Shown: in pieces, positions 1 to 64,000 of the stretch | Layout: every line of letters begins with the position of its first letter | How positions within the stretch are numbered: the first letter of the stretch is position 1 | Assembly: GCA_963402885.1 (NCBI GenBank) | Contig: OY727099.1 | Span: 11,892,001 to 11,956,000 of the forward strand | Reading direction: 5' to 3' | DNA: 64,000 nt | Source: Antedon bifida | Taxonomy: Eukaryota > Echinodermata > Crinoidea > Comatulida > Antedonidae | Notes under the pieces: generated by a model | Databases searched by the model: none | The model's input: only the letters and a program-made list of their open reading frames with translations | Told to the model about the DNA's origin: nothing | Program-made: the position numbers and the translations under genes

Positions 1-233
1 AATTAGGTCCGACTTAATCATGAGAACCCCTGATAGAGATTATTGGTAGACTTTTATTACAGATATTGCAAGGTACAAACATTTAATTGACACTTTCCAG
101 TTTGGTATAGTCTTTAAATACAGGTGAATAATTTGAGTAAAGAATAATTGACACTTTCCAGTTTGATATAGTCTTTAAATACAGGTGAATAATTTGAGTA
201 CATATGTTTATTATTTTAATTTAACCTTGATAC

Positions 234-1350
234 CTTATAAGCTTCATGAGATCCATCTCGCCCCTTTTAGGTAATTTACATATCTCCTTCGAAAACTTGT
301 TGCTGAGGTCTGCGTAGTAATTATTATGCTGTGAGGGCGCTAATCTTCCTTTCATTAGATCATGCATGTCTGTGTGGTACTTTAAGAAAAGTTCAGGTGT
401 TAGTGATGCTGAAAAATATAATACTTTATGATTATTCAGAGCTTACATAAGAATCGTTTCTCAAAAGACTTTTTTTTTCTTATTATTGTTTTAGTTATTA
501 GTGCTTTTAAAACATTATACAATTGTTAGGGCTGATGCAGGCTGTGGGCCTGATGTAACAGGTGCGGATCTAATCGGGGCCCAGCTGGCCTGTTCCCACC
601 CCTAAATTTTGCAAATTGTAATGCAAAAGATAGGACATCTAATTAAGCTCAGCCCTTCATTTCACTATTTTTATGCCCTGGGTATATTTAATCCTGGATA
701 TATATGTGAGCAGAGGGGTAAAATTATATTTGTTACAATGTGAATTGGAGCTTACCAGTGTTTTGTACAGCATCTACAACTGCTTGTTGGAAGTCAACGT
801 TCTTTGAATTGAAGAAATATTGACGATGATCATCAATGTCCATTAGAAAGGTCAAGTATTTGCCAGCGGCAAGTACAGTAAATACTGGGCCATGCTGTAA
901 AAGAATTTACATGAAGTGTGGATAAATGGTAAAATGAACTTGAAAAAAAGATCAAAAGTCAAAGGCTATTTCTATTATAATCTGATAATTTTTTTATTTG
1001 AAAAAATACCATTGGCTTAAAATACCAGTTGCTTAGTTTAATTGACCTTCTTGTCATATGTAAAAATTTCAGAAAACATCCTCAGCTAAACTTTAAATGG
1101 TATGCAACATAATGTACCAAAAAAGACCAAACATACATATAATATAGTACTGCACTTGTATACCTACCATGTGTTCTGCATTTTTTATGTAAATCAAAGG
1201 AGTGACACCGAACTCAACACCAACACCCATCCATGGTATCCAACCACTGATCGTGGGAGGACCGTTCCGCCGGTTCAGCTTAACCATAAACAAATTCACA
1301 ATAATAATTGCAACAATGCTTGATATTACGATCGAAATTGTGAGCAACAT
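234..1350 (-). CDS. CYP39A1: CYP39A1-like cytochrome P450, N-terminal exons 1-3 (partial)
   Basis: Three coding exons read on the minus strand: 1168-1350 (ATG at 1350), 756-894 and 234-408, with phases 0, 1 and 2 and GT-AG borders. Exon 1 gives a hydrophobic N-terminal anchor followed by 'GPPTISGWIPWMGVGVEFG', which matches the proline-rich hinge of vertebrate CYP39A1 (RPPCIKGWIPWIGVGFEFG as I recall it). Exon 2 gives 'HGPVFTVLAAGKYLTF' and 'SKNVDFQQAV'. Exon 3 gives 'TPELFLKYHTDMHDLMKGRL' and a 'KRGEMDLMKLI' stretch typical of the same family. CYP39A1 is a microsomal 24-hydroxycholesterol 7-alpha-hydroxylase; whether this protein uses that substrate is inference. The heme-binding Cys region lies outside the window to the left. 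Another clan 7 P450 (CYP7/CYP8-like) is the main alternative. Confidence 0.85.
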
Positions 1351-2299
1351 TTTAGAAACTAGGCATACAAAGTACTGTATTTGCTAAAAATGTGGGGAAA
1401 AATACCGGTACTGTTGCAACATAGCTTCAGTTTCGATCCAGGGCCTACAAAAACAAATAAGAAGAGCGCCCTCAAAAGTGAATTAGAAACTATGGAGCGC
1501 TACTTAACACTTTTTAATAAATTTACCATGTTTACGGTAACGCAGTTAAAATGAGTATGCTTCTACTTTCAATTCCTATTTTTGAGGTACTAATATAAGT
1601 TACGTTCGGCTAATACGACGATAGATACTTTGAAGTCATCGTTCGATAGACATGAAATGAACATTACATCGGCGTTTCATATTTCGTATTCCCGACACGT
1701 CACACTTGAGTGCGTTTTGCATGTGTGTCGTGTGTAATATATTTTTTTAATTTTTTTACAGCTTAAAACTAATGTTATATATCTAATAAGCATAGTATTA
1801 ATAGTTACTATTGTGTATCCTTCATTAGTAAGGTATGTTTTTGAAGTTTATTTTGGTTGATATAGGTAGACGTATGTATGGGATGGCCTAGTAACATATG
1901 GCCTACTGACTAGGACTAGGCGAGGCCTACCTAGTACTCTCTAAGTAGTACGTAGTAGGCCACCACTAGTAGTACTGCTACTGCTAGCAGTTAGAGGCTT
2001 AGTTTAGGTCGGCTTATAGAGGTCCACTACTTATTAGCTAGCCTAGCTAGAGGGGTCATACTAATCTACTTCCGGTACGGCCCGATAACGCGAGGTAGGG
2101 CCTGGTATAGCTTGGTATGCTTTTTATGATATAAAATAATGTCAAGTACATTTTATTAACAATTCAATATTTTTTTTAGTGGTAAATTTAACTTGTATAT
2201 ATATTTTTTTTTCCAGAAACAAGTTAAAATCAGTTAAAATACTGTTCATTCGTCACAACGCGTTCAACGCCGAACAAAACATCACTTACAGGGGTGAAA
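1351..2299. promoter_or_regulatory. Head-to-head intergenic region between the P450 and JAGN1
   Basis: About 950 bp separate the P450 start codon (minus) from the JAGN1 start codon (plus), so both promoters must lie here. From about 1860 to 2115 the sequence is rich in CTAG, GGCCTA and TAGTAGT words. A GC-richer patch (2070-2100) contains CCGGTACGGCC and AACGCGAGG. No TATA box or unambiguous initiator is visible. A possible splice acceptor at about 2216 (TTTTTTTTCCAG) suggests a 5' UTR intron for JAGN1. Confidence 0.45.
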
Positions 2300-3388
2300 A
2301 TGGCGTCGCGTACCGGATCAAGACCAAGTGGTTCGGATGGTAGTGATTTTGATCACAGAGAGAGGGTAGCAGATCACTATAAGATAAGGTGCAAACACTG
2401 TTTCTCTAAGTTGTATCCTTATGGCTTATAATAATAATGTTCAATTTAATATAGCGCCTAATGCAAATTAATTTTGTAAGTGCAAATTAAAAAGGTGGGA
2501 TTTGAGGAGTTGTTTGAATGTGGCGAGTGATTCAGTTTGGAAGGGCGTTCCAGGGAACAGCAGCTGACAAGGCGTGTTGTCCATAATATTTTGTTGAAGG
2601 CCATGTAGGTATAGGCCTGAGTAAAACCTCTGATTAATATTTGTCTTTAGTTTAGCCTACTGTATGAATAGTTTAAAAAAAAGTTTGTTCACTGATAGAT
2701 GATTCATGGATTACAGTATTGGGGATCATGTCAAAATTGTTCTATTTACTGCAGTTACTGCAGGTGTTATTGGGTATTACACACACTGTTTGTTGCAGTG
2801 TTTGCCTCATAAACTTCTACATTGAAACCAACTACACCATACATAATGTAGTTACATTAGTGACTGCAGTAAATTAAATTTGACATGATTCCTTTGTAGA
2901 AAACAAATTTTAATTTCTATATTTCTCATTCTAGTGCTGAACTGAAGCCAAAAATGAAGATTTGTATGATTCTGAACTTAATAGTGGCTGTAAAAATTGC
3001 CGCCCTGGATGGAGCTTTACACCTGAATCTACTGCCACCACCAATTGACAGCATCAAGAGCCAACCATGGCATTACATCATCATCTGTAGCTTTCTCTCG
3101 TCCATTGTTGGCCTATCATCACTTTCTAAGAGTAATGCCGCACTTCTGAATGTTTACAAGACTGGAACGTTGCTATTCTGCCTTGGTGGTACAGTGTTTG
3201 GTATGATTACTCATTACAAGGAACTCCAATTGTACTTAGAGACGGGTAAAGGCCTTTTGATATTTGGTGTACCGTTTATTGTTATGCAATATGTTGGACT
3301 TTCTATTTACTTTGTTTTTACACTGTTGAATTATCATTATGCAAGCAAGTTATCGGATTCGTGGCACTTGAAAACTAAACGAAAATAA
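2300..3388 (+). CDS. JAGN1: JAGN1, Jagunal homolog, ER membrane protein
   Basis: Two coding exons, 2300-2388 and 2935-3388, joined in phase 2 (AG|T = Ser), give a 180-residue protein; human JAGN1 has 183. The N-terminus '[20 protein letters not shown]' matches the diagnostic start of JAGN1 ([20 protein letters not shown]). Four hydrophobic segments follow, at about residues 38-55, 75-95, 105-125 and 140-165, and the C-terminus 'YYASKL.DSW' type motif (here '[11 protein letters not shown]') ends in a basic tail that fits ER retention. JAGN1 is a multi-pass ER protein of the early secretory pathway, needed for oocyte vesicular traffic in flies and for neutrophil granule biogenesis in mammals. 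A poly(A) signal AATAAA overlaps the stop at 3388-3393. The internal Met at 2954 is not the start: the upstream exon supplies the conserved N-terminus. Confidence 0.96.
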
Positions 3389-4567
3389 ATAAAATTATAT
3401 TGAAATTTGAACTATATTATTTTTTGTTTGATTTATTGATAGATACTGAGATGTCACAAACAATTCCAAGATCTACCCCAGTTTAAAAAAAAATTCTCAG
3501 TCAGATTCTTTTTATCTATCCCTTCCAAATTTGTCTTAAAAGTGTTGATTAAGAAAAGAATTATATTACTAAACAACATTTCTGTAACTCCATCCAAGTA
3601 CCCAAATAAGGTAGTGTTACGTCACAACAAGCCAATCACACAACACTTACTGCAGCTATTGGCAACTTTTATTAATATTTGACTATAAACACATAATATA
3701 AACCAAGCAACTACATTCTGAAAATGAAATACAGTAAGCTTTGAAGAACATGATACTGTTAAGATTGTGTTTTTTTTAAACATTTGTCAGTACCAGTCAT
3801 CACCAATTGACACATTATTTATCATCGTTTATTTGAGTTAATTTCAGCACTATTTGTTTGTTCTGTTGTTTTTTTCTAACCATGTTTCACATTAATCTTC
3901 AATTACTTGACGAAACACTGAATGCCGTTAACATCTTAAAGCTCTGTCCACACTATCAAACTAGTTTGACAAAAGTGTGTGTGTGCCCAAATATGGTAGT
4001 GATATGTCCAAATACGGTAATGATATGACATCATCATGTCCATATATGGGCACATCACGTTTGTTGTCGCATACAATTTGATAGTGTAGACCATGGCGAG
4101 CTTAATGTGTTTAGACCTGGCGCCGAGCGTTTAAATATTCGACGCGTTACGCGCCAACTACATTAATCAATTGACCAGGTATCTACTACCACCAAGCAGG
4201 ACGCATTCTACTTCTAACATCGACAGTTCATCATCCTACAGCAATATGCCATAGGATCATTCTTAACTACAAATACTTTATTTGGTCGATTGTTTGATCG
4301 GGTAGACTTCTTTAGGAAGACACTTTTGATCAGTTAGTTCGTAACAATTGCATTTATACACAATACACATAAGATAGCAAAACATTATACATGGTAATTT
4401 ATATTAATGGAAGATACAATGTAAACTTTTGCTTTAGCCGACGTTAAGCGGGATGTGTTCAAGGCCCCGAACCCATATTAGGAAGACAACTCATTACTGT
4501 TTTAGACATTCAGCCATGCCAATGATATTGCACCCTATTTTGGCAACAAAAATTCACGATAAAATAA
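3389..4567. other. Convergent intergenic region JAGN1 / alpha-tubulin 1
   Basis: The 3' ends of JAGN1 (plus) and tubulin 1 (minus) face each other here. The region holds one full copy of inverted-repeat family A (3939-4103). A TTTATT at about 4278 is the minus-strand AATAAA likely used by the tubulin transcript. I see no coding potential. Confidence 0.5.
3939..4103. mobile_element. Family A MITE, copy 1
   Basis: Short inverted-repeat element whose ends are AAGCTCTGTC(T/C)ACACTATC and the reverse complement GATAGTGTAGAC...GAGCTT. The interior carries the family words GTGCCCAAATATGG, TAGTGATATG, GACATCATCATGTCC and GGGCACATCAC. Sixteen copies occur in the window. Several are flanked by TA, which would fit a Tc1/mariner-derived MITE, but that assignment is inference. 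Confidence 0.85.
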
Positions 4568-10562
<5,995 letters not shown>

Positions 10563-10760
10563 TTTAAAAGTTTAGAATCTTACAATGTTACGTTGTGAAA
10601 TGAAAGCAAAATGTAAGGCGTTGCCTTCTCCAATGTGATGCGTGGAAAGAGCACGGTTAATATGCACGCCTGTTTCAATCTACAACCCGATAGCATCGAT
10701 TCGTAGTCCACAATGCGCATGCGTTAGCTGATTTACTAGAATACTCCATGCTAGGATTGA
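10563..10760 (-). promoter_or_regulatory. Probable alpha-tubulin 1 promoter and 5' UTR
   Basis: Immediately upstream (minus strand) of the ATG-only exon. It contains a TGCGCATGCG core (10714-10723), a close match to the NRF-1 palindrome often found at TATA-less promoters. A TATA-like CATATTAAC lies at about 10658-10666. CCAAT occurs only on the plus strand, at about 10630. The transcription start was not determined. Confidence 0.4.
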
Positions 10761-10762
10761 GG

Positions 10763-11947
10763 GTGCGCGAAAATAAATTGAATACAAAATTCATCTATAC
10801 AGTAATTATATTGCCATTTTCTTTGATATGTGGAAATGAATGAATAAATCTGTTTACGTGTGTATCAATCAAATCAATCTCTTTATTCATCAAAAACAAT
10901 ACAATGCAATAGGCCTAGTTTTATTTAACTAAAATGTTTTACATTAATTTTGGCATATCTATTTTTTTTTGGCAAACTTACATGGTAACATTAACTAGTA
11001 CATGCAATTATTTTTTTTACAATAATAGATTCTGTTATAATGTATGATATTTTAATTCCTAATGCATTTAGAATTTATAATTAATATATGTGCGTTTGTC
11101 TCTGGAGGTGATTGAAATATTCTTCTAATATGACTCGATGAGTCATCTGCTTGAAATATTCATTAAGATCTGCGTTCACACAGTGATACAGAAGATTACG
11201 CGAGCGTGCAAACGTTGTTATTGATACGCGACGTGTAACGCGGTGCTAGGTAAAACGTGATGTTCATATTGAAATGAAATCTCGTCAATTACAGTACCTT
11301 ACGATAATCATGTTGACAACAAATGTGATTCATTTCGCACTGCAGATGAACTGTAATTAACATATTGTACCGTATGTAGTTTATAGTCAAAGCTTATGTG
11401 GGAAGCGCGGGATGCAGCGATTAAAAAGACGAGAAATCAGACCAGAAACAAGATAATATTAATGTACTATGTTAGGCCTACACACCGGTATTCATAGCGT
11501 TAATGATAATTGTATCTGTGTGCCATATGTTAAAGTACTCATGTCATTGTATACATTATGTTGGAATGCTTTAAATGAAGTTTATTTCAAATATCATAAT
11601 GGAGCGTCGAATGAAGTTACTCATTTCAATATTGGAGAAATTATTGAAACAAATAATTCCTCCATGATTAAACTGGTTAACTTAACGATTGAATCATCAA
11701 TGCTAAAGACAAATTAATTCTCATAAAAACATTTATTAAACATAAAAACATTTAAAACTGAGTTACAAAAATGTTATTATAAACAAATCTATAAACATTG
11801 AATGTTCTCAAATTGATTAATTCGCTTCACATACAATCATACATTATTAATTTTTTTTTATCAATGGTCAACAATACAATTATTTACATATTGATGTTAT
11901 ACTAGTATAGGTGAATTTAAAATATTGATAGCACAATTATTAATAAG
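10763..11947. other. Intergenic region between the two alpha-tubulin genes
   Basis: AT-rich spacer between the tubulin 1 promoter and the 3' end of tubulin 2. It holds a retroposon-like 3' block at about 10869-10910 and a minus-strand poly(A) signal for tubulin 2 (TTTATT at about 11732). An 82-codon open frame at 11469-11717 has no recognisable features and is probably chance. Confidence 0.45.
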
Positions 11948-14900
11948 CTAAAATTGTTCTTCACTACTTGATTCATCAGTATCCATCATTATTTCTTGGT
12001 AATCTTTTTCTAAACACGCCATGTCATATCGAGCATCAGTAAACTCGCCTTCTTCCATGCCTTCGCCAACATACCAATGGACAAACGCGCGCTTCGCGTA
12101 CATCAGGTCGAACTTGTGGTCAAGGCGTGCCCAGGACTCGGAAATGGCGGTATTATTGCTGATCATGCAGACGGCACGTTGCATTTTTGCTTGGTCGTCA
12201 TTTGGAAAGTTTGTCGGAGTTTGGTGGTTTATACTAACTTTAAAACCAGTTGGACACCAGTCAACAAACTGAATGTTCTTGTTGTGTCTTAAGTTAGATA
12301 CTGCAATATTAACGTCTGTTGGTACTACGTCACCACGGTAGAGCAGGCAACATGACATGTAGTGACCATTCTGGTGATTACATTTGACCATTTGACTATC
12401 TTTTTCAAAACAGTAGCTGGTAATTTCTGGGATTGAACACGTTTGGTGGAAAGATTTCTCTGAAGATAATGTTGGTGCAAAAGCTGACGAAACGAAGTGG
12501 ATTCTCGGAAATGGAACTAAGTTTGTTTGGAGCTCACTCATGTCAAAGTTCAAAACTCCTTGGTATCTTAACGAAGCGGTTATTGACGATATTGTCTGTA
12601 CAATCAGACGATTTAAGTTCAAGTAGGATGGCCGCTCAATGTCAAGATCTCGCCTGCAGATCTCGTAAATTGCTTCGTTGTCAAATACGAAAGAACAATC
12701 ACTCTCATCTACGGCCGACTTCATCGAAAATACGGCATTATATGGCTCTACAACAGCGGTTGAAACGAGAGGTGACGGATGAATGGAAAACATGAACTTG
12801 TTTATCTTGGAAAATTCTTTAGAAAGCTCGTCCATTAGCAAGGACGTGAAGCCGGAACCTGTCCCTCCTCCTAAACTGTTGAATATTAGACACCCTTGCA
12901 AACTGCTGCACTGGTCGGCCTAAAAGATAATATTAATGATAAATTGAACGTAAAAATAGAATTAAGAGACTACAGAGATGCATCATTTGCTTTAGACTAG
13001 TATCTAATCAAGGCATTAACACAGGATGCTGAGATCAAAAGGTTTATCTGTGGCTGCGGCACGATCAGTTCCATACTTCTTAGCAAACACCGCGCGCCGA
13101 GGAGAGCATGTACATAGTAGTACCGTTTGTGCACCACTTGTATAATTCTGAAGAGAACTGGTAAGTTTCTCAACGTTTCGATCAATATACTATGATCTTC
13201 ATCAGGAGTGAGAACCAAAAAGTCAAGGAAACTTTTTCTGTTTCCAGACAAGACAATTAAAAAATACGTTTAAGCATCAGGGAAGAATAAAGAAACTTAC
13301 CAATTTTCTAACTTGTTCCATGACGTCATCGATAACGCGTTTTCCCACCGAGTAACGCCCTCTTGCGAAGTTGTTGGCAGCATCTTCTTTGTCGTTAATC
13401 ATTTGACGTGGACTGAAAAGACGTTTGTAACGTCCGGTTCGAATCTCATCTATTTCACAATAAAAGAAACAAACATTTTTTTTCCACTTACGATTAAATC
13501 AAGAACCATGGTTCTTTAATTTATTCCAAAAACGTTGTAAAGCTCAAACTTTATGTGACAAAAAAAATGTGGTGCCCATTTATATAGACGGGATCCAGTC
13601 AAGTCGCCCCAACGCAAAGTCGCCCCATACAAAGTCGCCCAATACAAAGTCGCCCCATCGCAAAGTCGCCCCAAAACAAAGTCGCCCCGGCACAGTCGCC
13701 CCATCGCAAAGTCGCCCCATTACAAAGTCGCCCCATCGCAAATTCGCCCCATCGCAAAGTCGCCCCAACGCAAAGTCGCCCCATCGCAAAGTCGCCCCAT
13801 CGCAAAGTCGCCCACGGTTTTAATCATATTGGTTGCGTTTGATATCGATTGCGTTGTTACTTTGGTCGCGCTAAATGTCGTATACATTATAATGTTTATC
13901 CTATTATATACATAATTTGTGCTTTAATTTTTATTTTACAGGTTTTAATGGAGTGATGTGCTTTTTAAAAATCATTAAAAAAATAGTCCCTTGTTTGAAA
14001 GTTCTAAAAAGATTATCCCTGATTTATAGTTTCGAAAATGTTAATTTAATATGATTTTAAAATTAGTTACCAGAGCCACAATTACGAATCTTTCTTCAAC
14101 CTACGCGTGGATACCAGCTAACTTTTTAGGATAATATAATAAATGTATAAATGTGTAGTAGGCCTTCGTATAGATTTACAGTAGTTAAAACAATAACATT
14201 AACAGTGTTGTAAGACAATGAGTGTTATAGGCTACTTATTGATCATTTTGCATTTATTGACAAGTTATGTGTCTTAATTTTATAATGACTTTTCAAAATG
14301 AAGAAAAAAAAAAGGATTTCATCGCCGATATGATTGTTTTACATGCAGGTATTTTAGTAAAATTAAAACGCTACATTTTGACCATGGAAAAACCATCGTA
14401 CAGTATCGTGTGCGTGTTTTTTTAAAAGGGGAATCCCCGATGGTCAGCAGAAAGACGTAGCAGCTGTGAGGAAACAGATACCAGAAGGCGCAGCTCCGAT
14501 TGGTTTCAGAGAATGTTTTAGATGGCGAGTCGCCTTTTATTCAACAGCACAATGATAATTTTACTGAAGAAATTCTTTTCAACCCTTTTGTTTATAGAAC
14601 ATTCTAATTATCATGCCTAACAAATATCCTCATATCGGGTGTTTATTTAATTTTAAATTAAACAAGACAGTGAAGAGGCACGGAATAATACGTACACGGA
14701 CGTACGACGAATACACACACGCACGTCATCATTTACGACATATAGTGGTGATATGATGCAATTTTATAATGGATATAATGATGGGATTGCCTTTCCAGGC
14801 TTACAATCAATGTTCATTGTATTATAATAGTAAACTGAATTATAAATAAATTGTTTTACGTAATTTGTTGCATATAAAATAAAAGACACAGACGTAGCCT

Positions 14901-16838
14901 ACGTTTCCTATAAAATATTTTACATTTAAATAATTATGTACTGTTAAATGACATTATGCTGGATAATACTATAATCTTAAACTATGTTTACAAATTATTA
15001 ATATAGGCCTAATAATAATAATAAATATTCATCGACCAAAGTAAAAATAATCTAGATCGTATAACATCATTTTATCGCGACCAAAATTAAACGCGATCGA
15101 TTTCGAACGCGACTGATATCATTGTAAAACTCCGGCGGGGTTTCCCCATCTTCAGATGGTGCGTTGTAGTGCGACAACGGCGGAGTAATTACGGGGGTTC
15201 CCTCTGGTAAGCTAGCACGTTAGTGCGACCGCGGAGTGATTAGTCGGGGGCTTCCTCTCTGATGATGGGGGTGCGTGCCGATCGTGTGACCTGAGACTAC
15301 ATGGCGGGGCTTCCCCTTTTATGCCTACACGTTCCGTGTTATTTTGTGTATCATTGCGACATTTTACGCACTTGTAAACTATTTGTTAACGTTTTGGGGC
15401 GACTTTGCGATAGGGCGACTTTGCGATGGGGCGACTTTGCGTTGGGGCGACTTTGCGTTGGGGCGACTTTGCGATGGGGGCGACTTTGCGATGGGGCGAC
15501 TGTGTCGGGGCGACTTTGTTTTGGGGCGACTTTGCGATGGGGCGACTGTGTAAGGGGCGACTTTGTATGGGGCGACTTTGCGATGGGGCGACTTGACTAG
15601 CATCCATATAGACATGATGATGTCATATAACTACCATATTACTACCATATTTGGGCATATCGCCACTATATTTGGGCACATCACACTTTTGTTGTCAAGC
15701 TAGTTTGATAGTGTAGACAGAGCTTATTAGAAGCCTCTTAATTATATAAACAAATAAATAAAAAACTGAAAAAAGGGCTAAACTCAAAGAAGGAACTACC
15801 AATCAAGTTGCATTTGTTTGCAGTATAGAAGAACAATGTTTACCTCCATGTTTGCAGTAAGCCCAAATATGGAGGTATACCTCTATGCCCAAACTAAACT
15901 TTAGAAACATTTTATAGAGAAAACCCCAAAAGAACACACAATATTATGAATTAATTGTAAAAAAATGTGATGCAACGTATAAATGGTGTAAATTGTTTAA
16001 TGTAACGTTTCTATGAAAATTTTAGTTTTTATACATTACCCTTTTTAGATAAAAAAAAAGAAGAAAGTATTGGTGTACACCATGGAGGTTACCGTACGCT
16101 AAATATTGTGCAATAATTGTATATTTATTCATAAGCTATTTTTTAAGAAATAAAAGTAGGAAGAACTCATAAAAGACAAAAAAAAATAATGTTACCTATA
16201 GCAGTTGGCTCTAAGTCAACGAAGATTGCTCGTGGGACGTGTTTTCCAGATTCTAGCTCGTTAAAGAACGTTTTACAAGATGAGTCGGGTTGTTCTATAG
16301 TTGTTGATTTTCCTCCATTCGCGTCTATACCGTGCTCAAGACAATACAACTCCCAGCATGCATTGCCTGTCTGCACCCCGGCTTGCCCAATGTGAATAGA
16401 TAAACACTCACGTTGAACCTATCAAATAAATAACAACAAAATTGTAAATTGTGTTGTTTTTAAAATTTACATCTTTATTTTTTATATGGAGCCTGTTCAG
16501 TACTATACTACATACTACTATCTATACTATACTAAACATATAACAAAAACAATAAAAAGAACAATAACTTGAATACAAAAATACAATAAATAATTGTTTG
16601 TCTGTTAAAAGAAATAAATTTATTTTGAGATAGTGTACGTGTGAGTCAGTACGAAACTTGTTAACCCATTACATACAAAATTTAAAAAATGTTTTATGCT
16701 ACCGCAAACCTGACCTAAAACATCGATGGGTAAGTGCTGTACAATACTGTTTTAAGTATACTGTACTGTATTAAGTACTGTATTAAATATTGTATTAAGT
16801 ACTGTACTGTATAAGTAAAATTATTGCATACATACCAT
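11948..16838 (-). CDS. Divergent alpha-tubulin 2
   Basis: Four coding exons on the minus strand: 16836-16838 (ATG alone, followed by GTATGT), 16196-16418, 13301-13449 and 11948-12919. Intron positions and phases are identical to alpha-tubulin 1, 1.1 kb downstream, so the two are tandem paralogs. The product is 448 residues. GTPase features persist (GGGTGSG; Glu in 'MSELQTN'; 'WCPTGFKV', '[19 protein letters not shown]'). The rest diverges widely. Exon 2 begins [18 protein letters not shown], adding VQ after Met1. The K40 loop is two residues shorter and reads '[12 protein letters not shown]' with Thr at the K40 position. The tail ends 'DESSSEEQF' with Phe instead of Tyr. No frameshift or stop is seen, so it is likely an active, specialised isotype (perhaps of gametes or cilia, inference). 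Confidence 0.95.
12997..13255. repeat. Probable retroelement fragment in tubulin 2 intron
   Basis: On the minus strand it contains CTGATGAAGATCATAGTATA, then TTGATCGAAACGTTGAGAA, a word pattern common in invertebrate retroelement 3' regions. No protein domain could be read. Confidence 0.3.
13600..13815 (+). repeat. Left 16-bp minisatellite array of the foldback element
   Basis: About 14 copies of CAAAGTCGCCCCATCG with point variants (AACG, ATTA, CACAGTC). All reading frames stay open through the array because of its periodicity, producing false proteins of RPxxKSP type. Confidence 0.95.
15396..15597 (-). repeat. Right 16-bp minisatellite array (inverted)
   Basis: About 13 copies of the same unit in reverse complement (GGGGCGACTTTGCGAT). 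It can pair with the left array to form a stem of about 200 bp. Confidence 0.95.
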
Positions 16839-18068
16839 TTTGTATTGAAGAAACTTTTCTATAACAATCTCAATATTATGTGTCTACTTCATAAAGTCCA
16901 CGATCATAATAACGAAATGCTAAGTAAGCCTGCAATATATCCAATATTGCTATCTACTTCCTGTTAGTTTTAAATAAAGTTTACTAGTTCAATTATGTAA
17001 CACATAGACGGTCTTTATTAAGCTGTTACAAATTGTTAATTTACTTGTCAATCAAATAAATTATATCGTATCCGGTCGTTTCATCATGGACCAAATCAAT
17101 TTTACATGATATCAAATAGGTTTCCGGTCGTTTTGGTTCAATCACGGAATTTAATAATAATTATTATAATATTATATTGGTGTCGTCACTTTTATAACAG
17201 TGACAATTTAAAATAAATGCGAACATACAGAAATATATATCAAAAGGAATTTTACATCTTTTGTACCGTCACGAAAAACAATTGACTGATTATTTTTAAT
17301 TTAAAGATGTATTGTCCCCCTGAAAATATAATTTTTAACGAAATTTTTTTTGAATATGCCATATTAATGTAACATAATAGTTATCCACTTTGACCAAAAA
17401 TTGGATCGAAAAAAAATGTATTTACCTGAAAAAAATGTAATTTAAAACAAAAAATGGCCAAATTGGCTGCCAGCCAGTGGGTTTTTGGTTGAATTTAACC
17501 ATTTATTTAGTCAATTTATAGGTGAAAACATTGTTTTTTTTTCATTTTTTTTTCTATGGAAGTGATTAACTTTATTAAAACTACAAAATAACATATTCAA
17601 AGTCTGATTTAATTAATCTTCATTTTTCATGTCTTTGGGGGGGACAATACATCTTTAAAGGACACTACAAAAAACATGAATTGTCCCCTTCATAAGGGCT
17701 TTTGCGTGTGAAAAAAAAAATCAAAAACAAATATACCAAAAAGAACAATGATAACTCAAGAAACTGAGCACTAAGGGAAATTAGTGAAAAACCTTTAACA
17801 AACAAAACCCCAAAAAACAATCAAGCAACATACTCTCAGATTTCTACCGTCTAGTTTGCCAGGCTCGTGGTCATACCACGAAGGAGCCTCCTATATTATA
17901 ACTGCTTATTTTATTCTTATGTATTGTCAAACTGATTAAAACTAGGGACCCTATAGATCCATGTTTAATCGATACGGTACGTTAGATAACCATTGTCGTG
18001 GTTTTTGAATAGCTATTGAATCGATGACTCTAAAGACACTCGCATAGAAATAACTACTGTGATACGAA
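16839..18068. other. Intergenic region tubulin 2 / sulfotransferase
   Basis: Divergent promoters are expected for tubulin 2 (minus) and the sulfotransferase (plus). The only clear structure is a family C inverted-repeat element at 17301-17659. The rest is AT-rich with no open frame worth calling. Confidence 0.5.
17301..17659. mobile_element. Family C inverted-repeat element, copy 1
   Basis: Starts TTAAAGATGTATTGTCCCC and ends GGGGACAATACATCTTTAA. Related copies lie at 35962-36295 and 36308-36838. The AT-rich interior with runs of A and T has no coding capacity. Confidence 0.85.
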
Positions 18069-21000
18069 ATGGACAAACTATCAAAGATTGTAATTTTGTT
18101 GGTTATTTATAGCATTTTTCTGAGCATCGGATATATCAAATATTACGGAGAACGACCAATCAACAAGCTTCCAACAACATCATGTTGCCGCTCAGACTCT
18201 AATACGACGTCAGCTAAAAAAGGTACATGTATAGGATTGTACGGGAGAGGAAGTTATGAAACATGTTTGGTCCATGGTTATAGCATGGAGAAATAAGTTT
18301 CTCCATGGTTATACCATGGACCTATAAATTATAAACTAATTTATAGGTCCATGGTTATAGCATAGTGGACTACAGTACTAATCTTCCCTTTATTATAGGA
18401 TGGTAGTCATGCGTTACTGCTTTGTTATTACGTCACAGTTCTGTTATTGGGAATCCAACCAAGGAGTTTACCCAATAACAGTAAACAGTACAAAATATAG
18501 TAATGTATGCCTCCTGCGTACATTAGTATCTTTTATGTACGTTTCTGTTTAAGATTTAGCATTTTACTAATATCAGAATTATTAGATTCACTGTCAGGCT
18601 AGAGGTATGCCCATCGCCCGATTGACTCTTATTTTCTTGTTTTTTGTTTGTAGGCCTAATTTTCACCGTTATTATGGCAATTAGAGTTACGAACATGTAT
18701 TTACTTTACTTTGATCCAGCCTCCCTAATAGTTTGCATACAACGTGTTCTTCTTTTTTTATTATGGCGGTCATGTCCTGTAATTGTACTTGACGTGAATA
18801 GCCATTCATTATAGCTTATTCAAATACATAGGACTACGTACCTCAATAGACACTATACCCTAAGCAAACAATTTGTAAAGAGAGATTTATTTTCATATAC
18901 CGATTGGCAAACGTAGGCATAACAATGGTTTTTGGCTTGTATTATAATTGTAAAGTATACTGTAATGATGTATGGTATTTGAATATGATTTTTATTTTAC
19001 AGGGAAATTGTTTCTCGATAAGAAATCAAGTGACATGAACAAGTTTATTTTGCCAATCAAATCAAACTCGAAAAACAAAAGTAGTATGCCTATTATTACA
19101 TCAAATAATGGTCGAGGACGAAAGTTTCCTAGGAGGAAAAAGAAGAGATTTTTTTATTGGGGAGAATTAAAACAGACAATGCGTTTTCTACCTTTAGGCA
19201 GCACATTTGATACAAACACGGTGAGTTGTATATAAGAAAGTATGTAATGATTCCAATTTGAATTTTATTATATACTGTATAATGAATTTAGGTATTACAT
19301 CAAACGTTTTACAATTTTTAAAGAAATTGATATCTGCCTTTGCAAGTTTCTTGCTGAGTCGTCCAAACCTGCTACAATCTTGCTTGGTGACTGTACTGTG
19401 ACGTCATTCACAGGTCTGTCAAACTTCCTAGCAGAAATAAAAACAAGAAAACAATGTATAAATATTACTATACTATAATATATTGTTAATTCCTTAAATT
19501 ATGTCTATCTATATATCTAGGGTGAACGAGTAATCTTCAACCGAGTACCTAAGTGTGGAAGTCGAACTGTTTTAGATATTTTCAAATATTTAGCGAACAG
19601 AAACCAGTATAATATGATAAGCTCTACAATATATGGCCCTCTTCATCTACCAGAAAATAAAAAGGTAATATTTTAAATTTGATTCAATTCAATGGTTCTT
19701 TTGTCTTTTTTTTTAAATTCTTGTGAACTCATCTATATTATTAAAAAATTATACCTATGTCGGCAAACGGTTTTCTTGTACGTTAACGCCACATACTAAT
19801 ATAACAACTAATATAAGCCAGCCGCAATGGTATAGCGCTTTGATTTTGGACGATTCAACAATAATTATTACCTAGGACGACGATGTAAGATACAAAAGTC
19901 TTACATCAAATTAGGGAGCACACGTATCATAGGTCATAGGTCATATTACAGTTAAGGTTATTTAATGTTGATCGATTTTTGTTTATCTATTTGTCACAAT
20001 TTAGGCTTTGATAAAAGAATTAATTCTGGCGACGGAACCTCCGGTTTTGTTCCAGCGTCATATGCATTTTTTAAGTTTTCCAAAGTAAGTAGGTACCATG
20101 CACTCTTGGGCCTGGTAGATACTGAATAATTCAATCCGATAATTAGCTGTGTCGATCGTGTGTGCGTGCTGTGTTGGGTGGTGGCTTAGGCTGTTATGAG
20201 GGAAGTCAATTAGCAAATGCATGCACAGTAATGTATCGACAGTAGTCCTTAGCTAGAATGAAAAAACACATTTTTTTTATGGTTTAATAATTAATTACCT
20301 TATCCATAGCTCATCAAGAGTTAGATATATAAACATTATTCGAGATCCCATAGAGAGGTTCATATCGGAGTACTACTTCATACGTTTTGGCGACGATAGA
20401 AATCCTATGAACTTTGTGGGTACAGATGGAGAGAAATTTCAGGTAATTCTAATATTATTTATTTGATTGGTTGTAATTTAGACCAATCACAACGCGATGG
20501 ATTATCCGAACTGTGTAATTGGTCAATTGCGTTGCGCGTACGACATTGCGTTGCTCAAGTAGTATGTTACGCCGTGTGTGCCAAATATTTTACGAATATT
20601 AAGCCGAATTATGAACTTAAGAAGTAAAGTGTATGACTTACTTACAGACCATTAACGAATGTGTACTAAAGCGACGTCCTGAATGCTCAGGGAATAGACT
20701 TCAGTATATAATTCCATTTTTTTGTGGACACAGCCCTCAGTGCAGGTAAGATAGATAATTTTCAATATTGTTTATTGAGTTGTTTTAGGTTCTTTTTTTT
20801 ATTCTTTTCTAAAGCTCTGTCTACACTATCAAACTGTATGTGACAAAAATGTGATGTGCCCATAAATGGACATAATGATGTCATATCACTACCATATTTA
20901 AGCATATCACTACCATATTTGGGCACACTTTTTTTGTCAAGCTAGTTTGATAGTGTAGACACAGAGCTTAATTAAACAGGGGACATACCCTGCAGGGTGT

Positions 21001-21729
21001 TTACGTTACGTAACGTTTACGTTATTTCTGACTCAACGATTATTATTTTTTTTAACAGTTTGTTAAATAGTTCAATTCCTTTGGAGATGGCTAAAGCTAA
21101 CATAGAACGAAGCTTCGTAACGGTAGGATTACTAGATGAAATTGAAGACACATTTGCTGTCCTAGAAAAAGCATTACCTCGATTATTTCAGGGGGCTACT
21201 GCTGAAATTGTTCGACGCCAAAGTATGTAATCTCAAGTATATTATAGTTAAACAAGTATGATTATTTTAATTATGACGATGGTTAATAGGAGGATGGCGT
21301 GCCTTACTTAAAAGTGTGGTTCCCACTAGAGACGTGACGCGCGCAAGGACCGAAAGCGCAAAATAGTAATTTGACTAATCACAAGCGATGGATCCGAACT
21401 GTCGCTTGCGATTGGTCAACTCGCTTGCGTTGCGTCTCTCTAGATAGTGGCAACCAATATTTATAAGTAACGTCGTAATAGGCACCTTGTAGCCTATATA
21501 TAATTATTTCTGTTCAATTGCATTTCAACATGTTAAGTTGAGTTATTTTTATATTTTTTTTTTTTCAGAGCAAAAGAAGAGCAAACAATTTCAAACGAAG
21601 TCTAAAGTAATGCCAACAGAGGAAGTCAACAAAATTATATTAAAAGAAATGTATTGGGAATATCAATTATATGATTATGTAAAAGAACGCTTCAAAAATC
21701 AGAAGAAAACTCTGGGTATCAAAAGGTGA
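18069..21729 (+). CDS. UST: Uronyl 2-O-sulfotransferase-like Golgi enzyme
   Basis: Eight coding exons: 18069-18222, 19003-19220, 19521-19664, 20005-20084, 20310-20442, 20648-20745, 21059-21222, 21569-21729. All phases agree and the product is about 383 residues; human UST has 406. It is a type II protein: short cytosolic N-terminus, one membrane anchor (residues 7-23), and a stem with a strongly basic patch ([13 protein letters not shown]). The sulfotransferase fold follows. The 5'-phosphosulfate-binding loop is '[11 protein letters not shown]' (KCGSRT as in UST, whereas HS2ST has KTGST). 'RHMHFL' has the candidate catalytic His. The 3'-phosphate-binding stretch is '[24 protein letters not shown]'-like (20310-20442). 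'[11 protein letters not shown]', '[20 protein letters not shown]'-type and 'YDYVKERF' motifs complete it. UST sulfates C2 of iduronate or glucuronate in chondroitin/dermatan sulfate using PAPS. HS2ST is the less likely alternative. AATAAA-type signals lie at about 21823 and 22376. Confidence 0.93.
18268..18365. repeat. Cluster of nested palindromes in UST intron 1
   Basis: Three overlapping inverted repeats built on TCCATGG and ATTTATAGGTCCATGG (for example CATGGACCTATAAATT, a short loop, then AATTTATAGGTCCATG). A potential cruciform; non-coding. Confidence 0.6.
20812..20969. mobile_element. Family A MITE, copy in UST intron 6
   Basis: Ends AAGCTCTGTCTACACTATC and GATAGTGTAGACACAGAGCTT; it lies 90 bp before exon 7. 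Confidence 0.88.
21309..21453. mobile_element. Family B inverted-repeat element, copy in UST intron 7
   Basis: Family B is marked by GGTTCCCACTAG, CGCAACGCAAGGACGTA, TTGACCAATCACAAGCGA and AGTTCGAATAATCCATCGC words with inverted ends. Here the ends are GTGGTTCCCACTAGAGACG and the approximate inverse. Other copies are at 54158-54302, 55075-55345, 60920-61080, 61884-62217 and 63560-63690. A diverged relative lies at 20466-20570. Confidence 0.75.
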
Positions 21730-21835
21730 CTCAGGGGATATGGGTAATACCGCATGCTAACGCATGCGCAGACTCTCTGAATCGAATTTGATTTACCGGA
21801 TGCTGATCCTAGTATGAATGATAATAAATGTGATA

Positions 21836-22165
21836 CCGTATTTATTCGAATAAACGGAGAGGTTTTATCCGAGGGATGCGTTTATTCGGGGGAGGCTTTT
21901 ATTTTTTGGGTGTACTGTGTACTGTATAACATGTATAATAATAAATACCCATTAAATACAACATAAGTGATATCGAGAAGTGATAAAATACAGTAAAAAT
22001 TGTATTGAAATGCTTGGTGTACATCATGCCAATCAATAACTTTTACTACAAATAGAAATGTGTTCTAATACAATGTTGTGTATATGTGAATGTGGTGGGG
22101 CGTTTATTCGAGGAAATATAAAGGCCATGGGATTCGGGTAGCGTTTTATTCGAAAAGGTCGCCGA
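21836..22165. repeat. Inverted-repeat element with TTTATTCGAATAAACG ends
   Basis: Starts at CCGTATTTATTCGAATAAAC and ends near GCGTTTTATTCGAAAAGG, with repeated GCGTTTATTCG words. Looks like a single transposon-derived element 3' of UST. Class not determined. Confidence 0.5.
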
Positions 22166-22659
22166 TCGTATTCAAATGAAAAGAGAAATCTTCAATGCAA
22201 TTTCTCGGATTGTTGATCTGAATTACGATTATAAAATTGTGCGGATTATAATACTAATCTAAACATCATAGGTGAATTGAAATGGAGATGCACCCAAAGA
22301 AGGGAATTATTATGGGACACCGTCATGAGCCTACTTGTTTACTTTTGTCCACAATGATTTCGTTATTAAAAAAGACAATAAACGTTAAATTTAATCAAAA
22401 ACCCTTTGTCTTTCAGACAATGAACTTCCAGTTGTCTATTTTTTAAATGACATTTTTATTACGCACAATTTTTTTTCGAACTAATTTTTGGTCGAATTGC
22501 TGTGAAAATGGACAAGAATTCAGGACAGGTTTTCAATTGTATTTCAGAGGGACAAATCTTTAAATTTTTAACCGGCAGTAATCAATAATTAAAATAAATA
22601 ACCCAATTGTTTTGTATTAATTGATTGATGGCCACCATACCTCCTGTATAACTTAAAGT

Positions 22660-22925
22660 GAGTGAGTGGCCGAGCGGTTATGACAGTGGAACCGTAATTA
22701 CGTAGCCATAACATCGGCAAGGGTTCGAGGCTCACTCACTCCATGGTTCTGGTGGTAGAACGAGTCTTCTCGGATAAGGACTATAAACCGTAGGTCCAGT
22801 GTACACATAGCTCATGTGCACTTTAAAGAACATAGTACATCTTTCGAGACGAGTAGGGGGTTACCCCGGTGTACTAGTCCCCACAAACACAACCACTGTC
22901 GTCACACACAGCCACTGTGCAATTA
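22660..22925 (+). repeat. tRNA-derived SINE, copy 1
   Basis: Head GAGTGAGTGGCCGAGCGGTT (A box) and GGTTCGAGGCTC (B box), closed by ACTCACTC, like a class II Leu/Ser-type tRNA. The tail contains GGTCCAGTGTACACAT, GCTCATGTGCACTTTAAAG, GAGACGAGTAGGGGGTTACC and CCGGTGTACTAGTCC. Further copies lie at 32067-32885, 42865-43088 (minus) and 59216-59395 (partial). Confidence 0.88.
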
Positions 22926-23300
22926 ATCAGAGACTAAATATCATGCATGCATGCAATAGCATGCGCACAAACCCTGCTTGTTTTGATCCTTAAGGATCGT
23001 TAAGCAGTATTCCGAAAGATGGTGGTGATGGTTCTGGTGGTAGAACGGATAAGGACTATAAACCGTAGGTCCAGTGTACACATAGCTCATGTGCACTTTA
23101 AAGAACATAGTACATCTTTCGAGACGAGTAGGGGGTTACCCCGGTGTACTAGTCCCCACAAACACAACCACTGTCGTCACACACAGCCACTGTGCAATTA
23201 ATCAGAGACTAAATATCATGCATGCATGCAATAGCATGCGCACAAACCCTGCTTGTTTTGATCCTTAAGGATCGTTAAGCAGTATTCCGAAAGAAGAAGA
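22746..23300 (+). repeat. Tandem duplication of SINE tail (period about 284 bp)
   Basis: The segment from GGTTCTGGTGGTAGAACG to GCAGTATTCCGAAAGA is present twice, at 22746-23019 and 23030-23295. The second lacks the tRNA head. The copies are nearly identical, so the duplication is recent. Confidence 0.85.
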
Positions 23301-23439
23301 AGAAGAAAAATGGTTCCAAAAAAGAGAGCGAAGTTCCACCACCTCAACACACGTACGTAGTACCAAGCTTTAATGATTTTGCGCCCTCTATATTAAGTAT
23401 CTGCATAAACTTTTTACCGTGTACGAAAACAGAGCATGT

Positions 23440-24110
23440 GCAGCTAGCTAGCTAGCAGACAGTACGAGGCAGTCAGCGTGGGTGCTGGTGGTGTGTGCAG
23501 TAAGAGGGCCTATACTATAGGCTATACCTAGCCTACGGAAAGGTTCCTAGATTATTATATTTTCTCAATTAGTATGATTATTATAAATTGATTTTTATCA
23601 ATTAATGAATACTGCGTAGGCCTATTTAGTTAGTAGTATATGTTTCTGAGTGACGAGATTAAAAAGGCATCGACTCTCTAGACTAGCTAGCTAGCCTAGG
23701 TAGTAGGCCTAGCCTAGCTAGACTTAGGCTAGGCCTAAGCTAGGCATGAGCCTACACTGTATTCTAAGCATAAACCTAGCCTAGAGGCCTACTGCTTAGG
23801 TAGGTATCTATTTACAGCGAGTCAAATGGCTGAGCGGTTAAGGTAGGGGCGTCAGGCCTTATTTATATTAAATAAGAACTGTACATAATATTAATAGGCC
23901 TAGGCCTAGTAATGTATTAGGCCTAGGCCTAGTAATGTATCGATAATTATTATTACATTAAATAATGCAGGCCTCCTAGCTAGGGCCTAGGCATATATTA
24001 ATAAGGTTTTGATTTAGACTAGGCTACACCTAGTCTATCTAGCTAGTCTAGCCTAGGCCTTTCTAGCTAGCTAGGCATAGGCCTATAATAATAGTATATT
24101 ATTTATTAAA
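23440..24110. repeat. CTAG / GGCCTA-rich low-complexity tract
   Basis: Dense in CTAG, GCTAGCTAG, AGGCCTAGGCCTA and TAGGCCTA, many of them self-complementary. A tRNA-like A-box word (TGGCTGAGCGGTTAAGG, about 23827) sits in it without a B box. A similar tract occurs at 1860-2115, also upstream of a gene. Confidence 0.6.
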
Positions 24111-24223
24111 GGACAAGCCTGTAGCATATACTAATGGTGTAGGTTGAAAAATAGCCATGGGTGGGCCATATTTCTTTATTTTACATTTATTAACATTTCT
24201 TATCTTACATAGGTACATAAATC

Positions 24224-27200
24224 ATGGGAATAGATGCAGTAATTGCAGTGTTGTTTGCTGGATTCCTAACATTGAGAACAATCAATACAGTGTATTCTTC
24301 ATCTGTTAATGGTAGGTATTTATGGCTTTAATTTTATTTATTTGATCAAATAATGATCCTTTCTTTTTTATTTCAGAATATCAATATAAACATAACATAC
24401 TGGTACTTCAAAATGTTCAGCCTTTTGTTGTCTTTTCAGAAACAACTAAAGATTTTAAACAAGAAAATAGCTTTAAAAGTAGACATTTATTGAGTGTTGA
24501 AGAAGATTGGGTTGAAGAAACTCCTATTCCTGAGGTAATTGTGACTGACTTTAGTAACACTTACTGCATATGGACTGTTTTACACAGTCAACTAATCAGT
24601 GAATAACAAAAAGTGTGAGTGATAGCATTTGCAATGGATTTTCTGACAGAGGTGAAAAGTTGTAGGCCTAATAAGCAGTACTGTGCAATCAAGACTCTGT
24701 GAAATATACTGTGTGACTAGGTATGCAGAAAATTGGGCTCTTCACACAGAAAACCAGCGGGGTGTACATCTCCTCATTCGGTACTGGGAAGGCCTACCCG
24801 AAAAAAAGTAAAGTGCAATTACGACTTTAAATTGTTTATATATTACGTGCACGTTTTTATTATACCACGTCCATACTTCTATGATATCACATACCATGTC
24901 ACAAATTTGTTTGTTTTCTTTTCCACATTAAAGTTGACTTATGAAATATCAGGTGACACTTATCCAAAGGCGGTGGATGGCGGTAGTGTACTTGAGTACA
25001 CCTGCTTACTTGTCTACAAAGTGGAGCCAGAACATACTGCAATCAATATCTCATTTGAGGTAATGTTTTTTCGTTTATAAGACTTAATAAGAATTTTTTC
25101 ATACATAAAAGTATACTAAACTTCATCAAATGATCCAAATCTGTAACTACGTCAACTACAGACTTTTTTCTGGTCAATTTGTTTATTAGGGTTTTGCCTT
25201 GTTTATTTAACAATAACACTTTCTTTTTACACTTGTTTTAAACAGCGCATAGAGACTATTACCATGTATTTTGCACTATACATTTAAAACCATTAACTAT
25301 CCATGGCACTTTTAATTGAGCTGTAATTTGGTGGTTGGCAATGCTTTCCTTCCAATCTCAAGGTCCAGGGTTCGAATCCTGACCATCACGATATCACTCA
25401 TTCCAATGTCATGGTTTTAACTCATGAATCTTTGAAAAAGAAAGAGATACAAATGAGACTGCAGGCTACAGTATAATATGATCAGTAATGTAATGCTGTA
25501 TTGTAAATGCTAATTATGAGCATATGAACTGTTACTATTCTTATAGCATTTTCTTCTGAAGACAAATGGCCACGTCATTGATACTTAGTATCAGTTGACT
25601 TCACTGCTGGTGTACTCAAGATCTACGTTTATACCATGCTATACACTATTTTGATTATTGAGAATAAGAGATATGTTACTCAAATATTTATGATAATAAC
25701 AAACAATATTGTTTCAGGTTGATCTACCATTCAGTTCATTTCATGAGGATTCTTTCAGCGTCACACTTTATAGTGAAGCCCTTGGTATTTTACCATTACT
25801 CCCCAACCAGACTACTGATGACAGTGTAGATGATGAAGAGTCTAAAGCTGCTGTGAAGATTCTCCACCTGTTTCACGATCCCATTGTAGAGAAGGTACTA
25901 CAGCACTATAATTAATTTTGTATGATTCATTTACTATATATAAACGGCAATGTTAATTAGTCTTACATTGATCTGAATGATAAATGAAACTAAGCCAGGA
26001 CCTTGGTTGGTGTCATTTTTATCATTGATCAAGGGCTTCTCTCGTCCAGTGGAAAGATATACGTCTGAGGCAGATACTAGATGCAGGGGCTGCCATAAGA
26101 GTCAGCAGTGCTGTGATTTCAAATGCTTGATAGAAACCAATCTTACATTTTTGTACCAACATATTATTTTTAGAATTATGGTTTTTTTTATTTGTCTTCT
26201 TTAAAGAGGGTAACCCATATCAGTGATATCACTGCTTTCCACTGGGGCCCTCTAATCACTACAATACATAAACGTTAGACTACAAGCAAAACAATCACAC
26301 ACATACAAACTAATTACTAAAAGAAAGTCTTGCTTTGTTCAACACAGCTATATGTGAAAGTGGATATATCAGAACCAATGTGGGTTAACTTGACGGAGCC
26401 ATGGCAGCGTCCAGATTGCTGGTGGGTGCCTGCCTTTCCAGACTGCTATCAAACTGTATATTCCGGTAAATAATAATATTATGTAGCAATAGGCAATTTA
26501 GAAGATACTTGCTTGATGTTAATAGGTCGGTTAACAAGCTAAATAGAAAACATTACTTGCTTGATGTTAATAGGTCGGTTAACAAGCTAAAATAGCTTGT
26601 ATGACCCTTCCTTTTCTTTCTTCTTTTTCAATACTGTAATTACTGTATAGACATTTGGGGGATCCAAGTACGAATAATGTTTTTTTGTATTAAAAAGATA
26701 AATGTAATGACAATATTAGGGATGATGTGCTTATAAGTGTGAAAAAGTAAACTTGCAGTCAAGAAATGTACTACCTCAACTTCAAGCTCTATTAGAATTA
26801 TTTCTTTTAAACATGTGTTATAGATATTTGTATTTTTTACATTCTATTCAACAACAATGACTCAACAATTGCAGGATGGGAAACTTCTAAACCAAGTCTC
26901 ATAAGGTAGTGACGCTATATTGAAAATCTTGAGACTATAATGAGACTATAACAGGATTTGAACCAATGACTCTGGGATTGTAAAGCAAGTCAACCATCAC
27001 AGTGCCACTACTTATTTATTTAATTATTGTACAGTAACCTCATTGTAATTTTTTTCTATTTTGTTAATGGTGGTCTTAATGCTTAAAGTCTATTTCTAGA
27101 CTTATTTTGACCACCATCCACATTTGTATATACTTAATATTTATTTTCAAACTCAAATAATTAAATTTATTAGATTGAGTTTTATTTCCTCAGATTGTGT

Positions 27201-30200
27201 GTTCTATGATAGATCACCAGAACAAACCTGGGAGCCAGCTTATTGCTATCAGTTTAAAGTGTCAGACTGTCTTCCATTTAACACTACTTCTGAATGTTAC
27301 TACGTCGATACAACATCATGTCTCATGGCGTTGATCGCAGATGCAGAGCGCCCTCAGGACATGCTATGTCCAACGGATGTCAACGAGACTGATTGTATCC
27401 AGATTAATGATCGCGGATTGTTCTTTACTCAGTATGACTTCAGTGTTCCAACTGTTGCTCCAATCCCTGAAACATACGAGAAAGATTTTTGTGGCATGTC
27501 TATGGAAAGCATTTGGAGTATGTAACACATTTCATAATGAATTTTGTATTTTTGGATACCATCTAATCACTAATTAATATGTTTACAATATATTTTTAAA
27601 ATTTTGTTATTACATACGCATCCAACAGCGAGCACAAACTCGCCAATTACAGAATGGATAAACTATTTTATAATTTATTGTGCTTATAAAGTAAGTCTCA
27701 TTTGAGGCTTAGGGGATGGAGTTGAAAGAGGCGTTAGTTACAACCCGGGAACTAGGTCAGGATTGAACTCCGGACCTTGGGATTGGAAGGCAAGCACGTT
27801 AACCACCAAGCTACAGCTCCACTATTTGGCAGAATATCTTACATTCAAACATGTACCAAATGTTTTTAAGCTTTACATCTAATGTCCATTGTTATGATCC
27901 TTTAACATTTCTACCTTAATTATCATTTGTTTTCAATTTAGTGGCCGAGGAAACAGCATATGAGCGGCAGTATACATACGACAGTACGATTGAGGAAGAT
28001 GAGAACGGTTGTGTGCGTGTAATTATGCGTATAAAACCAATTATTACAACACCGCCACCAACATACAATCCATATAAAGCTTTACGTAAGACCGAGAAGT
28101 ACATAAATGCGAAGACTTGTATGAATGCAAACACTACAGGATTCTACATTCAACCTATTCAACCAATTGATTGGAAGGATTTCAATATTACAATTTTGTT
28201 CACTGGTTGGTGTTGCTACTTATCATTCACATTTATTCAGCAATATATAAATATTTACCAATTATTGACATTATTACAGGGATCTTACAGAGACAAGTGT
28301 CAATTAAATGATTATTAAAAATGTTCACAATTTCTTAAACTAGATATTATTTTCTTGGAATTGTATTTATGTATTTTATCTTATTACCGTAACTTCAGAA
28401 AAGAGTGTCTGTTTTACATGAATATAAATAAAAAATCAATTTATTTTTTGTTTACAAATATCATAATTGATCTTGTTTTAACTTTAAATTTTTAGGTGAA
28501 ATTTTTAACTATGTTGAAGTAAATCAAGTTTTAGTTTCAGAAGTTTATGTAAACATAACACAAAATACTAAACTCATTAACCAAACAAAACGTGTATTTG
28601 GTAAGTAAAGTTTTTAAACTTCTTTATCTCTCCTTTTAATAAGTTCAATTTGAGACAGGCACCATTTTTTCCACTTGTTTTGTGGACGAAAAAAAGTTAA
28701 TTTATCTAAGAAAAAATTTTTTTATTTTTTAAAAATTTTTAGCTGTTCAAGAAATACCAATAAAAAGACCAGGTTACTGGGTATACAATAACCCAACATT
28801 TTCTGAATATCATTTTATCCTGAAACATGAACAAATACTTCACCATGGTGTTTTGGTCCACCCCGAAGCGTTCAGCCGCGGTTTCACCATGACGATTGAT
28901 GTTCCAAAGGTTGATGATGTATACTTGGCCAAATTTGAAAACATCACACCTTGGTGGAAGACGGGAAAACATTTTGTATCGATATCAGATTACCATATGT
29001 TCAATTCAACCTATAATACGAATGGTGATAAAATAAATTTGGAAACTGTAATAGATAAGTTGGAAGGTTATTATGATGGGGATAGCAGATTGCCAGATAT
29101 CACTTCTGAATGGGTTGTCGAACAAAATGATTACGGAGAAGAAATAATCGTCCAGTGTATATTTACGGTCACACCATTTCTCAATACTAAAGACGTTGTT
29201 AGGCGTGACGATGGCAGAATAAATTTCTATTTGTATTCTCGAGTTCTTTCATCGGTGGTGACCGATGATGTTCTTAAATTTTCTATCAAAGCCGATTTTA
29301 AGTTCCCACCAGGAGATAAACTAATTCTGTCAGCGTCCAGGAACAGCACCGTGACTGTTCAACCGTTTGTGCCACGTATTCCATCAGTCAATGCCACGCA
29401 AGAACCAGACTGCCAAGATGACATCACATATACTTTTGAACTATTCAACATTCTGGAATTTTCTATCAAGGATATTTGGATGAACGTGACCTGTCCCGAT
29501 TTAGTTATCATTCCTTCGACTCTTGAAGTTGAAATTATTCATGATGTTAACGTCACAAGTGATAGCAACGCTGATGTCATGCTTACTACAGATCAAACAT
29601 ATCACATACACTACACAGAGTTAGCTCCTCAAGTCCTTGCAAGAGGGCAGCAGACATTTCGACTGGTCAATAACGGTGTTGCGCCTCATTACTCCAAAGT
29701 GTATCTTTCATTTCGCAAGGATAATAAGGCATTAGTCCTTCCATATTTGGCAGGTGTCAGTAATGAACTGTTTACACCCGGGATTGAGTATATTTTATAT
29801 GGGCGTGATTTGATTGAGGAGGAGGAGGAGGTGATAATATTGACAACACCAATGAGTAGGACTACTGTGTCGTTAGGGAATGCCACAGCTGAAATGCCTG
29901 TTATGGGGGAGGAGGAGGAAGAAGTAAGTGATGGCGTGGAAGAAGAGATAAAACCTCTAATGTACTTGATGCCTGTTGGGTCGAATGCAACCTTCATTAT
30001 AAATATAACAGTACCAGAAATAACCACAGAGGTCAGTGGTAAATAGTAGTACATTGAAGCTCTGTCTACACTATCAAACTTTATGTGACAAAGTTTGATG
30101 TGCCCAAATATGGTATTTATATGCTTAAATATGGTAGTGATATGACATCATGTCCATTATGGTCACATCATAGTTTGTTGTCACATAAAATTTGATAGAC

Positions 30201-33200
30201 AGAGCTTATATTGGTGTGAGTATAATATTAGTATAGGCCTATGTTTATCTTCATTTTATTTGTGTATATTATAGTAGTTTTTATAGTCAGATTTAATCTT
30301 TAATTATGCAAAAAGGGACTTTATTTCTCCCATTCAATAATATTTCATCTTTTTTTTTAGATTGAGATTGATTTCAGAATGCCAGCAGCAGTGTTAGCTG
30401 TCTATTATTCAAGAATCATATTTATTGGTGGAAATATAATAAACCTGGATATGGATGATCTGGAGAAAGGAAGCAATGTCATGGGTAAGAATGGACATTG
30501 ATCGACCTTTTTTTCTCCTGTCAATGGTTATTTTTATTTCAATATTATTTATTTGAATACAGAAAAAGTTTACATAATATAGACAAAAAAGCAACTAGAA
30601 TTATATTGAGGATCTATACTAGAAAAATAAATTATTCTTGTCACGTATAAGACCCTTTTAAACTAAAATAATATAATTAACTAAGTAACCAGATAAAGTA
30701 ATAAATCAAATATTGAATAAATAATAAAAAGAATCAGTAGTACGACATAAAATTAATCATTATTTACAGAAATTAGGTATTTTTTAGCATTGGCCCGAGA
30801 CACAATAATAGATTTTGGTGTCTTAAGGTTGTCATTAAGTCCATTCTATAAGCGTGGTCCGGAGACAGTAATGAAGAATTCTAAAGTTTTTAATTTAAAC
30901 GAGGGTATTTGTAATTGATACCGTTTAGCAATGCTACGTAATTTATGTGTGTGGGATTTTGTTAGTTTATTAAATCATTTTGACGTGGTCACTGGTAAAT
31001 TGTTATTGTAGAATTTGAAAATAAAAGATACAATTTGTAAATTATATAAATTTAGGAACAGAACAATATATCATATTTTTGTTGGTTACTCCTTTTGTTT
31101 TCCCTTTTCTCGTCTTTTTGTATTTGTTTTCGTTCCCGTTTTTTTAAGTGTTGAGGGCCTCATGCATGTCAGCCCCAGCTGTTTTGAGTCACCCTCATTA
31201 AACAAAGTTTAATAAAAAAAATAAATATAAAAAAAAATAAATAAAAAAAAAAAAAATTTTTTTTTTAATTAGAACCCAGAAAATTGAACCCCATTTATTT
31301 TGTATTTTTTTAATTTATTTCTTTAAAGAATCATGGGACATGGCTACCAGAACTAACTTAAAGCAGAAACTGGGAAACTTAACCAATATTGCAGATAATT
31401 TAAGAAACGAAAGTGGTAAGTTTCCTTAATATTCTTAATATAGCTACATATCACATAATTTCAAAGTAATGTACCTGTATTATACCCGTATTATTTATAC
31501 AAGTCTGTTTAATTGACTTTGGTAAATATTTAGTCTATACTTAGTTTGATTATATTCTTCTTTTCTTATAGATAACATTGTTCTTGAGTTTAATGTTGTG
31601 CTCCTGGATGAACAAGAAACAGTTTTAAAAGATTCAGAACATGAGTTTAAGACCACCGTGATTTACACAAATGGAAAAGACTTGGTACAGCAACAAAGTA
31701 TAGCAGTATTAGAACCTGACATCCAAGTGTTCTTGAGAGTGGCTAATGAAAGTACAAATGCAGATCCTGGTAGGTAATACTGTATACTGAAATTACTAAT
31801 CCAGCTCACATACTGTACATGTTAGCATTCTTTTACAATACATGGTCATAATCAAACACTTAATTCCTATAACTTGAATATTCAAGAGTTTTAGGTGTAC
31901 AAAATTAATATTAATGAAATATTTCAAATTTTGAAATGTTCAGTTTTGTTATTACTGGTAAGAGGTACCCACTTCTGTGTTGGGACATTGGCCCAAGGCT
32001 TTCTCTTGGGATTGTTTCCAAATTGTTACAAATAAAAATAAATTTCTTCAATGCTGTATCAAATATGAGTGAGTCGTGGCCGAGCGGTTAAGACAGTGGA
32101 ACCGTAATTACGTAGCCATAACATCGGCAAGGGTTCGAGGCTCACTCGCTCCATGGTTCTGGTGGTAGAACGAGTCTTCTCGGATAAGGACTATAAACCG
32201 TAGGTCCAGTGTACACATCTGGCTCATGTGCACTTTAAAGAACCTAGTAAATCTTTTGAGACGAGTAGGGGGTTACCCCGGTGTACTAGTCCACACAAAC
32301 ACAGCCACTGTCACACACAGCCACTGTGCAATTGGACTGGACCGTTTTATAGAGGTGTTTACCACCTGTTGGTCCAGATACTCCACTAACAGAGTTAGTG
32401 AGAAGTTGAATAAATAAAAATAAATAAATAAATCTGTAACTTTTTATATAGATTTAAGTCATCTTTGTTTTTATAAATTGTATGTAATGTTGAAATTTGT
32501 AGCCATAACATCGGCAAGGGTTCGAGGCTCACTCGCTCCATGGTTCTGGTGGTAGAACGAGTCTTCTCGGATAAGGACTATAAACCGTAGGTCCAGTGTA
32601 CACATCTGGCTCATGTGCACTTTAAAGAACCTAGTAAATCTTTTGAGACGAGTAGGGGGTTACCCCGGTGTACTAGTCCACACAAACACAGCCACTGTCA
32701 CACACAGCCACTGTGCAATTGGACTGGACCGTTTTATAGAGGTGTTTACCACCTGTTGGTCCAGATACTTCACTAACAGAGTTAGTGAGAAGTTGAATAA
32801 ATAAAAATAAATAAATAAATCTGTAACTTTTTATATAGATTTAAGTCATCTTTGTTTTTATAAATTGTATGTAATGTTGAAATTTGTAAGCTGGGATTTC
32901 TAGCTTGTGAGCCATAGAGCTTCATTGGCTCTTTGATCCTGGACGTTTCTTGTTGAAAAAATAAATGAATGAAAATGATTTTTACTTTTTTGTACTAGGT
33001 GAAATCTTCCAGTATTATATAAAAGTGAATCACTCGTCAGTATCACAGTCACCAGCCCATCACATAAATGTTACCATCCATCTACCGTATATGGTCATAA
33101 ACAAACACTTCCTACCTTATGAATATTCAAGAGTTCCATTCAGAGGTCAAATATTCGAACCCGGCTTTGAACATGAAAATGATGAGATTATGTTGTTGTA

Positions 33201-36200
33201 CCTTTATAAACTAGATCTGGAGGAAGTCATTGAAGGAACCTTTCTTGTGCAGATAACAACTAAACTTATGGAAGGTAAGCTTAAAATATGTTGACATGTT
33301 ATGAAAAAAGCTAAGAGATATTTTATGTATATTATATTATGGATAATTTTTGTGTGTAAAGTGCTTAGAACATTGTATTAGGTGCTATATAAGACTACCA
33401 TTAATATTATTAGAAATTGTATGAGTATGTCATATGACGTATTTTAAACATTATACTATTAGTATATGAGAATTTTCCGGGTGGGACTTGAACCCACAAC
33501 CTCCAGATCAAGAACCTGGCTTTCATATTTCTAGATCACTGAGCTTAAGCTTATGAAAGAGTTAGATTCGAGCCCAAGTAAGCAGCGGGTATTGCACTAA
33601 CAGGATGAATAAGCCATATGTTCTCTCTGTTTTGCATAGTTAGGCAGATTTTAAAGATATGTTTTAAAAATATTTTGCAGGTATTTGTTTACAAGCTGAA
33701 GTTGAATACGAAATGTCAAGTTTCTACCAGTGGGGGCGGTACTACCCTTACACGACAGTAAGTGAAAATGTCATCAACATTCGTAATGCAACCCTCAGCT
33801 TCATCGGAACTTCTCTTCGTGATACTCCTGACAAATTGGTTGCAATTCATGAGCAAGTTACGTACAAACTCATCATACCTCTGCCTCCAATATCCAGCAA
33901 TTTGACTATGGAGATATTCCTACCTAAACGAAATGTAACACGAAAGATTTGGGAAGTTTTACAAATACAAAAAGAGATTCCAGAGGTTTTACCGATCGAA
34001 GAAACTTTTTTTGATAATGGTTGCTATGCTGTGATGAAACCATGCTTTTGTTATGGAGCTGGAAATGTGTCTTTTGATGCCAGCTGGTTCATATCGAAAT
34101 TTTCTTGTGAATTGAAAACTGACCAAATGTGTACCAACTCAACAGATTTAGACACCGGAGAAAGCCAGATAACAAATTGTGATTATTCACCAGATGTTTA
34201 CAGCAAATGTCGGAATTTATCAAAAGAAATGTGTTTCCAAAACGAAAATGTGACCAACTATCTACAAAGTCCAACATTACACTTCCATCAGATGGCCTGC
34301 AATATATCAAACAGTACTATGAATAACAACAGTACAGCATTTAACCATTCATCTATTAGCAATTCATCCATCTGGAACTCCAACTGCACAGTTCATCGGA
34401 CAGAGGAAGAATTATGTCTGGAATTCTCTACCACTTTCTGTCAAAATGCTCTATTTACCGAGTGCAGTTTTTCTGGGGTTCCTCACCATCACAACGAAAG
34501 TGAGAGTATAAACGTCACTAAACTTCACCTTGACGATTATATTGGCAACTGGAGTTGTGCCTGTTTAAAGGAAACTGAAGATGATGGTAATCTTATCAAA
34601 CTTTATGTGACAAAAAAATGTGATGTGCCCATATATAGACATGATGATGTCATAACACTATTATATTGGAGCATATTACTACCATATTTGGGCACATAAC
34701 ACTTTTTGTGTCAAACTAGTTTGATAGTGTAGACATAGCTTTAAGCTCTTTCTACACTATCAAACTTTATGTGACAAAAAAATGTGATGTGCCCATATAT
34801 GGACACAATGATGTCATATATTTGGGCACAACACACTTTTTTTGTTAAACTTTGATAGTGTAGATAGACCTTTATTACTTACTTTACTTAACTAGTGTTT
34901 TAACGATACAGTGTAATATTTATTGTCATTAAACATGCTAAAAATGATATTTTGTATGAAAGCATGTTATGAAATTTTATTCAGAAATTGATAACTAATG
35001 TGGCCTTTTTGGGAAGGTATTGAATCATATGTCACATTTTTTTCCGTTTAGTAGGCCTACATCAGATGATGATGACTTATGCTGTATTCAATCACTCAAC
35101 AATTAAAACCATACAGAGGTGAAATGTGTGAAATTTTAACAGAGATAAAAACATCAAATCATTATATAATTATTTCCAATCAATTCTTAATCTAGATATT
35201 CAAGATATTGAAGATCCGTTGGAAGGTTTAAATCTAACGGCCATATTGGAAGGACACTACAATGCATCCAAGAAGCCATATCAGGTTTGCTCCTCGTTGT
35301 TTGCTAACAAATCATTGCTAGCAAAACCCGTCAAACCTTCTGATGAACAACTTTATCAGAATCTATCATCATCAGATCATCAGAATCTAACAGAAGATGA
35401 AAGATTTTATGAAATTCCAGATTTCTGCTTCGAAGAGACAATAGTTGAACTAGGAATGGCTCAAGTTGTTCATACTTCAATTAAAACTACAAGAGAGGGC
35501 GTTATTTGCACTTTTGCAGGTGGAAATAATCACAACCCTTATCAACCAGGTGAGAATAAGTTTGTTAACTTAATTTTAATAAGTTTTATTTCCTGCTCAG
35601 AGTCTAGATAATTTTAATAATCAACAAACACTTCAATTAAAACTACAAGAGAGGGCGTTATTTGCACTTTTGCAGGTGGAAATAATCACAACCCTTATCA
35701 ACCAGGTGAGAATAAGTTTGTTAACTTAATTTTAATAAGTTTTATTTCCTGCTCAGAGTCTAGATAATTTTAATAATCAACAAACACTCAAAGCGCTCTG
35801 ATCTTTACGAATAATAGCGCTATTTAAATTTCGCATTATTATTATTATGTAACATTCAGAGCCAAGCACCTGAAGGTACTCTTCATGACAACCTGTAGTT
35901 CATTCAAATTTTCAAGTTAAACGACGTGACCATTTATACTTTAAATTAGTAGGTTTTTTCCTCAAAGATGTATTGTCCCTTTGACTAATTAAAATAAAAA
36001 TATAAAAAAAAAGATTTCGAAAAAAAGTGGGTCATTTTGAAGTATCATAATAGTTATTAACTTTCACTAAAAATTAGTCGGAAAAAAAATCATTTAACTG
36101 AAATACAGACGTTTTACGATTTTCCAAACGAAATGTAATCAAATTAATTTACCTGTTAATTACGTAAACTTGTATTTTTGGGCTCAAATTTTTAACTTAA

Positions 36201-39200
36201 GGTGAATAACTTTAATATTACTTTGATATGGCCATTTTAAATTTAGAATATTTTGACCTTCATTTTTTGTGTTTCAAGGGACAATACATCTTTAAATTTT
36301 TATATTTCTTAAAGATGTATTGTCCTTTGACTAATTCCAAAAAAATAAAAAATAACAGATTTCGAAAAAAGGTGGGTCATTTTGAAGTACCATAATAGTT
36401 ATTAACTATCACCAAAAATTTGTCGAAAAAAAAATCATTTAACTGAAATACAGATGTTTTTTTGTTAAAAAAATAACTTTGACTTCCAGTCAAAGTTTTC
36501 GATCAAAACATATCCCATAATGAAACGCGCTTGTTTTGCTACTCTGTATGCATAATCATAAAAATTCCTCACGATCTGTGTGAAAATACCTTCTCAACCG
36601 TGACGAGTTGTAAACAATCCTAATTAGCATGCATACTCGTGGTTTGAAATCTTTGTTTATGAAATGAATTACGAAATGTAATCAAACTAATTTACCTGAT
36701 AATTACGTAAACTTGTTGCTTTTGGCTTGAATTTTCGACTTAAAGTGAATAACTTTAATATTACTTTGATATGGCCAATTTAAATTTAGAATATTTTGAC
36801 CTTCAATTTTTTGTGTTTCAAGGGACAATACATCTTTAATATTGTAAAATATAAATATTTGTTTATTTTTAGGTGTTAAATATAAGGCTGTCAATCTTCC
36901 AGGCTTTGGGTTAGGAGGTGATTCAGTATCAATATATGTAACCATGGTGATATCTGATGAGGTAGAGAATGTTCGTGACGAGACTCTTTTCCTCAATGCT
37001 TCCTCTACTTTCATGTACTTGAATATACCAATACCGCCACCATTGTGGCACGAAGAGAACTGCACATGCTCAAAGCCGCTTACACACTATTTTGACTTTG
37101 ACTACCCATTCGACTGTAGCTGTGAATCCATGTTTCTTGTGGGTCATAGGAATGACCTTTGCAACTGTACAACAACGTTTCATGAAATCGAGGAGGCATA
37201 CTTTGGTGCTCCCTCGTGTAATTGTGTTAATTTTTGCGAGAATAATGTACAATACTTCTTTAATCAACCAATTCTTAAGAATTTTACAGACTTTGATAAT
37301 TCAACATGTGATTGTAGAGCTTATACAGAATTTTCAAGTTCTCAAAATAACTTTGATTATTTATCAGAATGTCGAGAGATGTATTTTAGAAATTACACTT
37401 GTCAAAATGTCAATCATACTGTTAAGAAGACGGTGGAGGAATGTCGGAATATTACAAGCACGAAATGCTTGGAGGTCAATGAACTACAAGGGCTGAATGT
37501 CGCTTGGTTGTGTCGATGTTCATCTGATAGTTTAAACTGTTCCTGTAATTTTGACAGTTTTCCGTTGTCATCAAATGTTGCAAATTACTCTATAATAGAG
37601 TGCCAGAGTACGCCATGGGTTAAAACCAATGATGGTTACAACGGTGACATTTCATTGTGTGATTGTGCCGTTACAGACGGGACTACTGCAAAGTCTTGTC
37701 ACTGTTCTGGAATTTGTATGATACTTATTACAAGTTCATGTATCACATTCAACCAGACATTTTGCGAAGATGTCACACGTTCAAGAGAATATCTTGTTAA
37801 TGATGGACACTGTACTTGTGAAAAATTCTATGGGTCGAATCATACCATTCAAGACGCTTTAAGATTATATAAATACCAAAAGCATGGAATTATTTTGAAT
37901 AACCAAACGATGAATGTCACTAATACTGGAACTGTTTTAAATGTTACAATGTATAATTCTACTAATTCCAATGGAACCAATGTTATTCATGTTTTGTATG
38001 AAGACCAATTGAGCTTGGATAACTTTGTCTTGTACTGCAATTGTTCAGATGTAGATATAACCATTCCAGACATCAAACCAGTACAATGTAAAGAGATCGT
38101 ACCAAAAGAATTCTTTGACTGTGAGTGCTTTGTGCCACCAGATAACGAAACTCAACTAATCTTAGATAATTGGGATTATAATTTGACAATCATTGACGAG
38201 GCTGTAACTTACCTTAGCGACGAGTTTGTTGTTATTGAACCCGAGTTAGAGATATCATTTGTACGTATTGAACCGAATCCTGTTGACATCGTTGATAGTT
38301 TGGACTTTGTAAAGTTTGGCTATAAGATCCAGCATACTGATTCATCCAATTCACCAGCATACAACTTGACCCTATTCCTTGATGCTGTTAACTTTACCAT
38401 TACAAACGGCAGTGGTAAAGTCTTACCAACTGATATTTTATCCAGCCGATCCTGCTTTGATGAAACTCTTTGCGAAATCTCTTACGATAATGATGTCAGA
38501 CATTTCCATTTAGGATTCCTTCCAGTGGATGTAGAAGGCGCTTCCTTTGAAGGAACGTTCTCTTTAGCTCTCCGAGATGATGTTGATTTCGTTGCCAACA
38601 GTATCATCATTGGAAGAGGAATTCTATGGTATGATAGCTGTGTTGTAGACTTTTCTGGTCGTCTGTATGGTCCAATCAATTCCTCAGACATCTGCCATAT
38701 CTATGCACCAAACATCACTGCAAAACTAGAATTCACTACTGCTTATGCTTATATGTATCAAAATGATGAGTATGATGGCATACCCAACACTTTCTCCATT
38801 GGTGACTATGTTGACATTCGTGCACATCTGTGGGTTCCTGAAATCACATTAAATGTTGCTAATTACAGCATCAGTGGGGATAACATTTTCTCTTTCACAC
38901 CAGCGATGGCGGTGATGTTGTTGACGGACAGGATCTACGTAAGAAACGACACAGCAACTCTTTTTCTGGATCGGCGTCACAATCCGTATGATAATGAATT
39001 CCACATTCTCTATCCCGATGAACAGTACGACACAGCAGAATTCACAGACAAGGGAATTTCATTTGTACCAGGTAAACAGATTAGGAGTTTAATTTTAGAG
39101 TATTAAGCTCTGACCACACTATCAAACTAGTTTGACAAAAAAGTGTGATGTGCCCAAATATTTGGAAATAAAAAAAAAATCGAATGGTATACAAGTTCTT

Positions 39201-42200
39201 CATTGTGCACTGTGAGCAATGTATATACAGACACAAGACCAATGGCTTTACATCCCATCCAAAGGATGAGGCAATGAGAGTGAAGCATCTTGCTTCAAGC
39301 AACATAGTACAGACAGGCCTCAGACTGTTGTTTTCTCGTACTAGTCCGAAATCCCTTAATACCGTTACACCATAAAGTTCTTTTAAACATTTGTTGACTG
39401 TTTTTGTTTTAGGTGTTCTAGTAAACCAAGCAGATAATATAGCATCACCTGAAGATTATCTCCTGTTACAGTTCATATTTACTTTAAAGGATGACCCACT
39501 CTGGAAGCAAGATGACATCATCCCCTTCACGGTATCTGTGGTGTACTACAGTGATTATGACGGACAACTTTTGACATTGATTGACAAGAATGTTGAATTA
39601 AAGGTCGTTGAACCCAGACTGATACTTAGAGTTGAGGTAAAGGCTATATGCAGATAAAAATGCTACTGAAGTTCACTATTATACTGTGCTCAAAAACTGT
39701 CACCTACATTTTTTTGTGTTTTAAAATTTAAAAAAAATGTTCATACAGTGGCTTAACGGCTATGAGCACTCACTAGCTAAACCCAGAGACCCCAGAGCCT
39801 AAGTGGCCCCAGAGAATGAGCAGCCCAATGTAACTAACCAGCATTGGGGTCCTCCATGGCTGTTTTTAATCTTTACTATTTGATTTCCAGATCCTTGATT
39901 ATAAGTGGCAGGTTGAGCAAGTACAGAACACAACAGGTTACACTTGTGTTGAGAACACATGCTGTGAAGATGGTGAGCCATGTGATACAGGGCGTGTGTG
40001 TGTCACAGACACTTCTGATATGGATAATTGTGATACTCATAGGTACTGATCCTTCACCACTTACTTCTAATACAATAATTTATCTAAACCTCTCTCTGCA
40101 CTATCAAACCTTATGTGACAAAAAATATATTGACACAGGTGATGTCATATCCCTACCATATTTGTGCACATCACACTTTTTTTTGTCAAACTAGTTTGAT
40201 AGTATACACAGAGTTAAAATGTATTCTGCAAACCTGCAAATATGTCTTCGTTTAAGTCTTTTGCATAAAAATGTATATCTATTCCATTCCAGGTGTTTAT
40301 GCTATTCTGGATTTGCATTGAATGCTGAATCCACCTGTACTGCTGTGGGACGTACTGCTGGTGATATACTGGTGTTTGGACTGACTGTATTCCACAGTCA
40401 AAAATATACTGGTTAGTTGGCCTAAATAGTGAATTGAATAGATTGCAAACGAATTCAGTTGATTTAAATAAAATATTTTCATTTCAGGTAATGCATTTGA
40501 TCTGTACATAACGTTACACAGTGACCTCAAGTCTGACCTTCTACCAGATGCTGACACAATGGGTCACATCCCTACAGATGGTTACCTTGGTAATGTGAGG
40601 AAACCACGATTAACACAAATAAGTGATAACGAATTTCAGCTTTATGTTCATCGTTTTGATCATGTAGTAAACTGCGAACGTTTTACAGTGCAAAGCGGGG
40701 CAAACTTGGCAAGCTGAGGTAAGACTCCTTGCATATATATTTGTGTACTCATACTAAGCCAGAATTGGCTGGTCTTGTCATTTAAACAAGAGTGTGATTA
40801 AATAGATAAATAAAAATAAATACAAGGCACAGCACAATTTGGTGCCTAAGCTTGTGCATATTTATCAGCCTACTAGATGTCTTAGATCAGGTGGCAAATG
40901 TCTGCTAGTAGTTCCAAAGAACTTATAACACAAGAATGTCCTGTTCGTCCGAAGCGCGTAACAATTTCGAAAGGCATTGTGGGATAGAATAGAGCTAATG
41001 GGTGGCGCCATTGTGAGCCATGGAGTAGGGCGCCCGCATCAAATTAGAAAGTCAAAATCATAGAGGGGATCTGCTAATACTCTAGGGGGATAGAGCAATT
41101 GACTTCCTAGTTTGGAGGGGGCGCTGCTCCATGCTGTGAAATGGCGTCGCCCAGTTTGAACTTTTAACCCTGTACTTCCGATACTGTGTTTTGAATGCAA
41201 ATTGAAGAACAGGAGATTCTTGTGTTATAAGTTCTTTGGTAGTTCCTAAGACTAGGACATCTACATATTTAGCAACTCCAACTCTGGAATTCCTTACCAA
41301 TTTCAATCAGACAGTGTACTACTCTAAACTCTTTCAAGACCCAGTTGATGTCTTTCCTTTTCAAACAAGTTTTTCATTAATTTAAATTATTGCCACTTCT
41401 CGTCTATTTTAATTTATGTACAGCGCATTGAGAACTTGCTTATATGCGCTATATAAGAATGAACTATTATTATTATTTTTAACTGAATGATCAGAATAAG
41501 ATGTCTAGATTGTGAGGACCAAAATTTACCTGTAATGAAATATTCTTTTTGTAGGCAACAATGAACTACCGTTCTTCAAAGCCGTACGACACGCCATTCA
41601 ACATTAAATCACGACTGTATGACATGAAAGACATGAATGATACAATCCGATTCCCATTATTCGCTCCAGCCCCAAGTGTCCGCTTTAAAATGTTACCATC
41701 AAGTGGTCAGTCTAGCCCAATCAATTTTGAGGTTTTCTCTTCTTCTACGGCTCAAAATGAAGTCATGGTGAATGTACGAGAAGAAGATAAAATTGTGTTT
41801 CAGGCCGAAGTTGTTATACCAAAGATTAAGTGCAGTATGACTTTTAAATTAAATCTACCAGAAGGTAAAAGATTACTTGATTACTTCTTAAATCTGGAAC
41901 CATAATCCATACTTAAGACTACATTGATACATTAAGTACAATAAAGAAAATCAAATCACTTCATTGGGTTCTTCATTTTTATTCATTTCTTAGGGAGTGG
42001 CATTACACTGGAAAATGTTACCATGGTTTCTATGGGTACTGGAATAGATTTTCCTGAAACTAATTTTGGTGAACCACAAGTGACTGACAACATTGAAGGA
42101 CACAAGTTCTTTTTTGCCTATTTCCCTGATATACACAGTAAAGCAAACTCATTAAATACTCCACGGGTATGTTATTTTAATTTTCTGAAATTTAAATATT

Positions 42201-45200
42201 TCAAAATATATGTACTGTATATTCGTCAATAGTGTTGACAAGTTTTACCATTTCCTGTACTTATATGGTGAAGTAAACTATATGCTGTAGTTTATTTCAA
42301 AATAATGTAAATCAAACTCATTAAATACTTTTGGGTATGTTATTTTAATTTTCTGAAATTTAACTATTTAAAATATGTATATTTCTCAAAAAATGTAAGT
42401 CTTCACTAGTATCTTGTGAAGAAAACTACATAGTTTATTTTAAAATAATTTGTTAATTTATATACTGATATCAAACAATATTACAAAACAAAAAAAAATG
42501 TGTTTTTAAGTCTTTAGATTCCACCAAGCAGCAAATGTTCAAGTCAATGAACAGAGAACAGCAGCCATACCCAACAATCCCAGAATGCAATGCTCTCAAT
42601 TCCAGTTTATACGAGCAGAAAATTCTTCTTGGGTGTTACCATAATAAAATGTCTTACTTTGGTGGTTTTATAACAGACATACACCCGTCTTTACCTTTTT
42701 ATAATCTATCTCAAGTGATGACAAGGCAGTTATGTTTGGATCATTGCAGGTAATGTTTCTCATAGACTATATAAACAATTTCATTGTCATAAGTTCCACA
42801 ATCAACAAATTGATTATTGAGTGACAGAACTATGAGGCCTACTAGCTAGCCTACTGTAAAGTAGTGTCTGTGTGTGACAATGGCGGACTAGTACACCGAG
42901 TGTCTCTCGAAAAATGTACTAGGTTCTTTGCACATAAGCTAGATGTGTACACTGAACCTACGGTTAATAGTCCGTATCCGAGAAGACTACCACCAGAACC
43001 ATGAAGCAAGTAGGGATTGAACCCATGCCAATATATGGCTACAAATATGGTTCCACTTTCTTAACCGCTCGGCCAGGCCACTCACTTGCTCAACATACTG
43101 TACATGCTATCAAGAATCCACCAATAAAACTCCTTTTTTCATTCAATAAATCAGCTATAGTCCATCAATCAATCAATAAACCAATGTATTGATGACTTTC
43201 AAATCAGTAATAGTGTGTATTTATATTTCATAGTGATAGAAGATATGATTACGCAGGCCTGCTGAAGGGTGCTATCTGTTTGTGTGGGACTGAAGAGCAA
43301 TTCATGCAATACTATGAAAATAGTAGAACATTTGAATTTAATGGCACTCTACATCATGCAACCCTTGATCATTGTAGTACACTCTGTACAGGTACATAAA
43401 GCTCTGTCAAAAAGTGTGATGTGCCCAAATATGGTAGTGATATACCTAAATCTGGTAGTGATATGACATCATATTTTTGTTTCACATAATGTTTGATAGT
43501 GTAGACAGAGGTTTGATAGTGTAGACAGATGTGCCATATATGGACATGATATGATGTCATCATATGACATCACACTTTTTTTGATAGTGAGACAGAGCTT
43601 TAGACATACTTTTTTAGACATGTCAAATGTTAAATTACTTTTGGTAAATGTGTTAGGGCGTGCCACTACTGTAAGCCCTTGAATACTCCTTATTCATTTG
43701 ACATCCTAGAGTTTAGCCCTTTTTCATGTTTTATATTTCAAAGTAAAAGTTTCTTTGTTTTTATTATTTTTTTTTTTTACATTTCTTTTTTCTTTGTTTA
43801 TAGTTCTATTATCAATTATTAATGTTTTGGAGGCAATAAATATTTATTTGATTGAATTTTGTTCTTTTTTAAAGAAGTATGTATCGATAAAATACATTCT
43901 TTTCTTACGTAACCAAATTACATTGTGAATGTTGTGTCTTTTAGGTGAAAATGCCTCGTGTGGGTCGATGGAATTTGCTTTACTGTATGGTCCAATACCT
44001 GGATCTGTTCCTAAGCAACAATGTGACTGGTATTCAGGCTTGTATGATGAAACTGAGGTATGGACATTATCTAAATTATTTCTAAAGCTCTGTCTACACT
44101 ATCAAACTTTATTTGACAAAGAATGTGTCCATATGATGTCATATAACTACTATTTGAGTATATCACTACCATATTTGGGCACATCACACTTTTTTTTGTC
44201 AAACTAGTTTGATAGTGTAGACAGAGCTTTAGTTAAAGGTGGGATTATACTTACTTATATTTTTTCATTGTCGTATATATTTTATTTATATTTAATTCAA
44301 TTTAAATACAAGCAAACTGTAAATTTAATCATAATATAGATACCAGGCCACCTCATTGATAACAGCACAGATATTTAATTTTAATATATTTGAGAAATAT
44401 ATAATTTCATTTTCAGGATGTATTTGTGGTTGAATTCAGTTTATCTATTCATTCATTGGCTACCAAGGGTATAGAGGAATACCTACACTTACAAGTAACA
44501 TACGATCATGGAGAGAACAAAACAAGTACACTTCTACCGTTAGCACCCTATAAAATAGAGGTATGCACATTAAATACAGTATATATAGTACATATTGTAC
44601 AAAACAAGTACACTTCTACCGTTAGCCCCTTATAAAATAGAGGTATGCACATTAAATACAGTATATATAGTACATATTGTACAAAACAAGCACACTTCTA
44701 CCGTTAGCACCCTATAAAATAGAGGTATGTACATTTATACTTTCACTCCTGAGGCCGATTGAAGCATTTTGATCAAACTCAACAGTTCTTTTCAGAACTG
44801 TATGCGTGGTGTACTGCAAACTATATATCATCACATTTATATATCTTAGTATCTATATCGACAAGAAAAATACATTTTCAAATACAATTAAAATTACAAC
44901 ATGCAATTATTAAATTGACATCAAAAACTTAAACTTTATGTATTTATTCTGTCTTTGATATTGAAATGTTGTATGTTGATCGATCTGATTATTGGTAACT
45001 TGAATTTAAACTACATTCATAATAAAATATCTTTATAAATAGGTATGTACACTTATACAGTATATATAGTACATATTGTTCGAACTCAACAGTTCTTTTC
45101 AGAACTGCATACATGGTTTATTGCAAACTTTACATCATCACATTTATACTGTCTTTGATATTGAAATGTTTTTTGTTGATCGATCTGATTATTAATAATC

Positions 45201-48200
45201 TGAACTTAAACTACATTCATCATAAAATGTCTTTATTTGTAGACGGGGATAGTTAAACTCTTGATGAATGTTTATGTATCTCCAAAAATGAGTGGCTATG
45301 TTCCAGGGTATGTTGTTTTACATTATTAATACAAACATTTTAATGTGTTCTGCCTTTAATATAAGAGGTATGATACAACATTAAAAAACACTTCTATTGT
45401 AAAGTACAATTCATTTTATACAGCATAAGAAATTCAATTTGTTTTCATTTTGAGACAAGTTTTTTACTTCTAATCATGACCCCAATGATGGCATTCCTTT
45501 CTCTTATTTACCTTCTCTTGTTTTTGTATTGTGTTACTGTTTCTTATTGTTTATCATTCTTGTAATAATTTGTCTTAGCATTATTGAATAATTATAATAT
45601 TATATATAATATAGTTCAAAGTTTCAACAAATAATATATTTTATATTTTTTAGGGATTATTTAGAATATTTTACAGAGGTCCGTCATGCTGCTCATTCAA
45701 CTGTGACTGCGAGGGATGTTTACATTTTATGGATGTTGCCTAGTTACATAGAGTATGTAAATGTAACGAATCACCCATCACTACCATTTAAATATAGACA
45801 CATTGAAGCGGTAGAGAATGTTGAAACTGACCCTAGAGTTGGAATCAAGTTTTATGTAAGTGTAATTAAATTGAAAATAGAGCATGAATACACCAAGTGT
45901 AAAAAGAATGCATTGTGTACTGTATATATTTTTACTGTATTTCTTCTTCTTTCTATGGACAAATTTGTTCTCAGTATTATTTTGCTAATCTACTTAGTTA
46001 TATGTGAGTACCTTACAATCAAAGTAATTCCTTACTTAATTACTGTACAATTTTTCAATTAACAGTACAATTTTTTAATTGACTCTACAATTGTTCAATT
46101 AACTGTACAGTTTTTCAATAAAATGTACATTTTTTCAATTAACTGTACTATTTTTCAGTTAACTGTACAATTTTTCAATTTTGTTTTATATTACTCTTCA
46201 GTTAAAATGAATCTAATTTGTTTTTTGAACAGGTGAAAACCTTATTCCATGATGACGTGATAGGCTTCCACTTTATGGTGAGACTGGACCCACTTCACAC
46301 CCTTCCACAGGGAGAGTACCACTTAATGTCAATGACACAGGTGTATTATGACTCTTGGGGGATACACAACCATTTTGAGGAAGACTACACATTTGATGTT
46401 GTACCCCATGCTCATCCTGTTGTACCTATTAAAATTACATTTGAAGGTAGGTTCATTCCATGTTTTTAATGTTGAAAGGAAACTTGTTTAGATAAGTTAA
46501 CATTGATTTTGTTGTTGGAGCAATCAACTATTGTGTTATTTTGTTTGTATTATTATAGTTCCGTCAAAGTATACAGGACGTGAGCAATTGGATGGTGAGA
46601 ACATTTTTTTTTATAAATTTTATTCAAAAATTGTAATGAATGAATCTTGTTGTACAGTTTGTTACAGAATTTTGTTTTTTTACAGATATTAAATTGTCAA
46701 CCTATAATGTTCTATATGATGAGATTAACAACATTGTGTATGCTTGTTTCTTTAACAATACAATTAATGTGTGAGTTGATCTATATTAATTGAAATGTAA
46801 TCTAGTTTCGAAATTGAATGTGCTATACTACTACAGCCATTGTATAATACAATAATACCGTTATGCTATAATATTGCTAAAGCTATGCTAAAAAACTTAT
46901 ATTTTGGGGTTTTTTTTCAGTTACAAGGGTGGTTGTTTCATGACTGGAGATCTTCCATCCTATCTCACAGAAACACCTCACACATGTGAAGATTACTGTA
47001 ACTGCACTTACTTAGACAATCATCTGACTTTTGATAACTGTTCTAATTATGAACCACGACCCTCTAACTGCACATGTGGTTGTGTACCAGATTGTATTGA
47101 AGATATGATGTCTTGTGAAATTGACTGCTTAAATAATACATTCAGTAACACTGAGTTAAGCTCATGCTTAGCTGGTTGTAAGCGTTTTCAGGTGAACTGT
47201 ACACAGGAATGCTGCCAAGACACATGTGACAAAGATTTAGACTTGTGTCTGCTGAATAACTGTGTTGAGTGCCATTATTTTGGAAACTGTTCTGTTGAGT
47301 TGAAATGTGCGGAACAATGTATTTCAAAGAATGATGGCTGCCGTCAGACCTGTATTAGATCACCAGTAACATGCCACGAGAACTGTTCAACTGTATCATG
47401 GGAATGTTTATTAAATTGTGACCAACTTTGTGGAGAATCTACAAACACCGACTGCAAGGAGTATTGCTACTCAGAATGCCTAGCTGATGAGAACCGTTGT
47501 CTCAGCGATTGTTGTTACACAGATTGCAATGTGAATGCAACCCTTTGTACCCAGCAGTGTTCCACTGATTGTGGGAATGATGGTAACTGCATTACATCAT
47601 GTTTATTTAACTGTAATTCAACTGGATTTAACTGCAATGAAACATGTGCTGCTCAAGTTTATGATTGCCAAGATAACTGCAACCAGAATTGTTCAGTGAC
47701 TAGTTGTACAGTTATTGTAGAAACGGACTGTGCTGAGGAAGAGGTCAATGACCTCGTGGCGAACATCTTAACAAACTATAGTTTAACAAATCTACAGAAT
47801 TATGGAATTATTGGTCTTAAAAAAGCTTCTTTGATGTTGACGTCTGTAAATTGTTCCGGAAACTCTTGCACAACAGAGTTCCAGGTGACAAATACAAGCA
47901 GTAATTGTTCTGCCACAGCTACAGAATACTGCCACACAGATCTAGATTCCACTTGTGTTATCAACTGCGTTGGTCTTTGTGAAGCAACGTCATCATGTAT
48001 TGGTCAATATCTAAATTGTTTGGACACATGTGGCAGTGACTCCACTGGGACTTGTGATGTTGTCTTGTTAAGAAATGTTTCGATCGATTTCTGTTTAATT
48101 GATGCATTGAATTGTGTTCTTATTATGAGTAACTGTTATTTAAGTTGTAATTCATCAGAATCGTGTTTGAATTGTGATGACGTGTACTGTGCCAGTAATT

Positions 48201-50599
48201 ACACCCAGTGCGTTGAAATGGTTACCATGGACAACAGAACATATTCAGCAGACAATGTCTCACATCAGACTTTGAATTTAACTGATGGTAACCCATGCCT
48301 GTCTGAATGTAATCGCAACTTAACCACGTGCCAGCAAGTTTGCAGACAACGTAGTAACGTGTCATATATCTGCCATTCAACATGTTTAAGAGGCCATTAT
48401 GTCTGTGCGTCGCAATGCTTGACGTACATCAACGAACACTCTCTCTGTGGTATTGCTCCTATTACTACAAATACGAACGAAACAAACTTAGTACATAACA
48501 GTGAATGCCAAAGACAATGTGAAGATGACTTGGTTATCTGTAAACAGTTATTCTCGCACATAATGAACAGAACAGTTAATAATATTACAACTGAAAACTA
48601 TTCTCTTGCTGTTAACTGCTCGAGTTATATAGAATGTGTGGACATCTGTAACAACCTCTGCGCCAACACGCCCAGCTGCAGTATGTCTTCATGCCAAGCA
48701 CAGTGTGTTCAGGATGCAACACAAGGCGTATGTCACTCTGAAGTGAATTGTACCATTTTGAAGGTGTGCGTGGAACATACCCGGCGTCGGCGCAGAGATG
48801 CTGATTTCTTCCCGGCAGATGTAACGTTTGGTATCTCATATACGACATTTAGAAGATTAAACAAAGAACCACTTAACCATACCTTGTTGGATGAAAGTCG
48901 AAAAAGAAGAGAAGCATTTATTACTAAACAAAACTCATTTACAAGTGTTACAAGTGAATCCGATCATGGTAATGTATGGAGTAATACTTTTGATATCAGG
49001 CACAACATTCACCGGATCCGAAGGAGTTTACACGATATGAATAATACATATTTGAACATTAGTATTCAAGATGGCGGTGGGTATGTAGATTCACAATGCA
49101 CCACTAGGAATCAGCACTTAGAGTATTTAAAATGCATTGACACTTGTCTCATTTATTCTAATGTATCAAAAAATAATGTTACCGGGGTTGATGTTATGAA
49201 TAATGCCTCGCTCCAGAACACCTCTTCAAGTGTTGCATGTGATAACTGCCAGAACATACAGCCGTCGTCACATGCAAGATGTTACACATTTTGCTACCAA
49301 ACGGATTCATTTTGTTCCACTAACTGCAGCAGTAACTGTACTACGTCTAATAACTGTAGTTGCAGTGAGTTCTGTAACAGACCTCTTTCAGAATGCTTAG
49401 CAATTTGCGATAAGACTTCTCTTAACAGTTGTAATTGGTGTCGGCCACTCTCTTGTCAAGAAGACTCGTTCTGCTTGTGTGACAGAGTTTGTGTAAACAT
49501 GACATTTATCGAGGTAAATAACAGGAAATGTGTTAGCGAATCTAAGTGTACTAATTCGCAAGAAATGTGCTTCTACGACTGTGAATGCAAATTGCCGCAG
49601 TATGTATTCCGACATTGGAGAGGTAAGTGTCTTTACTTTTTATTTAATTTTGTAAGAAGTAAGCATAGTTTATTCACACTTTGGCTAATGGAAATATGTA
49701 TCAAAATTTACCATTTAAATTATCTTTTACAGGAAAATATTGATTGACTGTATGATTAGTGGCAACATTAAAATTAGAAAATTGCCTTGCTAAATGAATC
49801 CAATACTTAGTATTTAAGAACAATGTATCCGTAAATGTGAATACGGCCACTGTTAGTACATTTGGGTCGTTGGTAGCGTCCCTACCGCACAATAATACAC
49901 TGTACATGTTTATTGATAAATAATTATATTGAAATATCGCATGTGGAAGTAAAATAAGTGACGCATAGAAGGTTAACACAGCATTCTATATTTAGGTCAT
50001 TTTTTCTAAATTGTTTAATAGGATTGGATTCTAACGTTGGTAACCTCCTTGGTTTACTACCAGAGCCATACACTCTGTACGGCCTCGCACACGATGGACG
50101 CGCAATCATGCAAAGCTTTGATTTTGGTGCCACGTGGGCGGCAATATTGAAAAGTGTATGGCTGGAAGCTAAAGAAAAAGAACAATATATCGAAGCTACT
50201 AACTTTGAAGAGATTTTGAATTTAGAGCCAAATCTTGTGTTTCAATCGGAATTTCAAAATGACACTTTTGGTGGTAAGTTTTTATTGTAATGTCGAGTCA
50301 TTCTGCGCACGCTCAAATGATTAGAATGACTTTTAGATTCAAAAGCTGCGTTGCGCGTGCTTCATGAAAACGAGAGAACTCTTTATTGCAAACTAAAACG
50401 TCAAGTGACATAACGGAGAAAGATCAAGCTTATCGTGACTTTGGCTTAAATCTGATTTATAGCCGTTCATTATAACACAATTTGAAATAAAGGGTCATGT
50501 TTTTTTAATTTTTGTTTTACAGTGTCTGGTGTTGGAATCCATTTCTTAAAGACTGTCTACGAATGGAAAGTAGAGGGAACTTGGCACTGTTGTAAATGA
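24224..50599 (+). CDS. Giant secreted cysteine-rich modular protein (about 4,070 aa, about 34 coding exons)
   Basis: Not identified as a known gene. Exons: 24224-24311, 24440-24534 (or from 24377), 24934-25059, 25718-25894, 26348-26465, 27194-27517, 27942-28205, 28496-28600, 28743-30031, 30361-30484, 31329-31415, 31572-31769, 32999-33274, 33681-34586, 35196-35549, 36873-39071, 39413-39636, 39891-40042, 40293-40411, 40488-40718, 41555-41864, 41994-42166, about 42526-42749, 43234-43391, 43945-44057, 44417-44560, 45243-45307, 45654-45855, 46233-46446, 46559-46594, 46686-46770, 46921-49622, 50022-50273, 50523-50599. Phases agree throughout except near 40670 and 42515. The N-terminal hydrophobic stretch (residues 3-20) is a signal peptide; no later membrane segment or GPI signal is evident. 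Order: beta-sandwich repeats, CXC array (about 1510-2240), EGF-like (about 2330-2400), WSC (about 2680-2810), CX3C array (about 3060-3960), Asp-box tail. N-glycosylation sequons are abundant. Secreted matrix or surface-coat role is inference. Confidence 0.8.
24377..24534 (+). CDS. Exon 2 of the giant gene with two in-frame acceptors
   Basis: Both TTTATTTCAG (ends 24376) and TGTCTTTTCAG (ends 24439) are good acceptors, exactly 63 nt apart. Both keep the frame from exon 1 (phase 1) and contain no stop. The longer form would insert 21 residues just after the signal peptide. Confidence 0.6.
25320..25395 (+). repeat. tRNA-like SINE fragment in intron 3
   Basis: GGTGGTTGGCAATGCTTTCC followed by CCAGGGTTCGAATCCTGACC is a tRNA-like A/B-box arrangement. 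A minus-strand relative is at 27735-27822. Acceptor stem pairing is poor, so it is not a functional tRNA. Confidence 0.5.
26925..27008 (-). repeat. tRNA-like SINE fragment in intron 5
   Basis: The reverse strand reads GTGGCACTGTGATGGTTGAC ... GAGTCATTGGTTCAAATCC, a degenerate tRNA-like head. Non-functional. Confidence 0.4.
27735..27822 (-). repeat. tRNA-derived SINE fragment in intron 6
   Basis: The reverse strand reads GGAGCTGTAGCTTGGTGGTT, then GCTTGCCTTCCAATCCCAAG and GGAGTTCAATCCTGACC, a tRNA-like head related to the 25320 copy. Confidence 0.55.
28743..30031 (+). CDS. Exon 9 of the giant gene: DUF11-like beta-sandwich region
   Basis: 430 codons, low in cysteine and rich in hydrophobic/polar alternation. 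The frame opens at the acceptor (28743), well upstream of any Met. It contains two acidic runs (EEEEE at about 29814-29830 and 29909-29923) around a 'TTVSLGNATAEM' linker. Near the end, 'VGSNATFIINITVPEITTE' opens a cassette that continues through exons 10-13: '...LPE/MP..', 'GGNIINLD', 'DNIVLEFNVVLLDE', 'VIYTNGK', 'LEPDIQVFLRVANEST' and 'GEIFQYYIKVNHSS'. This order resembles bacterial DUF11/CARDB-type repeats. The comparison is by pattern only. Confidence 0.8.
30057..30207. mobile_element. Family A MITE in intron 9
   Basis: Ends AAGCTCTGTCTACACTATC / ...TTTGATAGACAGAGCTT. It begins 25 bp after the exon 9 donor. Confidence 0.85.
30570..31260 (+). repeat. LINE remnants in intron 10
   Basis: At 30577-30645 the frame reads 'KKATRIILRIYTRKINYS', a typical end of a non-LTR reverse transcriptase. 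From about 31075 to 31212 a CT-rich stretch, then GAGGGCCTCATGCATGTCAG, CCCCAGCTGTTTTGAGTCAC and an (A/TAAA)n tail to about 31260, matches the usual LINE 3' UTR layout. Confidence 0.5.
32067..32885 (+). repeat. tRNA-derived SINE with 387-bp tandem duplication (intron 12)
   Basis: A SINE with tRNA head (GAGTCGTGGCCGAGCGGTTA) at 32067. The piece from GTAGCCATAACATCGGC through ATGTTGAAATTT is present twice in tandem (32112-32498 and 32499-32885) with hardly any mismatch. The spurious 63-codon frames in each copy differ at only one or two positions. Confidence 0.9.
33340..33560. repeat. LINE/SINE 3' end and tRNA-like fragment (intron 13)
   Basis: AAGTGCTTAGAACATTGTATTAGGTGCTATATAAG at about 33358-33393 is the common CR1/L2-like 3' end. 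At 33478-33560 the minus strand has AGCTCAGTGATCTAGAAA ... GGGTTCAAGTCCCACCCGG, a degenerate tRNA-like unit. Confidence 0.45.
33681..34586 (+). CDS. Exon 14 of the giant gene
   Basis: 302 codons. It begins with 'GICLQAEVEYEM' and a beta-strand-rich cassette ('TVSENVINIRNATLSFI', 'VAIHEQVTYKLIIPLPPISS', 'LTMEIFLP'). A cysteine-containing half follows ('VMKPCFCYGAG', 'KFSCELKTDQMC', 'NWSCACLKE') with a dense cluster of N-glycosylation sequons at about 34290-34400. The donor is GATGATG|GTAATC at 34586/34587. An open frame continuing to 34699 is only read-through into a MITE. Confidence 0.8.
34590..34742. mobile_element. Family A MITE abutting the exon 14 splice donor
   Basis: The left terminus (normally AAGCTCTGTCTACACTATC) is eroded to CTTATCAAACTTTATGTGAC, starting within 3-5 bp of the GT donor at 34587. 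The right end TTTGATAGTGTAGACATAGCTT is intact. Confidence 0.82.
34743..34872. mobile_element. Family A MITE, second adjacent copy
   Basis: Starts AAGCTCTTTCTACACTATC right after the previous copy and ends GATAGTGTAGATAGACCTT, so two elements lie head to tail in intron 14. Confidence 0.82.
35196..35549 (+). CDS. Exon 15 of the giant gene
   Basis: 118 codons in phase 1-1: 'DIQDIEDPLEGLNLTAILEG', then 'YQVCSSLFANKS' and 'PDFCFEETIVELGMAQVVHT'. Its last 74 bp and donor are duplicated in the following intron. Confidence 0.78.
35476..35788 (+). repeat. 156-bp tandem duplication of exon 15 end plus donor
   Basis: The block from CTTCAATTAAAACTACAAG to TAATCAACAAACACT occurs twice with no visible difference (35476-35631, 35632-35788). 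The second copy contains a usable acceptor (TTTTGCAG, ends 35675) and the donor, bounding a 30-nt in-frame mini-exon at 35676-35705 that would add ten residues (GGNNHNPYQP-type). Confidence 0.85.
35962..36295. mobile_element. Family C inverted-repeat element, copy 2
   Basis: AAAGATGTATTGTCCCTTTG at left, CAAGGGACAATACATCTTTAA at right, with an AT-rich interior. Confidence 0.85.
36308..36838. mobile_element. Family C inverted-repeat element, copy 3 (with insert)
   Basis: Same ends as copy 2, which it follows immediately. A central segment of about 200 bp (36480-36690) is absent from copy 2, so it is an insertion here or a deletion there. Confidence 0.8.
36873..39071 (+). CDS. Exon 16 of the giant gene: CXC array plus beta-sandwich
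   Basis: 733 codons in phase 1-1. The first two-thirds carry about twelve CXC pairs (CTC, CSC, CNC, CNC, CDC, CRC, CSC, CDC, CHC, CTC, CNC, CEC), regularly spaced with aromatic and acidic residues and many N-glycosylation sites. The last third is cysteine-poor and beta-strand-like ('LEISFVRIEPNPVDIVDSLD', 'GYKIQHTDSSNSPAYNLTLF', 'YDGIPNTFSIGDYVDIRAHL'). The latter phrases again follow the DUF11-like pattern. No family name recognised. Confidence 0.85.
39105..39160. mobile_element. Truncated family A MITE (left end only)
   Basis: AAGCTCTGACCACACTATC then GTGTGATGTGCCCAAATAT, breaking off at about 39160. It lies in intron 16. Confidence 0.7.
39891..40411 (+). CDS. Exons 18-19 of the giant gene: EGF-like cysteine module
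   Basis: Exon 18 (39891-40042) and exon 19 (40293-40411), joined in phase 2, encode 'CVENTCCEDGEPCDTGRVCV', then 'NCDTHRCLCYSGFALNAEST' and C. The CLCYSGFAL ending is EGF/EB-like. It separates two beta-sandwich regions. Confidence 0.75.
40085..40215. mobile_element. Family A MITE in intron 18
   Basis: CTCTCTCTGCACTATCAAAC at left and AGTTTGATAGTATACACAGAG at right, with a shortened interior. Confidence 0.75.
40488..40718 (+). CDS. Exon 20 of the giant gene with apparent +1 frameshift
   Basis: From the acceptor the frame reads 'GNAFDLYITLHSDLKSD' and continues, but meets TGA at 40715-40717 just before the donor. It would leave phase 1, whereas exon 21 needs phase 0. Reading the last part one base later gives 'ANVLQCKAGQTWQAE', which joins exon 21 ('ATMNYRSSKPYDTPF') in the correct phase. 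A single extra base at about 40665-40680 therefore explains everything: sequencing/assembly error, allelic lesion or real mutation. Confidence 0.65.
40915..41238. mobile_element. CAAAGAAC-ended DNA transposon, 7-bp TSD, copy 2
   Basis: 324 bp, same termini as 7930-8338, flanked by a perfect 7-bp repeat GTAGTTC (40908-40914, 41239-41245). It lacks the internal 85-bp duplication. Located in intron 20. Confidence 0.9.
41282..41475 (+). mobile_element. LINE 3' end (CR1/L2-like)
   Basis: 41282-41380 reads 'LWNSLPISIRQCTTLNSFKT' and ends at TAA, the classic C-terminus of a non-LTR reverse transcriptase. It is followed by CAGCGCATTGAGAACTTGC, a GCGCTATATAAGAATGAACT motif and a (TTA)n tail. A 5'-truncated insertion. 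Confidence 0.85.
41555..42166 (+). CDS. Exons 21-22 of the giant gene: DUF11-like repeat
   Basis: Exon 21 (41555-41864) and exon 22 (41994-42166). 'VREEDKIVFQAEVVIPKIKC' and 'SMTFKLNLPE' followed by 'GSGITLENVTMVSMGTGIDF' repeat the cassette seen in exons 9-11 (D-x-I-x-F ... LPE ... G-I). Exon 22 ends in phase 0 at CCACGG|GTATGT. A partial copy of this exon end recurs in the intron at about 42309-42380. Confidence 0.75.
42526..44057 (+). CDS. Exons 23-25 of the giant gene: WSC domain
   Basis: Exons about 42526-42749, 43234-43391 and 43945-44057. Together: 'ILLGCYHNKMSYFGGF', 'VMTRQLCLDHC', 'RRYDYAGLLKGAICLCGTEE', 'DHCSTLCTGENASCGS' and 'ALLYGP'. The spacing GCY - C..HC - YAGL..G..C.CG - C...C..CGG-like fits a WSC carbohydrate-binding domain. 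The obvious acceptor (TCTTTAG, 42514) would give a stop in phase, so I start the exon at one of two AG sites ten or so bases downstream (42525 or 42528). Confidence 0.72.
42865..43088 (-). repeat. tRNA-derived SINE, minus-strand copy (intron 23)
   Basis: The reverse strand carries GTGAGTGGCCTGGCCGAGCG and GTTAAGAAAG, then the family tail (GGTTCTGGTGGTAGTCTTCT, ATGTGCAAAGAACCTAGTAC). Confidence 0.8.
43399..43600. mobile_element. Rearranged family A MITE (intron 24)
   Basis: Contains internal duplication: GTTTGATAGTGTAGACAGA occurs twice in tandem and the right end is repeated. It starts AAGCTCTGTC and ends GAGACAGAGCTT. Confidence 0.75.
44085..44228. mobile_element. Family A MITE (intron 25)
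   Basis: Complete copy: CTAAAGCTCTGTCTACACT ... GTGTAGACAGAGCTTTAG, with symmetrical TA at both ends. Confidence 0.88.
44417..46446 (+). CDS. Exons 26-29 of the giant gene
   Basis: Exons 44417-44560, 45243-45307, 45654-45855 and 46233-46446, with phases 0, 2, 0 and 1. 'DVFVVEFSLSIHSLATKGIE', 'EYLHLQVTYDHGE', 'KLLMNVYVSPKMSGYVPG', 'DVYILWMLPSYIEYVNVTNH' and 'VKTLFHDDVIGFHFMVRLDP' again suggest beta-sandwich strands without cysteines. Confidence 0.75.
44518..44735 (+). repeat. Tandem duplication of exon 26 end plus donor (period about 83 bp)
   Basis: ACAAAACAAGTACACTTCTA, then CCGTTAGCACCCTATAAAATAGAG and GTATG recur about 2.5 times, each with the donor site. Only the first belongs to the exon. 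Confidence 0.85.
44778..45240 (+). repeat. Diverged duplication inside intron 26
   Basis: Two blocks share CAACAGTTCTTTTCAGAACTG, CATCACATTTATA, CTGTCTTTGATATTGAAATG and TTGATCGATCTGATTATT in the same order (44778-45030 and 45078-45240). Confidence 0.75.
46033..46182. repeat. Minisatellite, unit about 23 bp (intron 28)
   Basis: About six copies of TTCAATTAACTGTACAATTTT with variants, ending 50 bp before exon 29. Confidence 0.85.
46921..49622 (+). CDS. Exon 32 of the giant gene: CX3C cysteine array with convertase-like sites
   Basis: A single 2.7 kb exon of about 901 codons. It holds more than thirty CX3C motifs (CEIDC, CLAGC, CTQEC, CQDTC, CRQTC, CLLNC, CKEYC, CLSDC, CNETC and so on) spaced mostly 5-15 residues apart, with very many N-glycosylation sites. 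No single known family fits; the spacing suggests disulfide-stapled helical hairpins. Between the two cysteine-rich parts is a Cys-free segment with three basic sites: 'HTRRRRRDAD' (about 48779-48799), 'SRKRREAF' (about 48899) and 'RIRRSLHD' (about 49013). The exon enters in phase 2 and ends phase 1 at AGAG|GTAAGT. Extension of the open frame to 49747 is intron. Confidence 0.88.
50022..50599 (+). CDS. Exons 33-34 of the giant gene: C-terminal domain with Asp-box
   Basis: Exon 33 (50022-50273) and exon 34 (50523-50599, stop TGA 50597-50599). 'YTLYGLAHDGRAIMQSFDFG' followed by ATWAAI contains S-x-D-x-G-x-T-W, the Asp-box (BNR) signature of beta-propellers and related folds. The protein ends '..YEWKVEGTWHCCK'. 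No transmembrane segment is seen. Confidence 0.78.
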
Positions 50600-52313
50600 A
50601 CCCAGAGATAAAGCTGAATGAGAGGTCTATATTGAATGTTGTATATAAATTGAATGTATATAGAATTATGAATGAAAATTTTGTTCTTTCAGGAATAACA
50701 TGTTTTGTAATTCAATACCAGTGTCTTTATAACGCATTACCATGATTAAATTGTTTGTACATCGTGGAGTAGAATCTTGTAAATTTGTATTTTAAATCGA
50801 TTTTATTATTAAATTTAACGTTTTTGTTTCATTTTAAGTGTTTGTGATCCCTTGAGTAATGTGTCTAAAAACGACGTAATAGAACAACGTAAATAGAATT
50901 TGACGCAAAACATTAGGAATATTATTATTGGCAAACGGTACAAGTGTGGTATGAGAATTCTCATTTACGACGTGGCGTTTACCGCAACTGAAGGCGTGGA
51001 CATAATATGATCGATTGGAGGTACAAAAAACATCATATCTGAAATCAAATTACAACTGTATATACAGTACAGTAATATCACATTTTTTATTATTTTAAAC
51101 ATTGTTAATTTACGTTAAACTGCAGTGCATTAACAAAGATTTCTTGTTTTTATATATATTTAGACCAATAAAGATGAATTGAATTGAAATTGAAAATTTG
51201 AACTAGAAAATAGCATTGCTAGTGACAGACGGCCGCGATTGCGATTTGAAAATCGTCTTCAAAATCTATAGGCTATAACTCCCTATGGTCAGGTGGTGCT
51301 TTATTTGTTTATTTGTATCATCAGTCGGAGATGTAGCTTCTCTATCCGTGGACCGTATAGCCTACTAAAACCTTCTTACTTTCAAAAGATCTAGTTCATC
51401 ACATGATAAATAATTGGACATAAACGATGATATAAAACTTTTATCTCAAAACAAAAGCAGAGAAATTTCAGGGGACGTTTAATATGTAATTTGAGAGGCT
51501 GTTTGATATCTGTTTGTAATTACTGATATTAATAATTGGAAATAAAGAACATACTGCTTCAAAAGATGATGATGATGTTTTGTGTTTTGAAGTAAGCCAA
51601 ACTATTATTAGAGAAATTCATTAGTTTATAATCAATGCTCATTTATTGTATATAATATATGCACTTTGTACCTTTATTTATAAAAAATGACTTTAATTTG
51701 GCGTTTAGTTAAGCTCTATCTACGCTATCAAACTAGTTTGACACAAAAAGTGTGAGTGCCCAAATATGGTAGTGGTATACCCAAATATGGTAGTGATATG
51801 ACATCATCATTTTTTTGTCACATAAAGTTTGATAATGTAGTAATGTAATGTTGAAAACGTGACAAAACATCCCCATAGTAACAATAATACAATTAATGTG
51901 TAATGTAATGATGTAGTGATTAATGTACTTACATTTTTCTTATATTTCGTATGTGATATTACACTTTTCGTACCAAAATTATCTGAAATTTACAAAACAG
52001 TATAAACCATTTTATATAAGGGGCTTTCATACAGGTAATAGAGTCAATCAGTGTCGGTTTTCAGATCACGAAGAAGCGTGTATTGTCGAATGAGATTTGT
52101 TGTATCTTGTAAACGAACTAAACAAAGGTAGCGGCATAAGTATTGTCAGACAGTTAAATATTCGTTATATTGGAATCGATTGAATTGAAAGTAATTATTG
52201 CCACACACACACAGAGTTAAATGTTATTTAAGTTCGTCAGTGTTGAATAGCCTCATTATAGAATGTATATGTTCTCTAGATGACAGATATATTGTTACTG
52301 CTGTAAGACGAGG
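50600..52313. other. Intergenic region giant gene / lectin gene
   Basis: Mostly AT-rich. It contains a family A MITE lacking its right end (51711-51840) and, just before the next start codon, a GC-richer stretch (52030-52090) where the promoter could lie. No open frame supported. Confidence 0.45.
51711..51840. mobile_element. Family A MITE (right end truncated)
   Basis: AAGCTCTATCTACGCTATC at left; the right side stops at AAGTTTGATAATGTAG. Confidence 0.75.
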
Positions 52314-52371
52314 ATGTTGTTATTTATGAAGTTGATGTGTTGTTTTTATTTTTTCGAACAAAGTACAACAG
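52314..52371 (+). CDS. Signal-peptide exon of the lectin gene
   Basis: ATG at 52314 opens a short hydrophobic leader (MLLFMKLMCCFYFF...) ending in phase 1 at ACAACAG|GTAAGA. No earlier in-frame ATG with a better leader is apparent. A downstream Met (MKLM) is an alternative start. Confidence 0.7.
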
Positions 52372-55300
52372 GTAAGATATTTTCTATATTTTGTAAACTT
52401 CATGCATTTGTTTTATGTTAGCATTTGATTACCATATGGTCTGAGTACTTGTTAATTAGAATAATTAAAAAATAAAATAATGGCATTAGATTTCCTTCCT
52501 CATTGATTGCACCCAAGATGAACATTAATCATCTTCTTTTTTTTATAAATTAAAGTTTCTACAACATGAGAAAAATATTAGAGATAGAAACAGATATTTT
52601 TTATGTTAAAACCATATCATATTTTACTTAGAGAACCGTTTTACAATTTGGATCAATGATTGACAAAATATTATTGTTGTATTTGTTGTTGAATTAGTTT
52701 AGTAGTTTCTGTTATATTTATTTTTTTTATTTATTCATTTAGCATTCATTCAACAATACATTTAAAATACATAAACAAGGAAAAAATACAAAAATTTTTG
52801 ATTTAAAAATGTATAAAACCAAAGTGAATTGATGCAAGGACGACCCATAAAATTGAATTTATTTCCAATGGGGTCCATTGCAAGAAGAAAACGAAGATGT
52901 GAAAGTGAACAAGGATCATAAGTAAGACATATGGAAGTGTGAAGGACATGATAATAATATTACATTAACAATGTAAATAAAGGTAATATAAAAAAAGTAC
53001 AAATTATGTTTCGATTCAAATGATTATTTTTCTTTTCAGTTTCGGCTGATTCTTACAGATTGAAAGATGGTGGTAGTTGGTTAGAAGGAAGACTAGAAGT
53101 TGAACATTCTTCGGAGTGGGGAACAGTATGTGAAGATTTATTTGACTTGAATGCCGCGCACGTTGCTTGTAATTATATAACACTTGGTAAAGCATCAAGT
53201 TTTAATACATGTGGAGGTGGCAGCGGTCGTATTTGGCTTAGCCAGTTACAGTGTAACGGTAATGAAACCAGTCTGGAAGAATGTACTCATAATGGTTGGG
53301 GGAACGAACCGCACGGCTGTCATCATTCGCAAGACATATGTATTGTTTGCGGTAAGTAAATGGAAATATCTTAGATCTAATATCTTTTAAAAGGTTTTGT
53401 AAGATCATGCGCGTATCTAGTCGATAGATAGACAGTAAAGATATAGGGGCTTTACATCGAAGCACGTTTTATCCGTATCGAAGTGTTGATGAGCGATATC
53501 TTCTGCATGCGATTCGAAATTCTAGGCTGTCAAGGTAAGCTGGGCAATCGCATAGTCTAACTGATTGAATTTATACTTAATAGTTTGTGTGTTTGTTTTT
53601 ATTTCGAATTCATACATCATACAGGTCGATAGGTAAGAGGTAATAGGTAACAGTCAAATTATAAAACATCAGACAAAAAACAAAGGAGTAACAATTGATG
53701 ATGAATAGATTCAGGACAACCCACTTAATCCTAAAAATGAATTAGTTTCCATTATACGCAGTTTGTGCGCAGTTAGGCTACACAAGCAGTCATATATCAG
53801 CTTTTGAACGCGCGTGTGGGTCTTTGCGCAAATATTTGCACAAAGGATTTAATTTCGTGCGACTTGAGACGGTGAGCGTATTTTTTTATTTTATTTTGCA
53901 TTTAAACATTTATTTACTTTCAATGTCATGGTAACAAAATAAAAGGTGATACATATTATGACAAAGTAACATTGTAGGGATGTATTGCATTTACCGTTTC
54001 TGTCTGTGTATAACGCTACACCCTTTGCATACAACGCAACGTTACAATAGAGAATTGTAGAATATCATCTACATCTATTCACATCACACACCCGTACTGT
54101 ATGGTTGCAGAAACGAGCACATTGATGACACTTTGTGTTCTTTAGTAGAAAATTCACTCTGTTTTGCTTGGTTCCCACTAGGAACGCAAGGACGTAGACG
54201 CAACGCACGCGAGTTGACCAATCACACGCGATTGTTCGAATAACCGATCCATCGCCTGAGATTGGTCAAATCTCTTTGCGTTGGGTCCTAGTGGGAACCA
54301 AACCTAATGAATGATCATTTTCTGATTATGTAACATGTTTTACTAGAAATTGACTGGTGCCAGTCATCCCCTTGTATACATGGACTTTGTGTGAACCAGG
54401 GATTACAATACAACTGTCAGCCTAAATACCCTAAACATTTTTGACATTAATAAATTGCAAACTGCCCTCTTCATGTATAGGTACTCAAATAACAAACTTC
54501 CAACCACTTTCAACGGTTTCTTCACTAAAAATAACGAACTACACACATATAACACTAGGAACGCAAACAACTACATTTCCAAAAACTATAACAGTAAGCA
54601 AATACTAAACTCAATACTACATACCGGACCCCTACTCTGGAACTCTCTTAATCCGTCAATAACTAATAGCAAAACAAATAATACTTTAAAAATAAACTAC
54701 AAATCTTATCTAATATCAAAATATAAAGTAAATTAATTATTTTGATCATATTAATAACTTATTATTAAATTTAATTAGGCAAATCATATAAATACCGTTT
54801 GTCCTTCCTGTCGTCCTTGTCGTGTTTGTATCGTCGTACATGTCCGTCCCTGTCTGTCAGTAGCTAACCTTCACCTTATGCATATTATTATTATTTTTAA
54901 CTTTTTTATTCTTTCTGGTGGATCCAGGCTTAAAGCCCCTTGGGGTTTAAATGGTATTCTCCAGGCATAATGCAACTATTATTTACTTAATTTCCAACCA
55001 TTTGTATCTATTATATTTTGGTATTTATTTGCATTATGTGAATAAATTTGAACTTGACTGGAACTTGAGTGTAACAACGGATACGAAGGAACCAATTGCG
55101 AAAGGACGCGGCGTAAGTATTGACCAATCATGACGTGATGAATCGTCCTAACTACGTCGTGATTGGTCGACTCACTTGCATGCGCCTACGTTGTTATGTT
55201 GCGTTTCTAAAGCTTGGTTCCCACCAGGACGCAATGCAAGGACGTACACGCAACGCAAGCGATTTGACCAATGACAAACGACAGTTCGAATAATTCTCAT

Positions 55301-58300
55301 CGCTTGTGATTGGTCAAATCCCTTACATTCCGTCATTGTGTTTAAAAGTTGTATTTTAAATGTGTATTAATGTCGAACGTTTTGTTTCTTTTTTTCTTTC
55401 CAGTTGTGCCTACATCTGTTTCTATGATAATACTAGGCCAAACGTATTATAATACTTTAACTAAAGCTAATTACACGGACGCTGTTGAACTGTGTGAAAG
55501 GTCATACAATGCCAGACTGCCAGTGTTCAAAACAAGATCAGAAAGCAGCAGGAGAACCTTCATACCAGTAGAACGATTCTGGTTGGCCCTGAATGACGGA
55601 GAAAATGAGGGAGTATTTGTCTGGAGTACATCCAATGGAAACTACCCATTGAAATATGATAGTAATGATGAATAATATGATTTTTAAAGCCTGGTCTATG
55701 CATGGCTAATGTTTACAATCGTTGTTACCTATCCTATTTACAACGAGGGTGGGGCATACTGCCAACACTAAGAACGATGTGTCACCTCGGCCCAATGGTG
55801 ACGACTGAGGCTGCGAATTTTAAGCTCTGTCTACACTACAACAAAAATGCGATGTGTCCATATGAAAATGATGATGTCATATCACTAACCATATAATGGG
55901 TACATCACACTTTTTTAAGTCAAACTAGTTTGACTGTGTAGACAGAGCTAAACTTAGTTAATTGCTGCTTCACTCTCATACTTTTACATATTTGTATTGA
56001 AAAATATTCAATCAAACCAAACGTTTGACGTCACATCTTGCGTTAAAAAAAAAATAGTTATAACAAGGAAGAGTGAAATTATTGTATTGATCGATTGCTG
56101 TTTGGTTTGTTATTTCAGTTATCTGCTAAGTTAATAGCCTATAGTTAACCATCATAAGTTTGTATACTAAAACACGATGAAATAACTCTGTATGTATTCA
56201 CTCTTCCCTGGTTATAATTAAACAATATAACTTTTAGTGTGGAAGACGAATGAACCAAATAACGTTGTAAATGAGGACTGTGTTACGTTTGACGAAACAA
56301 CATGGAATGATATTCCTTGTAAGCAGAGAATTTCTGTCATTTGCCAAGGAGGTATGAAATGGATAAACCAGTTCTAAAGCTCTGTCTACACTATCAAACT
56401 AGTTTGACAAAAAAGTATAATGTGCCCAAATGTGGTAGTGATATGACGTCACCATATCCATGTATGGGCACATCACATTTTTTTTGTCACATAAAGTTTG
56501 GTAGTGTGGACAGAGCTTTAAGCGTAGTCTACACAATATTAGCAAACTTTGGTTCAAACAAACTCTTAAGCTTAATAGGTATCCAGAATAATATCACAGA
56601 GGTTTAAACAAAAGCGAATTGGAGGATTCGGATGTAGATGCACGGCTGAAGTGCAGTAGGCCTAATAATACCACATTTGTACTCACGCCGGACATCTCCA
56701 ATTTGTTTTAGTGTTATGTTTTAAAGCGATTGATAACTGTATAAAAAGTTTAGAAACCCTCCTTCAAAAAGACATTGGTATTTACTGTCTCTTCTTAAAG
56801 AAACCAATCTAGACGTGCCCCAAGTCTGTATTTATTGTCTTTTTTAGCTTAGTGCACCAGCCCACGTTTAGATTTACAAGCTCAAGTAGTATACGTATGA
56901 AACGCCATATGTGCCAAAATATGTAGGCCTATCTTTTGACTAATATTAAGTCAAAACTCCGTCTCAGACTACAACCAATCTAATATGTTTTTTTTAGATG
57001 CACTTATACCGTACTTGGGAAACTTCCATTACGTGTTGGTTGGTGACATGACATTTAACGAAGCATTCTCAGCTTGTGACAGTCTAGGATTGAGTTTGCC
57101 AGTCATCACAACACAAAGAAAACATAACAGCTATCGCTTGCTTAATATTTCGTTTTGGCTAGCGTTGAATGACAAAGATGCGGAGGACAAATTTGTTTGG
57201 TCAATGAGTGAAAGAGACAAAAGTCAAGGTTCGTAACCTTGGTGATAACTTTCACGGTGCTTCTTCTCTGTATTGATTCATATGGGTTTGTACAGGTTTT
57301 AGAAAGTTAGTAAAATGTTGGGAAATTCAATTCCGTGTTTTCAATACCCTTGAAAGTCCTGGAAAATGACGATTTTCTTATTAAAAAATGTAAAACTTGT
57401 GTACGAATTTTGATTTGGAAATGTTTATTTTTGGCTCTTGGAAAGTCTCAGAAGAGTTATTGAATTTGTTCCATTTATTTTCGGTGGTCGTCGGTATGGA
57501 ATGTTGTAAACGGAATGAACAACAGTTTATTTTCTTTTTTATTTCATGTTTTCTAGTTGGTTGGAACTTGCTGTCACATTCTGATAATGCTGTAGATAGA
57601 GACTGCACTGTGTATGTTGATGGCCAATGGAACATTGTGAATTGCAACGACACGTATAGCGTATTATGTGAAAAAGGTATGCTTTTCATAGTACTATCTA
57701 TCTATCTAGCTATCTATCTATCTATCTAAGTTTTTATATGGCGCCCGTTTTTAGCATTATTAATTAGAAAGAAAAGTTTTAAAGTTGACGTTCAAATAGA
57801 GTTACCAAATCCGCTCCTCTTAAATCGACCGCAAGTACTCACTAAACATTTAAAATAATATAATTGTTTTCAATTATCTATTTCGGTGCGTTTCTATGAT
57901 TTTATTTCATTTATTTGTTAAAAAAATAATGGAGGTTATATGAAACACTACCATGTTTGAGCTAAGGTGTACCATGAGTATATGAGTTACTGTTTTATTT
58001 GTTAAGACCTTTGTAGTAATGCTATTGGTATGGAAGATGGATCGATTCCTAATAGCAACATCTTGACATCAACCAATCAAGAGGCTGCGCGCTATAGCAG
58101 ACTTAATCAACAGACGTCAGAAGGTGTATGGAACGTTTCTACCCCTCGAGAATCCGAATGGATTCAAGTTGATCTTGGTGTTGTTGACATCATAACTGGG
58201 TTGATGGTGCAAGGTTGTGGCCACCACAACATGTGGGTGACAAGTTACCACGTGAACCACAGTTCAGATGGTGTTTACTTTGAATATGCGATGAACGAAG

Positions 58301-61300
58301 GCAATGGCACCTTAATCAATTTGGTATTTAAACAAAAACAAAATTACTTTATGCACAATTTATATTAGTAGTTAGGATTAGGCCTAATACAAATGTCGAA
58401 ACAAATGTAAAGAAAACAAATATCGGAATTATTATTACGTTATGGTATTGTAATATAATTGTGAGACACAACTGCGTCAACGTCTAAAGCTCTGTCTACA
58501 CTATCAAACTAGTTTGACAAAAATAGTGTGATGTGCCAAATATGGTATTGATATGCCCAACTATGGTAGTGATATGACATCATCATGTCCATATATGGGC
58601 ACATCACATTTTGTTGTCACATAAAGTTTGACAGCGTAGGCAGACTCTTTAGGTAAATATTTCTATGGCGAAGTGAACTGTTATATTGGTTATTTGTATA
58701 AAGTTGGTTCAGTTCTGTAATATTGTTGAGATGATATAACTACATTACAGTATTTACGACTTTTGACAATTTAACATTTAAAATGTGTTTAAAGTTTAAA
58801 GGAAACAACGATAGCGATTCAATTGTGACAAATCTGTTTTATAACTCGGTCAAGTCTCGTTTTATACGCATTGTTGCTGTCAACTGGGAAGCCGGTGTTT
58901 GTATTCGATTTGAACCTATTGGATGCAAAAGTAAGTCTGAGCAGGCTTGCCTCAAGTCTGTAGTTATTTTGAGGCTTTTCGATGTTTGTCTGAAATACAC
59001 AAGTAGTATACGTATGAAACGCCATATGTGCCAAAATATTTATCTTGTTACTAACAGTAAACTCCGTCTGGAACCCAGACTGAGCCATTATTTAAACTTG
59101 TTTTCACACTAGGCAAATTTATTCCAATGACCGAGAGCGCTTTAGTTTATGTACAGTCATATTGAAATTGCAATACTTTTTGCGAAGTGTTTAAATCTAA
59201 CCAAACATTGATATTCTCGGATAAGCACTAAACCGTAGGTCCAGTGTACACATCTGGCTCATGTGCACTTTAAAGAACCTAGTACATCCTTTGAGACGAG
59301 TGGGGTTATGCCGGTGTACTAGTTCACACACTGTCACTCACCGCATATATACACTGGGCCCTGGGAGAACAGTCTTGAAGAGGCTACCCAGTATAAAGAA
59401 TAAAATAATAATAATATTAATAATATTAACATTTTACTTTTTTAGCTAAAAAGTACTGTGTTTATTACGCACCGTGTCAGAATGGAGGCATATGCTCAGA
59501 TGATAAGTACACGTATAACTGTGAATGTTTGGATGGATATTTTGGGAAGAATTGCGAGCATGGTAAGAACAACACACTCCAGAAGCAGATCTTAAGAGTT
59601 CACATTTAGTAGGAAGGGGATATAGAAACAAATATTTATATTTATATATGCTTGTAATTTTAAGATTTATCATTTTATGAATTTATTTCATCATCACCCA
59701 ACAGTGACGGCACCATTAACAGGGTTGAAAGACATAAAGTATAATATAATGTACAAGAAAAAATCAACAAATAACAAGACAAAATTTAGATATTACTGAC
59801 AAAACATTATGACGGAAACAAGCAAGCGAATCAAAAAAAGAACAGACCCATCAACTTTACACAGTGTGTGGTATGTACGGCGCTCTGGTCTTTTCTTCTT
59901 TTTTTTTCAAAGGGCGTCTTATAAATGCCATATTATTATTATTATATTATCTTGCGTTGTCATGTTTCTATTATTAGTTCTTTGTTTTTAGTCAAACAGA
60001 ATTACCTTGCAATAACAGCAGTGGGTGGCAAAATGTACTATACAGCTTCAAAGATAGCCAACAACTCGGCCGCAATGCAGTTGTGTGACACTCTATATGA
60101 TGCGCATTTGCCTGTGTTTAAAACAAAAGATGAAAGCGAGCGTATGAAGGATATTCCACATGATTTATACAAATGGACTTGGTTAGCTTTGAACGATCGT
60201 GTTACCAATCGTGATTATTACTGGACAACATATACCGATAACTACCAATTAACGTATAATGATAGTAATGCATATGTTTTATAGACTTTTTTTTTCATTG
60301 ATATAATGATGTCAAAATGAAAACAAAAGCTTGAGGTACAGCCTCCTTATCTTAATGATTGACGTTATTACCTGTTGTTTTGCTATTGAGAGGGGCGCCC
60401 AATTTAAAGCTTGCTTGCTGTGGCGTCCCTTCTCCACTATGTCCACCATATATTTCTTTTCTTGCATTATATTAATTATGTTCATTATCGGTTGTATATT
60501 TATTATGTTACTCTGTATTTTGCTCTATTATTTGTACTATTTAATTATTTCTGCTATACCTACAATCTTTTTAGCGTGGAATGTTGGTGAGCCAAATGGT
60601 GAAACCGACGAAGAATGTTGCTTTGCTTTCCCGATAGCCACATTCGGTGATGTTCCATGTGACTGGAATTTGAGTATCGTTTGTGAAAAAGGTAAAGCGT
60701 AATAGTATTATTGTTTTGATCTGTAAAGCTCTGTCTACACTATCAAACTTGTTTGACAAAAAAAGTGATTTGCCCAAATATGGTAGTGATATGCCCAAAT
60801 ATGGTAGTGATAGGACATCATCATGTCCATGGGCACATCACATTATTTTGTCAAATGAAGTTTGATAGTGTAGACAGCGGATGTGAATCAAATCGTAGTA
60901 ATGTTCATGATGTAGTCTGTAAGGCGTGGTTCTCACTGGAGACACAACACAAGGACGTACGCGCAACGCAAGCGAGTTGACCAATGACAAGCCACTGTTC
61001 GAATAATCCATCGCTTGTGATTGGTCAAATCACTTACGTTGCGTTACGTCCTTGCGTTGCGTCGCTAGTGGAAAACAAGATTTAACACAATCAATACTAT
61101 ATAGGTGGTCTTTGTAAATAATCACTGTATATATCTTATATTACTTCACGTTATGGTTATTATTTATTTAATATTATTTTAAAATGTTGAAGTTCTAGTT
61201 GTTTTGCTATTGAGAGGGGCGCCCAATTTAAAGCTTGCTTGCTATTGAGAGGGGCGCCCAATTTAAAGCTTGCTTGCTATTGAGAGGGGCGCCCAATTTG

Positions 61301-63994
61301 TGACTAAACAAAATAATAATAATTAATAATATATTGTTTTGCATGGCGAAATCAAATGTTAAGTTTGCAGCTCTCCATATGAGTTCAATTCAATTACAAC
61401 TTTCCAGCTTTATTTGTGTTAAGCCTTATCTACACTTTATGTGACACAAAATGTGATGTGCCCATGTATGAACATGATGATGTCATATCACAACCATATT
61501 TGGGAACATCACACTTTTTTGTCAAACTAGTTTGGTAGTGTAGACAGAGCTTTAAGATACTTGCAAACGTCAATGTAAAACCATTTGTAATACGGGATCC
61601 ATAATGCAGTACTACTACAATGTTTTTTTAGTTGGAAGCCTTCCATTCAGCGATAAGCTGTTTTACATACTACCAGACATTGTACCCTTATCCAACGCTT
61701 CTGCACTGTGTAAAGATCTAGACGCCGACCTTCCAATCATCAAGACACAAAAGGAAAATGAAGCGTTTCGTTCGATTGGACTTTCGTTTTGGTTGGCGTT
61801 AAACGATAAAGATACAGAAGAGGAGTTTGTGTGGTCAACACGTATAGATGAAGATCAACAATTACGTAAGATTTTGATTTCCACTAAAGCGTGGTTCCCA
61901 CTAGAACGCAACGCAACGACGTATAACGACCTGCGATGTTCACAGCACTATTGCGTAATCACAAGTGGGAACCGACGACGCAATAGTGCTGTGAACATCG
62001 CAGGTTTGATTTCACGCAGGCGGGGGCAAACACAATTATTTGAAGGGCATTTTTTACGTTGCGTCGGTTGCCTTACATTGCGTCGCTAGTGGGAACCAAG
62101 CTTTAGGCGGCGCAATACAAGAACGTAGGCGCACAACGCAAGCGAATTGACCAATCACAAGCGAAAGTTATGTTCACGTCACGTCCTGCGCGTCCTAGTG
62201 GGAACATAGTGGGAACTAAAATTTTAGAAGACATAGTTTTGCGTGCGTGTAATGGGTTTTTCCGTGACATCTTTCCATGCTTAAGTGCTATTCATATAGC
62301 TAGACTATACGTAGGCTTTGGACATTGTACTAGTAGTAAATTGATGCATTATTTTGAATTTAAAAGATGATTATTGTTTTTGCAGTCGGCTGGAACTTGC
62401 TACCAGTTTCCGGTAATGGTATAGATAGAGACTGTACAGCGTATGTTGATGGACACTGGGAAATTGTCAATTGTGACGAACAATATACCGTATTTTGTGA
62501 AAAGGGTGAGTTGAAGTTTTAGTATTATGCCTACACAAATGACTGTAAACAAGAAATGAGCTGGTAAAGGCCAACTCAAGACAGCGTCGTACGACGAGGC
62601 CCGACGAGTTGCCTCGTCGGGAGAAAATTAAAGATCCAATCGAAATTAAAGTTCTACCAACGACCTAGACACTACGACCAACGCAATCTCAAGACGACTC
62701 TTCTCGTCGGGATTCAACTCAGACAGCACTGACGAGTCAAGACGTTTCTGTCGGGCCTTGTCGCACGACGCTGTCTGAAATGGCCTTAATACAATAGCTT
62801 TAAAAAGAAACATCTTTGTTTTATTGAGGTACAGGCGCTCTAGGCTATAAATACTCTCAAGTCAAATAGTAGTTTCCCGTATAGGCCAATTTACACAGAC
62901 GAGCGGTAACGGTACTTAGCGGAAAACCGCGTAGCTTGTTCAACGTAGAATCTGTATCTGTCCTGAGCGGAAACCGCCCGTCCGCTCTGCGTTGTGTGTA
63001 AATGGTCATAAGGAATGACATAGATTTTATATTTGTTACGTTACCGCTAAATTGGCCTGTACTCTTGATGTTTCGAATACACCGTATCTTCATTTTATTT
63101 ACTTTCTATGGTATATTGTTAATAAAAATATTTTATTTTATCTTACGTCATTTGAACACCAGCGGTCTGTCGTAGCTCTCTTGGGATGGAAGACAGAACG
63201 ATACCTGATGAAAATATCTTGGCATCTAGTAACCCTGAACAAGCCTTTCATAGTAGGCTACAAAGATTCAATGCAGGTTGGCGTGGTGTCAACTCGACTT
63301 CTTCGCAGGAGTGGATTCAAGCTGATCTTGGCGGTGAGAAACTTGTCGCTGGGACGATTCTACAGGGTTGTGACACTATGGAGTGGGTGACAAGTTACCA
63401 TGTGAATTACAGTTCAGATGGTGTTCACTTTGAATATGCGATGAACGAACGAAATGCAAAACTAAGTATTCTGGTAAAATCTTATGTAGATGATATGTGA
63501 TATGTGATATTAATGTAGTATTGTTTTATGCATCTATTTATGAAAAAAAAGTAGGGGGGCCTTACGCGTGGTTCCCACTAGAGACGCAACGCAAGCACGT
63601 ATGTGCAACGCAACTGAGTTGACCAATGACAAGTTACTGTTCGAATAATCGCTTGTGATTGGTCTAATCGTCTCTAGTGGGAAACAAACTTAACTAAAAT
63701 AATGAAATGCAAACAACAGGACTATATGTAGTTTAATGCTAATTTTGATTAATGAACCTTTTTGGTTTCCTGTTGGGTGAGAGAAAGCAATAAATAAAAA
63801 TAGATTAATAAATAGATTAATAAATACTGTAATATTTTACGGTTTAAATTATTTAAAGTTTGATGGAAATGTTGATCGTAACACGCCGGTGACGAATCTG
63901 TTTTATTACTCGGTCACCGCTCGTTTTATACGTATTATTGCTGTGGCCTGGGAGACTCAAGTCTGTATTCGATTTGAACTTATTGGATGCAGAG
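52314..63994 (+). CDS. Modular secreted SRCR / F5-8C / EGF / C-type lectin protein (partial)
   Basis: Exons with supported frames: 52314-52371 (signal peptide), 53040-53351 (SRCR), 55404-55661 + 56238-56351 (CTLDa1), 56998-57228 + 57557-57676 (CTLDb1), 58007-58323 + 58795-58930 (F5/8C), 59446-59562 (EGF), 59992-60264 + 60575-60691 (CTLDa2), 61632-61865 + 62386-62505 (CTLDb2), 63163-63473 + 63859-63994 (F5/8C). Every module is bounded by phase-1 introns, so any can be skipped or duplicated without shifting frame. Two damaged exons (53445-53535, F5/8C; 54347 on, EGF) lie between SRCR and CTLDa1 and are probably skipped. The gene continues beyond 64000. These modules are typical of extracellular recognition, adhesion or immune proteins; the role is inference. 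Confidence 0.85.
52732..52960. repeat. Retroposon-like repeat in intron 1 of the lectin gene
   Basis: TTATTCATTTAGCATTCATT, 'CAAGGACGACCCATAAAATT' and 'TTTCCAATGGGGTCCATTGC'. A diverged relative is at 53605-53770 (AGGACAACCCACTTAATCC). Family unknown. Confidence 0.4.
53040..53351 (+). CDS. SRCR domain exon
   Basis: One phase 1-1 exon encodes a full scavenger receptor cysteine-rich domain: 'YRLKDGGSWLEGRLEVEHSS', 'EWGTVCEDLFDLNAAHVAC', 'GGGSGRIWLSQLQCNGNETS', 'LEECTHNGWGNEPHGC' and 'DICIVC'. The WGTVC, VAC and LxECxHxxWG motifs are diagnostic. Confidence 0.96.
53445..53535 (+). pseudogene. Orphan second-half F5/8C exon (block 1)
   Basis: 'EARFIRIEVLMSDIFCMRFE' followed by ILGCQ and a donor (CAAG|GTAAGC) matches the intact exons at 58795-58930 and 63859-63994 ('RFIRI.AV.WE..VCIRFE.IGC'). 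The first 35-40 nt of the exon are unrecognisable and the matching first-half exon is absent from 53352-53444. Its phase 0 entry cannot follow the phase 1 SRCR exon. Confidence 0.75.
54158..54302. mobile_element. Family B inverted-repeat element
   Basis: GCTTGGTTCCCACTAGGAACG at left, TCCTAGTGGGAACCAAAC at right, with TTGACCAATCACACGCGA inside. Confidence 0.85.
54347..54422 (+). pseudogene. Truncated EGF exon (block 1)
   Basis: Acceptor TTTTACTAG then 'IDWCQSSPCIHGLCVNQGLQ' and YNC: five of six EGF cysteines' worth of pattern is expected but the exon stops after the fourth or fifth. It runs directly into a LINE fragment, meeting TGA soon after. Compare the intact EGF exon 59446-59562. Confidence 0.8.
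54425..55060 (+). mobile_element. 5'-truncated LINE inserted in the EGF exon
   Basis: From about 54426 the frame reads 'TLNIFDINKLQTALFMYRYS', 'NNKLPTTFNGFF', 'HTYNTRNANN' and 'LLWNSLNPSI', ending at TAA (about 54736): the C-terminus of a CR1/jockey-like reverse transcriptase. A 3' UTR follows (GGCTTAAAGCCCCTTGGGG) to about 55060 with GTGAATAAATTTGAACTTG. The 5' end coincides with the break in the EGF exon. Confidence 0.85.
55075..55345. mobile_element. Two adjacent family B elements
   Basis: A diverged copy (55075-55205; TTGACCAATCATGACGTGA) and a better one (55208-55345; GCTTGGTTCCCACCAGGACG, TTTGACCAATGACAAACGA). The right end of the second is eroded. Confidence 0.65.
55404..56351 (+). 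CDS. CTLDa1: C-type lectin-like domain with EPN motif
   Basis: Exons 55404-55661 and 56238-56351 (donor GATA|GTAATG, phase 1). 'AVELCERSYNARLPVFKTRS', 'FWLALNDGENEGVFVWS', 'WKTNEPNNVVNEDCVTF', 'TWNDIPCKQRISVIC'. EPN plus WND is the full calcium/mannose-type sugar-binding signature. The first exon's apparent stop (55674) is beyond the donor. Confidence 0.9.
55822..55950. mobile_element. Family A MITE between CTLDa1 exons
   Basis: AAGCTCTGTCTACACTACAAC at left, TTTGACTGTGTAGACAGAGC at right. Confidence 0.8.
56377..56518. mobile_element. Family A MITE after CTLDa1
   Basis: Complete, AAGCTCTGTCTACACTATC ... GTAGTGTGGACAGAGCTT, starting 25 bp after the exon donor. Confidence 0.88.
56810..56975. 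repeat. Family G repeat, copy 2
   Basis: GTAGTATACGTATGAAACGC, then CATATGTGCCAAAATATG; ends ACTCCGTCTCAGACT. Lies just before CTLDb1. Confidence 0.6.
56998..57676 (+). CDS. CTLDb1: C-type lectin-like domain without EPN
   Basis: Exons 56998-57228 and 57557-57676. 'AFSACDSLGLSLPVITTQRK', 'FWLALNDKDAEDKFVWS', 'DRDCTVYVDGQWNIVNCND', 'SVLCEK'. No EPN/QPD and WND replaced by WNI, so calcium-dependent sugar binding is unlikely. The first donor is weak (CAAG|GTTCGT), unlike its paralog at 61865 (GTAAGA). Confidence 0.85.
57695..57729. repeat. (CTAT)n microsatellite
   Basis: About eight CTAT units with one interruption, 20 bp after the CTLDb1 donor. Confidence 0.9.
58007..58930 (+). CDS. F5/8 type C (discoidin) domain, block 2
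   Basis: Exons 58007-58323 (phase 1-0) and 58795-58930 (phase 0-1). 'CSNAIGMEDGSIPNSNILTS', 'RLNQQTSEGVWNVS', 'EWIQVDLGVVDIITGLMVQG', 'WVTSYHVNHSSDGVYFEYAM' and 'SRFIRIVAVNWEAGVCIRFE', ending PIGC. Both conserved cysteines are present. It binds lipid or glycan in known relatives. Confidence 0.94.
58487..58649. mobile_element. Family A MITE between F5/8C exons
   Basis: AAGCTCTGTCTACACTATC at left; AAGTTTGACAGCGTAGGCAG at right. Confidence 0.85.
58950..59090. repeat. Family G repeat, copy 3
   Basis: GTAGTATACGTATGAAACGC, CATATGTGCCAAAATATTTA and CCGTCTGGAACCCAGACT. Confidence 0.6.
59216..59395 (+). repeat. SINE tail fragment (no tRNA head)
   Basis: TCTCGGATAAGCACTAAACC, GGTCCAGTGTACACATCTGG, GGTGTACTAGTTCACACACT. 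Same family as 22660. Confidence 0.75.
59446..59562 (+). CDS. EGF-like domain exon, block 2
   Basis: Phase 1-1 exon: 'KKYCVYYAPCQNGGICSDDK' then 'YTYNCECLDGYFGKNCEH'. All six cysteines and the G-Y/F-x-G-x-x-C ending are in place. No calcium-binding D-x-D/N-E motif. Confidence 0.95.
59992..60691 (+). CDS. CTLDa2: C-type lectin-like domain with EPN
   Basis: Exons 59992-60264 (donor GATA|GTAATG as in CTLDa1) and 60575-60691. 'AAMQLCDTLYDAHLPVFKTK', 'TWLALNDRVTNRDYYWT', 'WNVGEPNGETDEECCFAF', 'TFGDVPCDWNLSIVCEK'. EPN is kept but WND has become FGD, and an extra Cys follows the usual one, so calcium binding may be altered. Confidence 0.9.
60726..60878. mobile_element. Family A MITE after CTLDa2
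   Basis: AAGCTCTGTCTACACTATC ... AGTTTGATAGTGTAGACAG. Confidence 0.85.
60920..61080. mobile_element. Family B element after CTLDa2
   Basis: GCGTGGTTCTCACTGGAGAC, 'AGCGAGTTGACCAATGACAA', 'CGTTGCGTCGCTAGTGG'. Confidence 0.75.
61196..61300 (+). repeat. Tandem repeat GCTATTGAGAGGGGCGCCCA, about 3 units
   Basis: A unit of about 44 bp (TTGCTATTGAGAGGGGCGCC, CAATTTAAAGCTTGCTTG) occurs three times. A single copy also lies at 60379-60420 in the CTLDa2 intron. Confidence 0.85.
61421..61552. mobile_element. Family A MITE before CTLDb2
   Basis: Left end eroded (AAGCCTTATCTACACTTTAT), right end intact (TTTGGTAGTGTAGACAGAGC). Confidence 0.8.
61632..62505 (+). CDS. CTLDb2: C-type lectin-like domain without EPN
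   Basis: Exons 61632-61865 and 62386-62505. 'ASALCKDLDADLPIIKTQKE', 'SFWLALNDKDTEEEFVWST', 'VGWNLLPVSGNGIDRDCTAY', 'HWEIVNCDEQYTVFCEK'. Very close to CTLDb1 and likewise lacking calcium-site residues. Confidence 0.92.
61884..62217. mobile_element. Family B elements with an embedded 27-bp hairpin
   Basis: Two family B units lie between the CTLDb2 exons. Inside the first, 61930-61956 and 61978-62004 are perfect 27-bp inverted repeats (CCTGCGATGTTCACAGCACT...) around a 21-bp loop carrying AAGTGGGAACC, as if a fragment was inverted and duplicated. Confidence 0.7.
62566..62788. mobile_element. Family E inverted-repeat element, copy 2
   Basis: AAAGGCCAACTCAAGACAGC at left; GCTGTCTGAAATGGCCTTA at right. 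Interior words CGTCGTACGACGAGGCCC and GACGAGTCAAGACGTTTC match the 5711 copy. Confidence 0.85.
62883..63058. mobile_element. Family F inverted-repeat element, copy 2
   Basis: AGGCCAATTTACACAGACGA at left; GTTACCGCTAAATTGGCCT at right. GCGGAAACCGCCCGTCCGCT is inside. Confidence 0.82.
63163..63994 (+). CDS. F5/8 type C domain, block 3
   Basis: Exons 63163-63473 and 63859-63994, same phases and second-exon length (136 nt) as block 2. 'CRSSLGMEDRTIPDENILAS', 'EWIQADLGGEKLVAGTILQG', 'WVTSYHVNYSSDGVHFEYAM', 'ARFIRIIAVAWETQVCIRFE'. The last base before the window end is intronic (AGAG|GTAAGT). Confidence 0.94.
63560..63690. mobile_element. Family B element between F5/8C exons of block 3
   Basis: GCGTGGTTCCCACTAGAGAC at left, TCGTCTCTAGTGGGAAACAA at right, 'GAGTTGACCAATGACAAG' inside. 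Confidence 0.85.
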
Positions 63995-64000
63995 GTAAGT

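Follow-up and report, generated by a model that had tools for sequence, protein, structure and literature searches.

Introduction

Two papers (PMC9210967, PMC12617251) describe DUF11 repeats as a stalk domain of prokaryotic fibrillar adhesins, and a third (PMC11573180) mentions DUF11 for huge proteins of bacteria. PMC12617251, a 2025 survey of isopeptide bonds, gives 9IFR as a crystal structure of a DUF11/CLIPPER domain, states that some prokaryotic DUF11 domains also occur without the isopeptide bond, and judges the eukaryotic isopeptide hits it met to be probable false positives that contamination might explain. By title and abstract start, the literature found under PF01345 concerns prokaryotes, and the titles and abstract starts retrieved under DUF11/PF01345 report no DUF11 in an animal. 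These sources treat DUF11-type repeats as belonging to surface proteins of bacteria and archaea, and an animal gene with such repeats would extend the use of the repeat family. Here we describe an intron-rich animal gene whose core repeats appear, by sequence, to be relatives of those in the stalks of bacterial and archaeal adhesins.

Results

A long gene with alternating repeats

Within the window (i.e., the whole 64-kb stretch of DNA that was analysed), a dynamic-programming gene finder followed by refinement of exons by hand gave a plus-strand gene model of 34 exons at 24224-50599, with a single open frame of 4,054 aa, GT-AG boundaries at 33 of 33 introns and one terminal TGA. The first-pass annotation had expected about 34 exons joining in phase, which the model reproduces, and a protein of about 4,070 residues; the single frame stands, while the size in the refined model is 4,054 aa. 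It had also proposed a signal peptide and no membrane anchor, and secretion is indeed plausible: we infer it from the hydrophobic N terminus, a candidate signal peptide, and no transmembrane segment was evident by hydropathy (the best 19-residue mean outside the signal peptide, 1.62, falls inside repeat B2). The model protein contains 213 cysteines and 124 N-x-S/T sequons, compared with a mean of 45.5 and a maximum of 64 sequons in 200 shuffled versions. By eye, its repeats fall into alternating units of two types, A and B. A WSC domain, an EGF-like cluster and a CxC array are placed within or between these. The features are as follows (all on the plus strand; shuffle counts refer to hhalign scores).

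24224..50599, plus: whole gene model, 34 exons, 4,054 aa, GT-AG introns (gene finder and hand refinement)
24224..24311, plus: exon 1, candidate signal peptide (hydropathy)
24934..26368, plus: A1 repeat (aa 83-190), exons 3-5 (DUF11 core register; score reached by 14 of 50 shuffles)
29345..29782, plus: A2 repeat (aa 655-800), exon 9 (weak DUF11 register; reached by 4 of 50 shuffles)
29966..31702, plus: B2 repeat (aa 862-997), exons 9-12 (colinear with bacterial proteins L004, L006, L031 and L002)
31703..33796, plus: A3 repeat (aa 998-1150), exons 12-14 (bacterial matches, profiles, 9IFR; above shuffles)
33797..37048, plus: B3 repeat (aa 1151-1590) with a Cys-bearing insertion
37046..38173, plus: CxC cysteine array (aa 1590-1965, 34 Cys; 12 CxC against 3.2 expected)
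38228..38689, plus: A4 repeat (aa 1984-2137), exon 16 (self-similarity, bacterial comparison, hhalign)
38690..39636, plus: B4 repeat (aa 2138-2338), exons 16-17 (self-similarity to B2; 0.3-bit match to L004)
39607..41641, plus: A5 repeat (aa 2330-2494), interrupted by a Cys cluster and containing the exon 20 frame inconsistency
39942..40347, plus: EGF-like Cys cluster inserted in A5 (reading of the sequence; without Pfam EGF support)
41642..44560, plus: B5 repeat (aa 2495-2844), split by the WSC domain (by eye against B2)
42688..43964, plus: WSC domain (aa 2686-2765), exons 23-25 (Pfam PF01822, 30.3 bits)
45243..46594, plus: A6 repeat (aa 2845 to about 3016), exons 27-30 (self-similarity, profile; reached by 1 of 50 shuffles)
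46921..49622, plus: exon 32, Cx3C array, 117 Cys in 901 aa, with three furin-like sites (Cys-spacing statistics, pattern match)
48782..49024, plus: furin-like cluster RRRRR (aa 3666), RKRR (aa 3705), RIRR (aa 3743) (pattern match alone)
50022..50599, plus: C-terminal exons 33-34 with one Asp-box-like motif, SFDFGATW (sequence)

Repeats B2-A3 match prokaryotic DUF11 proteins

For comparison we assembled a prokaryotic set from a typed DUF11 consensus (at least 594 candidate stretches, 300 of them confirmed and 80 loci kept), from which 566-567 open reading frames of at least 150 aa were retained. A Marinicella protein (L004), picked after the fact, matched the model protein at 32.5 bits, colinearly over residues 865-1049 and across four spliced introns; the best of 500 shuffles scored 0.4 (147 gave any match) and the reversed protein -5.2. 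A second Marinicella protein (L006) scored 26.0 bits against a best shuffle of 1.9, L031 reached 13.6 against -0.4, and L001, with 6.3 against 4.7, was unconvincing alone. Searching the same 566-567 frames with animal residues 860-1055 returned L004 (E 7e-13), L006 (5.7e-9), L007 (1.6e-6), L002 (3.3e-5) and L031 (1.4e-4), and the longer segment 650-1200 also found L004 (E 7.5e-12). Two profiles, both seeded with the L004 unit, pointed to the same place: one built from 73 near-full bacterial units of 31 loci gave 18.3 bits at residues 865-1045, compared with a shuffle maximum of 5.9; the other, iterated from every domain match, gave 19.0 bits there (shuffles 4.8). Querying with the L004 unit also turned up a Roseomonas plasmid protein, which added a match of 7.0 bits at 928-1064, compared with -0.7 in the control.

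The B2-A3 unit is 24-27% identical to four bacterial proteins, with 11 invariant columns in the resulting five-row alignment. A profile of that alignment, which leans on its four bacterial rows beside the one animal row, had the DUF11 crystal structure 9IFR as its sole PDB match at E ≤ 1 (E 6.5e-4). We thus regard the similarity of residues 865-1049 to DUF11 members as homology-grade and in register, for B2-A3 only, as judged from sequence. The first-pass suggestion that recurrent phrases of the protein follow the prokaryotic DUF11 order is upheld by the L004 match. Its second suggestion, CARDB repeats, was rejected, the animal protein having no Pfam PF07705 match; the bacterial relative L002 does carry CARDB.

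Searches with shorter or more general queries gave far less. The general DUF11 profile scored 5.6 bits at A3, less than the highest shuffle control (6.6); of the five weak matches it produced, four fell at A2, B2, A3 and A6 and one in the CxC region. With hhalign, the single-sequence B2-A3 unit aligned to the B+A profile with a probability of 27% (E 6.7e-4) and to DUF11 with 9%, compared with at most 0.5% for 15 shuffles against DUF11. Pfam DUF11 (PF01345) was unreported for the animal protein at E ≤ 10 and for the B2-A3 unit at E 0.01, a threshold at which the animal row of A3 matched no Pfam family at all, and NCBIfam gave no DUF11 match on the protein. Animal B2-A3-B3 had no match in the PDB at E ≤ 10 (phmmer) and none in plasmids (tblastn); the typed DUF11 consensus matched neither plasmids nor viral sequences, and among 62 pattern matches of the A3 alignment in viral contigs none was a relative. 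Unspliced six-frame reading frames of the window yielded nothing significant against the DUF11 and B+A profiles (best E > 2). That the match emerged only from the spliced sequence and across both domains of the unit suggests that single-domain profiles miss relatives of this kind.

An unlikely alternative is that an animal E-set or Ig-like family, related to integrin-alpha or TRAP-beta, converged on DUF11-like motifs and has no special tie to prokaryotic stalks. Against it, integrin and TRAP families were unmatched in Pfam at E ≤ 10, the bacterial match is colinear over both domains of the B+A unit, with its long loop included, and a DUF11 crystal structure was the only PDB match of the five-row profile at E ≤ 1. 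An integrin-alpha affinity, one of the folds named for checking, found no Pfam integrin match at E ≤ 10 and no transmembrane segment evident by hydropathy. Separately, Pfam TRAP_beta scored above its cut-off of 22.4 on the bacterial DUF11 proteins L004 (22.9) and L002 (31.6). There is a hint in the sequences that TRAP-beta may be a eukaryotic relative of the DUF11 fold.

Homology with prokaryotic stalks could also reflect a recent horizontal transfer of a bacterial adhesin gene followed by intron gain, i.e., a lineage-specific domesticated adhesin, which we consider quite unlikely. The closest matches found are bacterial (Marinicella L004 and L006), as this scenario would have it, but this statement is biased because only prokaryotic, plasmid and viral collections were searched. 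The identity of only 24-27%, the 33 introns and the strong divergence of the repeats from each other speak against a recent event and argue for an old gene.

The isopeptide triad is incomplete in the aligned animal A repeats

In 638 prokaryotic domains, the columns of the isopeptide-forming Lys, Asp and Asn were conserved at 0.89 (n = 583), 0.86 (n = 628) and 0.92 (n = 588), respectively. By contrast, in one MAFFT alignment the complete triad was found in 0 of 6 animal A segments, compared with counts of 36, 34 and 34 for the three residues in 41 sampled prokaryotic rows (40 domains and the consensus). The three sites read L/I/L in A3, F/D/N in A4, K/W/H in A6, Q/V/N in A2, G/V/gap in A1 and V/D/gap in A5, a reading that depends on the alignment and in which the third site is gapped in A1 and A5. 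Given that no aligned A repeat has a complete triad, the animal repeats look like isopeptide-less, DUF11-related stalk repeats into which cysteine modules have been inserted.

The remaining repeats are more weakly assigned

Evidence for repeats other than B2-A3 is weaker, and their assignment was partly by eye. In hhalign comparisons with DUF11, A3 and A4 exceeded all 50 shuffles, while the scores of A1, A2, A5 and A6 were reached by shuffles (14, 4, 4 and 1 of 50, respectively), and B1, B4, B5 and the stretch 405-590 did no better than shuffles. All 6 A segments covered the DUF11 core columns compared with 6 of 300 shuffles, a proportion biased upwards because the segments were chosen by eye for the motif. 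A5 had a 0.2-bit match, and the N-terminal part of B3 followed the B+A profile register at a low probability of 6.6%, its C-terminal part being assigned by eye.

Self-comparison gave weak similarities of residues 1981-2042 to 995-1053 (E 2.6e-4), 2263-2314 to 938-990 (E 2.6e-3) and 2858-2916 to 1012-1065 (E 2.7e-3), where E-values refer to a single target and 78 overlapping query windows were tried. Aligning five repeats at once with MAFFT produced a poor alignment.

A WSC domain and two kinds of cysteine array

Across protein segments and single repeats, WSC was the only Pfam or NCBIfam domain above a cut-off (PF01822, 30.3 bits against 27.8, aa 2686-2765), in agreement with the WSC domain read from the sequence beforehand. 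The two kinds of cysteine array noticed at the same time were likewise recovered, as an excess of CxC in exon 16 and of Cx3C in exon 32. The exon 32 array contains 43 Cx3C spacings against 14.7 expected and 35 Cx10C against 14.8, and is depleted in adjacent cysteines (2 against 14.9) and CxxC (4 against 15.0). Cysteine spacing in exon 6 was not unusual, and in exons 14-15 the sole excess was Cx7C (4 against 0.8). An EGF-like domain within A5 was considered and kept as a cysteine cluster, the best Pfam match there being an EB module (E 4.9). In the C-terminal exons, SFDFGATW is an Asp-box-like motif; the best PDB match of this region, a GH74 xyloglucanase, was not significant (E 0.16).

Support for the gene model and its genomic setting

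The gene finder is a simple GT-AG dynamic-programming procedure whose own path has 31 exons, hand refinement bringing these to 34. On the real strand that path scored 494; the reverse complement gave 10 and the best of six shuffles 14.1. The score of 494 is partly circular, with an inflated margin, because 7 of the 8 open reading frames used to train the codon table come from the same gene. A control region (13000-23900) scored 11 and 6 on its two strands. Independently of the finder, joining exons 9-13 produces the colinear 185-residue bacterial match; as the match arises once these exons are joined, it supports 4 of the 33 splice junctions, and the other 29 are based on splice signals and the open frame.

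It is conceivable, though quite improbable in our view, that the model merges two or more genes, i.e., a DUF11-like/WSC protein (exons 1-31) and a separate cysteine-array protein (exons 32-34). No homology linking exon 32 to the upstream repeats was found in this analysis, as such a merger would predict, but exons 31 and 32 join in frame with good splice sites and, on reading the sequence, no ATG with a signal peptide lies near the start of exon 32. Downstream, the next gene starts from a separate ATG at 52314, which opens a hydrophobic leader, and an SRCR exon comes after it; there is therefore no sign of read-through.

One exon of the single-gene model is inconsistent in frame (40488-40720). 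Exon 20 joins in phase only with a weaker donor at 40594; its open frame past this donor runs into a TGA directly ahead of a stronger donor (about 40719), and the end of the stretch resembles, in another frame, the corresponding part of a sister repeat. This may be an assembly error, a damaged allele or a real short exon. That the locus as a whole is a broken, misassembled or non-functional copy is very unlikely: the exon 20 conflict and two-copy tandems of 99-100% identity (periods 275, 387 and 156) would fit, but 4,054 codons stay open through 34 exons and the duplications sit in introns and flanks, except for copies of two exon ends. These are the ends of exons 15 and 26, tandemly duplicated with their donor sites at 35474-35788 (100%) and 44517-44735 (95-96%), which may be spare donors or assembly duplications.

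The window is animal DNA. Neighbours of the gene include Jagunal, two minus-strand tubulin open reading frames and exons of SRCR, C-type lectin and F5/8 type C type. A SINE-like element upstream of the gene (22660-22930) recurs twice, at about 94-95%, within the intron that spans 32067-32720 and once more (80%) in another intron of the same gene, and a short inverted-repeat, MITE-like element occurs in more than 10 places across the 64 kb, several of them in introns of the gene. Because introns and flanks share these interspersed elements, contamination is argued against. The 33 introns, together with these shared elements, also bear out the earlier view of an intron-rich animal gene.

Further observations concern the surrounding DNA. 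Two-copy tandems lie over the SINE-like element at 22771-23294 and 32112-32888 (100% and 99%, periods 275 and 387), possibly as assembly duplications, and exon 14 has one MITE-like copy (34590-34720) no more than 10 bases from its 3' end. At 13601-13813 and 15395-15594, about 1.6 kb apart, there is a 16-bp minisatellite in both orientations. The tubulin genes are at 4568-6749 and 11948-12919 on the minus strand, the second looking divergent on reading, with an unusual C-terminal tail, and the downstream region 52314-63500 holds one or more genes, in which a hydrophobic leader, SRCR and at least two exons each of the C-type lectin and F5/8 type C kinds are present. Neither Rfam nor tRNA scanning found a match in the window.

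Discussion

We consider it close to an even call that the product of the gene is secreted, heavily glycosylated and rod-like, an extracellular protein in which Cys-rich modules lie within or between isopeptide-less repeats. By analogy with prokaryotic DUF11 stalks, one would expect the animal repeats to build an elongated rod outside the cell, the stability of which, without an isopeptide bond, could come from disulfides and glycans. Such a rod may space and carry binding modules, namely the WSC domain (probably for glycans) and the Asp-box tail. Furin cleavage might be followed by disulfide linking of chains through the long Cx3C array, the spacings of which would suit helices facing one another. 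The most likely role would then be that of a rod-like extracellular adhesive or matrix protein, with glycosylation, rod shape, glycan binding, cleavage, cross-linking and the matrix or adhesive role all standing as predictions.

More tentatively still, giant secreted proteins made from prokaryotic CLIPPER-type repeats may form an undescribed family in animals, one that lost the isopeptide bond and gained disulfide-rich modules within and between repeats. If true, a microbial tension-bearing rod would have been re-engineered for the extracellular matrix or coat of an animal. The combination of DUF11-like repeats, WSC and cysteine arrays was not found in the literature searched, which consisted mostly of titles and abstract starts; its parts are of known kinds, and orthologues may well already sit in databases as uncharacterised proteins. 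A clear B+A match in an animal gene would show the isopeptide bond to be dispensable, and replacement of a covalent cross-link by disulfides or glycans becomes directly testable.

Comparison with known systems

Polycystin-1 contains a WSC domain, and the present protein resembles animal WSC proteins (Kremen and the polycystin-1 family) in having one such domain above the Pfam cut-off; it differs from them in that CUB, Kringle, PKD and LRR were all unmatched and no membrane region was evident. Its best sequence matches among the 566-567 prokaryotic reading frames, over residues 865-1049 with the long loop included, are the Marinicella proteins L004 and L006. These differ in being uninterrupted prokaryotic reading frames with several Pfam DUF11 domains, and their three aligned repeats keep the triad Lys and Asp, the third place being Asn in two and Asp in one. 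More broadly, the protein shares with the DUF11/CLIPPER (PF01345) and DUF7507/CLIPPER_2 (PF24346) stalks of prokaryotic fibrillar adhesins its great length, a colinear B+A unit (24-27% identity to animal B2-A3) and what appear, in part by eye, to be tandem alternating repeats. Unlike those stalks, the animal gene is interrupted by introns, lacks a complete triad in the A repeats aligned (0 of 6) and falls below Pfam detection, and its protein adds Cys-rich modules and a WSC domain.
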